Shown here piece by piece: positions 1-64,000 of a stretch of DNA of 64,000 bases. The stretch's first letter is position 1, and every line of letters starts with the position of its first letter. The translations under genes were made by a program, and so were the position numbers. The DNA is taken from assembly GCF_025751495.1 (NCBI RefSeq), contig NZ_JAOWKZ010000003.1, forward strand, positions 434,001 to 498,000, given 5' to 3'. The DNA comes from Albidovulum litorale (lineage in GTDB: Bacteria; Pseudomonadota; Alphaproteobacteria; Rhodobacterales; Rhodobacteraceae). The notes beneath the pieces were generated by a model, which did not search any database, was not told the origin of the DNA, and saw only the letters and a program-made list of their open reading frames with translations.

Positions 1-2
1 TC

Positions 3-800
3 CGCGCGCTGGAAGAGAGCCTGCACACCACCCTTTTTCACCGCCATGCGCGGGGACTGATTCTCACCGAGCAGGGCGAATTGCTGTTCGACGCGACGTC
101 GGCGATGAACAAGCGTCTGGAAACTGCCGCAGCCCGCATCCGCGACAGCGAGGATGAGGTATTTGGCGAACTCAAGGTCACGACAACCACGGCTTTCGGG
201 ACGCTCTGGCTCGCGCCGCGCCTCGGCAAGCTTTACGACAAGTATCCCGATCTGAAGATCGAGATGATGCTTGAGGAACGTGTACTTGACCTCCCGATGC
301 GTGAGGCCGATGTCGCGATCCGCATGAAGGAACCCAGTCAGGCCGACCTGATACGCCGAAGGCTGATGAACATCCGGATGCGGCTCTATGCTACCGCAGA
401 ATATCTTGAACAGGCCGGAACCCCGGAATCACTCGAAGACCTCGGCAGGCACCGGCTGATCAGTCAGAGCCTGACCGCCCCGCAGGTCGGGGCCGGGGCA
501 ACGCTGGTTCAGACCCTTCTGGCCCATGACATCCGTTCGACGCTGACCGTGAACAGCTATTACGGCGTACTGCAATCGGTGCTGTCGCATCTCGGCATCG
601 GTGTGCTGCCGGATTACCTGACGGATGACTTCCCCAACCTTGTGCGCGTCCTGCCGGATGTGGAATCCGGCGAGGTGCCGGTCTTTCTCGCCTATCCCGA
701 GGAACTCCGGCAATCCAAACGCGTGGCGGCCTTCCGCGACTTCGTGATGGAAGAGATCATTCTTTACCGAAAAAGCCGCCGCGACGAGCAGACAACCTGA
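3..800 (+). CDS. LysR-family transcriptional regulator (5' truncated by window edge)
   Basis: The reading frame is open from base 3 and ends in TGA at 800, so the first part of the N-terminal winged HTH is missing. What remains starts in the distal HTH/wing (LFHRHARG, then LTEQGELL, the usual LysR linker helix start) and continues through the periplasmic-binding-protein-like effector domain (GTLWLAPRLGKLY, GIGVLPDYL). LysR proteins bind promoter DNA and respond to a small effector; nothing here identifies the effector. A probable small RNA follows on the same strand about 100 bases downstream. Family assignment is firm, target unknown. Confidence 0.9.
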   Translation, partial: RALEESLHTTLFHRHARGLILTEQGELLFDATSAMNKRLETAAARIRDSEDEVFGELKVTTTTAFGTLWLAPRLGKLYDKYPDLKIEMMLEERVLDLPMREADVAIRMKEPSQADLIRRRLMNIRMRLYATAEYLEQAGTPESLEDLGRHRLISQSLTAPQVGAGATLVQTLLAHDIRSTLTVNSYYGVLQSVLSHLGIGVLPDYLTDDFPNLVRVLPDVESGEVPVFLAYPEELRQSKRVAAFRDFVMEEIILYRKSRRDEQTT

Positions 801-862
801 AATTGCAGTGAGGCATGTGCGCAACGCATACCGGCCATGACACGATTCAGATGCGTTTTTCC

Positions 863-891
863 TTGATCCGGCGAAACCCACAACCTAGATA
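863..891 (+). promoter_or_regulatory. Putative promoter of the small RNA
   Basis: TTGATC (863-868) and TAGATA (886-891) are separated by 17 bases and would place a start near 897-898, exactly where the first stem of the predicted RNA begins. The -35 is reasonable; the -10 is a poor sigma-70 match, so an alternative sigma factor is possible. Inferred from sequence only. Confidence 0.35.
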
Positions 892-896
892 GGAAT

Positions 897-978
897 AGAA
901 GCCAGCGGTTGAGGAAACTCTCGCTGACTTCTACCTCCCTGTTGGACTTAGGCCGAGCTTGTCTCGGCCTTTTTTTTG
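897..978 (+). ncRNA. Candidate trans-acting small RNA
   Basis: Between the LysR gene and the convergent dehydrogenase lies an 82-base unit with RNA-gene architecture. AGAAGCCAGCG (897-907) pairs with CGCTGACTTCT (922-932) with one mismatch, and inside it GAG-GAAA-CTC (911-920) forms a small tetraloop hairpin. A pyrimidine-rich single-stranded stretch containing CCTCCC (934-939) follows, then a strong intrinsic terminator. An exposed CCUCCC next to a terminator resembles the anti-Shine-Dalgarno segments of the CcsR-type stress sRNAs of Rhodobacter, but no DUF1127 gene lies next to it and homology is not established. Confidence 0.5.
951..978 (+). terminator. Rho-independent terminator
   Basis: GGCCGAG and CTCGGCC form a 7-bp stem around a short CTTGT loop and run straight into eight T residues. 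This is the clearest intrinsic terminator in the first kilobase and ends the candidate small RNA on the plus strand. Confidence 0.85.
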
Positions 979-1180
979 TTTCGCGGGCAGTCATGGCATG
1001 ATGCCCTACGGCTGTCCACCAACAAGTGAAAGCAAGTGCCTATCTGGATCTTTATTCCGTCAGAAATTCATTCACTGCTGAAGCAGGCGTCGCCTTTGTC
1101 CAATTCCTGACAGCGGGTGGTCATTCTGTAGGCATCTCGACTTTGCAGAGCCCCAAGGATCGGCAGGTTTCGATTAGGGT

Positions 1181-2188
1181 TTAAACGAAGCTGACGCCCC
1201 TACGCTGCGCCCGCAATCTCGGGTCGTGCGACTTGATCAATACCGACCGCCCCTCCAGCGCCTCGTCGCAGCGATCCAGGGTCTCGCGCTCCAACCGCTC
1301 CATCGCTTCGGCGGTGTAGAAGGTCAGATGCGGCAACATCAGGACGTTGGGGAGGCTGAAGAGCGGGCTCATGAGGTGGTCGGAGAGGTTGAGAGGTTCA
1401 GCGGAAAAGACATCCAGCCCGGCACCGGCGATACGGCCTTCGGTCAGTGCCGCGACCAGGGCAGCCTCATCCACCAATGCGCCGCGTGACGAGTTGATGA
1501 GGAGAGCGGTGGGTTTCATCGCGGCAAGTTCGGCGGCGCCGATGATATGGCGGGTCGTGGCGTTCAGTGTGCAGTGGAGCGAAACGAAATCGCTTTGCCT
1601 GAGCAGGTCGTGCAGATCGTCGACCTTTTCGACGCCACACGCGGCCATCTCCCCGGCTTCCATGCCGGGCGTATAGGATATGACCCGCGCGCGAAAGCCC
1701 TGCCCCGCCATGCGAGCAAAGCTGCGCCCGATCCTGCCCAGCCCGACGATGCCGACGGTCTTTCCCGCGATATCCGAGCCCATCCACCGGGCGGTGGGCC
1801 AGGCCCAGCCCTCGGCCCGCATCTGGCGGTCGAGGGGGATCAGCTTTTTCGCCAGCGCGATCATCAGGGTGAATGCGCCCTCGGCCACGGTTTCCTCGGC
1901 ATATTCAGGGATATTGACGACAGGAATGCCGCGCGCGATGGCGGCCGGGATGTCGATCGCGTCGATGCCTACACCGTACTTGACGATCCCCTTCAGGCGC
2001 GGCGCGGCGGCGATCACCGCCGCTGTAACCGGTGTGTAACACATGAGCAGAAGGTCTGCGTCGGCCACGGCCGCGACAAGCTCCGCCTCGGACGCGCCGT
2101 CAGGCAACAGCACAAGCTCACCTCGTTTGCGCAATTCGGCGTCGAGGAACGGCGTTTCCAGTTCAGCATCGGTGCGAACGGTCTTCAT
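1181..2188 (-). CDS. D-isomer-specific 2-hydroxyacid dehydrogenase (CtBP-like)
   Basis: A 335-residue cytosolic NAD-dependent dehydrogenase. The Rossmann glycine motif GLGRIG is at 149-154. The catalytic set of the family is present: Arg235 in NSSRGALVDE, Glu264 in FSAEP and His287 in LPHLTF. Length is normal. The family reduces 2-keto acids or oxidises D-2-hydroxy acids; the C-terminal-binding-protein-like subgroup has no fixed substrate, so none is proposed. It is transcribed alone and divergently from acylphosphatase. Its 3' end faces the candidate small RNA. Confidence 0.9.
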   Translation of the reverse strand: MKTVRTDAELETPFLDAELRKRGELVLLPDGASEAELVAAVADADLLLMCYTPVTAAVIAAAPRLKGIVKYGVGIDAIDIPAAIARGIPVVNIPEYAEETVAEGAFTLMIALAKKLIPLDRQMRAEGWAWPTARWMGSDIAGKTVGIVGLGRIGRSFARMAGQGFRARVISYTPGMEAGEMAACGVEKVDDLHDLLRQSDFVSLHCTLNATTRHIIGAAELAAMKPTALLINSSRGALVDEAALVAALTEGRIAGAGLDVFSAEPLNLSDHLMSPLFSLPNVLMLPHLTFYTAEAMERLERETLDRCDEALEGRSVLIKSHDPRLRAQRRGVSFV

Positions 2189-2264
2189 GGCCCCTGACCC
2201 GTCTTCGGTTATGCCTTGACCGTGCTATCATGCGGTGATCGGACCAGCCATAGCGGAGGGCACA

Positions 2265-2543
2265 ATGCGCGAGGTTGCCTGCTCTGTAAGGGTCACGGGC
2301 CGGGTGCAAGGCGTGGCCTATCGCGCCTGGACGCGGTCTCAGGCCGTGGCGCTCGGCCTTCGGGGCTGGGTCAGGAATCGCGGTGACGGCTCGGTTCTGG
2401 CGCTGATCGCGGGGCCTGAGAACGCCGTCGATGCGATGGTCATGGCGATGGCCGAGGGTCCTGGGGCCGCGCGGGTGACCGATGTATCGCGGGAAGAGGC
2501 CGATCCGGCCACGGTGCCCACCGGTTTCAGCATCGTGACCTGA
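2265..2543 (+). CDS. acyP: Acylphosphatase
   Basis: A 92-residue protein with the acylphosphatase signature: VTGRVQGVAYRAW near the N terminus (the Arg is the phosphate-binding residue) and GWVRNRGDGSV, whose Asn is the second catalytic residue. It hydrolyses carboxyl-phosphate bonds such as those of acyl phosphates. The start is the ATG at 2265 because GGAGGG lies 4 bases before it; an in-frame extension upstream adds residues unlike the family. It is divergent from the dehydrogenase and appears monocistronic. Confidence 0.92.
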   Translation: MREVACSVRVTGRVQGVAYRAWTRSQAVALGLRGWVRNRGDGSVLALIAGPENAVDAMVMAMAEGPGAARVTDVSREEADPATVPTGFSIVT

Positions 2544-2592
2544 AAGGGCCGGCGCCACCCGGAGAGAGGCGGCACCGGCGGTTCTGACGCCA

Positions 2593-3405
2593 TCACTCCG
2601 GACAGGGGTCCTTGGCGTTCAGAAGGTTTCCGGTCGAATACCAGACCGTCTGCGCCCCGCTGAGGTCAAGCGTTTGAGGCTTGTCTCTCCGGCCCTCGAA
2701 ACTGACCGGATGCGTGGTCGCTGACAGCGGTTCGGTGCAACTCACGGGTTCGGACGGCAGATCCGGGAATTCGACAACGACCCCGGCAGCCAGTTCGGCC
2801 ACCGAAAGCCAGTCCGGCGGGGCGGGCAGCGTTAGTATGTGCTGAAAGGAGGGATCTCGGGCGATGTAGTGGGTCAGATGCGCCTCATCGCCCTGACCGA
2901 AGATGACGTAGTTCAAATTTGCAGGTCGTTCGATCGAGAAGTTGAAGTGGCGGAAGATGACCACATCCTCGATCGTGACCGGCACATTGTCCCACAGGAC
3001 CGCCCCGGGCGTGCCGCCGCCCGCGTTCGAATAGCCATCATAGATCGTGGCCTTGAACTGACGCACTCCGCCCGCCTTGATCTCGGGCAGGGTGAACTGG
3101 TCGTCCGCGACATTGATCAGGTTGTAGGCCGTGCCGGAGTTTTCCGTGCGCAGCTTGCGGTATCCCGCCATCTGCTCATCCGGCAAGCTGGCGCGCAGCA
3201 CGACCTGATACATATGCTTTTCCATCGTGAACATCGGCATGTGGAGCAGGAAAAGACTGTCCTCGCCCACCATGAACATGCCGTGCTGGCCCGGCTGATC
3301 GGCCGCATCGGGGCCGGGCGCATGGGCGCGCGACGGTATAGCCAGGCCGATCAGAAGCAGGATCGCGAGGGCAAGTGCCAGGGCATAGGAAACTGATCGG
3401 CTCAT
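2593..3405 (-). CDS. Small secreted protein of the tyrosinase cassette, unknown function
   Basis: 270 residues beginning with a signal peptide (hydrophobic stretch about 8-25, then SRAHA). The mature part carries several His/Met residues (MPMFTMEKHMYQ, around 56-67), a possible metal-binding feature, and one likely disulphide pair (Cys near 220 and in the C-terminal DPCPE). No recognised domain. Its ATG overlaps the stop of the upstream c-haem gene (ATGA at 3402-3405), so the two are translationally coupled and probably act together outside the cytoplasm. Function not assigned. Confidence 0.7.
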   Translation of the reverse strand: MSRSVSYALALALAILLLIGLAIPSRAHAPGPDAADQPGQHGMFMVGEDSLFLLHMPMFTMEKHMYQVVLRASLPDEQMAGYRKLRTENSGTAYNLINVADDQFTLPEIKAGGVRQFKATIYDGYSNAGGGTPGAVLWDNVPVTIEDVVIFRHFNFSIERPANLNYVIFGQGDEAHLTHYIARDPSFQHILTLPAPPDWLSVAELAAGVVVEFPDLPSEPVSCTEPLSATTHPVSFEGRRDKPQTLDLSGAQTVWYSTGNLLNAKDPCPE

Positions 3406-4901
3406 TCAGAAAACTCCCTGGAAATTGTTACGCCGGTCACGGGCTGGCTGCTGGATGCCGTGCCGAAGAGGAAAGAAAAGTCAGAGGCGAGTGTCTTGCT
3501 GCCCGCGATGGTCGCGCTTTGGTGGCAGGCATTGCACGAGGGGCCGAGCCCGGGGGTGAAAAGCTGGGCATAGGTCTCCATCGTGGTGTTGGCGACGGGT
3601 GCGTTGGCCTCGGACTGAAAGGTGCCGTAGTTCAAGGGCACGACGGCATTCGCCCCGGGTTCGGGCGAAGGAGGTGCTGCGGCGCCGTCCCAGAGCACGT
3701 TGACGAGTTGATAATACTGGAACACCGATTTGCCACCGGTACTGGTCGCGAAGAGCTTTTGAACCTCGCTGTTGGTGGCGTTGAGGCCTGACGAGATCGG
3801 CACCTGCCGCGTCACCTGAATGGGTTTGGAATAGTCGCAGGTCTGGCCGCATTTCGGCATCACGTTCGGTGTGTCGCTGCTTTGCGGGTTGTTGAAGCTG
3901 TAGCCTGCGGGCGGCGTACCGTTTCCGGGCACATTGTCCACCTGTTCAAAGGTCGACCAGATGAGATTGGGCATCGAGGCGGTCTTGTGGATGATATGGA
4001 GGCCCACGAGCCCGACCACGGTCTCGCTGCAGGTCCCATCAGGGGCGACCAGATAGGCGGTGGAGGTCAGGTAGCGGTCATATAGCTCGGTATCGGCGCC
4101 AAGGTTGCGCCAGGCTGCCTTGAGTTCGAAGGCGCCAAGTTCCTCCTGGCTCTGCACGCCTGATCCGGCTGGCTTGCCCTTGGGCAGCGACAGGCCCTCG
4201 GGCGTCGTGCCATTGGCATTGGTCGCGACCGCCATCTGGTTGGCCGCGTCATAGAGCTTCTTGCCGGTGATATAATCGTATTCGGCCTTGCCCATCAGAC
4301 GTTCGAAGAAAACCAGATTGCCCGATTGATCGGTCAACCAGCCGCCCGTGGCTTCAAGGATTTCGTCCGAGACGGTCGAAAGCGTTCCGGTGCCAAGGTT
4401 GAAGCGATGCATCGGGTGGACCGCGGATTTCGAGGTGGCCGTCAGCACCCGGCCCGACCCGCCCGTGCCGAGCGTGCCATTGGCAGAGGTGCAGCTCGAG
4501 GGTGGCGGCGGCACGACGCCCCAATCGGTCGGGGTCGCGGCCCCCGCCTTGAAGACCTCGGGCGCGGCCATGAAGCTTTGCCAGACCGTGCCCCCCGCCA
4601 TCGCCTGACCGCCCTGCCCCGGCAGGCCGAAATCGGCAATGGTGGCCGTCCGGTCAGGCTCTCCCGCTTTGGCGGGCGTCGCGGGCCAGCCGGGATCGAC
4701 CGGCCAATTCAGTGACAGGAACATCTGCCAGGAATAGCAGTTCATATCCGCCTGCGTGGCGGTGAAGGGCGTGTCGCCGGTCAGGAACTTCGCCGAGGTC
4801 GGATCGGTGATGAGCTGACCGCTGCACGATTGTGCATGCACGGCACCGGCGGCAAGAAAAAGACTGACAGCAAGGTTGGCTAAATGGGAAAGACTATGCA
4901 T
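3402..4901 (-). CDS. Secreted c-type haem protein of the tyrosinase cassette
   Basis: 499 residues with a clear signal peptide ending near GAVHA-QS. Close to the C terminus it has a single CNACH motif (CxxCH, covalent haem c attachment) in the context GLGPSCNACHQSA, and further Cys pairs suggest disulphides (CGQTCDYS). The bulk of the chain matches no family I can name. One haem in a large periplasmic protein beside a copper oxidase cassette suggests electron transfer, but that is inference. It is coupled to the downstream small secreted protein and separated from the upstream gene by a strong terminator. Confidence 0.7.
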   Translation of the reverse strand: MHSLSHLANLAVSLFLAAGAVHAQSCSGQLITDPTSAKFLTGDTPFTATQADMNCYSWQMFLSLNWPVDPGWPATPAKAGEPDRTATIADFGLPGQGGQAMAGGTVWQSFMAAPEVFKAGAATPTDWGVVPPPPSSCTSANGTLGTGGSGRVLTATSKSAVHPMHRFNLGTGTLSTVSDEILEATGGWLTDQSGNLVFFERLMGKAEYDYITGKKLYDAANQMAVATNANGTTPEGLSLPKGKPAGSGVQSQEELGAFELKAAWRNLGADTELYDRYLTSTAYLVAPDGTCSETVVGLVGLHIIHKTASMPNLIWSTFEQVDNVPGNGTPPAGYSFNNPQSSDTPNVMPKCGQTCDYSKPIQVTRQVPISSGLNATNSEVQKLFATSTGGKSVFQYYQLVNVLWDGAAAPPSPEPGANAVVPLNYGTFQSEANAPVANTTMETYAQLFTPGLGPSCNACHQSATIAGSKTLASDFSFLFGTASSSQPVTGVTISREFSE

Positions 4902-4923
4902 GGGAATACCCTGTCCGGAGGTG

Positions 4924-4963
4924 AAAAAACAGGGCGGCCCCTGGCGGTTCTGGGGCCGCCCTG
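4924..4963 (-). terminator. Strong intrinsic terminator inside the tyrosinase cassette
   Basis: A perfect 12-bp inverted repeat (4930-4941 with 4952-4963, 10-base loop, GC-rich) is followed on the minus strand by six T residues (4924-4929 read in reverse). It lies between the 577-residue gene and the c-haem gene and should stop most transcripts coming from the tyrosinase promoter. Confidence 0.85.
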
Positions 4964-4967
4964 TGGC

Positions 4968-6701
4968 TCAGGCTGACGGGATGAGGGCCTGCCCGGCTTC
5001 CCAGGGATGTTCATCCGGCGTCGGGTTCTGCCCTTCGCCGGGGTTCAGCGCCCGGACCATGACCGGACCGGGCGCTGCCCCTTTTGCAACCGTTACACTC
5101 ATCACAAACCCCTGCGTGCCGCCACCATTGGTCTGCCCCGGCACGGCCGATGCATTCTTGAGAAACTTTTCCACCACGCAGGTGACATTCGGGTCGGAGA
5201 ACGCGACCCGCGCTGTCGCGGGCGTGGTGTTTTCATCTGCCCCCTGCACGATCAGCACGAAGCGGTTGGTCGTTCCCGGCACCAGAAGTGCTGGCAGGTC
5301 GGACGGGGACTCACCGTAGAAAAGACTTTCCGGCAGAAGCTGCACCGGCCAGGGCTGAAGCCCTGTTTTCCGGTCGGCGACGCAGGCCAGCGCCGTCAGG
5401 TCGGGCGCATCCCCGTTCGGCGTGACAGCAAGTGCGATCTTCATCTGGTTCAGGATCACGCCGACATGGCTGATCGGTATGCCGTAGATCGTGCAGTCCT
5501 CGATCGAAAAACCCGCGCTGTCGGGAATGTCGAAGGTGACATGCAGGATCTGGTCCGAGCCGTTCGGCCCGGTCCCGGCCGTGCCACGGGTGATCTGCCA
5601 ATAGCCCGAGATATCCTCGCCATTCGGGCCCTGCCAGCCTGCGAAGCTTTGAGGCTGCTGGATGTAAAGACCCACGGGATCGGTCAGCGTCAGTTTCGAT
5701 GTCCGAGAGGCCTGATTGGCCGCGAACCCGATATTTGGATCGGAGTTACGGAAGTTCTGGCCGTATTGCGCGCAGCAGATCAGCGTTTGGGGGTTGGTAT
5801 TGACCGAGGACGAGCGCTGGATCGTTGCGGCAGCGGCAAGATAGACCTCGGCCGAGAGCGTGTTCGGGGGTGAGGTCAGGTGCATCGCGCCGCCGAAGGA
5901 CCCGATCACGCGGCTTGGGCCCCGGTTCCACTTGTTGGTCGGGTCATAGGCCGGGTTGCCCGTCGTCGGGTCGATGACAGGATCGCCCTTCTTGCCCGTC
6001 GGCTGATCGTATTCGTAGCGCAGGTAAAGGTCCTCAAGCTGCACCGTCGGGTCGATATAGGCCTTGTAGATGCCCAGAACCGCTTTCGGGTTCTGCCGCC
6101 ACATCGTCAGGTAATAGGCGGGGTTTTCGCAGGTGAAGGCAATCGACTGCATCTTCCCTGCCGCATTGCGCAGGATCGACCATTCACAATACTCATCCTG
6201 CCAGCCGCGCGGGCCGGGGGGCGAGAAATCGGTGTATTTGCCGGTCCAGTTGATACTGGGGCAGCGTTCGGCCGGGATTTTCAGCAGCACCTGCCCCGGT
6301 TGCGGGTCATAAAGGACATAGGTCGTGCCATTCTGCGCGATCTGCCCGGTATCGGCGAGCGCCTGCACCTCGTCCATCGTCAGCGGGGCGGTCAACTGGC
6401 CGCCATTGGTGATGCCGGGATTGGTCAGGAACTGAATGAGCCGGTTGGGAAACGGCGTCCATTCGACAACGGCGGCGGTCGCGGTACCCATGCCGGCAGT
6501 CAGCGGATTGTAATAGTTGTCGCGCGGCGCGTCGTTCAGGTTCGACCAGGGATTGCCGATGATCGACATCGCGGTCCAGCCGGCGACATTATCGCTCCAA
6601 CCCTTCTGGAATGCGGCGAGATCGGCGGCTGACAGTCCAAGTTGCTTGTAGTCCTTCGGCCCCTGATGGGCGGGCGTGGAAAAGCTCGTGAAGCTCGACA
6701 T
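4968..6701 (-). CDS. Unknown 577-residue cytoplasmic protein paired with tyrosinase
   Basis: No signal peptide or membrane segment. The start at 6701 (MSSFTSF) is preferred: AAGGA lies about 7 bases upstream and this leaves a 25-base gap after the tyrosinase stop, whereas the longer frame would run into that gene. The protein is rich in Trp, Pro, Asn and Cys (CEWSILRN, FTCENPAY, LICCAQYG) and I recognise no family. Its immediate position behind the copper oxidase argues for a partner role such as maturation, copper delivery or a second oxidation step. Confidence 0.7.
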   Translation of the reverse strand: MSSFTSFSTPAHQGPKDYKQLGLSAADLAAFQKGWSDNVAGWTAMSIIGNPWSNLNDAPRDNYYNPLTAGMGTATAAVVEWTPFPNRLIQFLTNPGITNGGQLTAPLTMDEVQALADTGQIAQNGTTYVLYDPQPGQVLLKIPAERCPSINWTGKYTDFSPPGPRGWQDEYCEWSILRNAAGKMQSIAFTCENPAYYLTMWRQNPKAVLGIYKAYIDPTVQLEDLYLRYEYDQPTGKKGDPVIDPTTGNPAYDPTNKWNRGPSRVIGSFGGAMHLTSPPNTLSAEVYLAAAATIQRSSSVNTNPQTLICCAQYGQNFRNSDPNIGFAANQASRTSKLTLTDPVGLYIQQPQSFAGWQGPNGEDISGYWQITRGTAGTGPNGSDQILHVTFDIPDSAGFSIEDCTIYGIPISHVGVILNQMKIALAVTPNGDAPDLTALACVADRKTGLQPWPVQLLPESLFYGESPSDLPALLVPGTTNRFVLIVQGADENTTPATARVAFSDPNVTCVVEKFLKNASAVPGQTNGGGTQGFVMSVTVAKGAAPGPVMVRALNPGEGQNPTPDEHPWEAGQALIPSA

Positions 6702-6726
6702 TCGGAAATCCTTTCGGTCTGGGGCG

Positions 6727-8517
6727 TCAGTGGCAGCAGGGCCTCTCAGACGACCGGTCGATGGGGGCGAAACGCAGGTCCCCCCAGTGGAAAACGGGGG
6801 TAAATCCGGGCAAATCCCGATACTCGTCCTCACTCAATTCATGTCCGGTGTGCAGATGACTGACCCGGAAGCAGAGCCCCGGTTCCTCTCCGGCGGAAAG
6901 GCCAAGCGCCGCCGCCGCGCGGGAGGCGTCCAGCATGCGCGGGACACCATGGCGGATACAGCGACCCTTGTCGTCCGCAATGCCCATGCCGATGCGGCTG
7001 AAGCGGCCGACATAGGCGGGATTGTCAGCCTGCGCCGCGCCCGCCGCACCACCGAGGAATACATCAATCGTGTAGCTGTCATGGGTGCAGCGCACGCCGT
7101 CGAAGATGACCCAAGCAGGCCCCGGGGCGCTGGCGGACGGGGCAGACCCACCACTTATCGTCTGCCCCGTCCTCGCGCCGGACCCAGCCACCGGCGCGCG
7201 CCCCGTGAACTGCGGCGCGACAGGCGGGCCATAGTCGTAGCCCAGATGTCGGCTGTCCTGCGCCAGATCGCCCAGCGTCGTATAGCGCCACAGGTCAGGT
7301 GTTGCTTCGTTGATCTCTGCCGCCACCGGGCCGGTAAAGGGCCTCAGCGCCACGCCTGCGGTGTATTGCGCCACCGGATGGGCACGGATCCAGACTTCGA
7401 GCATACGGTCGATATTGGCGTGGTAGCAGATGAAGATCGGGTCGACGGCGGTATAGGCATTGTCGGCCATGTCGGCGCCAATCCAACCGTGGTAATTGTC
7501 GTGCGGCTGCTCATAGGCGCCGTCGAAATTCTGGTCGCGGTAGGGGTAAAGATCATCCGGCTGCGGCGGGGTGAAGGCGGGGATGTTGGCCCAGGGAAAG
7601 CCGGGCGAGCCCTGCGGCACGCTGAAGGTGGGAAACTTCAACGCATCCACGACCTGCTGCTGGAAAATCTCGGCCATCGCGAAGAGCTTCGCCCGCTCGG
7701 CCCGGTGATCGTCGCCCCTGGTGTAGAAAAGCGGATTGCGCTGGACATAGGTGCAATCGGGACCCGACATTTTGCCGATGGCGCAGAGCTTTGACCGCCC
7801 GTCCTTGGCCGCCGCGTAGCGCAAAGGATTTGGCCGCGTCTCACCGGTGCCGGGATGCACGTAGGTCTCATCGAGAAAGCATTGCGGCAGTCCCGCCGAG
7901 GGGCTGCCATCAATGCTCGCATCCTTCGCCATCCAGTCCCAGTAAGGGATCGGGCAGCCAAGAAGCGTCTCAAGATACATCAGGTATCCGCGATGCCAGA
8001 AGGCAAAGGCTTCCTGATAGTGCAGGCACCAGTTGGTGTGGATATAGGCCCATTTCTGCCAGGGCGAGGCCGGCGACGGATCGCCAACCTGCATGATGTC
8101 GTCAAGCCGCGCGCGGAAATCGTCGATCTCATCAGGACGCATCGCGGCCAGATCGCGCCGGATATAGGGCTCGGACGGGGGGACCGGCGGCTTCGGGATG
8201 CGGTCAGCCTTGTCGATCGGATCGGAGGACACCCTGCGCCAGCCCTGATTGACCCACAGCCGGAAAGTTTCAAGCGCATCGAAGGGCCAGAACTGCCGCG
8301 CATCGTCCGTCAGCGGCATCGAGCGCGACGCAAGGTGGTTGTAGATCGTCACCGACCATTCGCAGACAGACGCATAGTCGCCAAGGTCGATCAGATAGCC
8401 TTTCATGCAGCCGCGCCAGCCCTTGGCAATATCTGCGCGATCTTCGGCGGGCAGCCAGTAAGGGGCTGTGAAATAACAACTAATGTCGTCTGTCCATGTG
8501 GGTTGCGATGCAATCAT
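6727..8517 (-). CDS. Tyrosinase-family type-3 copper oxidase
   Basis: 596 residues with both copper sites readable. CuA: His160, His166 and His175, the last two in the H-x8-H spacing (WCLHY ... FWHRGYL). CuB: His339 and His343 (PHDNYH) and His366 in DPIFICYHANIDR, followed by the usual Trp six residues later. Such enzymes hydroxylate phenols and oxidise catechols to quinones with O2. It is longer than simple bacterial tyrosinases, with about 120 residues before CuA and about 200 after CuB; the C-terminal part may act as a lid. No signal peptide. First gene of its unit, divergent from an AsnC regulator. Confidence 0.93.
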   Translation of the reverse strand: MIASQPTWTDDISCYFTAPYWLPAEDRADIAKGWRGCMKGYLIDLGDYASVCEWSVTIYNHLASRSMPLTDDARQFWPFDALETFRLWVNQGWRRVSSDPIDKADRIPKPPVPPSEPYIRRDLAAMRPDEIDDFRARLDDIMQVGDPSPASPWQKWAYIHTNWCLHYQEAFAFWHRGYLMYLETLLGCPIPYWDWMAKDASIDGSPSAGLPQCFLDETYVHPGTGETRPNPLRYAAAKDGRSKLCAIGKMSGPDCTYVQRNPLFYTRGDDHRAERAKLFAMAEIFQQQVVDALKFPTFSVPQGSPGFPWANIPAFTPPQPDDLYPYRDQNFDGAYEQPHDNYHGWIGADMADNAYTAVDPIFICYHANIDRMLEVWIRAHPVAQYTAGVALRPFTGPVAAEINEATPDLWRYTTLGDLAQDSRHLGYDYGPPVAPQFTGRAPVAGSGARTGQTISGGSAPSASAPGPAWVIFDGVRCTHDSYTIDVFLGGAAGAAQADNPAYVGRFSRIGMGIADDKGRCIRHGVPRMLDASRAAAALGLSAGEEPGLCFRVSHLHTGHELSEDEYRDLPGFTPVFHWGDLRFAPIDRSSERPCCH

Positions 8518-8567
8518 CAGGCATTCTGCCTTGGGGTAAAATTCCTCTTCCAGATGTACTCGCTTGA

Positions 8568-8593
8568 GGCGAAAATCCGTATCTATTTTCGCC
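8568..8593. promoter_or_regulatory. Putative AsnC/Lrp operator
   Basis: GGCGAAAAT (8568-8576) and ATTTTCGCC (8585-8593) are a perfect 9-bp inverted repeat with an 8-base spacer in the 123-base gap between the divergent tyrosinase and AsnC-type genes. Size, AT-rich inner half-sites and position fit an operator through which the regulator controls both promoters. Confidence 0.55.
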
Positions 8594-8640
8594 CGAGGCT
8601 GTTAGTTGGTTTTCACCAAAATGCTGTTGGGGAAAAAAAT

Positions 8641-9099
8641 TTGCACGACGTCGATATTTCGATTCTGAAATTGCTTCAGGAAGACTGTTCGCTCTCATTG
8701 GAGGCCATCAGCGAACAGGTGAACCTTTCGGTGGCAAGTTGCCACCGCCGGATCAAGGCGCTGGAGGCAAAGGGCGCGATCAAGGGCCGACGGGCCGTGC
8801 TCGACGCCAACATCTTGGGATTTTCGGTCACCGGCATATTCCTGATCAAGCTCGCCCAGGACGGGCCGGATGTGGACCGCCGCCTGATGCAGCGGCTGGA
8901 ACGCGAGCCGGCTGTCGTCACCTGCTATCTTGTGACCGGCGAGTTCGACTTCGTGATGATCGCAAAGTTTCGCACCGCGGCCGAGTACACTGATTATATC
9001 TACAGCTTTCTTGACACTTACGAGGATATCCGCATCCAGAGTTACACCTCTTCGCTAGTCGTCCGCACGCTCAGGGACAACGCTGCCCTGCCGCTCTGA
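8641..9099 (+). CDS. AsnC/Lrp-family transcriptional regulator
   Basis: 152 residues: N-terminal winged HTH (DVDISILKLLQED, then VNLSVASCHRRIKALEAKGAIKG split over two helices) and a C-terminal RAM/ligand domain (VTGEFDFVMIAKF, then SSLVVRTLR). A TTG start at 8641 gives the normal family length and start (LHDVDISIL) and has GGGGA 8 bases upstream; an in-frame ATG at 8554 would add an atypical 29-residue leader running through the palindrome. It faces away from the tyrosinase cassette and is its most likely regulator, perhaps sensing an aromatic amino acid. Confidence 0.88.
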   Translation: MHDVDISILKLLQEDCSLSLEAISEQVNLSVASCHRRIKALEAKGAIKGRRAVLDANILGFSVTGIFLIKLAQDGPDVDRRLMQRLEREPAVVTCYLVTGEFDFVMIAKFRTAAEYTDYIYSFLDTYEDIRIQSYTSSLVVRTLRDNAALPL

Positions 9100-9172
9100 C
9101 CCTCAGGCGACGGGTTGCAGGCGCCGGCGTTCTAGGCAACGATCCGGCACGTGGCAGCGATAGGGGGACCCC

Positions 9173-10018
9173 ATGAAACTCGTCCGTTACGGGGCGCCCG
9201 GTGTGGAAAAGCCGGGAATGATTGATGCCGGTGGCACCTTGCGGGACCTGTCGCAGCATGTATCCGATGTCGCGGGCGCAACCCTGTCGGATGCGGGGAT
9301 AGCCGCGCTTCGGGCGCTCGACCCGGCCAGCCTGCCACAGGTCGCGGGGAACCCGCGCCTTGGCCCCTGCGTCGCAGCAATCGGCAAGATGCTCTGTATC
9401 GGGCTCAACTATTCCGACCATGCCGCCGAGGCGGGCATGAAGATCCCCGAACATCCGATCCTGTTCATGAAGGCGAACTCTGCCATCGTCGGCCCTGATG
9501 ACGACGTGATCCTGCCGCGCGGTTCCACCGAAACCGATTGGGAGATCGAACTCGGAGTGGTGATCGGTACCGCAGCCAAATACGTAACCAAGGAAACCGC
9601 GCTCGACCATGTCGCGGGCTATTGCATCGTCAATGATGTCAGCGAACGGCAGTTCCAGACCCGGCTCAGCGGCCAGTGGACCAAGGGAAAAAGCTGCGAC
9701 ACGTTCGGACCGACCGGCCCATGGCTGGTGACACGCGACGAGGTGCCGGACCCGCAGTCACTGACCATGCGGCTTGACGTCAACGGCACCCGCCGCCAGA
9801 CCGGCAGTACCGCGACGATGATCTTCACCGTGGCCGAAATCATTGCGCATCTGTCGCAGCTCTTCACGCTGCATCCCGGCGATATCATCAGCACCGGGAC
9901 GCCGCCCGGCGTCGGCATGGGAATGAAACCGCCGCTCTTCCTGAAACCGGGCGACGTGATGGAGTTGGAAATCGACCGGCTTGGCCGTCAGCGGCAGGTG
10001 GTGCGGCAGGACGCCTGA
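9173..10018 (+). CDS. Fumarylacetoacetate hydrolase (FAH) family protein
   Basis: 281 residues. Family landmarks: CIGLNYSDHAAE, the metal-binding acidic residues in DWEIELGVVIG, the loop KSCDTFGPTGPWL and TPPGVGMG near the end. Members cleave or decarboxylate beta-keto acids in aromatic catabolism, with Mg2+. The start has AGGGGGA about 4 bases upstream. Just downstream of the AsnC gene on the same strand; a link with the aromatic oxidase cassette is tempting but unproven. Confidence 0.9.
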   Translation: MKLVRYGAPGVEKPGMIDAGGTLRDLSQHVSDVAGATLSDAGIAALRALDPASLPQVAGNPRLGPCVAAIGKMLCIGLNYSDHAAEAGMKIPEHPILFMKANSAIVGPDDDVILPRGSTETDWEIELGVVIGTAAKYVTKETALDHVAGYCIVNDVSERQFQTRLSGQWTKGKSCDTFGPTGPWLVTRDEVPDPQSLTMRLDVNGTRRQTGSTATMIFTVAEIIAHLSQLFTLHPGDIISTGTPPGVGMGMKPPLFLKPGDVMELEIDRLGRQRQVVRQDA

Positions 10019-10021
10019 GGT

Positions 10022-10237
10022 TCAGCCGAGCACGATCCCCAGAACGACCATCATCAGGCCGAGCCCGGACAGAAGCATCGCGCCGAGATTAAGCGCCACG
10101 GCCTTTTGCAGCTTCGCGCGCAGATCGGCATCCGGCAGGCCCGCCTTGCGCGCCCGGTTGATGCCAAAGATGACCCAGACGAGAAGCGCAAGCCCCGCCA
10201 GAGTGACGACAGCGCCGATCCAGATGAGCCAGTCCAT
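10022..10237 (-). CDS. Small two-helix membrane protein
   Basis: 71 residues, starting MDWLIWIGAV. Two hydrophobic segments (about 3-24 and 48-70) flank a basic cytoplasmic loop (RARKAG ... LRAKLQKA), giving a helical hairpin in the inner membrane. Function unknown. Its stop is only 3 bases from the end of the convergent hydrolase gene. Confidence 0.75.
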   Translation of the reverse strand: MDWLIWIGAVVTLAGLALLVWVIFGINRARKAGLPDADLRAKLQKAVALNLGAMLLSGLGLMMVVLGIVLG

Positions 10238-10359
10238 GTCGCGTCCCCCATGCAATCGCCCCGCCCTAGCGTGAAGCCGCCAGAAGGGCAAGGCCGAGCC
10301 TTGAAGCACCGCGCCCGACCGACTAGTCAGGGCGCCAGCCCTTTTCAGGAGATGACGCC

Positions 10360-10620
10360 ATGAACCAGCCCGTATCCGATGCCACCTACAACGTCGCCGC
10401 CGACGAACTGCGCCAGTTCATCGAACGCTATGAACATCTGGAGGCCGAGAAAAAGGACATCGCCGATCAGCAGAAAGAGGTGATGGCCGAGGCCAAAGGG
10501 CGCGGCTACGACACCAAGGTCATGCGCAAGGTCATCGCGCTGCGCAAGCGCGACAAGGACGATCTGGCCGAGGAAGAAGCGGTTCTGGAGATGTACAAGG
10601 CCGCGCTCGGCATGGCCTGA
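10360..10620 (+). CDS. gapR: GapR-like nucleoid-associated protein (DUF2312)
   Basis: 86 residues, highly charged and mostly helical, with the DUF2312 hallmarks [17 protein letters not shown] and [14 protein letters not shown]. In Caulobacter, GapR forms a dimer of dimers around overtwisted DNA ahead of polymerases and helps topoisomerases; the family is nearly universal in alphaproteobacteria. The ATG is preceded by AGGAG. Monocistronic. Confidence 0.92.
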
Positions 10621-10706
10621 CCTGCCATCGAATTGCCGCCCGGGCGTCAGGCCATGCTGACATGGCGCGCCGGCGGCAGGAACGTCTTTTCAGCAGACGA
10701 TCTGGA

Positions 10707-11582
10707 TCAGGGCTGAATGAACGTGACACCTGCCATCGCGGCAATCTCGGCACAGTCATTCTCGTAGTTGGACGTGACCTGGGCCAGAAGTTCTTCGCTC
10801 CAACCCGGGAGATCAAGCTCGGCCACCAACTCTTCCGGTTTGGCGAATTTTTCCAGAAACGCGGTGGTGATGCGCCGCCTTTGCGCCAGTGTCCGGGGCG
10901 GATGTGCCTCAAGGTAGGTTTTGAACTTCGTCATCCCCTCTTCCGTCAAGAGGGCCGTCAGAACATCGAAATCGCCCTCCAAGGCATCTTCGGCGCCAAG
11001 CCCGGCGAGGGCACGCAGGATTTCGGGCCAGATCAGCGGCACATCCTCGTGGCACCAGACCGTCAGGTTCACGTCCGGGTGGTACGCCAGTATGCGCCGG
11101 ATTGTGGACGACCAGCGGATCTCGGTCGGTCTGGTCTGGCCCATGATCCGCTCATAGGTGCCGCCTGCGGGAAGATCGATCAGCGACGGGATCAGCGTGG
11201 CCGGGTTGACAAGCGCCAGATAGAATTCCTTCGTCGCCGCCGGGAAGAGGTTGGAATAGGCCTCGATCCGCTGCGGGGCCATGGCATAGAAACCGTGTGC
11301 CGATATGACATTGGCCGGAAAGCACACAAGGGAATCGTGGCTGAAGATCACGCGCTGCGCATTCTCGACGTCCAGTACCGCGTCGAGAAGGACATGCTGA
11401 GCATCATCGACGACCTGCCCCGACTTCAGGCTTTTCGCGACCTTGGGAAGTACCTGACGATAGAGCTTGGGCGCAGGCACCGCGACACCCATGGCTTCCA
11501 GCGTGCCCCGGTTCTTCAAGAGCGCGCGGACGATCCATCCGTCATCGGTGCCATGCGCCCCTATATGATACACGATCTCCAT
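10707..11582 (-). CDS. Hypothetical protein, distantly sulfotransferase-like
   Basis: 291 residues from the ATG at 11582 (MEIVYHIGAHGTDDG). The opening strand-loop resembles the phosphosulfate-binding HIGxxKTGT loop of bacterial sulfotransferases, but the Lys and Thr are replaced, so activity is doubtful. The rest is soluble alpha/beta with no other motif. It is divergent from the iron permease, separated by about 100 bases. Confidence 0.6.
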   Translation of the reverse strand: MEIVYHIGAHGTDDGWIVRALLKNRGTLEAMGVAVPAPKLYRQVLPKVAKSLKSGQVVDDAQHVLLDAVLDVENAQRVIFSHDSLVCFPANVISAHGFYAMAPQRIEAYSNLFPAATKEFYLALVNPATLIPSLIDLPAGGTYERIMGQTRPTEIRWSSTIRRILAYHPDVNLTVWCHEDVPLIWPEILRALAGLGAEDALEGDFDVLTALLTEEGMTKFKTYLEAHPPRTLAQRRRITTAFLEKFAKPEELVAELDLPGWSEELLAQVTSNYENDCAEIAAMAGVTFIQP

Positions 11583-11682
11583 GTTGACCGGATGTCCGTT
11601 CCTGACCTTCGCCGTGTGCCGTTGACGCGACCCTATACGGGCTTTCTGGACAGTAAAACCGCTTTCCTGTAACCGCTTGCCC

Positions 11683-13374
11683 ATGACCGATGGAAATAGT
11701 CAAGCTCTGGGACGAACAGGGATGCGGCACTTGCTGCGGCGCAGGGATGGCAGCGGCATCTGGTCGGTCGGCGCTCTTGCCATAGCCGCCATCGTGATCC
11801 TGCCAATCCTGTCGGTTCTGGTACTTGCCTTCGCGCCGACAGAGAACATCTGGCCGCATCTTATGGCGACCACCCTGCCCCGCTACGCCGCCAACACGGT
11901 CCTGATGACGCTTGGCACCGGCGCCATGGCAGCTGCGATCGGAGCCGGGGCTGCGTGGCTCGTCACGATGTACCGGTTTCCGCTGGCAAATCTTCTGGAA
12001 TGGCTGTTGCTGTTGCCGCTCGCGATCCCGGCCTATATCGGCGCCTATGCCCTTGTCGATTTCCTCGACTATTCCGGCCCGGTCCAGATCGCCCTGCGCG
12101 AGACAATGGGCTGGACCTCGGCGCGCGACTACTGGTTTCCGCAAGTCCGGTCCCGCTGGGCCGCCGTAATCGTGCTTGCGGCAGCTCTCTATCCTTACGT
12201 CTACATGCTCGCCCGCGCAGCGTTTCGCGAACAATCAGCGGGCAGTTACGAGGTTGCACGCGCCCTCGGCGCCGGGCCATTCGGGCTTTTCCGGCGCGTC
12301 GGCCTGCCACTGGCCCGGCCCGCCATCGCCGCAGGCGCCGCCATCGTGATGATGGAAACTGTGAACGATTTTGGCGTGGTCGACTTCTTTGCCGTTCAAA
12401 CGCTTACGACGGGTATCTTCACCGTCTGGCTGGAAACCGGCAATGCCGGAGGGGCCGCTCAGATCGCCTGCGTCATCCTTGCGGTGATCCTAGCCCTTGT
12501 CGCGCTGGAGAAGGTCAGCCGCCGCAATTCGCGCTACTACCATTCCGCGCGCCAGCCCCGCCCGATCACCAGAATCAGGTTGAGCGGCGCACCGGGTTGG
12601 ATCGCGACGGCGCTTTGCGCCCTGCCGGTCTTCGCGGGGTTCATCCTGCCCGTCGCCGTGATCGCAGGCCATGCCCTCGACCGGCCCGAAACATGGGTGA
12701 GTTCCGGCCTTGGACGGGCGTTTCTGAATACGCTGTCTGTTGGCGGCTCGGCATCGGTGCTGACCGTCGCCGGGGCGCTCTTCATGGTCTACGGCGTCAG
12801 ACAGACGGGGCGGCGATTGCCAAAACTCATCCTGCCGGTCACCACGATCGGCTACGCCGCCCCCGGCGCGGTGTTGGCCGTGGGCATCCTGATCCCGGTC
12901 GCGGCCTTCGACCACAGGGTTGCCGATGCGCTTTTGTGGCTGACGGGCCGCGATCCGGGGCTGATCCTGACCGGCTCCGCCGCGGCCATCGTCATGGCCT
13001 ATTTCGTGCGCTTCTTCGCCATCGCCCAGGGCGCGACGGACGCGGCCTTCGGCCGGGTCTCGCCGTCGCTGCCAATGGCGGCACGGTCGCTGGGCCGCAC
13101 GGCCGGGGGAACGCTGCGCGAGGTTTACCTGCCGCTGATGAAGGGCTCGGTCGGAACCGCTCTGCTGCTTGTCTTCGTCGATTGCGTGAAAGAACTCCCG
13201 GCAACACTCCTGCTGCGCCCGTTCAACTATGACACGCTCGCGACCCGCGCCCATGAAAAGGCGAGCCTTGAGAATATCGGCGAAGCTGCTCCACCGGCGC
13301 TTCTCGTCATCCTCGTCGGGCTTGTTGCGGTCGCGCTCCTGGCGCGGACCAATCTCGGCGCCGCGCGCCGCTGA
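11683..13374 (+). CDS. Fe(III)-type ABC transporter permease (fused, FbpB/AfuB-like)
   Basis: 563 residues with about 12 membrane helices in two tandem permease halves. Each half has an EAA-type loop that docks the ATPase: EVARALGAGPFGLFRRVGLP near 190 and ARSLGRTAGGTLREVYLP near 470. This duplicated architecture is typical of ferric-iron permeases. The start is the ATG at 11683 rather than the TTG two codons before. Neither a binding protein nor an ATPase gene lies next to it, so it must work with subunits coded elsewhere. It ends 51 bases before the broken tRNA-Thr. Confidence 0.88.
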   Translation: MTDGNSQALGRTGMRHLLRRRDGSGIWSVGALAIAAIVILPILSVLVLAFAPTENIWPHLMATTLPRYAANTVLMTLGTGAMAAAIGAGAAWLVTMYRFPLANLLEWLLLLPLAIPAYIGAYALVDFLDYSGPVQIALRETMGWTSARDYWFPQVRSRWAAVIVLAAALYPYVYMLARAAFREQSAGSYEVARALGAGPFGLFRRVGLPLARPAIAAGAAIVMMETVNDFGVVDFFAVQTLTTGIFTVWLETGNAGGAAQIACVILAVILALVALEKVSRRNSRYYHSARQPRPITRIRLSGAPGWIATALCALPVFAGFILPVAVIAGHALDRPETWVSSGLGRAFLNTLSVGGSASVLTVAGALFMVYGVRQTGRRLPKLILPVTTIGYAAPGAVLAVGILIPVAAFDHRVADALLWLTGRDPGLILTGSAAAIVMAYFVRFFAIAQGATDAAFGRVSPSLPMAARSLGRTAGGTLREVYLPLMKGSVGTALLLVFVDCVKELPATLLLRPFNYDTLATRAHEKASLENIGEAAPPALLVILVGLVAVALLARTNLGAARR

Positions 13375-13425
13375 CGACGGCCCGGACTTGCGCAGGCGCG
13401 CGAGCCGGTCTATGTGCGGATCAGT

Positions 13426-13464
13426 GCCCCTATAGCTCAGCTGGTAGAGCATCTGATTTGTAAT
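13426..13464 (+). pseudogene. 5' half of a tRNA-Thr(TGT) gene split by integration
   Basis: Acceptor strand GCCCCTA, D arm (GCTCAGCTGGTAGAGC) and the 5' half of the anticodon arm (TCTGA then TTTGTAA) are present, after which the sequence departs into the element. Joined to 27876-27912 it gives a complete tRNA-Thr with 7-bp acceptor stem, 5-bp anticodon stem, anticodon TGT and encoded CCA. It is now non-functional. Confidence 0.9.
13456..13464. other. attL core
   Basis: ATTTGTAAT spans the anticodon loop of the 5' tRNA half and matches 27867-27875 exactly; flanks differ (CTG on the left side, TCCCG inside the element). Confidence 0.8.
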
Positions 13465-13492
13465 TCCCGACAACCCAGACATGCAGACACCC

Positions 13493-13539
13493 GTGGACGG
13501 ATGTCCACCTGCTAAATCAACGAGTTACCTCGGTTGATT
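13493..13539. promoter_or_regulatory. Two inverted repeats between attL and the integrase gene
   Basis: GTGGAC-GGAT-GTCCAC (13493-13508) is a perfect 6-bp inverted repeat. At 13515-13539, AATCAACGAG pairs with CTCGGTTGATT around a 4-base loop with one bulge. They occupy the place where integrase arm sites, directionality-factor sites or an integrase operator are expected. The second contains ATCAACGAGTTAC, a weak relative of the element motif ATAA[C/G]-N3-GTTAT. Confidence 0.45.
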
Positions 13540-13621
13540 GGTTGCGGAAAGGTCGATTTTCACCCGACGTTGGTGGCGAAGTGGCGGTCAAAGCGCCATC
13601 AAACCGACGACGGAGTGAACC

Positions 13622-14869
13622 ATGCCCCATGCAAAGATCACCCAAGCCTATGTGGACGGCCTGCCGTTCTCTGACGCGACTATCTGGCACCACGACACGG
13701 AGCTTGCGGGCTTCAACCTCGCTGTGGGCAAGCGGACGCGCACCTTCTATGCCGCAAGCGAAACGCAGGGGCGCTTCCTGCGCGTGAAGATCGGTCGGTC
13801 AGACCTCGTGCGCGTCAACGTCGCTCGTGACCTCGCGCGCAACGTCCTGCTGCCTGAAATCCGCGCAGGCGTTGACCCAAGGACCAAGCACTGGTCCCAG
13901 GACGACGACGCCCGCACGGCCATGTCTCAGGAGGCGCGGACGGCACTTCGAGCGATCAGGTTCCAGGAGAAGGTCGAGCGCAAGGCGCGTGTCTTGCGCG
14001 ACGATCCCCGCCCGCAACCGGGTCAGGTCGAGACGTTCGCGCAGACTTGGCACGAGTACCGTCACTTTGGCTCCAAGGCAAAGTCCTCGACCCTGACCGA
14101 GTATGAGCGCACCTTGAAGGTCCATGTCCCCGACTGGTTCGAGCGCGCGACCGTCGAGATCACCCCGCAGGACGTGCTGACGACGTGGCGTCGCTTGTCC
14201 CGTTCGAGCGTGGTGACAGCGAAGGCGCTGATGCGCGTCGTCTCGGCTGTGATGCATGATGCGCAGCGGCGTGAGGTGATCACGCGAGTTCCGACGACCT
14301 CGCTCCCGAAGGGTTGGTCAACGGTGATCCGCAACCCGAAGCGGATCAAGGACGTGTTCCATTGGTGGCGCGAGGTTGATCGGATCGACGACCTCTATTC
14401 CAAGAGCGCGCTCAAGGTTCTGCTGCTGACCGGGCTGCGCGTCGGCGAGGTGCTGTCGCTGCGCTGGGAGGACGTTGACCTCGACGCCGCGAAGATTTAC
14501 GTCCGCGACCCGAAGCGCGGCCTGCCGCGTGATGTGGCGATCTCGACCTGGACAGTGCGCCAGTTGAAGCGCCTGCACGAGATCAAGTCAGGCGGCTTCT
14601 GGGTATTCCCGTCGCACGCGCACAAGGGCTACCGCCAGAAGCTCCCTACCATCACCTACAAGGACCAGAAGTGGCGTCCGAAGGACACGCGCAACGAATG
14701 GGATTCTATCGCGACCGAGATCGGTATCCCCCATGCGCAGCGCGCGGCGCAAATGGGTCACGCTGCGGGCAACATGACCGACTCCTACGTCGTGACCCCT
14801 GACGTGCGGAACGCCGTTCAGGCGGTCGCAGACGAGATCATGCAGCGGGTGAAAGGAGCCGCCGTCTGA
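13622..14869 (+). CDS. int: Tyrosine-type site-specific integrase
   Basis: 415 residues. An N-terminal arm-binding region (about 1-85, beta-rich) precedes a core-binding SAM-like domain (about 135-220) and the catalytic domain. The catalytic residues can be read: Arg273 in TGLRVGEVLSLRW, His371 and Arg374 in IPHAQRAAQ, His380 in MGH and the nucleophile Tyr389 in DSYVV. It should recombine ATTTGTAAT in the tRNA-Thr anticodon loop with the circular element. Start ATG at 13622, 158 bases inside attL. Its 3' end overlaps the convergent next gene by 32 bases. Confidence 0.95.
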   Translation: MPHAKITQAYVDGLPFSDATIWHHDTELAGFNLAVGKRTRTFYAASETQGRFLRVKIGRSDLVRVNVARDLARNVLLPEIRAGVDPRTKHWSQDDDARTAMSQEARTALRAIRFQEKVERKARVLRDDPRPQPGQVETFAQTWHEYRHFGSKAKSSTLTEYERTLKVHVPDWFERATVEITPQDVLTTWRRLSRSSVVTAKALMRVVSAVMHDAQRREVITRVPTTSLPKGWSTVIRNPKRIKDVFHWWREVDRIDDLYSKSALKVLLLTGLRVGEVLSLRWEDVDLDAAKIYVRDPKRGLPRDVAISTWTVRQLKRLHEIKSGGFWVFPSHAHKGYRQKLPTITYKDQKWRPKDTRNEWDSIATEIGIPHAQRAAQMGHAAGNMTDSYVVTPDVRNAVQAVADEIMQRVKGAAV

Positions 14870-15581
14870 CGAAGACTTTCGTCTCTGCATCGACGACCGC
14901 CGCGACCTCATGCCCGTCGTGGCGGTATGTCAGTTCCAGGTCGAGGCGACGGCACACCTCAACGGCAAGCTGCTCCCACTTCGGATGCGCCTTTCTGAGC
15001 GCGTTGATCGTGCCGCCTCGCTTCATCGTCAGCGCGCGCAGGACGCGCCCCTGTTGGGAGTTTTCGCGGGGCAGCGACGGGCCGACCAAGGCCCGATCAT
15101 TCGGGCAGTAGAGTGTGCCGTCCTCCCGAACGTCAAAGATGCCGACCGTCTCAACCACTGACGGGAGCGGGATCGAAACGGGTTCTGATGGTTCCTCGGG
15201 TTCGCCTTCGGGCGGGCGCGTCTGCGTCGGCTGGGCCTTCCTCGGCGGCGAGTTGATCGCGGCCCACAGGTCGCGCGATGCCTGCACCTCTTTGGGCTGG
15301 CCGTAGTCAACCTTGCCGTCCATGACCTTGAGCGCCCATTCGTGCAGGCGCTCAGGATCGACGCCCGCAGAATAGCAGGCATGTTCCCGCGACTTCGCCC
15401 ACGCACCGCGAGGGGTGAGCAGGAAGCGCAGGGCCTCCACCCGGTCAAGTTCGATGCGGAAGGCGTCGCCCTTGTCGAAGGCATCGCGCACGGCATGAAG
15501 CACGACCGCCGCCCACAGGCTTTGTTCGGGTCTGCGGGCGGCGTCCGCGTGCGGGTCGGTCGAGTCGAGCCGGGTCGCCAC
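14838..15581 (-). CDS. Hypothetical element protein, 247 aa
   Basis: The first 75 residues (LWAAVVLHAVRDA, then REHACYSAGVDPERLHEWAL split by charged stretches) look like small phage-borne proteins with a Cys and an AG(V/L)DP segment, a DNA-binding-like fold often found near phage regulatory genes. A Pro/Glu-rich linker (about 105-135) leads to a C-terminal region with a helical segment (VLRALTMKRGGTINALRKAH) that could be a winged helix. No assigned function. It is the last gene of the leftward unit and overlaps the integrase 3' end. Confidence 0.65.
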   Translation of the reverse strand: MATRLDSTDPHADAARRPEQSLWAAVVLHAVRDAFDKGDAFRIELDRVEALRFLLTPRGAWAKSREHACYSAGVDPERLHEWALKVMDGKVDYGQPKEVQASRDLWAAINSPPRKAQPTQTRPPEGEPEEPSEPVSIPLPSVVETVGIFDVREDGTLYCPNDRALVGPSLPRENSQQGRVLRALTMKRGGTINALRKAHPKWEQLAVEVCRRLDLELTYRHDGHEVAAVVDAETKVFVRRRLLSPAA

Positions 15582-15585
15582 GGTG

Positions 15586-16008
15586 TCAGGCCGTCAGTGC
15601 CGCGCGCACGTCGTCCGGAGCCTCTTCCCAGGTGCTGACGGGCACGATCCGCTTCATCTCAGCGCGGGCCTGCGTCGTCAGGCGCTGATAGGTGCGAGGA
15701 TCGACAGCACCCGCCCGGATATAGAGCGCGTCGTCGGTCAGGTGGTGCGTCGCCTAGATCACCTGTTTCTGCGCGCCGTCGTCGGTCGGGTTGTCCACGA
15801 CCTGCACGGTTTGGCCAACGGCTTCGGCCATCTTGCGAGCCTTCATGTAGGTCTCTCGATCACGCGCTTGGGCGCGGGTCATGACAAGGTCTTCGGGTTT
15901 GACGTGCACCACGTCAACGCCGAGTTCGTTCGCCTTCGCGACCGTCCGTTTGAACAGGTCCGAGTCTCGGTCGGCTTCGGATTTGGCGATGTAGAGCGGT
16001 TCGGGCAT
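15586..16008 (-). pseudogene. 141-codon element gene interrupted by one in-frame amber codon
   Basis: From the ATG at 16008 the frame reads 84 residues, meets TAG at 15754-15756, then stays open in the same frame for 55 codons to TGA at 15586. The continuation (YQRLTTQARAEM, STWEEAPDDVRAALTA) has normal coding character and no start codon of its own near its beginning. Restoring CAG (Gln) for TAG gives QVIQATHHLTDDALY, a smooth junction, so a single C-to-T change is the simplest explanation. Either a recent nonsense mutation or an amber codon that is sometimes suppressed. Function unknown. Confidence 0.65.
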
Positions 16009-16395
16009 TCTTCATTCCTCTGGTTGGGCGGACAGGCCCGGCTCGTCGCAGGAAGGAGCAACCGCAACCCAAGCCCAGACCTGTCCTTGAGCGGTGCTTG
16101 GGCTGGCGTGACGATGCGGCGAGACAGCCCGAGACGACCATCCGGTGTTTGAGGTCCAGGACGGGCGACGGGCGGGAAAATGAGGTGCTGCGGTCAAGAC
16201 GCCATCAATCTCGTGGCGCTCGTGCTGCCAACCATCGGCAATCGCACACGAACCGCCTTGATCAATGATCACTTGCCGCGACGATCACGGGCCGACCTTC
16301 GCAGAGCGCGTCAGCCAGTGGTGTTTTGGGGAGTTCGGGGGCGACGTAGGGGCTAACCCCAGGACTCGCGGCGCTCGCCTAGCTGGCTGGGGCGC
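16009..16395. other. Gene-poor stretch within the element
   Basis: About 390 bases between the interrupted gene and the 24-residue microprotein. A minus-strand frame at 16012-16272 is open, but its His/Ser/Pro-rich composition looks non-coding. The only feature noticed is TGATCAATGATCA (palindromic TGATCA repeats, 16258-16272), partly echoed near 18113. Nothing else seen. Confidence 0.4.
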
Positions 16396-16470
16396 TTACC
16401 GCAGAGCGATGCAGACGAGTGCCACCATCATCGCGAGCGCGAGGGCTGCGTCCAGGTTCGCGTTCATCAT
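16396..16470 (-). CDS. 24-residue membrane microprotein
   Basis: The reading frame MMNANLDAALALAMMVAL... is one hydrophobic helix ending in ...CIALR, TAA at 16396-16398. Its ATG overlaps the stop of the upstream 140-residue gene (ATGA at 16467-16470), the usual sign of translational coupling, which is why I accept so short a gene. Predicted single-pass inner-membrane peptide; a small holin- or toxin-like role is only one possibility. Confidence 0.5.
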   Translation of the reverse strand: MMNANLDAALALAMMVALVCIALR

Positions 16471-16889
16471 TCGACCGTCAGGGAGGGGATGGCTACGTTG
16501 TCCACGGCTTCCCACGCCTCGGCTAGGGTCATGCCGCGCTCTTTGGCAAGCTGCTGGATCATCCCATCGACGGGAACGCCCATGCGGCGTGCCATCTCGA
16601 TTGTCTTGATCCGGGAGTCGACTGCTTCAATCTCGACCTTGCCCTCGAAGTTCACGGACGACAGCTTGGGTCGGACATACTGGGCGACTTCTTTCATGGC
16701 GGCCAGTGCTACGACGGTTTCGCCTTTGTCGTAGGCCTCCGCGCCGATGATCGCCATGAGCACCACGGGATCGAATTCTTCGTTGCCCGCGTGCAAGCGC
16801 AATTCCCGCAGCTTCGCGTCCATGCGTGCGGACAACTCGTCCTTCGACTTGGTCGGTTTGCCCGTCTTGCGGCCAGAGGAATAACGCAT
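16467..16889 (-). CDS. Hypothetical phage-type protein, 140 aa
   Basis: Basic N terminus (RYSSGRKTGKPTKSK), then a helical region with DPVVLMAIIGAEAYDKG and VAQYVRPKLSSVNFEG, a pattern met in short phage proteins encoded near small-terminase genes; the C-terminal MGVPVDGMIQQLAKERGMT is also helical. Possibly DNA-packaging related, but not diagnostic. It starts inside the stop of the 45-residue gene (TGATG) and ends inside the start of the microprotein gene. Confidence 0.65.
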   Translation of the reverse strand: MRYSSGRKTGKPTKSKDELSARMDAKLRELRLHAGNEEFDPVVLMAIIGAEAYDKGETVVALAAMKEVAQYVRPKLSSVNFEGKVEIEAVDSRIKTIEMARRMGVPVDGMIQQLAKERGMTLAEAWEAVDNVAIPSLTVE

Positions 16890-17026
16890 CAGGCGGACCC
16901 TCCCGAAGGAAAGCCCGCCTGACTGACTGCAACCAAGGAGGAGAGAGCAAAACCGCTCGCCTTGATCATCGCATCCGAGGCGGGGCGATGCGACCGCGAT
17001 TCCAGGTCCAGGTGATTGTTCATCAT
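16889..17026 (-). CDS. Hypothetical 45-residue protein, first gene of a leftward operon
   Basis: Begins MMNNHLDLESRS with AGGGG about 9 bases upstream, and its TGA overlaps the next ATG (TGATG at 16887-16891). Small, soluble, mildly amphipathic. The inverted-repeat operator at 17044-17056 lies 18 bases in front of the start, where a repressor would block the promoter of this three-gene unit. Confidence 0.55.
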   Translation of the reverse strand: MMNNHLDLESRSHRPASDAMIKASGFALSSLVAVSQAGFPSGGSA

Positions 17027-17043
17027 GGCGGTTTGCCCCTTGT

Positions 17044-17056
17044 ATAACTCGGTTAT
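17044..17056. promoter_or_regulatory. Element operator copy 1
   Basis: ATAAC-TCG-GTTAT, a perfect 5-bp inverted repeat with a 3-base centre, immediately upstream of the 45-residue gene. The same motif recurs at 18952, 18983 and 25748. Confidence 0.6.
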
Positions 17057-17060
17057 GCCG

Positions 17061-17396
17061 TTAGGCGGCGTCGTCTGATTGCTGCTTGACCGGGAACGTG
17101 AACGGCGCGCGGTTGGCCGATGCAGCGGGCGGCAGATCGTCGAGCAGGATGCGCCACGGCCAGCCGGGCAGATCGCAGGCGCGCAGGGCATCCGCACCGC
17201 CCACGGAGGCGTTGTGCAGGGCGACGAGTTCGTTCCGGGTCGATGTGTAAACCAGTAGCAGCGTGCCGTCGTCGGTCGTCCAAGGAGTCAGGGCATCCTC
17301 GCCTGAGGAAAAGACCTGCGCCTCCTCGCCAGGTTCGACCGTCCAGGCGTGGGTGTTGGCGAGCCAGAAATCGGCATAGGGGTTCGGGTGCTTCAT
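17061..17396 (-). CDS. Hypothetical element protein, 111 aa
   Basis: Acidic soluble protein (ANTHAWTVEPGEEAQ, TTDDGTLLLVYTSTRNELVAL) with predicted beta structure. No family recognised. Third-position GC and codon use look ordinary. It lies 11 bases downstream of the 77-residue gene in the leftward operon. Confidence 0.65.
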   Translation of the reverse strand: MKHPNPYADFWLANTHAWTVEPGEEAQVFSSGEDALTPWTTDDGTLLLVYTSTRNELVALHNASVGGADALRACDLPGWPWRILLDDLPPAASANRAPFTFPVKQQSDDAA

Positions 17397-17407
17397 CTTT
17401 GGTCCTT

Positions 17408-17641
17408 TCAGCGTGCGGGCGGCACGCGCTTGATGGCGTCGAGCAGGCGGGTGAAGCCTTCGGTGTGGGCATCACGGGACAGGGTGCGCTGCTCCTTCCC
17501 GATGATCACCGTGACGATGGCCGGGTCTTCGTGGCCGAACACCGAGAAGGCGAAGGAGCGGTTATCATAATCCACCGTCTCGCTCTCGATGATGTGGTCG
17601 AGGGGACGTTCCTCGAAGGTCTTGACCGTGCGCTTTGTCAA
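17408..17641 (-). CDS. Hypothetical element protein, 77 aa
   Basis: Soluble, alternating beta pattern (YDNRSFAFSVFGHEDPAIVTVIIGK). No recognisable domain. The ATG overlaps the preceding stop (ATGA at 17638-17641), so it is coupled to the 68-residue gene upstream. Confidence 0.65.
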   Translation of the reverse strand: MTKRTVKTFEERPLDHIIESETVDYDNRSFAFSVFGHEDPAIVTVIIGKEQRTLSRDAHTEGFTRLLDAIKRVPPAR

Positions 17642-17844
17642 AACGGCTTGCCTCCGGTGATCCGGTATGCGCCGGGAGCGCCTTCGTCGCGCGGTCCCGG
17701 CCAGGAATGGCCGACGCGCAGGCCGTTCGATGGGTTGGCGTCTTCGGCCACCTTTCGCTGGTAGCCGGTGGGCTGGTCAGACCAAAAGAAAGTGATCGCG
17801 CAGTCAGTGCGCCGAACGTCCACAAGTGTTGCCGCGTCAAGCAT
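17638..17844 (-). CDS. Hypothetical element protein, 68 aa
   Basis: Starts MLDAATLVDVRR; contains ITFFWSDQPTGYQRK and a Gly/Pro-rich C terminus. No family assigned. It overlaps its upstream neighbour by 8 bases and its downstream neighbour by 4, indicating tight operon packing. Confidence 0.6.
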   Translation of the reverse strand: MLDAATLVDVRRTDCAITFFWSDQPTGYQRKVAEDANPSNGLRVGHSWPGPRDEGAPGAYRITGGKPF

Positions 17845-18022
17845 CGTGCAGCGCCCCCGGCAGGATCAGGTTGGCTTGCGCGCGTTCGGCTTCGGTCGGC
17901 GGCTTGCGCCACTGAACCAGGGGCGTGCCGTCGCGGTCGGCAATGCCTGTCACGTCGAGGCCTTGGGCGCGGAGGGTGGTCAGGCGGTCGTCGGCAATGG
18001 GTGTGGGCTTGGGCTTCTTCAA
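17837..18022 (-). CDS. Hypothetical element protein, 61 aa (TTG start)
   Basis: Begins at TTG with GGAG about 10 bases upstream, reading (M)KKPKPTPIADDRLTTL. Short hydrophilic protein ending LILPGALHDA. It heads the leftward operon that runs to about 17061 and perhaps on to 14838. No function visible. Confidence 0.6.
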   Translation of the reverse strand: MKKPKPTPIADDRLTTLRAQGLDVTGIADRDGTPLVQWRKPPTEAERAQANLILPGALHDA

Positions 18023-18366
18023 GGGGGACTTCTCCTAGCGTTGTCAGTCCCTTACATCTTACAACCCGTCTTCCTGCCATCCGACCGAGATCGAAGGTCC
18101 AGCCGCCCAAACTGATGATCAATCAAGGTGGAACGTCTGCGCCATCAAGCCGTTGACCGCGCGCAGCCGTCAGTTTGACCGATGCTTGACCGCGACCGAT
18201 GGGGCGCGATGCAGGACGACAGCGACGGCTTGCGCGGCGCATGGTGCAGAGCGCGGCAGAGCTGGGGCGCTAGGCGGTGTCTTGCGCTTTTGGGCGTCGA
18301 TGTAGGGCAGAGGCACGAACCGCCTTCGCTGACGCGCTGAGCGCGGTTTTCGTCGATGGGCGCAGA

Positions 18367-18422
18367 ATACGTCACCAAGGCTGACATACCGCGCTCGCGA
18401 GATACGTCACCAAGGCTGACAT
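18367..18422. repeat. Two 21-bp direct repeats, 35-bp period
   Basis: The segments 18367-18387 and 18402-18422 are identical. Each contains GTCACCAAGGCTGAC, itself an imperfect inverted repeat (GTCA...TGAC). They lie about 85-140 bases before the rightward gene at 18507, in a 480-base stretch without a gene (18023-18506) between divergent operons, so they are candidate binding sites for a regulator or replication protein. Confidence 0.7.
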
Positions 18423-18506
18423 TTTGGGTGGTCACGCCCTCTCCTGAAGGATCGGTCGCGGCAGAACGCGCTGCCCTGTATCGTCGGTTCGACGATGGAG
18501 GATGCA

Positions 18507-18755
18507 ATGGACGAGCAAGTGACAATCAGCCTGCCGCTTCGGAAATTGGCCGAACAGATCGGCGACGAGGTGACTGAAGATATGGGAAAGGTCGCCTTCT
18601 ACTTCCATGTCTGCACGGCGCTTGCAGAAGCTGGCCATGCGCGCATCAGTAAGGACGATCTAGCGCAGGTGACGCTCATCGCTTTTCAGCGACGGCAGGA
18701 CCGCTTTCCAAAAGTGCCGATCCTGAACGCCGTGGGCGTTTATTCTCAGGAATGA
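18507..18755 (+). CDS. Hypothetical element protein, 82 aa
   Basis: The start at 18507 (MDEQVTISLPLRKLAEQIG) is favoured by GGAGG 5-6 bases upstream; an ATG four codons earlier coincides with that ribosome-binding site. Helical, amphipathic, with EDMGKVAFYFHVCTALAEAG. It could be a small DNA-binding protein given its place after the direct repeats, but no HTH is certain. Confidence 0.6.
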   Translation: MDEQVTISLPLRKLAEQIGDEVTEDMGKVAFYFHVCTALAEAGHARISKDDLAQVTLIAFQRRQDRFPKVPILNAVGVYSQE

Positions 18756-18768
18756 CGGCTATCTGCAC

Positions 18769-18922
18769 GCGCGCATGTGTATGCGTGAAAAAATGATGAT
18801 GATCCCGAGGCGTCGAAACCAGAATGCTGCACCAGAACGTGCGCGCACGCATATGAACAAAAAAATGATGATGATGAGTATCGCCGCAATCATCATCATT
18901 TTTTTCGCATATGCACGCGCGC
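18769..18922. repeat. Three copies of a 35-bp repeat (two direct, one inverted)
   Basis: Copy 1 (18769-18803) and copy 2 (18841-18875) are direct, copy 3 (18889-18922) is inverted. Each has GCGCGC, nine bases ending in TATG, two to four variable bases, six or seven A residues, then TGATGATGAT. Copies 2 and 3 form a long inverted repeat with 17 uninterrupted paired bases around a 13-base spacer. The whole gap 18756-19096 holds no convincing gene. The layout (A-tracts, repeats, flanking operators) suits a replication origin or a regulatory hub. Confidence 0.75.
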
Positions 18923-18951
18923 GCTATTGAGCGCAGCAGCGATAGCACTGG

Positions 18952-18995
18952 ATAAGCCAGTTATCCTGATCGCCCGTCCTGCATAACCGAGTTAT
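18952..18995. promoter_or_regulatory. Element operator copies 2 and 3
   Basis: ATAAG-CCA-GTTAT (18952-18964) and ATAAC-CGA-GTTAT (18983-18995) have centres 31 bases apart, close to three helical turns, so a dimeric protein bound at both would face the same side. They precede the rightward gene at 19097. Confidence 0.6.
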
Positions 18996-19096
18996 TCCAG
19001 GAGTAACCTTCATCCTTGGTCGAGCCATGCCGCACCTGGGCGATATGATGCAAAGCATCAACCGCGCCCGACGCGCATCAGAACGGAGACCCGAAC

Positions 19097-19294
19097 ATGA
19101 ACCCCGGACTTGCCGAAGACCTTCGCCATATCGACCAGGTGATCGAAGACGTGATGGCGCGCGAACGTGACCCTCAGAATGCCCGCGAACTGATCCGCTG
19201 GTCCTTCCGCCGCGCCGCAATGGGCACCCTTGCCGTGCTGCGCTACAACGCCCGTCTTGCGCAGGGCACGGCGGCAAGCACCTCCTTCGCCTGA
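19097..19294 (+). CDS. Hypothetical element protein, 65 aa
   Basis: Starts MNPGLAEDLRHIDQVIEDVM with GGAG 8 bases upstream. Entirely helical and basic in the middle (RELIRWSFRRAAMGTLAVLRYNAR is split by a turn). It sits directly downstream of the paired operators and before a terminator, so it appears to be a single-gene regulated unit. Could be the element's own regulator or an antirepressor; not assigned. Confidence 0.65.
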   Translation: MNPGLAEDLRHIDQVIEDVMARERDPQNARELIRWSFRRAAMGTLAVLRYNARLAQGTAASTSFA

Positions 19295-19313
19295 TTGCCT
19301 AACCCATGAAACG

Positions 19314-19344
19314 AAAAAGGCCGGCTTGTCGCCGGCCTTCTTTC
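19314..19344. terminator. Bidirectional intrinsic terminator
   Basis: AAGGCCGGC (19317-19325) pairs with GCCGGCCTT (19331-19339) around TTGTC. T-rich ends follow on both strands (CTTTC on plus, TTTTCG on minus), serving both the gene ending at 19294 and the convergent 397-residue gene. Confidence 0.8.
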
Positions 19345-20536
19345 ATTCGACGGTGTAAACCCGCCCAGGTTCGATTTTCTCGATAGGCGGGATGCAGTCC
19401 AGAAGGTAGCCGTCAATGACAGGCTCACGCCCCTCAGCATCCAGGCCCGCGCGCCTCATTGCCTCGTCCCGTGCATCGGCCCCGCCGGGAATGTCGTGCT
19501 CATCAACGTCCCGCCACCGCCAGACGTAGGGCGTGAACTCGTAGTACCATTCCGCCTTGCGTTCGATCCAAACGCGGCGGCGGTCCTGTTCAATGGTCTC
19601 GCCTTCGACGGCCAGGGACGACGGCACTTTGACGCGAACCTTGAGCAACCTGTCCGTGCGCGCCATGCCGCGCGTCCATGCGTCCCAACGCAGCGTCCGC
19701 TCAACGATCACCTGCGAGGACCATTCCCAGCGGAAATCGTCCGAGACAAAGTTCTGGAACGTCGTGACGACCTCGTGGGTTTCCGGTTTCGGGTCGTCAG
19801 CGCGGTAGCGCGGAAAACCTGCATCGACCAGCTTCTTGAGCGCCGCCGCGTCTTCGCTCTCGTCCTTGCGGTGCCGAAACTCGAACTGAGGCCGTTCAGG
19901 GTTCGCCGGATCGAAGCACATGTGATAGGAGATTGTCTCGTAGTCACGCAGGCGCTTGAACTCCTGTAGGGCCGCGACTTCGCCCCTGGTGTCGTGAACG
20001 TCCTTCACCCAGGTATCGAGCATCTCGAAACGGTCAAACTGCTCGCGGGCGCACCGTTCCCAGCGTTCGAGTGCCGACATGACACGCAAACGCCATGCAA
20101 CGGCGCGCTCCCTGACCGCAGGCCATTCCTTCGGCTCACCGCGCGACATCCAGGTCTGGAACGAACTCGGCTTGCAGAGGTCATCCAGAGCAAGGGCACG
20201 ATACCACCAGGTGTTCGGCGCATATTCGAGCGCCACCTTGCGGAATGCGTCGATGGTTTCCGGGATCTCAGGCGGTTCGCAGGCCGGACGCGGATCACGC
20301 GCGACCTCACGCCGCAACTCGGCCAGAAGCTGCGCGATAGGTTCCCAGACGTGATCGCCGTTGATCGCTTTGCGCAGCGTCGATTCCGAGATTTCCTTCT
20401 GGAGGCGCGGATGCTTGCGCGCCATGTGCTGCGCGCGAGGCACGATCTTCTTCACGACCCCACGATAGGTCCGAAGCAATTCGTCTTGTTCCCAGAAGAA
20501 GTCGGTCTCGTCCTGTCTCTCGCGGAACGTCGTCAT
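19343..20536 (-). CDS. Hypothetical element protein, 397 aa
   Basis: Large soluble protein. The N terminus (about 25-70: YRGVVKKIVPRAQHMA, STLRKAINGD) has an XRE-like HTH flavour, consistent with DNA binding; the remainder is rich in Trp and Arg with acidic patches and a long helical middle. It is the last gene of a three-gene unit with the small 77-residue gene and the excisionase-like gene, joined by ATGA overlaps. In similar elements this position often holds a replication initiator, but no motif proves that. Confidence 0.65.
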   Translation of the reverse strand: MTTFRERQDETDFFWEQDELLRTYRGVVKKIVPRAQHMARKHPRLQKEISESTLRKAINGDHVWEPIAQLLAELRREVARDPRPACEPPEIPETIDAFRKVALEYAPNTWWYRALALDDLCKPSSFQTWMSRGEPKEWPAVRERAVAWRLRVMSALERWERCAREQFDRFEMLDTWVKDVHDTRGEVAALQEFKRLRDYETISYHMCFDPANPERPQFEFRHRKDESEDAAALKKLVDAGFPRYRADDPKPETHEVVTTFQNFVSDDFRWEWSSQVIVERTLRWDAWTRGMARTDRLLKVRVKVPSSLAVEGETIEQDRRRVWIERKAEWYYEFTPYVWRWRDVDEHDIPGGADARDEAMRRAGLDAEGREPVIDGYLLDCIPPIEKIEPGRVYTVE

Positions 20537-20766
20537 CCCCGCACCCCCTCAATAACCCGCGCCTCGACGTGGTTCTGCAAAATCAAGTGCCGAAGGAACT
20601 CCTGCCCGTAGTCGTCCTGCGTCCCTCTCACGCGGGCGCGCTCGACGCGAACAGCACTCCGGTCGATCCGGCGATCAGCCTCAGCCCGCGTCACATATTC
20701 CCAATCCTCAATCGGCGGGAGACCGAGCAGGTAGCGAAGCTGGCGGCGCACTTCCATCTTGGTCAT
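20533..20766 (-). CDS. Hypothetical element protein, 77 aa
   Basis: Basic helical protein (MEVRRQLRYLLGLPP, RAEADRRIDRSAVRVERARVRG in pieces). Both ends overlap neighbouring genes by 4 bases (ATGA at 20763-20766 and 20533-20536), so it is strictly co-translated between the HTH gene and the 397-residue gene. No function visible. Confidence 0.6.
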   Translation of the reverse strand: MTKMEVRRQLRYLLGLPPIEDWEYVTRAEADRRIDRSAVRVERARVRGTQDDYGQEFLRHLILQNHVEARVIEGVRG

Positions 20767-20963
20767 CCCTGTGCCCTCATAAAAGCGTCGAGTTCCGCCT
20801 TCTGATAGCGCACCATTCTCTGCCCGATGCGTTTAAACGCAGGACCTTTCCCGTGCGCCCGCCAGTAGTTGAGGGTGTTCTGGGACGTGTCCATATAGCG
20901 GGCGGCGGTTTCCTCGCTCATCCACTCCGGCCATTCAGGTAACACGCGCGACTGAACCGCCAT
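20763..20963 (-). CDS. Excisionase/AlpA-like helix-turn-helix protein
   Basis: 66 residues with a MerR-like winged HTH of the excisionase type: MSEETAARYMDTSQNTL forms the HTH, and GKGPAFKRIGQRMVRYQKAEL forms the wing and end helix (each shown in part). Such proteins bend attachment-site DNA to favour excision, or act as small regulators. It is the only excisionase-like gene in the element and heads a leftward operon. Ribosome-binding site AAGGAG 6-7 bases upstream. Confidence 0.8.
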   Translation of the reverse strand: MAVQSRVLPEWPEWMSEETAARYMDTSQNTLNYWRAHGKGPAFKRIGQRMVRYQKAELDAFMRAQG

Positions 20964-21105
20964 GTTGATCTCCTTGAGGTTGCATCATGACATGACGATA
21001 CATGGTGAGGAAGGGCGTCGCAGCGGGCAAACGAAGGTCCACCACCCCGAGCATCTAAGTTTTTCAGGTGCTGACTCCCGCGACGCCCTCGGATAGACAG
21101 AGGGC

Positions 21106-21828
21106 ATGACCATTGATCCTCGAATCCTTGAACTATGCGAGAAGGTTACGGCGAAGCGTCCGCGCACCGTGATCGACTTCATCTTGAAGCACGGCCAGGT
21201 CACGACAGACGACCTGCTCGAACTCGGCTATGCCCATGCCCCGCGTGCTGCGCGCGACGTGCGGGAGCAAGGCGTGCCGCTGGAAACGATCAGTGTGACG
21301 AGTGAGAAGTCGGGGCGGCGAATGGCTGCCTATGTCTTCGGTGATCCGTCGCAGATTAAAGCGGGTCGGATCGGCGGGCGGAAAGCCTTCTCGAAACCCT
21401 TCAAGGAAAAGCTGCTCGCCCACTATGGGTCGCGCGAGGCGTTCACGAATGAAGTCCTCGACGGACGCTATCTGCAAATCGACCACCGCGTGCCATACGA
21501 GGTCGCGGGCGACGGTGCGCAGCACGAAGGCGATCCGGCGGAATACATGCTTCTCGACGCATCGAGCCAGCGCGCGAAGTCTTGGTCCTGCGAGGCCTGC
21601 GAGAACTGGAAAGCGATCCAGGACGAGTCGATCTGCCGCGCCTGCCTGTGGGCGTTCCCTGAGGACTACTCCCACATTGCGATGAAGCAGGTTCGCCGCG
21701 TTGATGTTCAGTGGCAGGACGACGAAGTTGCGGTGTTCGATGCGCTGAAAGCGAGGGCGGATGCCGAAGGGACGACGGTCGCCCTCCTGCTCAAATCGCT
21801 AGCGCGATCTGCGTCGGGCCTCGAATGA
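21106..21828 (+). CDS. Type II restriction endonuclease, HNH type (putative)
   Basis: 240 residues. An N-terminal winged-helix region (about 18-80) precedes an HNH core: IDHRVP at 125-130, then SSQRAKSW where family members usually have Asn instead of Gln, and a zinc-type Cys quartet (162, 165, 177, 180). The helix-turn-helix plus HNH layout and a tail-to-tail N6-adenine methylase gene point to a restriction partner. Convergent with the methylase, overlapping it by 38 bases. Target sequence unknown. A homing-type role is the alternative. Confidence 0.75.
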   Translation: MTIDPRILELCEKVTAKRPRTVIDFILKHGQVTTDDLLELGYAHAPRAARDVREQGVPLETISVTSEKSGRRMAAYVFGDPSQIKAGRIGGRKAFSKPFKEKLLAHYGSREAFTNEVLDGRYLQIDHRVPYEVAGDGAQHEGDPAEYMLLDASSQRAKSWSCEACENWKAIQDESICRACLWAFPEDYSHIAMKQVRRVDVQWQDDEVAVFDALKARADAEGTTVALLLKSLARSASGLE

Positions 21829-22678
21829 TCTCGGGCGTCGGCTCGGCCAGCCCCTCGGACATGTAGAGGCTCTCGACCGTCTCGGCCTTGCGACCAGAAA
21901 GCGTCGCCTGTGACGACGTGCCTGCGTGCAGCAGGAGGCGTGTCATGCGCAGGTGATCCGGCAGAGGCGGGCCATATTCCTTGTCCCCGGTCATCCCGTC
22001 ATAGGACAAGGCGAATGGGATCGACCGGTCATTGAGGCTCGCTAGTCCTTCGATCAGCGGTTCCTGCGTCATCTGCTGGTGATACCGCTTGTCCGGCCCG
22101 ACCGACGTTCCGAGATAGGGTGGGTCCATGTAGATGAAGTCCTGTGTCGTCGCATCGGCGGTCGTTTCGAGCCAGTCACCAACCCGAAACTCGGTCCTGC
22201 CGCGTAGCAGTGACGACACGCCGAGAACTGCTTCGCGCATCTTCTCCGGGCGCATCCCAAGGCGACGCTTGTCCACGGATTGCGTGAAGCGGCCAGAGGC
22301 GTTGAACCTGACCGCGTTCTTGACGCATCGGCAGATCAGATAGAGCAGATCGACCGGGTCGCGTTCCGCGTTGTATCGGTCGCGCACCTCGTTGAAGTAT
22401 CCCGTGTTGCCATCCGTCTGGCCGAGCCAGATTTCCTTGTAGCGCGCAGCCGTCGCGTCCGGGCGCTCGACAATCGCCTCCTGCAACTGGACGATGGGTT
22501 CCAGGCTGTCTGCGATAACGAAGCGGTCAGCGAGGCCCTTGTGGGCCGCGTAGATCGTCATGGCGGCTGAACCGCAGAACGGTTCGTAGAAGGTCTTCGA
22601 CCGGGGCACATATTGGGCGATGATCGGCGCGAGCTTTCGCTTGCTGCCCTGATACGGGATGGCGTGAGGTAGGCGCAT
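21791..22678 (-). CDS. DNA N6-adenine methyltransferase (Dam/D12 class)
   Basis: 295 residues from the ATG at 22678. Motif X (PYQGSKRKL, 8-16), motif I (FYEPFCGSAA, 30-39, S-adenosylmethionine binding) and motif IV DPPY (185-188) are in the alpha order of the D12 class. It should methylate adenine in a short site and protect DNA against the neighbouring HNH enzyme. The start has no in-frame upstream family sequence, so the shorter form is preferred. Its 3' end overlaps the endonuclease gene. Confidence 0.9.
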   Translation of the reverse strand: MRLPHAIPYQGSKRKLAPIIAQYVPRSKTFYEPFCGSAAMTIYAAHKGLADRFVIADSLEPIVQLQEAIVERPDATAARYKEIWLGQTDGNTGYFNEVRDRYNAERDPVDLLYLICRCVKNAVRFNASGRFTQSVDKRRLGMRPEKMREAVLGVSSLLRGRTEFRVGDWLETTADATTQDFIYMDPPYLGTSVGPDKRYHQQMTQEPLIEGLASLNDRSIPFALSYDGMTGDKEYGPPLPDHLRMTRLLLHAGTSSQATLSGRKAETVESLYMSEGLAEPTPEIIRGPTQIALAI

Positions 22679-22691
22679 GAATCTTCCTTTT

Positions 22692-24059
22692 CTATCTTCT
22701 AACCCGCGCAAGCACTTGGTCACAACATGCAGTTTGCGGAAATGCAGGGTCAACCAGATGCTGCGTCGGGCGGTTCCTGACCACGCCGTGCTCTGTCTTA
22801 GACCACCTGCTCGGGCATACGACCAACTCGACCACGGCAATCGCCATCGCGGCGGTGTGCAGGAAGGCATAAAGCGGCAAGGCGAACGCATCCCAAGGCG
22901 ACCGTCCGGCCCTGATCGCCGCGACCATGAAGACGACGATTGTCAGGGCATATCCTGCGAACAGGAGGACGGCCAAAGGGCCGTGGGGATCGTTGAACGC
23001 GACGGCCATGCCGACAGGATGGGACGCGAGGCACAGAAGCTGCACAGGGAGTTGAACAGCAAGGGCGACACGATCACGCAGCCGCATCGGCGGGGTCCAG
23101 CGGTCGATTGCCTTCGGCAACAGGCCGTGGACGAGTACGGTTTGAAGCCAACCTTTGATCCATCGGGAACGCTGCTTGATCCAGGCCGTGACGGTCACGG
23201 GTGCCTCCTCCCCCGTAACAGACAGGACGACTGACGACGTGTAGCCAGCGCGCGCCAGCCTGACTGCAAGGTCTGCATCCTCAGTAACCGAGTGTGCGTC
23301 AAAGGCACCCACGGCTTCCAAGACGTCGCGCCTGAAATATTGACTTGTGCCCCCGAGGAGGAACGGAAGGCCGAACCGGCTCAGGAACGGGAGCACTCCC
23401 CTGAACAACACGCAGTATTCTAGGTGCCACAGCCTCGTGACCAGCGACCCGTCATGATCACATGCGAGAACGCCCTGGACGACGGCGCACCTGGAATCAG
23501 ACAGGAGCCGTGCGACGGCACGCTTCGGTTGATCCTCGGCGGGTCGATCTTCGGCGTCATAGACGACGACTATTTCCCCTGACGTATTCAACAACCCGAA
23601 ATTGACCGCCCTCGGCTTTGTCCGCGGCCTGCCATCAGGCACGACCAAGACCTGAAACGGCCAGACAGGCAGGACGGCTTGGGTTTCCAAGTCGTCCTCC
23701 TCCACGAGCAGCACGATTTCCAACGACGGGTAGTCAAGGGCGCGCATTGCAGCGGCAAGGTCCGGGATCACTGACGGCTCGCGATAGACGGGCAAGAGGA
23801 CGGTCAGGCGCGGCCATCTTGCAGGCTCTGGGTCGTGATGATCCGTCCACCTGATCAGCGCGGCCGCCCTGAGTGTCAGGACAGCGAGAAAGCACGGCAC
23901 GAGCAGCCATGCCGGTGGCGGCCAGATCAGCGGCAGCAGGGCGACGAGGACGACGACCGCGCCAAGCCAAGGCTCCCTGATCGAACGGGCAGATAGGTGT
24001 TCTGGAACAGATGAGGCGGCCCACGAGGCCGCCTCTTGCGCAGGATCGACGTGCCGCAT
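22692..24059 (-). CDS. Membrane-bound family 2 glycosyltransferase
   Basis: 455 residues. Two N-terminal membrane helices, a GT-A catalytic domain with VYDAED (nucleotide-sugar/metal binding), TEDADLAVRL (catalytic Asp) and QRSRW (the QxxRW motif), then several C-terminal helices. This is the processive or polysaccharide-type GT2 layout. On a mobile element it most likely alters the host cell envelope, as serotype-converting phages do. The 26-residue membrane gene ends 3 bases before its start, so the two should be co-translated. Confidence 0.85.
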   Translation of the reverse strand: MRHVDPAQEAASWAASSVPEHLSARSIREPWLGAVVVLVALLPLIWPPPAWLLVPCFLAVLTLRAAALIRWTDHHDPEPARWPRLTVLLPVYREPSVIPDLAAAMRALDYPSLEIVLLVEEDDLETQAVLPVWPFQVLVVPDGRPRTKPRAVNFGLLNTSGEIVVVYDAEDRPAEDQPKRAVARLLSDSRCAVVQGVLACDHDGSLVTRLWHLEYCVLFRGVLPFLSRFGLPFLLGGTSQYFRRDVLEAVGAFDAHSVTEDADLAVRLARAGYTSSVVLSVTGEEAPVTVTAWIKQRSRWIKGWLQTVLVHGLLPKAIDRWTPPMRLRDRVALAVQLPVQLLCLASHPVGMAVAFNDPHGPLAVLLFAGYALTIVVFMVAAIRAGRSPWDAFALPLYAFLHTAAMAIAVVELVVCPSRWSKTEHGVVRNRPTQHLVDPAFPQTACCDQVLARVRR

Positions 24060-24062
24060 GGG

Positions 24063-24143
24063 TCACACCAGCGCGGCGATGATCGCGCCCCACACACCGA
24101 TGCTCAGGACCGCCCCCGGAAGAATCCACCAGCCGGGCGTCAT
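24063..24143 (-). CDS. 26-residue membrane microprotein
   Basis: Reads MTPGWWILPGAVLSIGVW... and ends ...AALV, a single hydrophobic helix. The ATG overlaps the upstream stop (ATGA at 24140-24143) and the TGA lies 3 bases before the glycosyltransferase ATG. This tight placement between two genes is the main evidence that it is translated. It may be an accessory subunit of the glycosyltransferase. Confidence 0.55.
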   Translation of the reverse strand: MTPGWWILPGAVLSIGVWGAIIAALV

Positions 24144-24343
24144 GCGTGGCACTCCGAGGCGAACTGTTGGAGCAGGAAGGCGGGCGTGCACTCGCAGCCG
24201 TCTTGGTCGATCATCGGCAGGCCGAGCCGGTAGACGGCGATCTGCGCGCCGGTGTCGAGGGATAGTTGCTGCGCCGTCTCCATCGCGGTCAGCAGGTCGT
24301 CGAGGTCGTCAAAGAGGGTCGAGGCCACCAAGATGCGATACAT
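24140..24343 (-). CDS. Hypothetical element protein, 67 aa
   Basis: MYRILVASTLFDDLDDLLTA at the start, a compact alpha/beta protein with two Cys near the C terminus (DGCECTPAF). No family recognised. First gene of a three-gene unit with the microprotein and the glycosyltransferase; the terminator of the preceding gene lies just upstream. Confidence 0.6.
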   Translation of the reverse strand: MYRILVASTLFDDLDDLLTAMETAQQLSLDTGAQIAVYRLGLPMIDQDGCECTPAFLLQQFASECHA

Positions 24344-24370
24344 TTCTGGAACTCCGTTGTTGGAATCGAA

Positions 24371-24392
24371 AGGCCCGCCGAGTGGCGGGCCT
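24371..24392 (-). terminator. Intrinsic terminator-like hairpin
   Basis: AGGCCCGCC and GGCGGGCCT form a perfect 9-bp stem with a 4-base loop, followed on the minus strand by TTTCG. It lies 34 bases after the GIY-YIG-like gene. Confidence 0.65.
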
Positions 24393-24425
24393 GTTTCGTT
24401 GATGCGGTGAGGGCTGGTTCCAGTA

Positions 24426-24836
24426 TCAACCGGAACCGAAGGATAGCGCGGCCAAGGTCATGACGATGCCGAACCAGCCGATGGCTTCGACGAGGCCGCG
24501 CAGGACACGGAAGGCACGACGGCCAAGGGACGGCTTCGATGCGGTCGAACGGCCCAGCGCCTTGATGGCTGCGGGCACAGACAGGCGGAACCATTCACGG
24601 GCATCGTTGACGCGGTAGCGGGCAAGCGCCGCGTGAGCGTCGCGCTCTGCCGCCCGCACGTCGTCAACGGCCCAAGCAGCGGCAACGTGGAACGGCATCG
24701 GAACGCCCGTCGATGCCAACTCCTGCGCACGTTCCTCTGGCGACCTTGTGGTCATCCCGATCTTGACCAACGCAGGCATCGCTGGATTGGTCAGGAGGTA
24801 GAGCCAGCCGGGTTCGATCACGGTGAGCGGCATCAT
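24426..24836 (-). CDS. GIY-YIG-like (T5orf172/MUG113-type) nuclease domain with membrane tail
   Basis: 136 residues. GWLYLLTNP and VKIGMTTRS match the first strands of the T5orf172 branch of the GIY-YIG fold; EERAQELASTGVP and the DAREWF helix complete it. A C-terminal hydrophobic helix (IGWFGIVMTLAALSF) would anchor it in the membrane, unusual for this domain. The ATG overlaps the stop of the upstream regulator-like gene. Phage proteins of this class are thought to act on DNA, but catalytic activity here is not assured. Confidence 0.75.
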   Translation of the reverse strand: MMPLTVIEPGWLYLLTNPAMPALVKIGMTTRSPEERAQELASTGVPMPFHVAAAWAVDDVRAAERDAHAALARYRVNDAREWFRLSVPAAIKALGRSTASKPSLGRRAFRVLRGLVEAIGWFGIVMTLAALSFGSG

Positions 24837-25693
24837 TTGCAAGCCGCCACGCGGGCCTCCTCGCGCGTCGCCGTCGCCTCGCGCACGGGCAGCGCCTTCA
24901 TGCCTTCGGGCAGCAGGAGGAAATACTTGTCGCCCTTGCGCTCGACACCGAGGCCAATTGCGCCAACGTCGGTGCGGATGGCAGACGAAACCGTCGAGCG
25001 GTTCCAGCCGAGCAGGCTTTCCAGGTGTTCCAGCGTGCAGCCACGCGACAGCGCCTGAATGAGCAGCGCGCGCTTGCTGCCCTCCTTCGTCGGCTTCACG
25101 TCCTCGACCTTGCCGGGTTGGAGCAGAACGCGGTCCTCAAGGACGCGCACTTTCTTCGTCGTGGGCATCGCGACAACGTTCGCGGCCTTCTTGTCGGCTT
25201 TCGTCGGCTGAACCGTTGCCTTCGCCTCGACACCTTCGGCCAGCAGGTCGAAGGCGACGCGGATACCGAGGTCCGTCAGAACCTGCTGGACGGCACCTTC
25301 GCCGTTCACCGGGTCGCAATCGGTCACGACGAGGCCTTTCGTCGAGAGCGACGTGAGCACGCCGTTGACTTGCTTCTTCGAGAGACCAGTGCGCTTCGCC
25401 GTCTCCGCAACGTCGCTCCAGGTCATGTTGTCGGCCAGCATCTCCTCGCAGGTTTCGCAGCCGTTGCAGTCGATCCCGGCTTCCAGGTGCGCGACGGTCA
25501 CGGCCTTTTCGAGCGGGGTCAGGTTCTGGATCACGTCGCCCAGCGTCGGTTCGGTCGGGCGCGCCTGCTCCCCGGCCATCTCCACGAGGTCTGCGTGGGA
25601 GGTCTTCTTGATCTGGCTCGCGGTCAGTTCGATCCCAGCGGCTTTCAGGGCGGCTGCGAGTTCGGCTTTGGTCATGTCGATGAAGTCGGTCAT
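24833..25693 (-). CDS. HTH protein with DUF3489-like C terminus
   Basis: 286 residues from the ATG at 25693 (GGAG 8 bases upstream). The N-terminal segment MTKAELAAALKAAG is SAP-like; the middle (about 90-150: DVAETAKRTGLSKKQVNGVL) is a winged HTH; the C-terminal KRALLIQALSRGCTLEHLES and LGWNRSTVSSAI resemble DUF3489, another wHTH. CNGCETCEEM may bind metal. Operator copy 4 lies 55 bases before the start, so it is both controlled by that site and a candidate for the protein that binds it. Confidence 0.7.
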   Translation of the reverse strand: MTDFIDMTKAELAAALKAAGIELTASQIKKTSHADLVEMAGEQARPTEPTLGDVIQNLTPLEKAVTVAHLEAGIDCNGCETCEEMLADNMTWSDVAETAKRTGLSKKQVNGVLTSLSTKGLVVTDCDPVNGEGAVQQVLTDLGIRVAFDLLAEGVEAKATVQPTKADKKAANVVAMPTTKKVRVLEDRVLLQPGKVEDVKPTKEGSKRALLIQALSRGCTLEHLESLLGWNRSTVSSAIRTDVGAIGLGVERKGDKYFLLLPEGMKALPVREATATREEARVAACK

Positions 25694-25747
25694 GTCAGTT
25701 GCTCCGTTGATGATCGTTCCGGGTTTGTTCCCGGCGATGCACAACGT

Positions 25748-25760
25748 ATAAGCGAGTTAT
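25748..25760. promoter_or_regulatory. Element operator copy 4
   Basis: ATAAG-CGA-GTTAT upstream of the leftward 286-residue HTH gene, one base different in the left half from copies 1 and 3. Confidence 0.6.
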
Positions 25761-25884
25761 CGTATCTCGCTCAACCGGGGAAATGACCTCAAGCATCTGA
25801 AATCAGACGACTTTTTCGAGGTCGCCGGTTGAACGACCGGGCGAGCGTGCGGACGTTGTGAGCCTATCAACGGAGGCAACCGCC

Positions 25885-26148
25885 ATGAATCTCACGGCAA
25901 TCTCGGGTATCGCCCACTTCGTCGTCGCGACAGACGACGCCCAGGAAATCCTGCACCTCATGCGGTGCGCACTGCAAACACCCGGCTACGGGGAGCATCA
26001 GATCGCGCACTTCACCATCATGAAGCAGCCGAAGACTTTCACCTTGTCGGACGGCATCACGACGTTGACGGTGCCCCTGTCCGACGCCTCAGACCTGCTC
26101 GAACAGATGGATGAGATGAAGCAGGATTTGGGGGAGGTTGCGGTATGA
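25885..26148 (+). CDS. Hypothetical element protein, 87 aa
   Basis: ATG at 25885 with GGAGG 8 bases upstream. Alpha/beta protein with a C-terminal helix (DLLEQMDEMKQDLG). No domain recognised. Its stop overlaps the start of the double-HNH gene (ATGA, 26145-26148), so the two are co-expressed; it may be an inhibitor or specificity partner of that nuclease. Confidence 0.6.
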   Translation: MNLTAISGIAHFVVATDDAQEILHLMRCALQTPGYGEHQIAHFTIMKQPKTFTLSDGITTLTVPLSDASDLLEQMDEMKQDLGEVAV

Positions 26149-27245
26149 AGGAGATCACACTGACCCAGGAGCAGATCGAACAGGGGCGCGCGGCTGCGAT
26201 GAAGCGCGATGGCAAGTATAGGCCGACACCGCCCGAGGCAGTCGCGCTGGCGCGGCAGTTGTTCGAGGAGCGAAGGAAGTTCACTGAACGCGAAGCGAAG
26301 GAAGTTGCTGCCTTGATCGGGTGGAGCCACGTTACCATCTGGCAACGCTACCTGATGGGCGAGTTGGGCCTTCCGACACCCAACATCGAACGCGCGCTCG
26401 CGTTCACAGCAGGTCAGCATACCTACACACGCACGGATGGCACGGTGCGCCGGGTCAACGACGGCCGGAACTTTCATCATGACCGTGCGAACTGGATAGG
26501 GCAAGCGGCGATGGGCGCAGCCTTCCCGGGTTTCAGTGCCGACGACTACGGGCGTCTATGGGATGAGAGCGGTGGGCGTTGTCCTTGCTGCGGCGTCGAG
26601 ATGGACGGTGCTGAGAAAGCCAGAAATGCGACGGTTGACCATCTGGTCCCGGGCGTCCGGTCGATAGCGAACGCGCGTCTTCTATGCTCCGCGTGCAACG
26701 TGATCAAAGCGAACGCGCTGCCGGAAACTCTGCACCGCGTCGCTGATTGGATGCAAAAGACCCCCACGGAAATGCTAGCCGTCGCGCGCACTTTGCCCGC
26801 GATGCCGAGGCGTCGGGTCGATGGGCAGGACAGGTGGAAGGCGATGCTTTGGCATAAGAAGGCAGGAGCGAATGAGTGCGGCATCGACTTCAACTTGGCA
26901 CTCCACGACTTGCCATTCACGGCTGTCTGTCCGGTCCTCGGTGTCCCGTTCTTGCTGCCGGGATCAGAGGAGTCGCTTTCGGCCTGCCGCGCATCAGGTG
27001 TGAAGCGTGGTCGCAACTTCTGGAACTCCCCCTCCTTCGACCGGATCGACCCGAGGCAGGGCTACGTCGCAGGCAACGTCGTGCTAGTCTCAAACCTCGC
27101 GAACAAGATCATGTCCAACGGGACCTCCCCCGACCGTGTCCGTCTCGTGGCCGACTGGTTCGAGCGGGAACTTGCAACAGCGCCTGACCTTGCCGCGCTG
27201 ATCGACTACGACGCGCACGAGCACTGGAAGATCGCCGCAGAATGA
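26145..27245 (+). CDS. Protein with two HNH-type nuclease modules
   Basis: 366 residues. A helical/HTH region (about 45-75: AKEVAALIGWSHVTIWQRYL) is followed by a classical zinc HNH module (C146, C149, D165-H166, C181, C184-N185) and, near the C terminus, by SFDRIDPRQGYVAGNV (298-312), the DRIDP...GNV signature of a second phage-type HNH fold with conserved Asn at 311 and 320. Having both in one chain is uncommon. A homing, packaging-associated or defence role are all possible. Coupled to the 87-residue gene. Confidence 0.75.
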   Translation: MKEITLTQEQIEQGRAAAMKRDGKYRPTPPEAVALARQLFEERRKFTEREAKEVAALIGWSHVTIWQRYLMGELGLPTPNIERALAFTAGQHTYTRTDGTVRRVNDGRNFHHDRANWIGQAAMGAAFPGFSADDYGRLWDESGGRCPCCGVEMDGAEKARNATVDHLVPGVRSIANARLLCSACNVIKANALPETLHRVADWMQKTPTEMLAVARTLPAMPRRRVDGQDRWKAMLWHKKAGANECGIDFNLALHDLPFTAVCPVLGVPFLLPGSEESLSACRASGVKRGRNFWNSPSFDRIDPRQGYVAGNVVLVSNLANKIMSNGTSPDRVRLVADWFERELATAPDLAALIDYDAHEHWKIAAE

Positions 27246-27313
27246 TGCGCTCTCGCGGCGCTGACCAGGCAACGACAGGCACGACGCCAACGAGCGCGAC
27301 GACAGACGCGGGC

Positions 27314-27631
27314 CTAGACCCGGATGCCTGCCCGTTTAAACAATGCCTCGGGGAAATCGGACGGCGGGACACCCGCCTTCATCGCATCGGTCAGAGCCTT
27401 TGCGATCTTCTTCCGATGCTTCTCTTCGGTCTTTGCCGTGCCGACAGAGGCGGTCGGGAACAGCTTGTTTTCCGGCAGTTCGCGAATATACGGCTCTAGG
27501 GTCTTCATCGCCTTGCTGCGTGCCAGGATGATGCGGTACTCGATGCTGTCCGGCGTATCCTGATCAGGCATCGGAAGATGGTCAGGCCCTTTGGGCAGGT
27601 CGCGTCCGCGATTGGTGTCGTTCTCGCTCAT
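27314..27631 (-). CDS. Hypothetical element protein, 105 aa
   Basis: Begins MSENDTNRGRDLPKGPDH, a disordered N terminus, then two helices (IILARSKAMKTLEPYIREL, KHRKKIAKALTDAMKAG). The last protein gene before attR, convergent with the HNH gene. No recognised family. Confidence 0.65.
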   Translation of the reverse strand: MSENDTNRGRDLPKGPDHLPMPDQDTPDSIEYRIILARSKAMKTLEPYIRELPENKLFPTASVGTAKTEEKHRKKIAKALTDAMKAGVPPSDFPEALFKRAGIRV

Positions 27632-27713
27632 GGGTTGAGCATCGCACGACCAAGTTTTACTGGCAAGATGGGTTGCGAGTCAGAGCGTTAGCGTGATAGT
27701 GGGAACGGGCGTA

Positions 27714-27786
27714 GCCCTTATAGCTCAGCTGGTAGAGCACCTGACTTGTAATCAGGGGGTCCGGCGTTCGAATCGTCGTGGGGGCA
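27714..27786 (+). tRNA. tRNA-Thr (anticodon TGT), element-borne replacement
   Basis: 73 bases: acceptor GCCCTTA/TGGGGGC with two G-U pairs, D arm GCTCAGCTGGTAGAGC, anticodon stem CCTGA/TCAGG with loop CTTGTAA (TGT, reads ACA), variable GGGTC, T arm CGGCG-TTCGAAT-CGTCG. No CCA is encoded (CGC follows). It has the same anticodon as the host gene broken by the element and several sequence differences, so it is an independently evolved copy that should keep the cell supplied. Confidence 0.95.
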
Positions 27787-27866
27787 CGCAAAATCAGCAA
27801 TCAAATACCGGTCAAACCGTGGTGTCAGGCCCGCTAACCGCTTGATTGAAGGCGCGATCCGGCGTC

Positions 27867-27912
27867 ATTTGTAATCAGAGGGTCGGCGGTTCAAGTCCGT
27901 CTGGGGGCACCA
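27867..27912 (+). pseudogene. 3' half of the split host tRNA-Thr(TGT), with attR core
   Basis: The attR core ATTTGTAAT (27867-27875) continues into TCAGA (completing the anticodon stem), the variable loop, T arm GGCGG-TTCAAGT-CCGTC, acceptor TGGGGGC and encoded ACCA ending at 27912. It has no 5' half in place. Excision would rejoin it to 13426-13464. Confidence 0.9.
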
Positions 27913-27930
27913 CTTGTACAGGCGTTCGGA

Positions 27931-30027
27931 TCAATCTGCGTTCAGGTCGGCGAATTTCCGACCGTTCTTGATCAGTTCATCCCAAAGCGCCGCCGGGCGC
28001 CAGAAGGTCTCTTCCTCGCGGGCGTAGTCGCGCAAGGTATCGCGTAATTCCAGCAGACCGACCTGATCGGCCATCTGCATCGGACCGCCGCGCCAGCGGG
28101 GAAAGCCGTAGCCAGTGAGCATGACAAGGTCGATATCAGACGGGCGGGCGGCGATCTTCTCCTCCAGAATACGCGCTCCTTCGTTGGCCATGGCTGCCAG
28201 TGCCCGGCGCTGAATCTCGGCCTCGGTGATCCGCCGCGGCTCGATTCCCTTGGCCGTGCGTTCAGCGGCAATGACCTCCAGAACCTCCGGATCCTCGGTG
28301 CCGGTCCGGGCCCCTTCCGCGTAAAGATAGTAGCCCCGTCCGGCCTTTTGGCCGAGCCGCCCGAGTTTGCATAGCCGGTCCCCGATAGCCACGTAGCGTT
28401 CGGACGGATCGCGGTGCTCAGCCAGCCGCGTGCGCCGCGCCCAGGAAATATCAAGCCCCGCCATGTCGAGCACCTGATACGGTCCCAGCGGAAAGCCCCA
28501 ACCGACCATCGCCCGGTCAATCTGATAGGGGCTTGCGCCGTCTTCCAGGAGGAAATCCGTCGCTGTGCGGTAAGCCGTCAGCACTCTGTTGCCGATGAAG
28601 CCGTCGCAGACGCCCGCCCGAACCGCGACCTTGCCCAACCGCTTGGCCAGTGCAAACGCGGTGGCGGTGACGTCCGGCGACGTCCGTTCGGCCACGACCA
28701 CCTCAAGGAGCTTCATCACCTGCGCCGGAGAGAAGAAATGAAGGCCGATCACGTCGCCGGGCCGCGATGTCGCTGCCGCGATCCGGTTGACGTCAAGATA
28801 GGATGTGTTGGTCGCAAGCACCGCGCCCGGTTTCACCACCCCGTCCAGTTCCGCGAAAATCGCCGTCTTGACGCCTTCATCCTCAAACGCCGCTTCGATC
28901 ACCAGATCCGCCCCCGCAAGAGCCGACATTGCGGTCGCGCCGGACATCCGAGACCATTCGGTTTCCCTGTCCGCGACGGACAACTGCCCCTTCGCTACAG
29001 CACGATCCCGGTTCGTGGCGACCCGGGCCAGTCCTGCAGTCAGCGCCTGATCGTCGCGTTCGATCATAGTCACGCGATATCCTGCCGCAAGGCAGGCCGT
29101 GGCGATACCCGATCCCATCAACCCACCACCGATCACCCCGATCTCAGCGATTTCGCGCGGTTTGGTCGCGGCGAGTTCGGGATGGCGGGCGGCGCGGCGT
29201 TCGGCCAGAAAGGCGTGGCGCAGGGCGGCCGCCTCAGGTGTGCTCACCAATTCCTCAAAAGCGGTTCGTTCGTAGGCAAATCCTTCTTCCTCCGGCAGAA
29301 GCAGCGCCGCCTCAACGCAGTCGATGATGCGGGGCGGTGCAGGCAAACGGCTGACGCCGAGTCCCTTGCGGGCCTCAGTGACCGCCGCGAGCCAATCTGA
29401 TGCATCCATACGATGATCGGGCCGTTCTGCGGCGGATGGCAGACTTGCCTCGCCAGCGATATGGGCGGCCGCCAGCCGTTGGGCAGCAAGCCGCGCCTCA
29501 CCTTCGGTGACTGCGTCGATCAGCCCAAGTTCAAGCGCCCGCTCTGCCGGAATGGGCAACCCGCTCGTCATCATGCCCAGCGCGGCGCGGGCCCCGATCA
29601 GGCGCGGCAATCGCTGGGTCCCACCCGCGCCGGGCAAGATGCCCAGCGTGACCTCGGGCAAACCAAGCCGCGTGCCGGGGTCAGCCAAACGCACATGCGC
29701 GGCGAGCGCCAGTTCCAGCCCTCCGCCCAGCGCGTTGCCGTGCATCGCGACGATAACCGGTTTGGGACATGCGGCGACCGCAGAGCAAACTTCGGGAAGC
29801 CAAGGGTCACGCGGAGGTTGTCCGAATTCTCGGATATCGGCGCCGGCTGGCCAGGTCCTGCCAGCGGCGGCCAGCACGATCACCTGAACCGACGCGTCGG
29901 CTTCGGCATCACGCAAGGCTGTCATCAGGTCGCGACGAAGGTCTGCGCCAAGTGCGTTGACGGGCGGGTTGTCGATGACGACCGTCGCCACCCCGTCCGT
30001 GGTGCTCACGCGCACTGTGTCAACCAT
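27931..30027 (-). CDS. Bifunctional enoyl-CoA hydratase / 3-hydroxyacyl-CoA dehydrogenase
   Basis: 698 residues. The N-terminal crotonase domain (about 1-180) has the oxyanion-hole and Glu motifs (GNALGGGLELAL, LPEVTLGILPGAGGTQR in part). The central NAD-binding domain carries IGVIGGGLMGSGIA (about 293-306), and the hydroxyacyl-CoA dehydrogenase motif GLHFFSPAQVM follows. It catalyses hydration and NAD-dependent oxidation in fatty-acid beta-oxidation. Length and order match FadJ/multifunctional-protein enzymes. No thiolase gene is adjacent. It ends 18 bases from the tRNA-Thr 3' half. Confidence 0.92.
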   Translation of the reverse strand: MVDTVRVSTTDGVATVVIDNPPVNALGADLRRDLMTALRDAEADASVQVIVLAAAGRTWPAGADIREFGQPPRDPWLPEVCSAVAACPKPVIVAMHGNALGGGLELALAAHVRLADPGTRLGLPEVTLGILPGAGGTQRLPRLIGARAALGMMTSGLPIPAERALELGLIDAVTEGEARLAAQRLAAAHIAGEASLPSAAERPDHRMDASDWLAAVTEARKGLGVSRLPAPPRIIDCVEAALLLPEEEGFAYERTAFEELVSTPEAAALRHAFLAERRAARHPELAATKPREIAEIGVIGGGLMGSGIATACLAAGYRVTMIERDDQALTAGLARVATNRDRAVAKGQLSVADRETEWSRMSGATAMSALAGADLVIEAAFEDEGVKTAIFAELDGVVKPGAVLATNTSYLDVNRIAAATSRPGDVIGLHFFSPAQVMKLLEVVVAERTSPDVTATAFALAKRLGKVAVRAGVCDGFIGNRVLTAYRTATDFLLEDGASPYQIDRAMVGWGFPLGPYQVLDMAGLDISWARRTRLAEHRDPSERYVAIGDRLCKLGRLGQKAGRGYYLYAEGARTGTEDPEVLEVIAAERTAKGIEPRRITEAEIQRRALAAMANEGARILEEKIAARPSDIDLVMLTGYGFPRWRGGPMQMADQVGLLELRDTLRDYAREEETFWRPAALWDELIKNGRKFADLNAD

Positions 30028-30116
30028 ACCGTCCGCCCCGTTTAGCCCATTGCATTCAGTCTAGATGACACAGACCTCTTGGCAATGCTCCATCGCCTTC
30101 TCGGGCAGATCCGTGC

Positions 30117-30440
30117 CTATTTCTGAGGGGCGCAGTTGCGGCAAAACGGGGTTGCGGGCAGGAGGTCAAGCCGCTCCTCGGAGATCTGGTCACCGCATTT
30201 CACGCAATAGCCGTATTCGCCTTCCTCGACCCGGGCGAGCGCGGCCTCGATCATGCGAATTTCCGCCTGTGCCGACTGGCCGAGATCTTCCAGCACCTCG
30301 TCCGCCTCACGTTCCGTCGCCATTTCTTCCCAGTCCTTGGCCTCATGGCTGTCAAGTTCGGCGCCGATCCCGGCGATACGGTTTTCCAGATCGGCCTTGC
30401 GGGCTTCTAGTTCGCCTTTGCGTTCGGCAACGGATTTCAT
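30117..30440 (-). CDS. DksA/TraR-type C4 zinc-finger protein
   Basis: 107 residues: a long coiled-coil hairpin (about 5-70, KGELEARKADLENRIAG ... EIRMIEAALARVEEG) and a C-terminal zinc finger with Cys79, Cys82, Cys100 and Cys103. DksA-like proteins insert the coiled coil into the RNA polymerase secondary channel. It is shorter than DksA proper (about 150), so it is a paralogue class rather than the main DksA. Start chosen at MKSVAERK; a longer frame upstream lacks family character. Confidence 0.88.
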   Translation of the reverse strand: MKSVAERKGELEARKADLENRIAGIGAELDSHEAKDWEEMATEREADEVLEDLGQSAQAEIRMIEAALARVEEGEYGYCVKCGDQISEERLDLLPATPFCRNCAPQK

Positions 30441-30629
30441 TCGGGTCTCCTTCACCAATCCCCAAACTCTTATGTGCAGGCTCGGCGGGAACCGACCTTG
30501 ATGCAAGTCAATCCTGCAACGGCTGCCCGGTCGCTGCAAGCCATGCGGTGCCGATATCCTCTTTCGTCGGACGGCGGCACTGAGTATGGTCGCGCTGCCC
30601 GAACGACAGCCATGTCCACAGGAGAGATC

Positions 30630-31055
30630 ATGGAGATCCGCCAGCTGACCCCGACTTATGCCGTGTCTCCCCAGATCGCTCCGGAAGAGGTGGCCGCCAT
30701 CCGTGCCGCGGGATTCACCATGATCATCAACAACCGCCCGGACGCCGAGATCCCGGCGGATCTGCGCGCAGATGCGATGCGGGTGGCGGCAGAGGCGGCC
30801 GGCCTGACCTATGTCGTGAACCCCGTCATCGGCGGCGCCATCACGATGGAGAATGTAGCGCAACAGCGTGCCGCGATTGATGCCGCGACGGGACCGATAC
30901 TGGCCTATTGCGCCTCGGGCAACCGGTCTTCCATCGTTTGGGCACTGGCGAATGCGGGCCGTGAACCGACGAATGCGCTGATTACGACACCGGCCCGCTG
31001 GGGTTACAATCTGGAGCCTTTCCGGGCGACGATCGATCAGCTGGCCACCGGCTGA
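30630..31055 (+). CDS. DUF442/TIGR01244-type phosphatase-like protein
   Basis: 141 residues. The fold is that of a dual-specificity phosphatase/rhodanese; the catalytic loop reads YCASGNRS (C-x5-R). The opening IRQLTPTYAVSPQI is typical of the beta-lactamase-hydrolase-like (Blh) sulphur-metabolism family. GGAG lies 5 bases before the ATG at 30630. It is divergent from the zinc-finger gene. Confidence 0.85.
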   Translation: MEIRQLTPTYAVSPQIAPEEVAAIRAAGFTMIINNRPDAEIPADLRADAMRVAAEAAGLTYVVNPVIGGAITMENVAQQRAAIDAATGPILAYCASGNRSSIVWALANAGREPTNALITTPARWGYNLEPFRATIDQLATG

Positions 31056-31142
31056 CCGCTTTCCGGACACCGGTCGTGCGGGCGGTACGGCTACGGCAAC
31101 CGTCGCCAGTCAGTGAAAAGCTGCCTGGCCACGGCCCGATGG

Positions 31143-32267
31143 CTACGCGGTGGTGGGAGCGTTTGACCCGCCTTTCGGGAGGACAGCAGCGGGCGCGTCC
31201 GCCTTCTGTTTGTCGCCGTTCACCGTGGGTCGATGCGACGGGACGACAGTGTTATCAACGGCCGCCTGTTGCGGCGGCTTCACCGCAACCGCCCCATGCA
31301 CATCGTCAGGCGCTCGACCGGCAATCGAGTTTGCGTCGGGCGCTACGGCGTCCCCTTCCAGATCGATCAGCAGCCTGACTGCGAGATTGCCCTGACATTG
31401 ACCCAGTTTGCCATGCGCGAGAAACCGGCGTCCGCGCCCTTCGATCCGAAGTCGCGTAATCATCCCCGGCGAAAGGGGTACGAAATCACCCGGTGAGAGT
31501 TCAAGCAATGCCGAGAGGGGCAAGGTTACGCGATCGAGGACCGCCTCAATATGGACGCGCGCGCCGAGCACCGCTGTTTTCAACCGCGCGCTCCATTCGG
31601 CGATTGCAGCGGCGCTGCCATCGACAACCGTCTGGCCCTGAGCGGCGGAGCCCGTCGTCTTCGGCGGCGCGCCCTGCCCGTCCGATGGCAGAGCAAGCAA
31701 CAGCTTTCCCTGACGCCCGCCGTCGCCTCCGATTTCCAGCGTAACACGAAACCCGTTGTAACCGGCGTCTTCCATCAGCAAGGCCAGCGGGCGCGAGTCT
31801 TCCAGATAGGATGCGTAGCGAAATCCACCGGCCCAGACGATCGCCATATCAGCGGCAAGGAGCAGGTCCAGTTCTTCAAATACCCGGTCGAGAAAGGCGG
31901 CTGACATCGCCGCGTCGGTCCGGGTCGGTCGCCTTGCGGCAATGTCTCCGGCCCCAATCTTGCCGGTCGTCTGCATTTCGATCAGGCTGGCCAACACCTC
32001 TGGCGCCAGCGCGATCAGCCCCATGGCCTCACCCGGCCCATGCAGAAGGGCAATGAGCGGCCACTCTGGCAGGGCTTCGATGAGTTCCGCAAGCGACATA
32101 CGCCCCTGCCGGATCGACGCGACACGCATCGACAGCTTCATCCTGTCCTGCGCCGCCTTTGCCAGCGCCTGACCAATTGCCTTTTCGGGCGTCAGCGCAC
32201 CGCCAGTATGGCCACGGCCTGCTTCCACCTTTCGCTTCAAGACCGTATCGTTTGCGCGTTCGCTCAT
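31143..32267 (-). CDS. FliM/FliN-family flagellar motor switch-type protein
   Basis: 374 residues from MSERANDT. The central region (about 60-220) resembles the CheC-like middle domain of FliM, and the C-terminal SpoA/FliN domain reads VLDRVTLPLSALLELSPGD, then GKLGQCQGNLAVRL. A low-complexity tail of about 60 residues follows. FliM sits in the flagellar C-ring; this gene stands alone away from any flagellar cluster and has a divergent N terminus, so it may be a motility or secretion paralogue. Confidence 0.8.
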   Translation of the reverse strand: MSERANDTVLKRKVEAGRGHTGGALTPEKAIGQALAKAAQDRMKLSMRVASIRQGRMSLAELIEALPEWPLIALLHGPGEAMGLIALAPEVLASLIEMQTTGKIGAGDIAARRPTRTDAAMSAAFLDRVFEELDLLLAADMAIVWAGGFRYASYLEDSRPLALLMEDAGYNGFRVTLEIGGDGGRQGKLLLALPSDGQGAPPKTTGSAAQGQTVVDGSAAAIAEWSARLKTAVLGARVHIEAVLDRVTLPLSALLELSPGDFVPLSPGMITRLRIEGRGRRFLAHGKLGQCQGNLAVRLLIDLEGDAVAPDANSIAGRAPDDVHGAVAVKPPQQAAVDNTVVPSHRPTVNGDKQKADAPAAVLPKGGSNAPTTA

Positions 32268-32354
32268 GCCTCCGTCCCGGCAACCCGTGCGGACCTCCGG
32301 CCAGACTAGGCCGGACAGGGTTACCAAAGCGTTGCGGATGCCACGTGGACGGGC

Positions 32355-35060
32355 CTATTCCGCAGCGGCCGCGTCGATCGCGACCTCGCGCCGGACCGGC
32401 AGCGAAACCCGGAATGCCGCGCCACCCTGCCCTGGAAGATAGGCGATGGTGCCGCCAAGATTGGTCATGATCTCGCGGCAGATCGCGAGGCCCAGCCCCG
32501 CCCCCCCGGCCCGCGCGGTATCGGTCAGGCGCGCGAATTTCTCGAAGATCAACCGTTGAGAGGCTTTCGGAATACCCGACCCATTGTCGATGAAATCCAC
32601 GATCACCCGCCCGCCGCGCTGACGCGCATTGATCGTCAGTTCCGGCCGCTCGGCGTCGCAGTATTTGCGCGCGTTTGAGACGAGGTTGATGAAGACCTGC
32701 ACGAGCCGGTCGGTATCGGTGATGACCGGAATATGCTCGGCCGGGTAATCGCGATGCAGCGTGAACTGCCGTTCGGGCCGCGTATTAGACGCGGCCTGCA
32801 CCGCCTTTGAGATCAGGTCATGCAGGTTGGCGACTTTCACGTCGAGCTTTACCTTTCGGTTCTCCAGTACCGAAAGATCCAGCAGGTCATCCAGCAGCCG
32901 GGTCAGACGGATCGTCTCATCATGGATGACACCGGCATATTTTTTCTGCATCTCAGCTGGCAGGTCCGGGTCCTTGAGGATCTCGGAAAACGCCCGGATC
33001 GAGGTCATCGGGGTCCTGAGTTCATGGCTGATCTGGCTCAGGAACGCATCCTTCTGCACCGAAAGGTCTTTCAACTTGTCATTGGCCTCGGTCAATTGCC
33101 GGGCGGTGCGGGCCAGTTCTTCGGACTTTGCCTCCAACTGGGTTGAGTATTCGAGAATCTGCTGCGCCTCGGATGCCACTGCCATCAGGTCCTGCGCGGA
33201 CACCGCTGCGCCAACAGCGAACTGGGCGATCATCGCATGGGCGGTGGCCGACCCGACCGCGCCTGCCAGCCGCCGTTCCAGGCGTTCGATGAAGTCGGGC
33301 GTGGTTTCGGGAAGGAAGCCCGCCTTGCCCTGCGCCTGCGCTTCGGCCTCGAAGAACCCCTGCGCCTCTTCGGCACCGAGTATACCTTGCGCCATGGCCA
33401 GCAGGTCCTCTGCCTCGGCCCCGCCCCGGCTCCAACCCCGCGCGCCGGGGTCGTGGTCGAAGACATTGACGAAGGCGAGACCCTGCATCCGTTCAACCGG
33501 GCCTGGGAAAGTGAAAAGCGAAACGCTTACAAACGCAAATGTATTGAGCGAGAGCGACCAGAAAAGCGCGTGCAGCAGGGGGTCGAGACCTTCGATCCCG
33601 AAAAGCGCCTGCGGGCGCAGCCAGTCTATGCCCCAAGGGCCTTCGGCCAGAATCCGGGCCGAGAGCAACCCACCTTCGCCGAAGGACGGAAGGTAGAGCG
33701 TGTAAAGCCAGATCAGGAATCCGACCGTCAGGCCAAGCGCCGCCCCCGTCCCGGTTGCCCCGCGCCAGAATATGCCGCCAATCATCGCGGGAAGGATCTG
33801 CGCCACGCCGAGAAAGGCGATAAGCCCGATGGCGGCAAGGGCTGCCGATCCACCCGAGAGGACGTAGTAGATATAACCCAGCGCCAGTACGGCGGCGATG
33901 GAGATGCGCCGCGACATGAGAACGAGGCCCCGCACATCGCCCGGCGCCCGCGCGCCGCCTTCACGCAGGCTGAGCCAGAGCGGCATGACGACATGGTTCG
34001 ACACCATCGTGGCGAGCGCGATTGCCGCGACGATGACCATCGAGGTCGCCGAGGAGAACCCCCCGAGGAAGGCCAGCATCGCAAGCTTGCCCTGTCCTTC
34101 CGCCAGAGGGAGGGTCAGGACAAACAGGTCAGGGTTCGATCCAGCGGGCAGTTCGGCAAGCCCGACAACCGCGATCGGCACGACGAAGAGGCTCATCAGC
34201 AATAGATAGAGCGGGAACGCCCATGAGGCCGTCGAAAGGTGCCGTTCGTCGGAATTCTCGACGACCATGACCTGAAACATGCGGGGAAGGGTCAGGACCG
34301 CGGCCGCCGAAACGAAGGTCAGGCCGATCCAGCGGCCTGGTTGAAGCGGCCAGTCGGCGATGGGTGATGCATGAACCCGGGCTGCAATATCGGACCAGCC
34401 ATCGGCCACACCCCAGACGACGAAGATACCCACGGCAAGGAGGGCAACAAGTTTGACCACGGCTTCGAGCGCGATGGCCATGACCACACCGTGATGGCGT
34501 TCATTTGCGTCCAGATTGCGTGTGCCGAAGAGGATGGTGAAAAGGGTCAGCCCCCCCGCAACCCACAGCGCGGTTGCGCTTTGATCCGGCAAAGCCCAGC
34601 CCTCGGGCGTGCCCGAGGCGAAAACCCCGAAGGAAAGCGTCACCGATTGCAGTTGCAGCGCAATGTAGGGTGTCGCTGCAACGACCGCGATCACGGTGAC
34701 GATGACGCCGAGCACGTTGGACTTGCCATAGCGGGACGAGATGAGGTCGGCGATGGAGGTCACGCGCTGACTGCGGCCGATGCGGACAAGCTTGCGAAGG
34801 ATCACCCACCAGCCGATCAGGACCAGCGTCGGCCCAAGATAGATGGTCAGATATTCAAGTCCCGACCGCGCCGCGTAACCCACCGCGCCATAGAAGGTCC
34901 AAGCCGTGCAGTAGATCGACAGCGACAGCGTGTAGACCAGAGGAGAGCGGAGCCAGCCGACCCTTCCACGCTCGGCCCGTCTTTCGGCGGCGAAGGCGAC
35001 GAGGAAAAGCAGCCCGACATAGACGAGGCAGACCGCGACGAGAATATTGAAAGGCACCAT
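32355..35060 (-). CDS. Sensor histidine kinase with sodium:solute-symporter sensor domain
   Basis: 901 residues. About 13 membrane helices in the first 500 form an SSS/PutP-like domain (SIADLISSRYGKSN, SATSMVIVAAIAL), followed by a linker and coiled coil (EEAQGFFEAEAQ; AKSEELARTARQ) and a kinase core: H box SHELRTPMTS (phospho-His about 677), N box NLVSNARKYC and G boxes DNGSGIP and GAGLGLAIC. The design is that of CbrA-type kinases, which couple solute sensing or transport to signalling. The next genes upstream are a small membrane protein and a response regulator, probably its partners. Confidence 0.9.
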   Translation of the reverse strand: MVPFNILVAVCLVYVGLLFLVAFAAERRAERGRVGWLRSPLVYTLSLSIYCTAWTFYGAVGYAARSGLEYLTIYLGPTLVLIGWWVILRKLVRIGRSQRVTSIADLISSRYGKSNVLGVIVTVIAVVAATPYIALQLQSVTLSFGVFASGTPEGWALPDQSATALWVAGGLTLFTILFGTRNLDANERHHGVVMAIALEAVVKLVALLAVGIFVVWGVADGWSDIAARVHASPIADWPLQPGRWIGLTFVSAAAVLTLPRMFQVMVVENSDERHLSTASWAFPLYLLLMSLFVVPIAVVGLAELPAGSNPDLFVLTLPLAEGQGKLAMLAFLGGFSSATSMVIVAAIALATMVSNHVVMPLWLSLREGGARAPGDVRGLVLMSRRISIAAVLALGYIYYVLSGGSAALAAIGLIAFLGVAQILPAMIGGIFWRGATGTGAALGLTVGFLIWLYTLYLPSFGEGGLLSARILAEGPWGIDWLRPQALFGIEGLDPLLHALFWSLSLNTFAFVSVSLFTFPGPVERMQGLAFVNVFDHDPGARGWSRGGAEAEDLLAMAQGILGAEEAQGFFEAEAQAQGKAGFLPETTPDFIERLERRLAGAVGSATAHAMIAQFAVGAAVSAQDLMAVASEAQQILEYSTQLEAKSEELARTARQLTEANDKLKDLSVQKDAFLSQISHELRTPMTSIRAFSEILKDPDLPAEMQKKYAGVIHDETIRLTRLLDDLLDLSVLENRKVKLDVKVANLHDLISKAVQAASNTRPERQFTLHRDYPAEHIPVITDTDRLVQVFINLVSNARKYCDAERPELTINARQRGGRVIVDFIDNGSGIPKASQRLIFEKFARLTDTARAGGAGLGLAICREIMTNLGGTIAYLPGQGGAAFRVSLPVRREVAIDAAAAE

Positions 35061-35332
35061 CAGCGCGGCTCCTCATCGCCGGATGTGTCTTGCGTATGCG
35101 GTGCGGAGAGAAGGCGGGAGAGGAATAGGGCGGCGACGATGAGGACAATCCAAACGGTAAAAAGGTAAACGCCGCCGACCGCCGTATCGGCTTCGGCGCT
35201 TTCTGCGGGGCGCCAGAGGATTGGTAATAGGACGAGGAAAACGCCGAGAAGCGGCAAGAGCCGTGCAGCATCGGCCATGCGCCGCCGCCGATAACTTTGT
35301 CGGGCAAGAAATCTGGGTTGTTTCAACGGCAT
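35060..35332 (-). CDS. Small membrane protein between kinase and response regulator
   Basis: 90 residues: basic N terminus, a helix at about 22-42 (LLPLLGVFLVLLPILW) and one at about 55-77 (LFTVWIVLIVAALFLSRLL). It overlaps the kinase start by one base, so it is co-translated and may be an accessory subunit of the symporter-like sensor. The start may be internal at 35278 (MADAARLL). Confidence 0.7.
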   Translation of the reverse strand: MPLKQPRFLARQSYRRRRMADAARLLPLLGVFLVLLPILWRPAESAEADTAVGGVYLFTVWIVLIVAALFLSRLLSAPHTQDTSGDEEPR

Positions 35333-35360
35333 GGGTCCAGCCTCGCAATGGTCTGACCGC

Positions 35361-35729
35361 TCATACAGGTGTCATCTGTCGTAGTGTAGCGACGATCTCG
35401 TCGTTGGCGAAGGGCTTGGCAATGAACCGCGACGCCCCGGCCTGTTCAACTTTGGCGCGGGTGTCGGCATGTCCCCGCGCCGAGAGCACAAGCACTGGCA
35501 GGGTGGCAAGGTCGGGATCCCCCCTGAGATCGGAGAGGATTTCGTGGCCCGACCGGCCGGGCAGCATCAGATCGAGGATCAGCACATCGGGGGCGGCGCG
35601 CCGGATCACCTCGACGGCATCGGTACCATCGCTGTGACTTGTCACCGCCCAGCCGTCGCGGGCCAGCAGGAAACGGATCGCCTCTGCGATATGCGGCTCG
35701 TCCTCGATCAGCAGGACATGTCGTCCCAT
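35361..35729 (-). CDS. Single-domain response regulator (CheY-like)
   Basis: 122 residues: receiver domain only. Acidic pocket ED at 9-11, phospho-acceptor Asp53 in LILDLMLPG, Lys near 104 in IAKPF. No output domain, so it signals by protein contact or phosphotransfer. It leads the unit with the membrane protein and the SSS-type kinase, which is its likely cognate. Confidence 0.88.
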   Translation of the reverse strand: MGRHVLLIEDEPHIAEAIRFLLARDGWAVTSHSDGTDAVEVIRRAAPDVLILDLMLPGRSGHEILSDLRGDPDLATLPVLVLSARGHADTRAKVEQAGASRFIAKPFANDEIVATLRQMTPV

Positions 35730-35930
35730 CTGCCGCCTGCCTCCCCATCGCCCCCGCCGGATTGAGGCCGACTATCGCCGAAAGAAGCCACTCCTGTCAA
35801 AATCCGTTTGTCAGAGGTGATCCGATTGCGCGCGCGTCCCACGCGGAAAAAAGATGTCGCGGCTTTCGCCAAATAGAAATCCGCTTCGTTGCCTCCGGCG
35901 GGAGCCTTCAATGACAGCAGAAAGCGCGGA

Positions 35931-37235
35931 TCAGCGGCCGACCAGAATCGAAGGTTCGCGCCTCGCAGCACAATCGGCGCTTGGGCAGATCCGGCAGGAC
36001 GGCCCTATAGCCTTAGGCACACTTTCCAGCACTTCAGGCGGTGGCAGGATCAGCATCAATGCCTCGACCACTCTTGGACCATCGAAACCGCCGGGAAAAC
36101 TCGGCTCTGAAAAGGCGTAGGTGGTAAAACGTTGCGGCACCCGACCGGCCATTTCCACGACCGCCCGGATCGGCGCCATCGGCCGTATCAGCGCCTCGTA
36201 AAGCGGCCAGAGTGGACATGCCGCGCCATGCCTGGGCAACGCAAAACCCGGCGCGGGACGACGGAATGTCAGCGTGCCCGAGGCGTCACAAGCAACAAGG
36301 CCAACAGGTGGCCCTACCCCTTCGGGCAAGGTTGCGAAGCGCCGGAAGACTGCGCCAAGTCCGGTACCGAGCCCATGCGCGAGGGCCGCAGGGTCGGGCC
36401 CGGATTCCGCGAGTGCCTTCATGAAACGGTCAAGCGGCAGGGCCAGTGCATCAGACCGGTACCGGCGGATATGGGCGAGCGCCAGCTGCCGCGCCGCACC
36501 GCTGGCAAGTTCCGGCACTCCGGCGACCAGCGTCTCCGGCGCGGGCGGATGAGCGCGCTCCATTGGCGCAAGATGATAGTGCATCCTCGCCAGCCATGCC
36601 TCGACCTCTTCCTGCGGCGAGGATAGACCGGTTTCGGCTTCCTGCGACGTATCGAGATAGGCCACGAGCGCCGCCGCCGCCTCGCTCAGCCGGATACTGT
36701 CCTCGAAGACATTGCGGTGAAAGCGCGCGCGCCACTCAGGCTCGATCTCTTCGCTTTCGGCAAGGATCGCGGCGGTGGAACGGACCGACGTGACGGCCGA
36801 CACGACCTCGTGCAGAGAGGCCGAGAGGAAGGGATCATGCGCCATACGTTCATGCAGCGCCTCGACGGCACGTTCCAGACCCGCGATCCGGCCCTGCTGC
36901 GCCGAGACAAGCGCGGCCCAGCCGGGAAACCGGCCGACGAACTCCTCGATCCGGCCGATTTCTGCCGCGCCATCCTCGATTGTTACGGCCGCCGCAGCCT
37001 CACGCAATCCCTCGAAGAGCGCGCTTTCCGCACCTTCGGCAAGAGCCGTCTCCTCAACCCCGAGCGCACGAGCCAAAACGCTCAGAAGCTCTGGCCCCAC
37101 GCGGCGGCGGTTATGTTCGATAAGGTTGAGATAGGCCGGGGAGATGCCAGCGGCCCGCGCCAGGCCGGCCTGCTTCATGCCAATCAGCAATCGGCGTTCG
37201 CGAACCCGCGTTCCCGTAAGAGCCGACCGCGCCAC
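35931..37235 (-). CDS. XRE-HTH / DUF2083 (ScfR-type) transcriptional regulator
   Basis: 434 residues. An XRE HTH at about 8-62 (GMKQAGLARAAGISPAYL, NLIEHNRRRV) is followed by a long effector region and a C-terminal DUF2083 segment with CRICPSADCAARREP, the Cys motif of the short-chain fatty acyl-CoA regulator family (RamB, PccR). Such regulators sense acyl-CoA intermediates and control propionate or acetate genes. No target lies beside it. Confidence 0.85.
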   Translation of the reverse strand: MARSALTGTRVRERRLLIGMKQAGLARAAGISPAYLNLIEHNRRRVGPELLSVLARALGVEETALAEGAESALFEGLREAAAAVTIEDGAAEIGRIEEFVGRFPGWAALVSAQQGRIAGLERAVEALHERMAHDPFLSASLHEVVSAVTSVRSTAAILAESEEIEPEWRARFHRNVFEDSIRLSEAAAALVAYLDTSQEAETGLSSPQEEVEAWLARMHYHLAPMERAHPPAPETLVAGVPELASGAARQLALAHIRRYRSDALALPLDRFMKALAESGPDPAALAHGLGTGLGAVFRRFATLPEGVGPPVGLVACDASGTLTFRRPAPGFALPRHGAACPLWPLYEALIRPMAPIRAVVEMAGRVPQRFTTYAFSEPSFPGGFDGPRVVEALMLILPPPEVLESVPKAIGPSCRICPSADCAARREPSILVGR

Positions 37236-37330
37236 AGCACCTCTCCCGAAACCGGATCACTACGACCCGCTGCCGCACTTTACAGCTTTTTCCAGCGTTC
37301 CAAAAGCGTTGCATGTCGCTTTTCAGATAT

Positions 37331-37495
37331 TCAGCAATTTGGCGGGGCGACATCATGGATGCGTTCGACCACGGGTTTCCCGTCGACGCATTCCGTCAGT
37401 TGATAGGGATTGCGTTCACAACCCTGCACCAGCAGCAGAACCACCGTCGCGACAGATATCGCCGCCGCCCTTTGTCTGAAACTTGTGTTTTTCAC
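37331..37495 (-). CDS. Small lipoprotein B (GTG start)
   Basis: 54 residues: (M)KNTSFRQRAAAISV, hydrophobic core VATVVLLL and lipobox LVQGC, then ECVDGKPV and a DVAPPNC end. It resembles the lipoprotein coded just upstream (GCE..., ECEEG, DVTPPAC), so the two are paralogues. The GTG at 37495 gives a textbook lipoprotein signal; a longer ATG start at 37522 adds an odd leader. Outer- or inner-membrane anchored, function unknown. Confidence 0.55.
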   Translation of the reverse strand: MKNTSFRQRAAAISVATVVLLLVQGCERNPYQLTECVDGKPVVERIHDVAPPNC

Positions 37496-37607
37496 CGCCG
37501 TCACCCGTCCAGCGCGGGTCATAGGCCCGCTGTTCCTGACCGAGATAGACCGTGAACAGCGTCGGAGGGCAAGCAAAAACCACGATGATCGTGTTAGCGG
37601 TCAGCAA
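37416..37607 (-). CDS. Possible small membrane protein between the two lipoproteins
   Basis: A TTG-started frame of 63 codons reads LLTANTIIVVFACPPTL, then VYLGQEQRAYDPRWTGDGGEK, with one membrane helix. Its first two thirds look coding, but the last 80 bases overlap the signal peptide of lipoprotein B, and the end (GGGDICRDGGSAAGAGL) looks like a shadow. Uncertain; either a real overlapping gene or a gene whose true end has been lost by a frameshift. Confidence 0.3.
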   Translation of the reverse strand: MLTANTIIVVFACPPTLFTVYLGQEQRAYDPRWTGDGGEKHKFQTKGGGDICRDGGSAAGAGL

Positions 37608-37756
37608 GCCGGGGGCGTCACATCGGCCATACGGCTGAGATCGCTTACGCCTTCCTCGCATTCAACCACCCCGGCATCTGGCGTCTCGCATCCAGCCAGC
37701 ACGACAAATGTCAGCAGCGCCAAACCGCGCATCGTCCACAATGAGATCGTGGTCAT
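37601..37756 (-). CDS. Small lipoprotein A
   Basis: 51 residues: MTTISLWTMRGLALL, lipobox VLAGC (Cys23), then a short acidic mature part ECEEGVSDLSRM and DVTPPAC. AAGGA lies 6 bases before the ATG at 37756. The mature part has the same layout (two further Cys, a DVxPPxC end) as the next small lipoprotein downstream. Confidence 0.6.
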   Translation of the reverse strand: MTTISLWTMRGLALLTFVVLAGCETPDAGVVECEEGVSDLSRMADVTPPAC

Positions 37757-38079
37757 CCTCTTTCCTTTCCAACTGCGTCTGTGGTCGCGGTGTGATCGCG
37801 CCGCCGATATCTGAACCCGATTAAGGTGTCACGCGCGCTGAGCCCGTGCCTTGACCGGGATCAATCTTCATCCTGCAACTCGGCGGCAGCGGCAAGGGCA
37901 CAGCATCCGAACACGGGTTCCATAGGTCAGATCCGGGATTACCTAATGGTCTCACTTGGTCTCGGACGTGAAAGACGAGGAAGAGGCTGGTCCCGACTAT
38001 CTGATGGCGTGGCACAGATGCCGCTACTTGAACCGGATTGATCTTTACATTCGAGAGCAATCTTGGATCATAACCCCCC

Positions 38080-39054
38080 ATGGAGCTTGCAGAAAACAGA
38101 TCGATCACACTACGAGGGCTTGAAGTCTTCGACGAACTGGCGCGCACCGGGTCGCTGCATGATACTGCGCGCAGACTTGGGCTCAGCCCGCCAGCCGCGT
38201 CGCAACAACTGAAGAACCTGGAAACGGCGCTCGGTGAACCTCTGGTCGACCGCAACCGCCGCCCGCTGGAACTGACCGAGGCGGGGCGCGGATACCTCCT
38301 GCATGTGCGTCAGGCGCTTCAGCATCTCAGGCAAGGCGCCGCCGAGGTTTCGCTGAAAGACCTCGGTCGCCTCCGGACGCTGCGCATCGGCTACATCGAC
38401 GATTTCAACGGTGAGGTAATCCCGAGCCTTGCCGTTTCGCTCGCCCGGCTGCTGCCCTACTGCGACATGTCGATCATGACTGCGTCGAGCCACATCATCA
38501 TCGAAGACCTTCTCGCTCGTGAAAATGAAATCGGCATCGCCGCGCGACCGCCGGAGCTTCCTGCCGGACTGGTGGAATGGCCGATCCTGCGCGATCCGTT
38601 CGTCATCATCATTCCACGCGGCTACCTGCCGAGCGCACCACAGGATATCGCTGAACTCGGTGAGCTGCCACTGGTGCGATACGACCAAAGGCAACTCGTT
38701 GGCCGACAGATCTCAGCCCATCTCAGGCGTCGGCGGCTGGAACCGCCGAGCCGGATCGAGATCGACAGCAACCAGGCGATGTTCGGCATCGTCGCGAGCG
38801 GCGCGGGCTGGGCGATTACCACGCCGCTCGGCGTCCTCCAAGCCCGGCGGTTCCTCGGGCAGGTCGATATCCACCCCCTGCCCTTTGCAGGGTTTTCGCG
38901 CACGATCTCGCTTTATCACAGGACCGACTGGAACGACGAGATCTCGGGGGTCCTGTGCACCAAGCTTCGGTCCATTATCAAGACAGCGGTGATCGAGCCC
39001 GGAGTTGCCGCAATGCCCTGGCTTTCCGGGTCACTGACAATATTGACCGAGTGA
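38080..39054 (+). CDS. LysR-family transcriptional regulator
   Basis: 324 residues. N-terminal winged HTH (LRGLEVFDELARTGSLHD, LGLSPPAASQQL), linker helix and substrate-binding-like effector domain (RIGYIDDF, GIVASGAGWAITTPLGVL in part). It lies convergent with the SDR gene and divergent from the lipoprotein cluster, with about 320 bases (37757-38079) in front in which I see no gene. Effector and targets unknown. Confidence 0.9.
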   Translation: MELAENRSITLRGLEVFDELARTGSLHDTARRLGLSPPAASQQLKNLETALGEPLVDRNRRPLELTEAGRGYLLHVRQALQHLRQGAAEVSLKDLGRLRTLRIGYIDDFNGEVIPSLAVSLARLLPYCDMSIMTASSHIIIEDLLARENEIGIAARPPELPAGLVEWPILRDPFVIIIPRGYLPSAPQDIAELGELPLVRYDQRQLVGRQISAHLRRRRLEPPSRIEIDSNQAMFGIVASGAGWAITTPLGVLQARRFLGQVDIHPLPFAGFSRTISLYHRTDWNDEISGVLCTKLRSIIKTAVIEPGVAAMPWLSGSLTILTE

Positions 39055-39097
39055 ACAGGTGGTATCGGCCCCTTTTCGGGCACGTTGCGCGGGGCAA

Positions 39098-39769
39098 CTA
39101 CCACGCCACGCGCTCGCCGGACCATGTGCGGAAACTTCCGCTGTCTTCCGGAGCAGCATCCGCAATCCGTCTTACAAGACCGCGTGCCGCGTCAGCGACA
39201 TCCAGTTCCGCCTCCGGTCCGCCCATATCGGTTTTGATCCAGCCGGGATGCAGCAACAGCACCGTCAACGCGGGATCGTCATAGGCCAGTTTGCGGGCAG
39301 CCATGTTGAGCGCGGCCTTCGAGCAGCGATAGGCATAATCGCCATCGGGGTCCAGCCCTTCGGCAATCGAGCCTGCGCGGGATGAGATCATGGCGACTGT
39401 CCGCGCGTCCCCCGCCATTAGGTTCGGTCTGAGTTCTCGCGTTAGGATCAGGGGGGCCGCGGCATTGATCCGCATCACCTGTTCAAAATCGGCGAACCCC
39501 ACATCAGTGATCCCGCCTGTCGCCCCCCGTATCGCGGCGTTGTGAATCAGGATGTCAATGGCCGCCCCACCCAGCAGCGCCGGGAAAGACAGGATCGAAG
39601 CCTCGTCCGCGAGATCAAGCGGCAGCCAGCGCACATCGCCCAGGATGTCCTCTCCCCGCCGTCCGGGATCACGGCAGCAGGCGATGACTTCGCCTCCCTT
39701 TGCCGCGTAAAGGTGGGCGAGTTCGCGCCCGAGTCCCCGGTTCGCGCCGGTGATGAGGACCGTGGCCAT
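39098..39769 (-). CDS. Short-chain dehydrogenase/reductase
   Basis: 223 residues from MATVLITGANRGLG (the TGxxxGxG cofactor motif is at 7-14). NAA (about 96) and the catalytic YRCSK (YxxxK) are present. It is last in the LacI operon, its ATG overlapping the glucosidase TGA by one base (TGATG). Probably reduces a sugar or aglycone released by its neighbours. Confidence 0.88.
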   Translation of the reverse strand: MATVLITGANRGLGRELAHLYAAKGGEVIACCRDPGRRGEDILGDVRWLPLDLADEASILSFPALLGGAAIDILIHNAAIRGATGGITDVGFADFEQVMRINAAAPLILTRELRPNLMAGDARTVAMISSRAGSIAEGLDPDGDYAYRCSKAALNMAARKLAYDDPALTVLLLHPGWIKTDMGGPEAELDVADAARGLVRRIADAAPEDSGSFRTWSGERVAW

Positions 39770-41145
39770 CAGCGGGTGTTCCGGGCAATCCGGCCGAAGA
39801 CCTCGCCCGACAGCTTCAACCGCCTGTCCCGCGTGTCGGGATCGACATGGGCCAGACCGAACGGCACGGTATAGCCCGAGGCCCATTCGAAATTGTCCAT
39901 CAGCGTCCAGGCGAAATAGCCTTTCACGGGCACCCCGGCGCGTGCGGCTTCGGCCACATGTTCGAGATGTTCGACAAGATAGCGGGCGCGTTCAGGATCA
40001 TGCACCTGTCCGTCCGACCCCGGCACTTCGGGCGGCGTCGCCATGCCGTTTTCGGTGATCAGCAGTTTCTTCGGCCCGTATTCCCGGTGCACGAAATCCA
40101 GCGCGTCGCGGATGCAGCGCGGCCAGATTTCCCAGCCCGTCGCCGTGTAGCGCCCCGGCGGATTCACCCTGGCGAAGCTCAAGGGCGGCAGCTCCGCCCC
40201 CGCGCCGATGACCGAACGGCGGTAGATATTGACGCCGAGATAGTCGAGGGCCTGGGCGATCGTCGTGGTATCGCCCTGCCGTATCTCCGGCAGAAGGTCC
40301 GCGCACAGCTCCAGAATGTCTGCCGGATATTCGCCCCTGAAGACGGCATCGAGATACCAGCGGTTCTGCACGCCCTCGAAGCGTTTTGCCGCCGCCACGT
40401 CCTCGGGCGCATCGCTGGCCGGGCTGACGACGTTCAGATCGAGCACGATCCCCACCTCGGCCCCCGGCGCGGCGGAGCGGATGCGGGGCACGGCCATCCC
40501 ATGGGCCAGCAGCGCATGGTGGCTGGCCGCCAACCCGCCCTTCACCCCATCGGCCAAACCCGGAGCGTCCTCGCCGTAAGCATGGCCGAACCAGCCAAAG
40601 GTCCAGGGCTCGTTCAGCGTCGTCCAATGACCCACCCGGTCGCCGATGGCCGCAACTGCCAGTTCCGCGTAGTCGGCAAAACGTTCCGAGGTCTCGCGGC
40701 TGTACCACCCGCCCCTCTCCTGCAACTCCTGCGGCAGATCCCAGTGATAGAGCGTGACATAAGGCGCTATCCCGGCCTCCAGCAGCCCGTCGATCAGCCG
40801 GTCGTAGTAGGCAACACCCGCAGCGTTCAACGCCCCCTGCCCGCCCGGCTGCATCCGCGCCCAGCCGAGCGAGAAGCGGTAGGCGCCAAGGCCCATCTCG
40901 CGCAAAAGCGCGATATCGTCGGACCAACGGTGATAGCTGTCACAGGCCGTCTCGCCCGACGTGCCATCGACTATCACGCCGGGGCGGCGGGTGAAGCTAT
41001 CCCAGATGCTTTCCCCCTTGCCCTCCGCGTGAATGGCACCCTCGATCTGATAGGCCGCCGTTGCCGCGCCGAGGACGAAGCCCTCGGGCAGCCGAAGCGA
41101 GGCGGCGCGCTCCTCCAGCGGGAACGTGTCAGCGGCGTTTAACAT
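39769..41145 (-). CDS. GH1 beta-glucosidase
   Basis: 458 residues, full-length (beta/alpha)8 enzyme. Acid/base Glu179 in TLNEPW and nucleophile Glu365 in ITENG are present, as are AAYQIEG near the N terminus and DNFEWASGY for the aglycone side. No signal peptide, so it hydrolyses imported beta-glycosides. The start at 41145 lies inside the permease 3' end (17-base overlap). An eight-residue longer start is possible. Confidence 0.95.
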   Translation of the reverse strand: MLNAADTFPLEERAASLRLPEGFVLGAATAAYQIEGAIHAEGKGESIWDSFTRRPGVIVDGTSGETACDSYHRWSDDIALLREMGLGAYRFSLGWARMQPGGQGALNAAGVAYYDRLIDGLLEAGIAPYVTLYHWDLPQELQERGGWYSRETSERFADYAELAVAAIGDRVGHWTTLNEPWTFGWFGHAYGEDAPGLADGVKGGLAASHHALLAHGMAVPRIRSAAPGAEVGIVLDLNVVSPASDAPEDVAAAKRFEGVQNRWYLDAVFRGEYPADILELCADLLPEIRQGDTTTIAQALDYLGVNIYRRSVIGAGAELPPLSFARVNPPGRYTATGWEIWPRCIRDALDFVHREYGPKKLLITENGMATPPEVPGSDGQVHDPERARYLVEHLEHVAEAARAGVPVKGYFAWTLMDNFEWASGYTVPFGLAHVDPDTRDRRLKLSGEVFGRIARNTR

Positions 41146-42784
41146 CGTAGCGCCTTTCGATACTGGCAATCAGGCTCGCCGCCGCGAGGGTCAGACAGAC
41201 ATAGAGGATCGCGGCGGAGTTGAAGGGCGCGAAGGGCAGGAAACTCGCCGACTGGAATTCCCGCATCCTTTGCGTCACGTCGCGGACCGAAAGGATCGAG
41301 AGCAGCGAGGTATCCTTGAGGATCGCGATGAATTCGTTGCCGAGGGGTGGGATAACGATCTTCAGCGCCTGCGGCAGGACGACAAGTCGCGCCACCTTGT
41401 AGTTGTTGAGGCCGAGCGACCGCGCCGCCTCCACCTGGCCCTGCGGCACGGCCTCTATGCCCGCGCGGAAGATCTCGGCGAGGTAGGCGGAATAGCCGAT
41501 GGCGATAGCGATGACGCCCCTCAGCACGTTCGGCATGTCGATCGTACCACCCGAAACGTCCTTCAGTGCGCCTGCGAACGGCAGGCCGACGAAAAGGATA
41601 ATTACCAGCATCGGAATGCCGCGCACCGTGTCGATGAAGAACTCGGCGCTGACTGACAGGGGGTGGCGCCCATGCTGGTGGGCGGAGAAGGTCAGAAGGC
41701 CCAAGAGGAGACCGCCGACGAACAGAAACACCGCCGGAATGCGGAACCTGTCAGGCAACTGGCTGGTCTGCCACAGGACCTGCAAGCCCTCCGGCGCAAG
41801 TTCGGCAGGCAAGAGCGCGGCGGAAACCTGTGACCCATCCTCGATCAGCTTCAGCGCATTGTCGTTCGAGGCCGTACTTCGCAGGCCGATCTCCCTCTCC
41901 GGCGCGCCTTCGAACTCACCGAACCGCACTGCATCGACCAGCGCCTTGGGCGTGCCCTTGACGATGGCGACCCTTTTTTCGAGCGTACCGGTCAGGACGA
42001 AACTCTCATGCGGCTGCATCCAGAGCACGCCCGCCAGTACCAGCGCCCCGGCACAGACCGCGCCCCAGACCTTCGTTGTGTTGCGCGAGGGGCTGAGAAA
42101 CAAAAGCCCCGCCCAGATCAGGCCAAGGCAGGCGGCCAGCAGATAGGCGAATATCCCCGCGCGCAACGTGGTGAACAGGCCCGAGGCAAAGCCGATATGG
42201 GCAACCAGCATCAGATAGACCAGCCCCGCACCGTTGAGGAGCAGAAGCCCCAGCGGCACCCAGCGGCCGATCCCCCTGCCCGTGCCAAGCTCCACCAGCC
42301 CGGTGAGCGCCAACCCCGCGGCAAGAACCGCATAGAGCCAGAGCCCCGTGCCGAGTTGTGCCGTTACGAGGGCCGCGCCCTCGGGCGTCAACTGGCGCGG
42401 GGTGACCGCGCGCACCACCAGATCGGAGGTCACCGGGTCGAGCGCGTTGGCGACAATGGACGAGGCAAGCGCCGAGATGTCGCCCAATGCCGCCAATGCC
42501 ACGGCCAGAACCGCATTGCCGATCAGCGCCGCCATCGCCACGGCCCGGCCGTGCCCACCATCAGCCTTTCCCCGCCGCCGCAGGAGCGGCCAGACGATGC
42601 CCGCAACCAGCATGGCCATCACCAAGAGCCAGTCACGCAGAAGCACGCCCGCCCCCGGTTCGATCCCGACGATGGCGGTGATCGAGCGGCGGTAATTCGG
42701 CACCATCGTGAAAAGATAGAGGATGAAGGGCAGAACCGTCAGGATGACGAGGTTGCTGGGTCGGATACGGGCAAGCCGGTGCAT
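41129..42784 (-). CDS. Amino-acid-type ABC transporter permease with extended N terminus
   Basis: 551 residues. The last 220 are a normal HisM/GlnP permease (DTVRGIPMLVIILF, EAA loop EAARSLGLNNYKVARLVVLP). In front is an unusual region of about 330 residues with several extra helices and an extracytoplasmic domain. It follows the binding-protein gene but no ATPase gene is in the operon, so the ATPase must come from elsewhere. Confidence 0.85.
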   Translation of the reverse strand: MHRLARIRPSNLVILTVLPFILYLFTMVPNYRRSITAIVGIEPGAGVLLRDWLLVMAMLVAGIVWPLLRRRGKADGGHGRAVAMAALIGNAVLAVALAALGDISALASSIVANALDPVTSDLVVRAVTPRQLTPEGAALVTAQLGTGLWLYAVLAAGLALTGLVELGTGRGIGRWVPLGLLLLNGAGLVYLMLVAHIGFASGLFTTLRAGIFAYLLAACLGLIWAGLLFLSPSRNTTKVWGAVCAGALVLAGVLWMQPHESFVLTGTLEKRVAIVKGTPKALVDAVRFGEFEGAPEREIGLRSTASNDNALKLIEDGSQVSAALLPAELAPEGLQVLWQTSQLPDRFRIPAVFLFVGGLLLGLLTFSAHQHGRHPLSVSAEFFIDTVRGIPMLVIILFVGLPFAGALKDVSGGTIDMPNVLRGVIAIAIGYSAYLAEIFRAGIEAVPQGQVEAARSLGLNNYKVARLVVLPQALKIVIPPLGNEFIAILKDTSLLSILSVRDVTQRMREFQSASFLPFAPFNSAAILYVCLTLAAASLIASIERRYDVKRR

Positions 42785-42813
42785 CGCGGGGCCTATCGGT
42801 CAGGGAAAGAGAG

Positions 42814-42860
42814 GGCCGTGCGCGTTACGCTGCGCACGGCCGGACAGGGCCCTTCGGCCC
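42814..42860 (-). promoter_or_regulatory. Two intercistronic hairpins after the binding-protein gene
   Basis: GGCCGTGCGC/GCGCACGGCC (42814-42823 with 42832-42841) is a perfect 10-bp stem, and GGGCC/GGCCC (42847-42860) forms a second stem. They lie between the binding-protein stop and the permease start. Such stems protect the upstream part of the mRNA, giving more binding protein than permease. No T tract follows, so not a simple terminator. Confidence 0.6.
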
Positions 42861-42870
42861 GGTCAAAAGG

Positions 42871-43614
42871 TCAGTTCGTCGTCCAGTATTTCGCGACGAG
42901 CGCGTCAAGCGTGCCGTCAGCCTGAATCGCCGCAAGACCTTCGTTGAAGGCCGCGACGTTTTCATCGCCCTTGCGGAAGACAAGACCAAGGGGATCGGCC
43001 TGCAACCCGGTGATGCCGATGATCAGGTCGCCCGCAAACTCCTTTTCATAGGCGGCAGCCGAAGTGCCGTCGATGATCACGCCGGCCACATCGCCGTTCT
43101 GAAGTGCCACGACCGCACCGACGAAGGTGTCGTAAAGCGCGACGTTGTCGCGGCCGACGAGTTCTTCAGCGAGGTCGGCATTGGTTGTTGCCGTCTGCGC
43201 GGCCAGTTTGCGGCCCGAAGCCTTGATATCGTCGATGGTCATGCCCTCATCCTCGACCTGCATCAGCACGGCCTGGCTCACGACGAGGTAGGCTTCGGTG
43301 AAGTCCATCGTCTGCTTGCGCTCATCGGTGATCGAGACACCCGAGGCGACAAGGTCGAACTCACCCTGTTGAAGCGCGCCAAAAATGCCGTCCCAGGCGG
43401 TGGTGACGAACTCGGCGGTGCAGTTGATGCGTTCGCAGATCGCGTTCACGACGTCGACGTCGAAGCCGACGATCTGCCCGGTCGCCGGATCGACCGTTTC
43501 CATCGGCGGATAGGTCGTATCGGACCCGACCATGAGATGGGCGCCGCCGAGATCGGCGGCATTGGCAGCAAGGCCAAGGGCGGCAAAGGCCGCGGCAAGG
43601 AATGTGGTCTTCAT
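42871..43614 (-). CDS. Periplasmic solute-binding protein, family 3 (amino-acid type)
   Basis: 247 residues. Signal peptide MKTTFLAAAFAALGLAANA, then the family 3 pattern: GSDTTYPPME, GFDVDVVNAICERI, DLVASGVSITDERK. These proteins usually deliver polar amino acids or opines to the permease coded next. Its ATG overlaps the LacI stop (ATGA, 43611-43614). Confidence 0.92.
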   Translation of the reverse strand: MKTTFLAAAFAALGLAANAADLGGAHLMVGSDTTYPPMETVDPATGQIVGFDVDVVNAICERINCTAEFVTTAWDGIFGALQQGEFDLVASGVSITDERKQTMDFTEAYLVVSQAVLMQVEDEGMTIDDIKASGRKLAAQTATTNADLAEELVGRDNVALYDTFVGAVVALQNGDVAGVIIDGTSAAAYEKEFAGDLIIGITGLQADPLGLVFRKGDENVAAFNEGLAAIQADGTLDALVAKYWTTN

Positions 43615-44705
43615 GCTTTTCTCCTCTGTTGATGGGTTTGCCCCGCATCCGCCAGCCGGTCGGGCTGACGCGGGATCAGTCTTGGCCGGAAGACCCTGAC
43701 AAGGTCGCCCGGCGCCTCCCCCGCCATGCGGCGGAGAAGGAATTCGCCCAGACACCGGCCGAGCTCCTCGACCGGCTGGAAATAGGTTGTGAGTGGCGGG
43801 GCGAAGTATTCGGACACGTTGAGGTCGTCGTAGGAAATTACCGAGACATCGGCTTCCGCACTGAGGCCGAGATCGCGCAGACCGGCCAGCAGGCCAAGCG
43901 TCGTCGCCTCGTTCACACAGACAAAACCGGTTGGCGGATCGGTCACAGCACGCAAGCGGTGCAGGCTTTCCCGCCCGAACCGCGCAGTCAGGTCGCCCTC
44001 GGCAATCAGGTCGTCGCAGGGCGCGAGCCCCGCTTGGGCAAAAGCCGCGCGAAAGCCTGCGATACGGTCCTGCGCATAGGCAAAATCGGGGTCGGGATTG
44101 ATCAGCGCGATCCGTCGGTGCCCACCCGAGATCAGGCGACGCGTCGCGTCCCCTGCGACCCAGCCACTGTCGATATCGACATAGGCGTGACCGCTGGCGG
44201 TATCACAATGCCCCATGGCGACAAACGGAAAGTCCATGCTGCTGAGATAGGCGACCCGTGGGTCGTTCCGGCGGATACCGGAGAAGACAATCCCGTCGGC
44301 CAGCCCTCGCCGGACGATCCTTTCGGCGACATTGCGACCATCCTCGGCGTCGCGGATAAGGTGGACCGAAAGCTGGTAAGACGAGCCCTCAAGTGCGCGA
44401 CTGATCCCGCTCAGAATTTCGGCATATTCCACGCCGTGCCATTCGTGCCCCTCAGCCACCGAAATCGGCATAAGTACTGCGGCCTGAAAGCTTTTCCCGG
44501 TGCGGAGTGAGGCCGCACGCGGGTTGGCCGCGTAGCCGACGCTTTCCGCCGCCGCGCGAATCCGGGCCTTGGTTTCATCCGTGACAACGGGCGAGTCGTT
44601 CAGCGCCTTTGATACGGTGGCGATGGAGTAACCGGTCATTTCGGCAAGCGTTTTCACCGTCGGGCGCCGGGCGGGCGCTGAGCGATGAGCCGTTTTTGCC
44701 GTCAT
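43611..44705 (-). CDS. LacI-family transcriptional regulator
   Basis: 364 residues: HTH at about 16-45 (TVKTLAEMTGYSIATVSKAL) with hinge helix (NPRAASLRTG), then a sugar-binding-like core (VISYDDLNVSEYFAPPLTTY in part). First gene of the operon LacI, binding protein, permease, GH1, SDR. A perfect palindrome at 44743-44760, 38 bases upstream of its start, implies autoregulation. Confidence 0.93.
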   Translation of the reverse strand: MTAKTAHRSAPARRPTVKTLAEMTGYSIATVSKALNDSPVVTDETKARIRAAAESVGYAANPRAASLRTGKSFQAAVLMPISVAEGHEWHGVEYAEILSGISRALEGSSYQLSVHLIRDAEDGRNVAERIVRRGLADGIVFSGIRRNDPRVAYLSSMDFPFVAMGHCDTASGHAYVDIDSGWVAGDATRRLISGGHRRIALINPDPDFAYAQDRIAGFRAAFAQAGLAPCDDLIAEGDLTARFGRESLHRLRAVTDPPTGFVCVNEATTLGLLAGLRDLGLSAEADVSVISYDDLNVSEYFAPPLTTYFQPVEELGRCLGEFLLRRMAGEAPGDLVRVFRPRLIPRQPDRLADAGQTHQQRRKA

Positions 44706-44742
44706 GATCCCCCCGGTGACGGATGCCGCTGACGTAGCGGCT

Positions 44743-44760
44743 TATAAAAACGTTTTTATA
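44743..44760. promoter_or_regulatory. LacI-family operator
   Basis: TATAAAAACGTTTTTATA is a perfect 18-bp palindrome with the central CG typical of LacI-family sites, placed over the expected promoter of the lacI-type gene. A related site occurs at 47951-47972. Confidence 0.8.
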
Positions 44761-44785
44761 GTCTTTTCGATACCTGTCAACGGAC

Positions 44786-47700
44786 TCATGCACCGACCTC
44801 TGCCAAGGCCGCCTCCAGCGCCGTGATCAGGATGTCCGCCTCGGCCCGACCGAAGACCATCGGCGGTTTGAACTTGAGGACGTTGTCCAGGGGTCCGTCG
44901 GTCGATGCCAGCACGCCCTGCTGCCGGATATGGTTGACGATCCGGCCCGCCTCTTCGGTCGCAGGCTCCCTCGTCGTGCGGTCGCGAACCAGTTCGATGC
45001 CGGAAAAGAGCCCCCGCCCCCTGACATCGCCAACGAGCGGGTGGCGATCAGCCATTTCTTCGAACCGGGCGAGCATATAGTCACCCGTTTCCAGCGCCTT
45101 CGCCTGCAAACCCTCGCCGTCGATAATGTCGAGTACGGCAAGACCCACGGCCATCGACACCGGATTGCCGCCGAAGGAGTTGAAATACTCCATCCCGTTG
45201 GCGAAACACGCCGCAAGCTCCGGCGTTGCAACCACCGCTCCGAGTGGATGGCCATTGCCGATGGGTTTGCCCATTACCACGATGTCCGGCACCACGCCCT
45301 GCAATTCGAAGCCCCAGAAGGTAGACCCCACACGCCCGAAACCGCATTGCACCTCATCGGCAATGCAGACGCCACCGCGTGCGCGGACATGGTCGTAGGC
45401 GGCCTTGAGATATCCGTCAGGATATACAACCTGTCCACCGACGCCCGAGATCGACTCGGCGATGAAGGCAGCCGCCCCACTTCCTGTCTTGGCCTCCACC
45501 GCATCGAGGCAGCGAGCCACGTCAGCGGCATAGGCCCGGCCGGACGCCTCGGACATACCTTTGTGTGGGCCGCGATAAGGGTCTGGAAACTCGGCTATTT
45601 CCACGAAGTCTGGCTGCGGATAGCCGCCCTTGCGCTTGAACTTGTAGGGGCTGATATCGACCATCCCGCCGGAATTGCCGTGATAGGCCCAGTCTAGCAC
45701 GACGGTGGACTTCTTGCCGATTGCCGTCCGCGCGATGCGCAGCGCGAGTTCATTCGCCTCGGTCCCGGAATTGACGAAGTAGGCGACCTTCAGGTCGCCG
45801 GGCAGTTTCGCCGTCAACCGGTCGGAGAAATCGAGCATCAGGTCGTTCAGGTAACGGGTATTGGTGTTGAGAACGGCTGCCTGCCGGGCGATGGCCTCTA
45901 CCACCTTCGGGTGGCAATGGCCGACATGGGTGATGTTGTTAACCGCATCCAGATACTTGCGCCCGGTATGGTCGATCAGCCACGGCCCCTCACCCCGCAC
46001 TACCTTCAGCTTTTCGGCGTATGAGATTGACAATGAAGGGCCAATCGACTTAGAGCGCCGATCCATAAGCTTAGCTGGCGGGTTCGGATCGACGATGAAG
46101 CTCTCCGGGGCGAGCCGCAGGATCAGATTCGGATCGGGGCAGATGCCGGACCACACATCCCATAGGCTGTCATGGCCGACACCGAAGAAATTGCCCTTCT
46201 GGCTCAGCATGTCGGTCATGACCTGAAAATGCAGATGCGGTGCCCAGCCGCCGTTTTCGTCCCAGTCGCCGAAGTGGGCGATAAGCTCCCCCGCCGCGAC
46301 CTCCTGCCCTTCGGCCAAAAGCCCTGGCAATGACCCGCCGAGATGACCGTAAAGCGTATAGAAGGGCACGCCCTCTGGTGTCGCGTGTTCAATGATAAGG
46401 GTATGACCGTAATCGAGGGGTTCGGCATTGTAGGCGATCGTATGAACCCGCCCCGGAAAGGGGGCATGAACCGGTGTGCCTGCGGAGGCGAAGACGTCGA
46501 TCCCCAGATGCCTCGTGCGTCGTTCCTCACTAGCCGCATCGGCGAATTGTGCGGCAGTGTAGACAGACCGCTTTTCCCCATAAGATCCAAGGCCATAAAA
46601 CCCGACATTGAGTGGAAGATTGGCGGGTCTCTGCGCTACAAACCAATCGTCCCACGCGCGGTCCTTGATGTCGGGCATGCCCGCAGGTGGCGCGTTGGTC
46701 AGAAGCGCGAACCGGGCCGAGCGGGCGATGTCGGGATGAAACATCGGCGACGCCTCAGACCTGGCGAGATGCGCCCGTACCGCTTGTTCTGAGCGGGTGG
46801 CGTCAAAGCCAGCGGCGCAGCGGCATAGCGCCACCATGAATTCTGGATCGAGAGTGTCGAGCCGTTCAAGCAGTCTGAAAGCAGGTTCCTGCGAGATGGT
46901 CAGATATGCGTTGTCCGGATGCTCCTTGGCCCGCCGGGAGGATATACATACAGACGCCGCCAGCCGCATCCGCATCAGGTCGAAAAGAACTTCGGCCTCA
47001 TCCTCAGTGATCGGGAATTCCGACACGTAACCACCGATTATGGCCCGCATCGATGCATAGAGGTCGTCAGCATCCAGAAGCGCGTAAGCCAAGGTGATCG
47101 CCAGTTCGTTGATCGTTCGGCCAAACGACATGTCGCCGAAATCGATCAGCCCGACAATGCGATCAGGATCACTGGCATCGACGATCACGTTGTTGTCGTT
47201 GGCATCCTGATGCAGAACCGACGCACGAAGCCCCGGCAAACGCGGCGCGACCCTGTCGCTGTATCTGGCGAACAGACCCTCGACCATCCGGCGGCGCGCG
47301 GGCGCTGCAATGTAACTGTCCCAAGACGACAGATTGCCAACGTGGTCGAGCGACCAAATGAAATCCGACCGGAAAGCGGCGGGATGTCCGAAACCCTGTA
47401 GTCCCCGGGTGACCCTGCCCATGAAGGCTCCAAGGTTCTGCAGCTGGTTAAGGCTGCGGGGGCCGCCACTTAGCAAAGCACCATCCAGCCACGTTACAAG
47501 CCTTACGATAGACTTGGCGCCGCTCACGTCAACTTCTGCAGTGTCAACTCCTGCCAGCGTCGGAACGACCTGAGGAACGCCTTGCACGCCGGCACGTCCG
47601 AGATGCGACATCGCGGCGTTCTGCAATGCGATCTGGTCCAGGTCTTCACCGGCATTGGCGATCTTCAGCACGAAGGTTCCGGTGCCAGCATCTATGCGGG

Positions 47701-47821
47701 CATTCTGGTCCCGCTCTGAAATCAGTGGCGATACCTCACCAGCGAATCCGTAGAGACGCCGGACGAGTGTCTGCATCTGAGCCGGAGCAAGATCGGGCGG
47801 CGGCGTTGTGAAGGCGGACAT
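44786..47821 (-). CDS. Fusion: aminoglycoside-phosphotransferase-like kinase, M23 metallopeptidase, class III aminotransferase
   Basis: 1011 residues from the ATG at 47821 (GGAG 5 bases upstream; an ATG 60 bases earlier has no ribosome-binding site). Residues about 15-300 form an APH/choline-kinase fold (HQDANDNN at 204-211, DFGD at 227-230). Residues about 430-535 are an M23 domain with all zinc ligands (His438, Asp442, His529, His531). From about 590 is a PLP aminotransferase ([10 protein letters not shown]; Schiff-base Lys in [11 protein letters not shown]). Kinase plus aminotransferase-fold phospho-lyase recalls hydroxylysine or phosphoethanolamine degradation; the M23 insert is unexplained. 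Confidence 0.88.
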
Positions 47822-47950
47822 GGCATCTCCGGTTGGCTGGTAAATGTGAAACGGGGCCAATAGGCTCTTGAAAGTCGTCATGCGGCAAGCCCCGACATTT
47901 TTGCCATCGCAATGCTGCGCCCCCCGAGCATCGACGCGTGTTTCACTCGG

Positions 47951-47972
47951 ACAATATAAACGATTTTATTGT
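47951..47972. promoter_or_regulatory. Second LacI-like operator
   Basis: A 22-bp imperfect palindrome, ACAATATAAACG followed by ATTTTATTGT, with a central CG. The arms share the TATAAA/TTTTAT core of the 44743 site. It lies 130 bases before the fusion gene start, so the LacI protein may control that gene too. Confidence 0.55.
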
Positions 47973-48299
47973 TTGCAACCCATCAGATTCAAGCAACCGG
48001 ACGAGAACTCATCGTCCCGCTAGTATGCCGCCGTGTCGCAGCCGGGAATACCGCCATCCAAAAATCCACCAACGATCGTTTCCCGTCCGAGGGAAAATGA
48101 CGGAACCTAAAATATCCCCTGGTCGGGCTAGATCGGTCCGAACATGACGGCATCGCAGAATGCAATACAGTTCGCATCAGGGAACTGAGTGTGAGCCTGC
48201 TTAAGACATGCCACTATGCCGCCCAGTTTTCAAAATTTATTTCAATGACTTGTCTGGACGGCGCCCGCAGCATCCGATTCAAACAAAACCGATCGCCTC

Positions 48300-48328
48300 T
48301 TGCTGGCCCCTGCCCCTCCTCCTATATT
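48300..48328 (+). promoter_or_regulatory. tmRNA promoter
   Basis: TTGCTG (48300-48305), 17-base spacer, TATATT (48323-48328): a good sigma-70 promoter starting RNA near 48335, just at the first paired base of the acceptor piece. Confidence 0.7.
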
Positions 48329-48334
48329 TGCGTT

Positions 48335-48650
48335 GTTCGGGTCCGCCCGGACTATGGACATAAACGCGCTCGTAATAAGCGGATCGGACCCGGGGGCGGT
48401 ACCCGGCGGCTCCACCAAACTCCCGGTATTGGCGGGACATGGGGCCGAAACAGGATCGACGAACGTCTAAAGGGGTTTGCTTTGTCCCGGTGAGGTACCA
48501 CCGTTATCGGTCCGCAAAGTACAGTTGCCAATAACAACCGTGCTCCGATGGCTCTGGCTGCGTAAGCAGTTCGATCTATCGAAACTTAAGCCCTTGCGCC
48601 TAGCAGCGTAAGGCGGGGTTCGCAGGCACCTGGCAACAGAAGCCTGCACT
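48335..48650 (+). ncRNA. ssrA: tmRNA, circularly permuted two-piece type
   Basis: The acceptor piece comes first: CGGGTCCG pairs with CGGACCCG, and the 3' end CGGCTCC-A-CCA ends at 48417. After a short spacer the coding piece starts at 48441 with GGGGCCG, which pairs with CGGCTCC to give the alanyl-type acceptor stem, followed by AAACAGGATCGACGAACG. The tag frame (48527-48565) encodes ANNNRAPMALAA then TAA. A hairpin (GCAGGC 48622-48627, GCCTGC 48642-48647) marks the approximate 3' end. It rescues stalled ribosomes and tags proteins for ClpXP. Ends of the mature pieces are approximate. Confidence 0.92.
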
Positions 48651-48728
48651 TCCCTCTTCATGCTTCGTCAAGAACGTCCGTTTAGGGTTGCGTCCATACG
48701 CGCGACGTCCCGGGCCGACGGAGGCATG

Positions 48729-49154
48729 ATGACAAATCTCGAACTACTTCAGGACTGGTACAACCGCGTCTGGGTTAAAGCGGACCTTGACGCGATCGAC
48801 ACCTATTTTGCGCCGCGCGCCGGGGCCGATGGGATCATGCCGGACGGCCAGGTCGGGGTGGAGGATTTCAAGGCGCTGGTACCGGCGCTCTTGGCCCTCG
48901 TGCGTGACCTTTCCATCGACATTGAACGCAGCCATGAGATCGGCGACTGGCTCTGGACCCAGATCGTCGTGAAGGCCTCGACCGCCCATGGCATCGATCC
49001 GATCCTTGCGCGCGGGCAGGTGATGGTGCGGATCGAGGACGGCAAGATCACCGAGGCCTATAATTGCTTCGACTTCATCACCTTCTTCGAACAGGCCGGA
49101 CTGCTGCCGCAAGATGCGTTCATGCTCCTTCTTTCAGGCGAGAAACTCAGTTGA
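48729..49154 (+). CDS. NTF2-like/SnoaL-type protein
   Basis: 141 residues. LELLQDWYNRVWVKADLDAI is the first helix of a SnoaL-like cone fold; the middle and end (GQVMVRIEDGKITEAYNCFD) are strands lining a pocket. The family includes ester cyclases and carrier-like proteins; no substrate is proposed. The start is one of two adjacent ATGs (48726 or 48729); the second leaves a better gap after GGAGG. Adjacent to tmRNA. Confidence 0.75.
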   Translation: MTNLELLQDWYNRVWVKADLDAIDTYFAPRAGADGIMPDGQVGVEDFKALVPALLALVRDLSIDIERSHEIGDWLWTQIVVKASTAHGIDPILARGQVMVRIEDGKITEAYNCFDFITFFEQAGLLPQDAFMLLLSGEKLS

Positions 49155-49199
49155 ACCGCGGGTATTGCCGGTGATGGGGTTCGGTCGCATGATTGGACC

Positions 49200-49853
49200 A
49201 TGCAACGTGCCCTTCTTCCTGCCCTCCTTCTGCTGTCGCAGCCGGTTCTGGCCTGCGACCTGGCGCTCGTTCTGACCATTGATGTGTCGGGGTCGATCGA
49301 CCGCGGCGAATACCGTTTGCAGGTTCAGGGACTGGCCGATGCGCTCGCCGATCCGGAAATCGCGGATGCACTGGTGCTCGGACAGGTGGCCTTGGCGGTT
49401 GTCGAATGGTCCGGCACCGGACAACAGAATTTGTCAATGCCCTGGCGGCGCATGCTCAGCTATGAAGAGGTCGCGGATTTCTCGGATCGCGCCCGCGATC
49501 TCAAGCGCGCCTATTCCGGGTCGGACACGGCGGTGGGCGAGGCCATTGCATTTTCGGTCCAGCAGTTCGCGGCGGTCTCCGACTGCCGCCGCAAAGTGAT
49601 CGATATATCCGGCGACGGGCCACAGAATGCGGGCTTTCCCCTTGCGCCCGAACGCACCGGGGCCGAGGCTGCGGGGATCGAGATCAATGCCGTCGCCATC
49701 GAGGATATCGGACAGGCAACGCCGATCACCGAGTTCTATCGGCGTTACGTCGTCACCCGGAACGGGTTTGTATTGACCGCGCGCGGGCTGGAGGATTATC
49801 CGCGGGCCATCCGCGCCAAGATCCTGCGCGAGGTTGCCAGGCCGCTCGGCTGA
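49200..49853 (+). CDS. DUF1194 von Willebrand factor A-like secreted protein
   Basis: 217 residues: signal peptide ending near LLLSQPVLA-C, then a vWA fold with the metal-site motif DVSGSID and the Thr/Asp of ISGDGPQN. DUF1194 proteins are alphaproteobacterial periplasmic vWA domains of unknown partner. Ordinary length. Confidence 0.88.
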   Translation: MQRALLPALLLLSQPVLACDLALVLTIDVSGSIDRGEYRLQVQGLADALADPEIADALVLGQVALAVVEWSGTGQQNLSMPWRRMLSYEEVADFSDRARDLKRAYSGSDTAVGEAIAFSVQQFAAVSDCRRKVIDISGDGPQNAGFPLAPERTGAEAAGIEINAVAIEDIGQATPITEFYRRYVVTRNGFVLTARGLEDYPRAIRAKILREVARPLG

Positions 49854-49970
49854 GGGCTTGACCACACCTGATCAACCATGCAAGCGTCAACCTGTGGGGC
49901 CTGCGACCGCGCCCCGTGAGGCCGAGGCCAGAAGCGTCGCATCCTTCTTGATCAACCCAAAGGATGCCCC

Positions 49971-50771
49971 ATGCCCGGCTTCGGCTCTATCTCACCCGTA
50001 CAACTCGCCCGCCTTATCGGCACGCCCGATTGTCCCGTCCTTATCGACACTTGTATGAACGACGACTTTGCCGACAACCCGCATCTGATACCCGGCGCGC
50101 GGCGATATCCCTTCGGCCGGATCGCCGAGTTTGTCACCGAAATCGGGGACCGTCCGGTCATAGCGATCTGCAAAAAAGGGCTGAAACTCTCGGAAGGGGC
50201 GGCCGCGATCCTGCGCTGCCACGGAGTTAGGGCCGAAACACTGGAGGGAGGCATTCTGGCCTGGCAGGCCGCCGGTTTGCCGATGATCCCCGCTGCCGCC
50301 CTGTCCGCCTCGCGCCTCTGGGTCACACGACACCGGCCCAAGATCGACCGCATCGCCTGCCCCTGGCTGATCCGGCGATTTATCGACTCCGACGCGCAGT
50401 TCCTATTTGTCGCCCCAGCGGAAGTGTCCGCCGTAGCAGAAAAATTCAACGCCGCGCCCTTCGACATCGAAGGCGTCACCTTCTCGCATCGGGGCGGCAA
50501 ATGCTCATTTGACGCCCTTCTCGACGACTTCCAGCTTCACACCGAACCGCTCGACCGGCTGGCGCTTGTCGTGCGAGGGGCCGACACTGACCGTCACGAT
50601 CTGGCGCCGCAGGCGGCAGGACTCCTGGCCCTGTCGGTCGGTCTCTCGCGGCAATACAAGGACGATCTGGAGCAGCTTGAGGCCGGAATGCTCATGTATG
50701 ACGCGCTCTACCGCTGGGCCCGTGACGGGTTCGAAGAAGGCCATGACTGGCCAGCGGGGCGCAAGGCATGA
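49971..50771 (+). CDS. Rhodanese/ChrB-type chromate resistance fusion protein
   Basis: 266 residues: a rhodanese domain first (about 5-95, Cys67 in ICKKGLKLS, the CxxGxxS active loop), then the ChrB C-terminal domain (RHRPKIDRIACPWLIRR and AGMLMYDALYRWARDG in parts). ChrB proteins regulate or aid chromate efflux. ATGA overlap with chrA (50768-50771) supports that role here. Confidence 0.88.
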   Translation: MPGFGSISPVQLARLIGTPDCPVLIDTCMNDDFADNPHLIPGARRYPFGRIAEFVTEIGDRPVIAICKKGLKLSEGAAAILRCHGVRAETLEGGILAWQAAGLPMIPAAALSASRLWVTRHRPKIDRIACPWLIRRFIDSDAQFLFVAPAEVSAVAEKFNAAPFDIEGVTFSHRGGKCSFDALLDDFQLHTEPLDRLALVVRGADTDRHDLAPQAAGLLALSVGLSRQYKDDLEQLEAGMLMYDALYRWARDGFEEGHDWPAGRKA

Positions 50772-52006
50772 GCGACCCTCAGCTTTGGACGGTCTTCGGC
50801 CGGATCGGCATCCTTTCCTTCGGCGGGCCTGCCGCGCAGATCGCGTTGATGCACCGCGAATTGGTGGAGGAACGCGACTGGCTGAGCGAGGAGGAGTACC
50901 TCCGGGCGCTCAGCTTTTGCATGCTCTTACCGGGACCCGAGGCGATGCAGCTTGCCACCTATGCGGGCTGGAAGCTCGGTGGCATCAGGGGCGGACTGAT
51001 CGCGGGTGGCCTCTTCGTGCTGCCCGGCGCGGCGGTGATCCTTTTGCTGGCGGCACTTTATTCTGCCTTCGGACAGGTCCCGCTGGTCTCGGCGCTTTTT
51101 CTCGGCGTCAAGGCTGCCGTCGTGGTGATCGTGATCGAGGCCCTGATCAGGGTGGCCCGTCGGGCGCTGAAAGGACGAGCGGCCTATGCGATTGCGGTCC
51201 TCGCCTTCATCGCGATCTTCGCTTTCAATCTGCCCTTCCCGGTCATTGTCGTTGCGGCTGCCATCGCAGGGGCAACTCTTCTGCCGCGCCCGCCCGCCAA
51301 GGATATAGCCCTTCCCAACCATCCCCGCCTTGCCGGAACAGTGGCGGCCGGCCTCGGGCTCTGGTGGGCACCGGTCGCAGCCCTTGCGCTTTGGGGACAG
51401 GACTTTCTGGTGGAAATCGGCCTCTTCTTCTCAAAGCTCGCCGTTGTCACCTTCGGCGGCGCCTATGCCGTTCTGGCCTACATGACCCAAACCGTCGTGC
51501 AGGATTACGGCTGGGTGACGACACCTGAAATGATGGATGCGCTGGGGTTGGCCGAGACGACTCCGGGACCGCTAATTCTCGTGACCGAATTCGTGGGCTA
51601 TCTTGCCGGATCACACCAGGGCGGGGTGGGCCTCGCCATCTCGGCGGCTGCGCTGACGATCTGGGTGACATTCCTGCCCTGCTTTCTCTGGGTCTTCGCT
51701 TTCGCGCCATATATCGAATGGACCGCCACACGCCCGCGTCTGGCCGCCGCACTGTCCGGCGTCAGCGCCGCCGTCGTCGGCGTCATAGCCAATCTGGCGA
51801 TCTGGTTCGCATTGCATCTGTTCTTCGCCCGCACGAATAGTCTCGGCGGTTTGCCCCTGCCTGTTCCGGAGTTCGCGTCCTTTCACTGGCAACCCACGCT
51901 GATTGCTTTGCTGTGCGCCTGGCTCCTGTTGCGGCGGCGCTGGAACATGATCGCTGTTCTCGGCATCGCCGCACTTGTCGGCGCTGCCCTTTCAGCGGTC
52001 CGGTGA
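50768..52006 (+). CDS. chrA: Chromate efflux transporter
   Basis: 412 residues in two homologous CHR halves with about 11 helices. Each half starts with the conserved FGG segment (LSFGGPAAQIALMHRELV near 16; VTFGGAYAVLAYM near 230). PGPEAMQLA and TTPGPLILVTEF are the other hallmarks. It uses the proton gradient to export chromate. Coupled to the rhodanese/ChrB gene. Confidence 0.93.
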   Translation: MSDPQLWTVFGRIGILSFGGPAAQIALMHRELVEERDWLSEEEYLRALSFCMLLPGPEAMQLATYAGWKLGGIRGGLIAGGLFVLPGAAVILLLAALYSAFGQVPLVSALFLGVKAAVVVIVIEALIRVARRALKGRAAYAIAVLAFIAIFAFNLPFPVIVVAAAIAGATLLPRPPAKDIALPNHPRLAGTVAAGLGLWWAPVAALALWGQDFLVEIGLFFSKLAVVTFGGAYAVLAYMTQTVVQDYGWVTTPEMMDALGLAETTPGPLILVTEFVGYLAGSHQGGVGLAISAAALTIWVTFLPCFLWVFAFAPYIEWTATRPRLAAALSGVSAAVVGVIANLAIWFALHLFFARTNSLGGLPLPVPEFASFHWQPTLIALLCAWLLLRRRWNMIAVLGIAALVGAALSAVR

Positions 52007-52097
52007 CAACGCTCCGCGTACGCGCGGCAAGGGCCCTTTCATTCCGGTTCGAATCCCTTATGCTGGCCGTCACGCAGCCACGGGAAGACCGCAAAAT

Positions 52098-52553
52098 ATG
52101 AGTAAAACCATCGACTACGGCAACCTCATGCACCGCGCGATGCGGGGCCTGATTCTGGAGGTTTTGCGCGGGGTCGAACGGCATGGTCTGCCCGGCGAAC
52201 ATCACTTCTTCATCACCTTCGATACACGCCATCCCTCGGCCCAGCTCGCCGACTGGCTGCGCGAAAGGTATCCCGAGGAGATGACGGTGGTGATGCAGCA
52301 TTGGTACGATGCGCTGAGCGTGAATGACGACGGTTTCGCCATCACGCTGAATTTCGGAGACAACCCGGAACCGCTTTACATCCCCTTCGACGCGATCCGC
52401 ACATTCGTCGATCCCTCAGTCGAGTTTGGCCTGCGATTCGAAACGCAGGACAGCGACGACGACGAGGAGGATGAGGACGAAGACGACACCGCGGAGGCCA
52501 CCGCGCCGCGGAAAGAGGCCGAGGTTGTCAGCCTCGACAAATGGCGGAAGTGA
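52098..52553 (+). CDS. sspB: ClpXP adaptor SspB (alphaproteobacterial type)
   Basis: 151 residues. Substrate-binding fold with DYGNLMHRAMRGL and HHFFITFDTRHP, then an acidic flexible linker (DSDDDEEDEDEDD) and a basic terminal ClpX-docking tail ending VVSLDKWRK. SspB captures ssrA-tagged proteins and hands them to ClpX. The tmRNA gene is 3.5 kb upstream. ATG at 52098. Confidence 0.92.
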   Translation: MSKTIDYGNLMHRAMRGLILEVLRGVERHGLPGEHHFFITFDTRHPSAQLADWLRERYPEEMTVVMQHWYDALSVNDDGFAITLNFGDNPEPLYIPFDAIRTFVDPSVEFGLRFETQDSDDDEEDEDEDDTAEATAPRKEAEVVSLDKWRK

Positions 52554-52655
52554 CGCTTTAGCGACGTTAGCGCCACCGTTAACGACATCGTCCTTGGCCC
52601 CCCGGCCGGAATCGCTTAGGCAGGGTCCGACATCTTCCAAGGACGGACCTTCGCC

Positions 52656-54050
52656 ATGACCAAGACCCGCACCGAGACCGACAGCTTTGGCCCGCTTGAG
52701 GTTCCCTCCGACAAGTACTGGGGGGCGCAGACCCAGCGCTCGATCATTAACTTCCCCATCGGCTGGGAAAAGCAGCCCGTTGCGATCATCCGTGCGCTTG
52801 GTGTGATCAAGCAGGCAGCGGCCGAGGTCAACATGGCGACCGGCAAGCTCGACCCCGCCATCGGCAAGGCAATGGTACAGGCGGCCTCTGAGGTCGTGGC
52901 GGGCAAGTTCGACGACAACTTCCCGCTGGTCGTCTGGCAGACCGGATCGGGCACCCAGTCGAACATGAACGCGAACGAGGTCGTGTCAAACCGCGCCATC
53001 GAGATCCTCGGCGGCGAGATGGGGTCGAAGAAGCCCGTCCATCCGAACGACCACTGCAATATGGGCCAATCGTCGAACGATACCTTCCCGACCGCGATGC
53101 ATGTCGCCATCGGCATGATGGCGCGCGATGTGCTGCTGCCGGGTTTGCGTAAGTTGCATGGCGCGTTGGCGGCGAAGTCGGATGAGTTCAAGGACATCAT
53201 CAAGATCGGCCGCACCCACACTCAGGACGCCACACCCCTGACACTTGGCCAGGAATTCGGCGGCTACGCCCATCAGGTGAAGAAGGGGATCGAGCGGGTC
53301 GAGGCCTGCCTGCCCGACATCTATGAACTGGCGCAGGGCGGCACTGCGGTTGGCACCGGGCTGAATACCAAAAAGGGCTGGGATACGGCGATTGCCGCCA
53401 AGATCGCCGAGATTACCTCCCTGCCCTTCGTCACCGCCCCGAACAAGTTCGAAGCACTTGCGGCACATGACGCGATGGTCATGTTCTCGGGGGCGTTGAA
53501 GACGGTCGCCGCGAGCCTCTTCAAGATCGCCAACGACATGCGGCTTCTGGGCTCCGGCCCCCGGTCCGGCCTCGGCGAACTGATCCTGCCGGAGAATGAG
53601 CCGGGGTCGTCGATCATGCCGGGCAAGGTCAATCCGACGCAGGCCGAGGCGCTGACGATGGTCTGCGCTCATGTGATGGGCAACGACGCCGCCGTGGGCT
53701 TTGCGGGGTCGCAGGGTCATTTCGAACTGAACGTCTACAACCCGATGATGAGCTACAACGTGCTGCAATCGATGCAGCTTCTGGGCGACGCGGCGGGGTC
53801 GTTCACCGACAACATGGTTGTGGGGACCGAGGCGAACGTGGCGCGGATCGACAAGCTTATGAAAGAGTCGCTGATGCTGGTCACGGCACTCGCCCCCACC
53901 ATCGGCTATGACAACGCGACCAAGGTCGCCAAAACCGCGCACAAGAACGGTACGACGCTCCGCGAAGAGGCCATCGCGCTTGGCTTCGTCGATGGCGAGA
54001 CGTTCGACCGCATCGTCCGACCGGAACTCATGGTCGGCCCGGAGGACTAA
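52656..54050 (+). CDS. fumC: Class II fumarate hydratase
   Basis: 464 residues, full length. [15 protein letters not shown] and the class signature [11 protein letters not shown] are both present; the latter holds the catalytic Ser loop. It interconverts fumarate and malate in the TCA cycle, with no iron-sulphur cluster. The stop is followed at once by the DUF4169 gene, whose ribosome-binding site (GGAGGA) lies within the last fumC codons. Confidence 0.97.
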
Positions 54051-54053
54051 GAC

Positions 54054-54239
54054 CTGCCACAGATCGTCAACCTGAGAACCGAGCGGAAGCGGCGCGAGCG
54101 TGCCAAGGACCGGGCAAAGGCGGCGGAAAACGCCGCCCGCTTCGGTCGGTGCAAGATTGCCAAGGCCGAGGAAGAGGATACGGCCGCCCGCGCGACCCGG
54201 CACCTCGACCAGCACCGGCGCGAGGACCCGGAGACGTGA
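54054..54239 (+). CDS. DUF4169 protein with a CTG start
   Basis: 61 residues: (M)PQIVNLRTERKRRERAKDRA..., ending HRREDPET. It matches the short basic DUF4169 family, which begins with (I/V)VNLR. No ATG, GTG or TTG is available before that motif; CTG at 54054 is 7 bases after GGAGGA, so CTG initiation is the most likely reading. Same frame as fumC, just past its TAA. Overlaps the next gene (GTGA). Confidence 0.75.
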   Translation: MPQIVNLRTERKRRERAKDRAKAAENAARFGRCKIAKAEEEDTAARATRHLDQHRREDPET

Positions 54240-54463
54240 GCCGTCCGCTCAAAAGGTCGTTGACCCTGAACGGGCACCGGACGAGCGTGTCACTGGAAGA
54301 ACCTTTCTGGCGCGCCTTCAGGCAGATTGCCGAAACCAGGGATCAGCCAATCAACGCGCTCGCGGCAGAAATCGATGCTGCGCGTGATGCCGAAACCGGC
54401 CTTGCAACGGCGATACGGCTGTTTGTTCTGAACGATCTTCAGGCCCGGCTTGACGTACGCTGA
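54236..54463 (+). CDS. Ribbon-helix-helix domain protein (GTG start)
   Basis: 75 residues. LTLNGHRTSVSLEEPFWRAF is the strand and first helix of an RHH_4-type fold, and the end (GLATAIRLFVLNDL) the second helix. Forms dimers; DNA binding is possible. Starts GTG at 54236 inside the stop of the DUF4169 gene, an arrangement that recurs in Rhodobacteraceae next to fumC. Confidence 0.82.
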   Translation: MSRPLKRSLTLNGHRTSVSLEEPFWRAFRQIAETRDQPINALAAEIDAARDAETGLATAIRLFVLNDLQARLDVR

Positions 54464-54466
54464 TAC

Positions 54467-54739
54467 TCAGCTTGCGACAGGGTGAGGGTAAAGCGCGCGC
54501 CGCAGCTTAGTTGAGAGCAATTTCTGATATTCTTCATCGTCGGTCAGGTCCCTGCGGCGGGGTCTGGATTTGAGTTCCCCGGAAAAGAGTGCCTGGATTT
54601 CCTCGCGCGAGACGGTTTCGAACTCCGGCTCCGGTTCAACATGAATACCGACAAAGCGCCAGGACGGGATGGCGATGCGTAGAAGGCTGCTGGCAGCGTG
54701 ACGCCCCGCTTGACCGCAATGATATTCCTGTAACGTCAT
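54467..54739 (-). CDS. Hypothetical protein, 90 aa
   Basis: Core LRIAIPSWRFVGI then VSREEIQALFSGEL and a basic tail (RPRRRDLTDDEEYQKLL). No known family. A related piece (IRIAFPSFGIR ... VSREEIAALLQRE) exists 300 bases away on the same strand, so this is a small duplicated family. Convergent with the RHH gene, 3 bases away. Confidence 0.55.
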   Translation of the reverse strand: MTLQEYHCGQAGRHAASSLLRIAIPSWRFVGIHVEPEPEFETVSREEIQALFSGELKSRPRRRDLTDDEEYQKLLSTKLRRALYPHPVAS

Positions 54740-55011
54740 GTTCCCTCCCCAGGGTCACGACAATCCTCACACGATCTCTTCGCCCTTGATGACGGAAGAA
54801 TCGCAGGCCAGAGCTAAGACTGCGATAGTTTCTCTTCTCGGATCAATTCCCGGTTGCAGAGTTTATTGATTTCCCACCAACGGCGTTGACACTTGTTGTC
54901 TGGACGCAACAGCTTTTCCGCACTCTTGCGGCCCTAAGGGGAAAATCCGCGATCCATACTGTGCATTTCTCAAATGCTCAGACAGGCCCGCGACGCACAT
55001 GCGCCCGAAAA

Positions 55012-55137
55012 CTAGTTACGTTCCCGCTGCAGCAGGGCCGCTATTTCCTCACGAGAGACTGAGAGGTCGGCAACACTGTTCGTGAACGGCTGAGACGACC
55101 GGATACCAAAGGACGGAAAGGCGATACGGATATGCAC
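55012..55137 (-). pseudogene. Diverged partial paralogue of the 90-residue gene
   Basis: A frame from GTG at 55137 to TAG at 55012 reads IRIAFPSFGIRSSQPF, then SVSREEIAALLQRERN, alignable with the 54467-54739 product but lacking its N terminus and basic tail. No good start. A remnant or a very short active copy. Confidence 0.45.
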
Positions 55138-55560
55138 CGGCAAGTTCCCGGGGAAAGCAGAGCCCTCGCCGTGAGTGCCGCGAAAACCAGTTCAACATCA
55201 TTACCCGCCCCCCGACGGATGTATAATCGGGGCCAGCACCTGAGTGCGCCTGCGGCCCCGACGGGCGTTGCCGCCCGATGTGGTGACATAGTCAATTGCG
55301 GCGACAGTCTTAACAAATCCCTTAATGGTTGTATTTACACTCAAGCCAAGTAACGTGGCGTCACCCTCGATTTTCCATCTAGCAGATCGCCTGAATCGTG
55401 GCAAAATTGTGATTTTTACTCTCTAACCGCCTTTATCTGGCCTTTTTTAGAGATGAGGACCAATTCGGCGCTTGTCCTCGAAACCCGATTCGCCAAACCT
55501 GGCGCGCCACCACAAAGAGGCAACCACCACCAAAGGTTGCTCCCGTCGTCATCGCGGCGG
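55138..55560. other. Intergenic stretch without a clear gene
   Basis: About 420 bases. A GC-rich inverted pair (CGGGGCC...GGCCCCG) lies at about 55227-55259. Short frames exist on both strands, but none has family features or a good ribosome-binding site. The preceding gap 54740-55011 is likewise empty. Confidence 0.4.
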
Positions 55561-56916
55561 CTACTGCCGTAACGCAACCCGAAGCAAAATGCCCGCCTGC
55601 GACCGGACCGTGAGATGGGCAACCGGAACTGGCGGCGATCCTTCCGTCGAGAATTCCAGATCGCGGACGAGGAGCGCGAGCAGGAGCGGTCCCTCGATCA
55701 TCGCGAACCCGGCCCCGGGGCATACCCGAGGGCCTGACGAAAACGGCAGGAACGCACGCCGCGCACTGTCGCGCCCCTCGGGGCTCCGCCACCGCCCGGG
55801 ATTGAAATCATCGGGCTGGTCCCACAGCCTTTCATGCCGGTGCACATGCCAGGGGCTGATGACGATCTGCGCCCCGCGCGGAACCGCCCGATCTCGGAAC
55901 CGGACGGGACAGCGCGCCTCACGCACCATCATCGGCACCGGCGGGTAAAGCCGCAGCACCTCACGGAAGACATCGCGGGTAAGTTTCAACCGGGCGACAT
56001 CGGCAAAGACGGGTTTTTCGCTCAGAACCTCCCGCGCCTCCGCGGCGACGCGCGCCTGCAACTCGGAATCGGTGGCCAGCAGATAGAGCGCCCAGGCCAA
56101 GGCCGATGCCGAGGTCTCGTGTCCCGCCAGGAAAAAGATCGCGACCTGATCGACCATCTCGGAGGCATCGAAGCGGTCGCCTGTTTCCGGATCGACGGTC
56201 GTCATGATCTTTGTTGCCAGATCATCGGGCGCGGTGCCGACGGCGATTTCGGCTGCACGCCCGGTCGTCAGTCGGGCGATAAGGCCCCGGATCTCGCGCG
56301 CAGCCCGGCGGATGCCCGGGCGATGGAACCGCGGAACCCAGCGCGGCAGCGGCAGGAAAGCGGCGAGGTTCAAGAGCGGCTGCGCCCGCTGGTATCGGCG
56401 GAAGGCGTGGAACACGCCGGATGCGATCTCATGCTCAATCGGGATCGAGAACAGCGTCCGAAAGATCACGTCGGCAGCAGCGTGGCTTGTCTCTTCCTCT
56501 ACCTCGACCACCGTTCCCGCACGTGCCGCCATCCGGTCGCGCGCAGCCTCGGCCGCCCCGAGCATTGCGGGAAAACTCTGATGCAGCCTACCACCTGCAA
56601 AAGCAGGGTCGATGATCCGCCGTTGCCGCGCCCATTCCTCGCCGTTGGTGACAAAAACCGAGCGGCCAAGCAACGGCAACAACCCTTCGCGCACCCGGTC
56701 GGATTTCGGGAAATCCGCAGGGCGTTCATTCAACACGCGGTCGATCAACTCCGGATCATTGCAAAGGTACGACCGAAAAAAAGGCGTGCGGAACTCGGCC
56801 ATCCAGGCGCGATAAAGCCTGGCGGGCTGTGCAGAGAGAATATCGGCCCTGAACAGTCGCAGGTATCGCAGTAGCGACACCTTGTCAGGACGGGAGGCAG
56901 GTTTCGGAGCGATCAT
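55561..56916 (-). CDS. Cytochrome P450
   Basis: 451 residues. I-helix AGHETS (264-269), K-helix E319/R322 in REVLRLYPP and the haem-binding FSSGPRVCPG with Cys399. Soluble bacterial type, needing an external ferredoxin or reductase not coded nearby. The ATG overlaps the stop of the membrane hydrolase gene (ATGA 56913-56916). Substrate unknown; the partner suggests a lipid or ester. Confidence 0.95.
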   Translation of the reverse strand: MIAPKPASRPDKVSLLRYLRLFRADILSAQPARLYRAWMAEFRTPFFRSYLCNDPELIDRVLNERPADFPKSDRVREGLLPLLGRSVFVTNGEEWARQRRIIDPAFAGGRLHQSFPAMLGAAEAARDRMAARAGTVVEVEEETSHAAADVIFRTLFSIPIEHEIASGVFHAFRRYQRAQPLLNLAAFLPLPRWVPRFHRPGIRRAAREIRGLIARLTTGRAAEIAVGTAPDDLATKIMTTVDPETGDRFDASEMVDQVAIFFLAGHETSASALAWALYLLATDSELQARVAAEAREVLSEKPVFADVARLKLTRDVFREVLRLYPPVPMMVREARCPVRFRDRAVPRGAQIVISPWHVHRHERLWDQPDDFNPGRWRSPEGRDSARRAFLPFSSGPRVCPGAGFAMIEGPLLLALLVRDLEFSTEGSPPVPVAHLTVRSQAGILLRVALRQ

Positions 56917-58139
56917 GCGATATCCCGGTAATGGTTTGCCACACGCTCGATCCGGCTTTGTGACGGCTTGCGGTCGCGGAACCGGGCTGAAAGGGTCTGA
57001 GGCCCTGCCGTGATGCGGAAATAGTCATAGTCGCCCGGTCGGTCGAAAGCACACAGATACTGGAAATGCAGCCTGAAATACCGCCGCTTCAATGCCTGCC
57101 AGCGTTCCGGGCTTAGGGTCTGGGTGAATGCAGCGGAGATGACCAGCGGCCAGCGTTTACCGGGCGGGGCGACGCCGGTCACGCTGACCGGGTCGCAGAG
57201 CGCGAAGGCGCAACCGTCACCCGGTGCTGTGACATCGACCCAGGTCAGTTCGTCTCGCGCCGAAAGGAAGGCGAGATCGGCCCTGAGGCGACGCGCGCGC
57301 GGCAGGAAGGCGGCCATCGGCACGACATGACCGAGCGACAGAAACCCCAGCGCGGGCCCGGATGCGGGCACCCTGCCCGCCCGGATCAGATCGGCCAGCA
57401 CCGAGACAGCCAGATGCACGCCGGAGGAATGTCCGACAACCAACACCTCATCCCAGTCCTCCTGCAGTTCGGCCGCGACCCGGTCTGCAAACTGTGCCAG
57501 CCGCGCCTCGAGCACGGCCGGATAGGCGCCGCCCTCCTGCGCGGTGAACGCATAATCATGCATCAGATAATAAGCGTAGATCCGGCCATCGAGCGCGCGA
57601 AACCGCCAGAGCACCGCCCAGACCAGCACGACACCCCCGATCCAGCCGACTTCGGGCGGTATTCCCGCCGCCCCAAGCCCCCGGCCCAGCAAGAGCGCCG
57701 CGCCCCAGCCCGCTGCCGTCGCCACGAATAATTGCAGCAGCAGAACCACCACGGGATAGAGCGCGGCAATCGTCGGCCCCTTCCTGAGCCGCATGACACG
57801 GAAGATCACCCCCGAGGCGACATAGGTCCAGGCCGTTCTGGCAAGCTGGCCGTAGGTTGCGATGATCCCTTCGGCCATCGAGGATCGCACGATATCCGAC
57901 CAGACCAGCACCTCGATCCCGGCCTCGGTCTCGCCACGCTCCATCCGGCCGACCACCTGCCAACCATGAGCGGTGCCCGGACGCCTCGGAGAGAACGCTA
58001 CATCATATCCCGATATTTCGGATTGCGCCCTGGCTTCGCTGCGATAAAGCTCGCGGTAGCGGCGTGGATGAAAAGGATCGTAGCCGGGGATGTAGAACAC
58101 CCGCCGACGCGCAACCCTGTCCCGGTTCCCGCGCTGCAT
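56913..58139 (-). CDS. Membrane-associated alpha/beta-hydrolase-like protein
   Basis: 408 residues. Two membrane helices (about 128-150 and 165-185) split an alpha/beta-hydrolase chain whose nucleophile elbow reads VVGHSSGVHL (GxSxG). N-terminal YIPGYDPFHPRRY is unusual for the fold. It is coupled to the cytochrome P450 gene, so a two-step oxidation and hydrolysis of a membrane-borne substrate is plausible. Confidence 0.75.
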   Translation of the reverse strand: MQRGNRDRVARRRVFYIPGYDPFHPRRYRELYRSEARAQSEISGYDVAFSPRRPGTAHGWQVVGRMERGETEAGIEVLVWSDIVRSSMAEGIIATYGQLARTAWTYVASGVIFRVMRLRKGPTIAALYPVVVLLLQLFVATAAGWGAALLLGRGLGAAGIPPEVGWIGGVVLVWAVLWRFRALDGRIYAYYLMHDYAFTAQEGGAYPAVLEARLAQFADRVAAELQEDWDEVLVVGHSSGVHLAVSVLADLIRAGRVPASGPALGFLSLGHVVPMAAFLPRARRLRADLAFLSARDELTWVDVTAPGDGCAFALCDPVSVTGVAPPGKRWPLVISAAFTQTLSPERWQALKRRYFRLHFQYLCAFDRPGDYDYFRITAGPQTLSARFRDRKPSQSRIERVANHYRDIA

Positions 58140-58227
58140 CCGCCTGCCGCCTGCCGCCTGCCTCTGTTGGCAGTGATGCTAGCGGAGATTGCCCGGCAAT
58201 ACCAATCAGGAACCGCTTTCTGCCCGA

Positions 58228-59061
58228 TCAGAGGTCCTGCCCAGCCAGGATAGCGCCTGCAGCCCGCCCCAATTGGCGCGACACATCCTCGAAAACAGTA
58301 TCATATCCGGCGAACAGCGCCCGGTTCAGGTCACGCCCGGCCTCGGTTTCGGAAAAGTCGATATACTCGCCAATCTCCTCGTCGGACAGCGGAGCGTAGG
58401 CCATGGCCAGATAGGACAGGATCCATATCTCTGTTTCGTCGCGGATATCGGCCTCCTGCCCCCAGATTTCGCCGATTATCTCATCCTCACTCATCGCCGA
58501 CGGCAACGCGCCGGCGTCGGCCAGTCCGAGGTAAAAAGCATAGTTGGCGTTCAGCCCGCCCGTGACATTGGCATCGACAAGATCATTGACCGAAACGAAC
58601 TCCTCGATCAGTTCCAGACGGGGGTCGCCGGTCTCCCGCATTTCGTCCAGTTTCGCCCGGCTCGCCTCGTCAACGGCTTCATCGAGAAGGGCACGGCGGG
58701 CCGAGATTTCCAGCGCGACAACCCGGCGGCCAAGATCGGACGAAAAGAATTCTAGCATCGAGGAGACATTGCCACCGGAAGTGTCAAGTGCTGCCTCAAA
58801 CGCTTCGGAGAAACCGTCGACCATGCGCCCTGTTTCATAAATGCCGGCGACCGCTTCATTCCACCGGGCGCCGCCACTGCCCGGAAACATGTCAGCTTCG
58901 AGCTCGCGGCCATAACCGAGCCCTTCCTCGGTCATCACAGCAAAGACTTCGGGCAGTTGGAGCGCGGCGCTCAATTCCGTCACGTCACTGTCGGCGGCAC
59001 GGGATGAGTCGGCCAGCGAGAAAAAGAGTGCGACAGGTAGCGCTGCGGCAAGGCGGAACAT
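58228..59061 (-). CDS. DUF2059 secreted protein
   Basis: 277 residues: signal peptide MFRLAAALPVALFFSLADSSRA, then an acidic helical protein with a repeated DUF2059-like pattern (SSMLEFFSSDLGRRVVALE; EEIGEYIDFSETEAGRDLN). Periplasmic, function unknown. Monocistronic, upstream of tRNA-Ser. Confidence 0.8.
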   Translation of the reverse strand: MFRLAAALPVALFFSLADSSRAADSDVTELSAALQLPEVFAVMTEEGLGYGRELEADMFPGSGGARWNEAVAGIYETGRMVDGFSEAFEAALDTSGGNVSSMLEFFSSDLGRRVVALEISARRALLDEAVDEASRAKLDEMRETGDPRLELIEEFVSVNDLVDANVTGGLNANYAFYLGLADAGALPSAMSEDEIIGEIWGQEADIRDETEIWILSYLAMAYAPLSDEEIGEYIDFSETEAGRDLNRALFAGYDTVFEDVSRQLGRAAGAILAGQDL

Positions 59062-59225
59062 GGATGGTCCTCGATCGAGTGGAGACATACACCTAGTCGC
59101 ACAGGATGCTTCTGCCAAGAACCCGGCGCACTCGTTTGAGTCCACCAAGGCCAAACCTTGCGAAAATTACGGGTTGCGCTGCTGCGCGCGGCCCGCTAAA
59201 TCCCGCGCACAACGACCCCTGACGC

Positions 59226-59315
59226 GGAGAGGTGCCGGAGCGGTCGAACGGGGCGGTCTCGAAAACCGTTGTGGGTGTGAGCCCACCCAGGGTTCGAATC
59301 CCTGTCTCTCCGCCA
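59226..59315 (+). tRNA. tRNA-Ser (anticodon CGA)
   Basis: 90 bases with CCA encoded (59313-59315). Acceptor GGAGAGG/TCTCTCC, anticodon loop CTCGAAA (CGA, reads TCG), the long class II variable arm (GTGGGTGTGAGCCCAC) and T loop TTCGAAT. Confidence 0.95.
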
Positions 59316-59636
59316 AATCTCATCTATTAATTGCTTAAATACAAATACATAACCAAAAAAAGCGCGAATTCATCCCCCATTATGACCGCCATTGTGATTT
59401 CGGTGCCCGCCGCGTGAAAGCCCAAAATGTTACGGTTTATACCGGATGAACGGGGCGAGCGGTTCAGTGTTAGCTGGCTCGGAAGAATCTACCTCCCCTC
59501 CCGGCCCTTTCGCTCGTGACCCTCGGAAAGGTCGTAGGACGCTGAAAAATTATTACCGCCCGAACGCACCAAGACCTCGGCATGGCGATAGGCGCTCTCG
59601 GACCGCGAAGAACGCTCATAGAAACGTCGCGAAACC
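59316..59636. other. Gene-poor stretch after tRNA-Ser
   Basis: AT-richer than the rest of the window at first (59325-59365). A plus-strand frame at 59446-59646 is open but Arg/Pro-rich and has no family features. No integrase or att repeat to the tRNA was found. Looks like accessory DNA. Confidence 0.4.
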
Positions 59637-59948
59637 TCAGCGTTGAGCTCCTTTTAAGAAGCTCTTGGATAGGAAATTGATAATCTCTGTTCGAGCTTCC
59701 TCGTCCGGAGCATGATGTTTCGATAAAAAAGCTGCAAAGCTGTCATAGCCGTACGTTTCGACGTGACGCCTCGCAAAACCAAGCATCAGAATTGGACTGT
59801 GGCAGAAGACACATCGTGCTCTGAGAAGGTTTGCTGCATGATCAGTATCCCCGTCCGAGCGCTGCTCTTCTGCGAGCACCGGCTGCGCCAGCAGTACACA
59901 AGTGATGGCGACAACATGGACCCAGATTGAGCAATGACGATTATGCAT
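59637..59948 (-). CDS. Small secreted c-type haem protein
   Basis: 103 residues: signal peptide ending near LLAQPVLA, then RCVFCHSP, a CxxCH haem-attachment motif, and a helical remainder with His and Tyr. Possible Met ligand in the MLGF segment. A minimal cytochrome; partner unknown. Stands alone in the accessory tail. Confidence 0.65.
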   Translation of the reverse strand: MHNRHCSIWVHVVAITCVLLAQPVLAEEQRSDGDTDHAANLLRARCVFCHSPILMLGFARRHVETYGYDSFAAFLSKHHAPDEEARTEIINFLSKSFLKGAQR

Positions 59949-60434
59949 AGCTAACCTTGGCGGCTTTGCTGTAGGCCAACCAATTACTCAGGCTCCACAG
60001 CCCCCTTGCGCTGATAACTGTACGCTCACCCTTCCTAAAACCACTTGATCGGCGTCAACCGAAAGAGGCCAAGAAAGGCACTTCAATTGGGTGGCTCAGC
60101 TAAGCAGTGGGTTAAGGCTCGAATTGTACTGGCCAAGCCAATGACCGCGATGCGGGACAAAGCTGCCGTACGATACCAAGCAGCGTTCCTGTTTGATTAA
60201 ACTTCGCTTCGCAGACAAAACACACTTCGGATGTTCGACGGTGTCTTCAAAGAGGGAAGAAGCGGACTCGGCGAAAGAATTCAAAGTGACACCTTGTATT
60301 GCGCTTCACTAGAATGACCTGCAGCGACCAAGCATGGAGAATCATCGATGCAGCCGTCCGGTATCTTGCGTGAACTTCTCGGAAGGTTACCCCGGGATAT
60401 CGTGATTGATCCTGAAGCGCCGAGTTACGAATCT
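59949..60434. other. Gene-poor stretch
   Basis: No supportable gene on either strand. It contains CCGAAAGAGGCCAA at about 60059, also found at about 63238 (dispersed repeat). Confidence 0.4.
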
Positions 60435-61046
60435 TTACGTCGCGTCTGTATTGTTTGTCGCGTTGTCGAGTTTTCGTCCAACCGATAGTTCATCCCTGAC
60501 CTCAGGGTCGGTGTCCAAAAACTGGGGTTCCACCATCGCTCCGACCGCATCGAAATAGCGGCTCACAAAGGCGCGAAACGATGCAGCAAGTGCGATATCG
60601 GCGATGTTGAGGTCGCTGAAACCAAGCACACGCAGCCTCTGGATGTCGGCCTCAATTACACGCGAAGCGTCCTGGCTGATCTGCGCAGCATAATCAAGCA
60701 TCGCGACTTCCTTGTCTGAAAGACCTGCGTTCCGGTGATCTCTCCTAATCGCAAGTGCTGTCTCCCGGCCCAGAGCCTGGGACAGGGCCCGGAAGTAGAC
60801 GTGAGAGCAGTAGCTAGAAGGTACGAACTTTGCGGCGACAAATGTGATGAGCCTGAAATTGAGGAGGCCGAGCGAGAACCCGTCCCGTAACTGATGTAAG
60901 AGGCTTTCGATGGGAAGAATGACATCGGGTCGAGCCGACCAGCACTGAGTGGCCTGCATGACCAGGCCCATCGACGCCACTTCCGCGCTGTAAAGCTTTG
61001 CGAGCTCTCCGGTCGCATCTTCCGGCTCTATTGTCTTGATGAACAT
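60435..61046 (-). CDS. AhpD/carboxymuconolactone-decarboxylase-like protein
   Basis: 203 residues from MFIKTIEPEDATGEL. The AhpD-like helix bundle is seen in SSYCSHVYFRALSQ and LSDKEVAMLDYAAQIS. The usual CxxC pair is reduced to one Cys before His, so peroxidase activity is doubtful. ATG chosen because the longer upstream frame lacks coding character. Probably follows the cupin gene in one unit. Confidence 0.7.
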   Translation of the reverse strand: MFIKTIEPEDATGELAKLYSAEVASMGLVMQATQCWSARPDVILPIESLLHQLRDGFSLGLLNFRLITFVAAKFVPSSYCSHVYFRALSQALGRETALAIRRDHRNAGLSDKEVAMLDYAAQISQDASRVIEADIQRLRVLGFSDLNIADIALAASFRAFVSRYFDAVGAMVEPQFLDTDPEVRDELSVGRKLDNATNNTDAT

Positions 61047-61149
61047 CAATCGGCCTCCCCAAGCACGATGATGAAACAATATCGGTGCGGTTGGTTCTCG
61101 GCGATGATTCTTCTTTTTGAGGGTATTATCTGGTGCTTCCGCTTGGGGC

Positions 61150-61671
61150 TCAGTTCCCCCCGGCGTCCGGCATCCAGCGACGAATGACGCCCTCGCTGTC
61201 GTCAAAATGTGCTTCGAATATGGGCGAAGCCAGGACTGCCAACATATGCAGCTCGCCGTCTCCCATATTGCGGAAGCAGTGGCGGATTTTTGCAGGTACC
61301 AGTGCCGAGTGGCCCGCACTCGCTTGAAACCGTTCCCCTTCGATCCAGATCTCCGCTTCGCCCGATAGCACAGTCAGGACTTCCTCGACCGGGTGCCAAT
61401 GAGTTGGGGCCCCTAGCCCTGGCTCGCACCACTGCTCAAAGATCAAAAGGGCAGACGCGCCGGTCAGGGCCGAGATGCGCATGCGCGTCGAGACACCGGG
61501 ACGCCATTCGAGTCGGGCTTGAATGTTGTGATCGATCAGGTCCAAGGCAAGCCCCCCATGTACAGGCGGCGTAGGGCCGCAGGTTTTGGCTCGGCAAACA
61601 AGACTTGATGAGTCCGCAACACCGGAAACGCGATCGACATCTGCCCACCTAAAGGAATCTAACGCTCGCAT
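61150..61671 (-). CDS. Cupin-domain protein
   Basis: 173 residues, with cupin motif 1 as PTHWHPVEEVLTVLSGEAE (metal ligands HxH then Glu) and motif 2 as VPAKIRHCFRNMG. Single-domain cupins bind a metal and small acids or act as isomerases. Start uncertain (61671, or TTG at 61692). Downstream of a LysR gene on the same strand. Confidence 0.78.
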   Translation of the reverse strand: MRALDSFRWADVDRVSGVADSSSLVCRAKTCGPTPPVHGGLALDLIDHNIQARLEWRPGVSTRMRISALTGASALLIFEQWCEPGLGAPTHWHPVEEVLTVLSGEAEIWIEGERFQASAGHSALVPAKIRHCFRNMGDGELHMLAVLASPIFEAHFDDSEGVIRRWMPDAGGN

Positions 61672-61730
61672 CTCCCAGGAACAGCTGCGCAATCAATAAA
61701 TTACCACTGCTTGCCGCAAAGTGCACGCGT

Positions 61731-61758
61731 GTCTGCTTCGGGCTCAACGCGGTCATCT
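61731..61758. repeat. Degenerate palindromic repeat, copy 1
   Basis: Matches 63611-63638 at 25 of 28 bases; the central palindrome CCGCTTTG-GGCT-CAAAGCGG of the other copy is damaged here. Intergenic. Confidence 0.5.
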
Positions 61759-61847
61759 GATCCAAGCCCTTAGATGTCTCGGTTGAGCCCGAATTCGACG
61801 CTTACTCCGAGCAGCGATAAGGAGTTCGTATGGGTGCCGATCGAAAC

Positions 61848-62774
61848 TCACGCGCCTGGCACATAAGCCTGAAGGATGGCAGCCCGTTCGCGCTCTGCTT
61901 TGTAAGCTGCACGGAAGCGCGGAGCAAAAAAAGCCGCGAAGGCGCGGACCTCAGGACGACGATAGGCTTCAGGACTGATTGCCAACCAGGACGACAGACC
62001 TGTTCCCTCAGGTGGCTCGAAGCAACGCACCAGATCGGGGTAGTCCAACGCAAAAGAGATACTTAGCGGACCGATGCCGAGCCCTGCAGCTACACTGGCG
62101 GCAATGGCCTCCGCGTCTTGGCAGCGACCAACTATCTGTTCGGGCGAAATCCGCTCAACCAGCCAGCGGTTGAGGAAGAGTGCAGCAGGCATCGGATCGT
62201 AGATCACGAAGCTGTGGCCAGCAAACTCCTCGGGCGATGAAGGCAACCCTCGGCGATCTGCGTAGCTGCGCGACGCGAAGAGTGTTGATCTGACATCTGA
62301 AAGCTTTGTGCAGATCAACCGCTCGTCGGCAACGCTCGGAGCGATACGCAGCGCAATATCGGCTTCGCCGGCGACCAGATCCAGAACCTGGTAAGTCGAT
62401 ATCAATTCGTAACGCACATTCGGATTCTCCGCGCTGAAGTCCGATAGTATCGCGGAGAATATGGGCGAGAAGTTTCGGCGAGGCGCGGTGATACGAATGG
62501 TCTGTACGTTCGGCCGGCGTGCCTGATGGGCCGCGCCCTCGAATTCGTTCGCTGCCTTCTCCAGCTTTTCCGCATGTGGCAGGAGGCATTTGGCTTCGTG
62601 TGTTGGATGAAAACCGCGCGTGTCCCTCAGGAACAGAGTCAGCCCGAGTCTGGTTTCCAGCGCTTCGATCTTTCTGGTCACGGTCGGCTGTGAAATGCAA
62701 AGTCTCCGAGACGCCGCCAGCGTCGAACCGCTTCGGTAGACAGCAAGAAATACACGAACGTCCGACCAGTCCAT
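61848..62774 (-). CDS. LysR-family transcriptional regulator
   Basis: 308 residues. HTH: DVRVFLAVYRSGSTLAASRR, SQPTVTRKIEALE; effector domain with IRITAPRRNFSPIF and GLGIGPLSISF. Belongs to the large group with VFLAVxRSGS starts. It probably regulates the cupin and AhpD-like genes downstream. Confidence 0.9.
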   Translation of the reverse strand: MDWSDVRVFLAVYRSGSTLAASRRLCISQPTVTRKIEALETRLGLTLFLRDTRGFHPTHEAKCLLPHAEKLEKAANEFEGAAHQARRPNVQTIRITAPRRNFSPIFSAILSDFSAENPNVRYELISTYQVLDLVAGEADIALRIAPSVADERLICTKLSDVRSTLFASRSYADRRGLPSSPEEFAGHSFVIYDPMPAALFLNRWLVERISPEQIVGRCQDAEAIAASVAAGLGIGPLSISFALDYPDLVRCFEPPEGTGLSSWLAISPEAYRRPEVRAFAAFFAPRFRAAYKAERERAAILQAYVPGA

Positions 62775-62884
62775 GCGCGTCGCTATACATTCATGAAGAG
62801 CGGCTTTTCACCAAAGTGCATACCACGCCTCAGCCCTTCATCATAGCATCCTCTCAATCGCGCTTGGGCATGAGGGTCTTCGAA

Positions 62885-63106
62885 ATGGCAACGATTGAAG
62901 GATTATTCCGGTCCGAGGCTTTCTTCAGAACCCTTCATTTTTCTTGGCCGCGGTTGCGTCGGGCCACAGAAAGATCCGAAAGCGACCCCGACGCCTGTCG
63001 CGCCCGCATGGAGTTCGTGAAGAAGATGATACAAGCCTGCCCTGAAGCCTTCACATCCGTGTCAGACATCGAAAGCATGTCGATCTTAATGTCGCGACGA
63101 TACTGA
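62885..63106 (+). CDS. Hypothetical protein, 73 aa
   Basis: MATIEGLFRSEAFF..., then ACRARMEFVKKMIQACPEAF and SDIESMSILMSRRY. This CRARMxF...PEAF pattern occurs in short Rhodobacteraceae proteins of unknown role. Start at 62885 chosen for AGGG 8 bases upstream; an ATG at 62870 is possible. Confidence 0.55.
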   Translation: MATIEGLFRSEAFFRTLHFSWPRLRRATERSESDPDACRARMEFVKKMIQACPEAFTSVSDIESMSILMSRRY

Positions 63107-63789
63107 GGTGCGCGGGTGTTCACAGTCGAATGGAAATCAGCTTTCGAGCCGACGCTGGCCAATTACAAGGCACAAACCAGACATATTACCGGCCGGGGCG
63201 ATATCCGATTGGTCTTTGTATTCTTTGGTGAATTCAGCCGAAAGAGGCCAACGCTGCACGGGCTGTCGAGGAAGCGAGTATGCGCCCTTTCAATAGGCGA
63301 GTTAATGTTCTGGCGATCGCGTCGCGAACGGAACTTGAGGACAGTAGCATGCGGCATCTCGCATTGACGGCAGACCATGTTGCCCGGGCTAAAAGGCTCA
63401 TACCCCAGACTGCGACGCAAACCACTTTGTTGATAAGTGCGACGAGGTTTAGTCTCTGGCTTTTCAGGTCGACCGTGGTCACTCTCGCAAAGAGCATAGC
63501 TGCTCTGTCTGGGATAATTGGAAGCTCCGCACGAATGGCTTATGTCGATCCATACATGCCGAACAAAAAAAAGGAAGGAACTGATCTAATTGGTTGATAC
63601 GAAGCCAATCTGTCCGCTTTGGGCTCAAAGCGGTCATCCCACGGGCCCAGTCGCGCTGATCCATCCGTTCTTGTGGCTGATCGTCCGCTGTGCGGGACGA
63701 AGCGGGCCTAAGTTTTTTATCAACCGAAGTCGACCAAAATATGATTCTTCTTGATGACGCAACGAACGGTTACTTTCTGTTCGACTCTC
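63107..63789. other. Stretch without a convincing gene
   Basis: Several overlapping short frames on both strands (for example plus 63116-63367 and 63280-63597) compete, none with family features. The repeat at 63611-63638 lies here. Probably decayed accessory DNA. Confidence 0.35.
63611..63638. repeat. Palindromic repeat, copy 2
   Basis: CCGCTTTG (63614-63621), loop GGCT, CAAAGCGG (63626-63633): perfect 8-bp hairpin in a 28-base unit also present, degenerate, at 61731. Confidence 0.6.
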
Positions 63790-64000
63790 TCAGAGTTCCT
63801 TGACGAAAAGTAGCCATTCGGTTCCGTCGCCGTTCCATGACCCCTGCACTATTGGTCGGCTGTCAGTGACTCGGTAGCCGTGGCGTTGGTACAGTCGGCG
63901 GGCTTCGGCATTTGTGTCTGAAGTGATCAGGCTGATCGTCGTGTTTCCCGCTTCGTGGGCCAATCCCTCGGCAAGACCCAGGAGACAGGTGGCATGTCCG
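63790..64000 (-). CDS. GNAT-family N-acetyltransferase (5' end beyond the window)
   Basis: The frame reads in from base 64000: GHATCLLGLAEGLAHEAG, TTISLITSDTNAEARRLYQRHGYR, ending FVKEL and TGA at 63790. The NAEARRLYQRHGYR stretch is the C-terminal acetyl-CoA/strand 5 hallmark of GNAT enzymes. N terminus missing; substrate unknown. Confidence 0.85.
   Translation of the reverse strand, partial: GHATCLLGLAEGLAHEAGNTTISLITSDTNAEARRLYQRHGYRVTDSRPIVQGSWNGDGTEWLLFVKEL

Follow-up and report, generated by a model that had tools for sequence, protein, structure and literature searches.

The window, as we call the whole 64,000-nucleotide stretch of DNA analyzed here, contains a 14.4-kb mobile island (13456-27875, core to core) that splits the host tRNA-Thr(TGT) gene in its anticodon loop and, with a probability of roughly 0.86, rescues this loss by a complete tRNA-Thr(TGT) that it carries, working like tRNA-dependent lysogeny. 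In the proposed mechanism, a tyrosine integrase would insert the island into the host's single-copy tRNA-Thr(TGT) gene, at the 9-bp core ATTTGTAAT of its anticodon loop, integration would destroy the gene because only the 9-bp core is common to the island and the gene, and the complete foreign tRNA-Thr(TGT) would take over the decoding of ACA codons. The features are listed in Table 1.

Table 1. Features of the island and of the split host gene, with positions in the window.
Feature	Position	Strand	Evidence
Host tRNA-Thr(TGT) 5' half, ending in the 9-bp core	13426..13464	+	Identical to positions 1-39 of the orthologue in L152, which is intact
attL core ATTTGTAAT	13456..13464	+	Exact 9-bp repeat
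Tyrosine integrase, 415 aa	13622..14869	+	Pfam PF00589 4.2e-15; PHROG integrase 7.1e-34
140-aa core protein of element family	16467..16889	-	95.7% in G734, 45% in G044
111-aa core protein of element family	17061..17396	-	98% in G734, 75% in G044
397-aa protein, common with G734 copy	19343..20536	-	98% over 397 aa
Type II restriction enzyme, by family match	21106..21828	+	PADLOC REase_II 1.2e-53
D12-class adenine DNA methyltransferase	21791..22891	-	PF02086 1.8e-27; PADLOC MTase_II 2.5e-67
GT2-family glycosyltransferase, in all three elements	22692..24059	-	PF13632 7.5e-22; 87% G734, 65% G044
T5orf172-domain protein, in all three elements	24426..24842	-	PF10544 3.7e-17; 56% G734, 66% G044
Putative winged-helix regulator, in all three elements	24833..25744	-	HTH families, weak, below Pfam cut-offs; phrog_7790 9.7e-16
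Endonuclease VII / HNH-like nuclease	26145..27245	+	PF02945 2.3e-5; phrog_3322 2e-23
273-bp stretch identical to G734 element, holding the carried tRNA with the 147 bp preceding it	27567..27839	+	Sequence comparison
Possible weak promoter of carried tRNA, TTGCGA-16 bp-GATAGT	27673..27700	+	By eye, 8/12 consensus bases, below scan threshold
Carried complete tRNA-Thr(TGT), CCA not encoded	27714..27786 (27786/7)	+	ARAGORN, Rfam
attR core ATTTGTAAT	27867..27875	+	Exact 9-bp repeat
Host tRNA-Thr(TGT) 3' half with CCA	27876..27912	+	Comparison of ends with congener

The two island ends have exactly the 9 bp of the core in common, and ARAGORN, Rfam and the comparison of the ends all find the gene rebuilt at neither junction. 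Joined together, the host halves are identical to the intact tRNA of a congener (G394, L152:2029-2104) over 76 of 76 nt at the orthologous site, where the left flank is 89.6% identical over 1564 bp, up to the core. Simple 3'-end integration was rejected because no gene is restored, and the 5' half was rejected as a displaced fragment because its native upstream flank is retained; a 21-nt stretch of the 3' half has no other match in the window at up to 3 mismatches. The pattern of a broken 5' half is found in one of 394 genomes of the family, the window's own, by a single fixed pattern that would miss divergent cases; together with the recurrence of the right end in a genome of another family, this argues that the split is not due to chance. 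The right flank is not collinear with those of the congeners and is therefore not used as evidence: its ORFs of at least 200 aa have no match to 9 congener stretches (1.4 to 19.6 kb) at E ≤ 1e-25, and 8 of the congener stretches, compared with each other and with the window, give three weak matches at E ≤ 1e-10, of which one involves the window. No arm-site repeats were found.

ARAGORN and Rfam recognize a single complete tRNA within the island, which scores 65.1 bits where the gathering score is 29. It lies 80 bp in from the right end and shares 60 of 73 positions with the host gene, for which reason it was rejected as a duplicate of that gene. It folds as a cloverleaf whose stems pair, with two G-U pairs in the acceptor stem; the fold is no more stable than that of shuffled sequences, 37 of 200 of which match or exceed it (z -0.88), the native tRNA giving z -2.83 for comparison. 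Among the at least 40 tRNAs listed for its own genome it is the sole clear case without an encoded CCA, which must therefore be added; one Asp tRNA copy runs into masked bases. It is identical at 70 of 73 positions to a Thr(TGT) on a Rhizobium leguminosarum plasmid, where the gene stands in a cluster of five tRNA genes. A promoter scan upstream of the carried tRNA found none. These results bear out the original prediction, which had placed the insertion at the same core in the anticodon loop with the gene rebuilt at neither end, and a complete tRNA-Thr(TGT) of different sequence 80 bases inside the right end. Its further statement that tRNA integrations mostly occur at the 3' end and restore the gene needs qualification, as the Islander table counts 2083 islands with an anticodon-centred site against 1836 with a T-stem-region site; by tDNA fragment, the same table counts 3760 islands with a 3' and 159 with a 5' fragment (PMC4383910). 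What sets this case apart is that the gene is not restored; a position in the anticodon loop is not in itself unusual.

The integrase contains R273, H371-x-x-R374, H380 and Y389 in a motif scan, and we take R273, H371, R374, H380 and Y389 to be the catalytic residues; this enzyme presumably performed the insertion. Searches for its close relatives returned 17 loci in IMG/VR, all weak partial matches of which none was confirmed, 109 matches in GTDB contigs (among the best 80, top E 9e-18, the longest at 22-27% identity), 13 phage records, all below 60% and the fullest at 20-25%, and 10 plasmid records within the same limits as the phage records. The putative restriction enzyme has no match in Pfam, PHROG or NCBIfam, and the 397-aa protein none in these or in PADLOC; the true start of the methyltransferase ORF is probably internal. 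For 19 different island ORFs, Pfam gave no relaxase family, and one match in the island, to GpA_ATPase, lies below the Pfam cut-off (E 0.052). Because a PHROG search with 19 different island ORFs, a subset of the total, matched no family for phage structure, packaging or lysis, the island works like tRNA-dependent lysogeny but is not classed as lysogeny.

The element family considered here has three members: the window island and those in the genomes G734 and G044. G734, of another family, holds a close copy with an identical right end over 273 bp that ends at the same core, where it adjoins a different host tRNA 3' half; the search in the order of G734 comprised one genome only. The carried tRNA is identical in the two copies, which differ elsewhere. 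G734 also has a complete native Thr(TGT) beside the carried copy, so its host need not depend on the carried tRNA, and dependence is not universal. The more distant relative in G044 uses the same target tRNA gene and restores it via a 49-bp repeat, leaving an intact target tRNA at one junction; it carries no extra tRNA and lies in the opposite orientation to the window island across the near-palindromic anticodon stem-loop.

The window's own genome is a draft of 13 contigs that is 99.99% complete. An RF00005 search of it gave at least 40 tRNAs, and the matches listed include one Thr(TGT), the carried one, alongside Thr(GGT) and Thr(CGT). A strict anticodon-arm pattern matches the carried gene alone, the same pattern with 2 mismatches adds only Lys(TTT) and Thr(CGT), and BLAST with the flank and 5' half retrieves, besides the query locus, just the carried gene and Thr(CGT). 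Across 22 genomes of the genus, the exact-pattern TGT arm is found once in 18 (the own genome included, via the carried gene), twice in 0 and not at all in 4, of which two have a divergent Thr(TGT) by ARAGORN and two are 87-89% complete. In 29 long ORFs of the window, chosen mechanically, ACA makes up 74 of 13,087 codons and occurs in 26 of the ORFs; to our knowledge it is not decoded by GGU or CGU anticodons, no Thr isoacceptor that does so being known to us. The disrupted tRNA-Thr(TGT) thus looks non-redundant within the limits of a draft assembly and a non-exhaustive tRNA listing.

That a second functional Thr(TGT) falls into a gap of the assembly or was missed by the searches, leaving the split without consequence, is very improbable: Tyr, Ile(GAT) and Ala(TGC) are missing among the at least 40 tRNAs listed, so the listing or the 13-contig assembly is not exhaustive, but completeness is high, both patterns and BLAST find no such gene, and no genome of the genus has two exact-pattern copies. 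There is still less reason to believe that the carried tRNA is a passenger in decay, with a modified Thr isoacceptor reading ACA. The acceptor-stem G-U pairs, the lack of CCA and the weak fold z-score would fit decay; against it stand the paired stems, a covariance score well over the threshold, the identity of the tRNA in two element copies that differ elsewhere and the general knowledge on ACA decoding given above.

It is unlikely, if less so, that the carried tRNA has some other role, for example in supplying codons while the island is transferred or in resisting anticodon nucleases of the host, with rescue as a side effect. Its similarity to the R. leguminosarum plasmid tRNA suggests that it may stem from a mobile tRNA pool, and G734 keeps it despite a native gene; however, its anticodon is that of the split gene itself, it sits at the attachment end, and among the three known members of the family the one without an extra tRNA, in G044, is the one that restores its target. 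An assembly artefact is hardly credible, since both junctions lie within one 887-kb contig and the right junction recurs in G734 beside another host's tRNA half, although the left junction is known from the own genome alone.

Under the favored reading of a split gene with a rescuing tRNA, the carried tRNA would be expressed, matured, charged and essential, and the host's ACA decoding very probably depends on it, as judged from genome content, so that the cell would probably need the island for protein synthesis. The original prediction had suggested such a dependence and named a second TGT gene as the finding that would speak against it; none is found in the draft genome among the RF00005 matches listed, by the two patterns or by BLAST. 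Its description of the link as addiction-like holds in part: deletion or decay of the tRNA end would be punished, but recombination of attL with attR would rebuild the native gene exactly. Losing the island by clean excision should thus do no harm, and a cost would arise only if the loss were imprecise or the tRNA end decayed.

How the dependence arose can be suggested only tentatively. The anticodon stem-loop, CTGATT-TGT-AATCAG, is a dyad broken only by the anticodon, so the same type of integrase could insert either way. It is possible, if rather doubtful, that the island turned round on this near-palindromic target and acquired a complete tRNA out of a mobile pool of tRNAs. In the usual orientation, that of G044, the carried 3' half would rebuild the tRNA; in the reverse orientation, that of the window and G734, it would be useless and a whole tRNA would have been taken up instead. 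If so, the island could not be lost by deletion of its tRNA end, while clean excision would still be harmless. Comparisons for inverted or direct remnants of the tRNA 3' half at the island ends scored like shuffles (lowest 19 of 300, in one of twelve comparisons), and the lack of an inverted half at either end slightly lowers the odds of such a turn.

The mechanism is already known in some phages and prophages. tRNA-dependent lysogeny, with the tRNA requirement tested by experiment, is described for temperate phages of Actinobacteria (Guerrero-Bustamante and Hatfull, mBio 2024, PMC10865867), which as described there resemble the island in having a tyrosine integrase, an attB inside a tRNA gene, a core of 8-17 bp in the dependent phages tabulated there (9 bp in the island), a tRNA rebuilt at neither junction, a carried tRNA whose isotype matches that of the target (the tRNA of Fionnbharth is not close to its host's) and relatives that restore the tRNA normally. 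The present case differs in being a 14.4-kb island in an alphaproteobacterium-type genome, with tRNA-Thr(TGT) as target and no detected phage structural genes, known from sequence alone. The Lactobacillus johnsonii prophage Lj965 likewise leaves its tRNA unrebuilt at the junctions and carries a cognate one, but is a prophage of a lactobacillus (PMC10865867). The same kind of mechanism is reported for two Sinorhizobium meliloti prophages like Mesorhizobium phage vB_MloP_Lo5R7ANS (PMC11476347; also PMC12429752), which, unlike the island, are intact prophages using tRNA-Leu(UAG), 2 of 88 integrated sequences; the tRNA-carrying genomic islands treated in the relevant sections of that report are not described as breaking their target, as the window island does (PMC11476347). 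Islands of the Islander type share the integrase, tRNA target and anticodon-centred site (PMC4383910), but have an intact target tRNA at one junction, which the G044 relative, fitting this type, has and the window island lacks. The Islander search principle is an intact tRNA plus a fragment, on which two fragments and a foreign tRNA fail (PMC4383910), and island finders with this requirement would miss such islands. The titles and abstracts listed by literature searches gave no recognized case on a non-phage island. New here are a carrier without detected phage structural genes that bears a restriction-modification pair, its close copy in another family, where this tRNA lies next to the tRNA half of a different host, and a more distant relative that restores the same target via a 49-bp repeat in the opposite orientation. 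tRNA-dependent integration would thereby extend from phages and prophages to a small restriction-modification island, indicating a route by which a foreign tRNA gene may come to take the place of a single-copy one. Within one element family, members that restore the target can now be set beside members that do not, which bears on the evolutionary relation of the two modes, called unclear by the authors of PMC10865867.

The two ends of the element have exactly 9 bp in common, ATTTGTAAT, the core at which the host tRNA-Thr(TGT) is split. When joined, the host halves are identical over 76 nt to the intact gene that a congener (G394) has at the orthologous site; the upstream flank in this congener is 89.6% identical to that of the window over 1564 bp. 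Thus, an intact tRNA-Thr(TGT) gene was entered and broken by the element, and the original prediction that neither end rebuilds the gene is upheld. A complete tRNA-Thr(TGT) is found within the locus in 15 of the 19 congener loci that possess the upstream flank and is absent from four, while an additional congener has a divergent tRNA-Thr(TGT) at the orthologous locus. The broken 5' half, sought with one fixed pattern, is present in 1 of 394 genomes of the family.

The tRNA-Thr(TGT) of three congeners is clearly divergent from the host gene (49/73 identical in L172 of G399, 61/73 in L174 of G407 and 61/73 in L164 of G395), and that of G395 seems to have a mismatched anticodon stem, as if its halves were of different origin. 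There are hints that the tRNA was replaced repeatedly in the genus; integrase families were not found among five ORFs of L172 and three of the stretch L176. Downstream of tRNA-Thr in eight congeners (L208-L210, L212-L216) the DNA is almost unrelated, while the upstream DNA is conserved; when these downstream stretches were compared with one another and with the window, three weak matches at E <= 1e-10 emerged, one involving the window. Genome plasticity has a boundary at the tRNA-Thr locus.

In 13 of 15 viral contigs found by pattern in IMG/VR (the 13 being L179 and L182-L193), a tRNA-Thr(TGT)-like gene is likewise present as a 5' half that gives way to non-tRNA DNA; nine of the 13 share the sequence after the 5' half. 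No tRNA was detected with RF00005 at E <= 0.001 in 12 of these 13 records; the thirteenth has four matches, of which three were scanned with ARAGORN and one was typed, as Asn. Such contigs may restore the gene by supplying a 5' half, perhaps with a promoter. In a further IMG/VR contig of 145 kb (L181, minus strand near 5021), about 30 bases interrupt the TGT-type anticodon arm of a tRNA-like sequence ahead of the point where the stem closes; judged by eye, the insert resembles an intron within a tRNA.

The original prediction made dependence on the carried tRNA turn on whether the genome holds a second Thr(TGT) gene, and none was found in the 4.05-Mb draft (13 contigs, 99.99% complete). The 40 tRNAs listed with RF00005 include a single Thr(GGT), a single Thr(CGT) and, as the carried gene, a single Thr(TGT); a strict pattern detected only the carried gene, a two-mismatch pattern added only Lys(TTT) and Thr(CGT), and in BLAST with the flank and 5' half as query Thr(CGT) was the only addition. 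No tRNA for Tyr, Ile(GAT) or Ala(TGC) occurs among these 40, so either the list or the assembly may be incomplete, the latter perhaps lacking rRNA operons. Across the genus, exact-pattern TGT genes number one in 18 of 22 genomes (own genome included), none in four and two in none. Of the 13,087 codons in 29 long ORFs chosen mechanically from the window, 74 are ACA, and 26 of these ORFs use it. Because neither a GGU nor a CGU anticodon is known to decode ACA, a TGT tRNA should be essential.

The carried tRNA is 60/73 identical to the host gene, 66/73 to Thr(TGT) of Shinella and 70/73 to Thr(TGT) of Rhizobium leguminosarum plasmid pRlX5, the nearest relative found. The pRlX5 gene is one of five clustered tRNA genes. 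The carried gene does not encode CCA, so a CCA-adding enzyme would be needed; the other listed tRNAs of the genome encode it, with the exception of an Asp copy whose sequence continues into masked bases. A promoter scan found none for the carried tRNA; by eye, a weak match ends 13 bp upstream. The carried tRNA is predicted to fold into a cloverleaf, with stability no better than that of shuffles (z -0.88; native tRNA -2.83).

Features of the element and of two compared stretches
Feature	Position	Remark
Element, core to core	13456-27875	14.4 kb
Host tRNA-Thr(TGT), 5' half	ends 13464	
Host tRNA-Thr(TGT), 3' half	resumes after 27875	
Carried tRNA-Thr(TGT), ARAGORN	27714-27787	only complete tRNA within element
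Carried tRNA-Thr(TGT), Rfam	27714-27786	in agreement; 65.1 bits
Tyrosine integrase		157 bp from left core
Restriction enzyme and D12 methyltransferase		in element
Glycosyltransferase		in element
T5orf172 protein		in element
Possible regulator		in element
HNH/endonuclease VII-like nuclease		in element
Five-tRNA cluster of pRlX5	L198:19609-20372	Trp, Thr-CGT, Thr-TGT, Cys, Arg
Second integrase gene of G734	L207:378-1535	Phage_integrase, 2.4e-12

Among 19 different ORFs of the element, out of a larger set with many smaller overlapping ones, no phage structural, packaging or lysis families were found with PHROGs and no relaxase with Pfam. The G+C content of the element, 57-66%, is near that of the flanks, 62-67%. 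Its restriction-modification pair may have a retention effect of its own. The integrase is rare within the overlapping samples of genomes: 6 of 394 family genomes match at E <= 1e-20, strongly only the own genome and G044, which has a more distant relative; a two-row profile detects it in 2 of 390 genomes in the order sample (own genome and G044) and in 2 of 367 in the class sample (own genome and G734, of another family); and in the genus 2 of 22 genomes match the single protein, with 25% identity in the second. The three elements have in common the integrase, glycosyltransferase, T5orf172 protein, regulator and several small proteins, while their methyltransferase families differ (MethyltransfD12 in the window, N6_N4_Mtase in G734, N6_Mtase in G044). 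The methyltransferase type changes within the element family (window 21106-25744 versus L202 and L129), and the glycosyltransferase module has opposite orientations in the window and in the G734 copy.

The G734 copy is a replicate of the window element, with blocks 68-96% identical, and shows the carried tRNA to be a lasting part of it. A 273-bp identical run at the right end includes this tRNA; for comparison, identical runs in the 6.6-kb left block reach 192 bp at most, so the excess is present, not extreme. After the core, the 3' half comes from a different host's tRNA. The G734 integrase match starts at model position 119, with one TAG counted inside. About 26 kb from the G734 element, past a second integrase gene, there is a complete native tRNA-Thr(TGT), which a 49-bp repeat joins to the element's right end. 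Our reading of G734 is a tandem array whose second element restores its target and thereby leaves the native gene intact; consequently, this host could do without the carried copy, which counts against universal dependence.

For the window, we propose that the integrase would join attP and attB at the 9 bp, that integration would cut the native tRNA and that the carried tRNA would supply ACA decoding. Because attL x attR would rebuild the native gene exactly, no harm is expected from clean excision, and in this respect the addiction-like link of the original prediction does not stand. What may be retained is a penalty on losing the carried tRNA by deletion for as long as the native gene stays split, which would protect the right end of the island and would differ from post-segregational killing.

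How such an arrangement arose may be considered against G044, whose integrase is 48% identical in alignment with that of the window. The G044 element lies in a restored tRNA-Thr(TGT), with a complete tRNA at one end and a 49-bp repeat at the other. Its integrase adjoins the displaced 3' half rather than the 5' half as in the window, conservation of the stretch leading from the core to the integrase start is partial and clearest close to the integrase, and its core faces the opposite way in G044. Since, in addition, the anticodon stem-loop CTGATTTGTAATCAG differs from its own reverse complement in only three central bases, the island could conceivably have turned round on the anticodon dyad, making a carried 3' half useless. 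No remnants of a tRNA 3' half were found in either orientation at the element ends, so we regard this proposal as tentative and rather unlikely.

Dependence of lysogeny on a carried tRNA was described for mycobacterial phages, where it was also tested, and other actinobacteriophages, Gordonia phages included, supply further cases and candidates; these phages have cores of 8-17 bp and restoring relatives (PMC10865867). Two S. meliloti prophages disrupt tRNA-Leu(UAG) and bring a foreign copy of it (PMC11476347). The same arrangement on a non-phage island was not recognised among the openly licensed papers searched, judged mostly by title and abstract, and we therefore count carrier and target as new. 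The logic of the window element is like that of tRNA-dependent lysogeny, whereas the carrier is a non-phage island and the target differs, and a restoring relative, that of G044, is in hand beside the non-restoring element.
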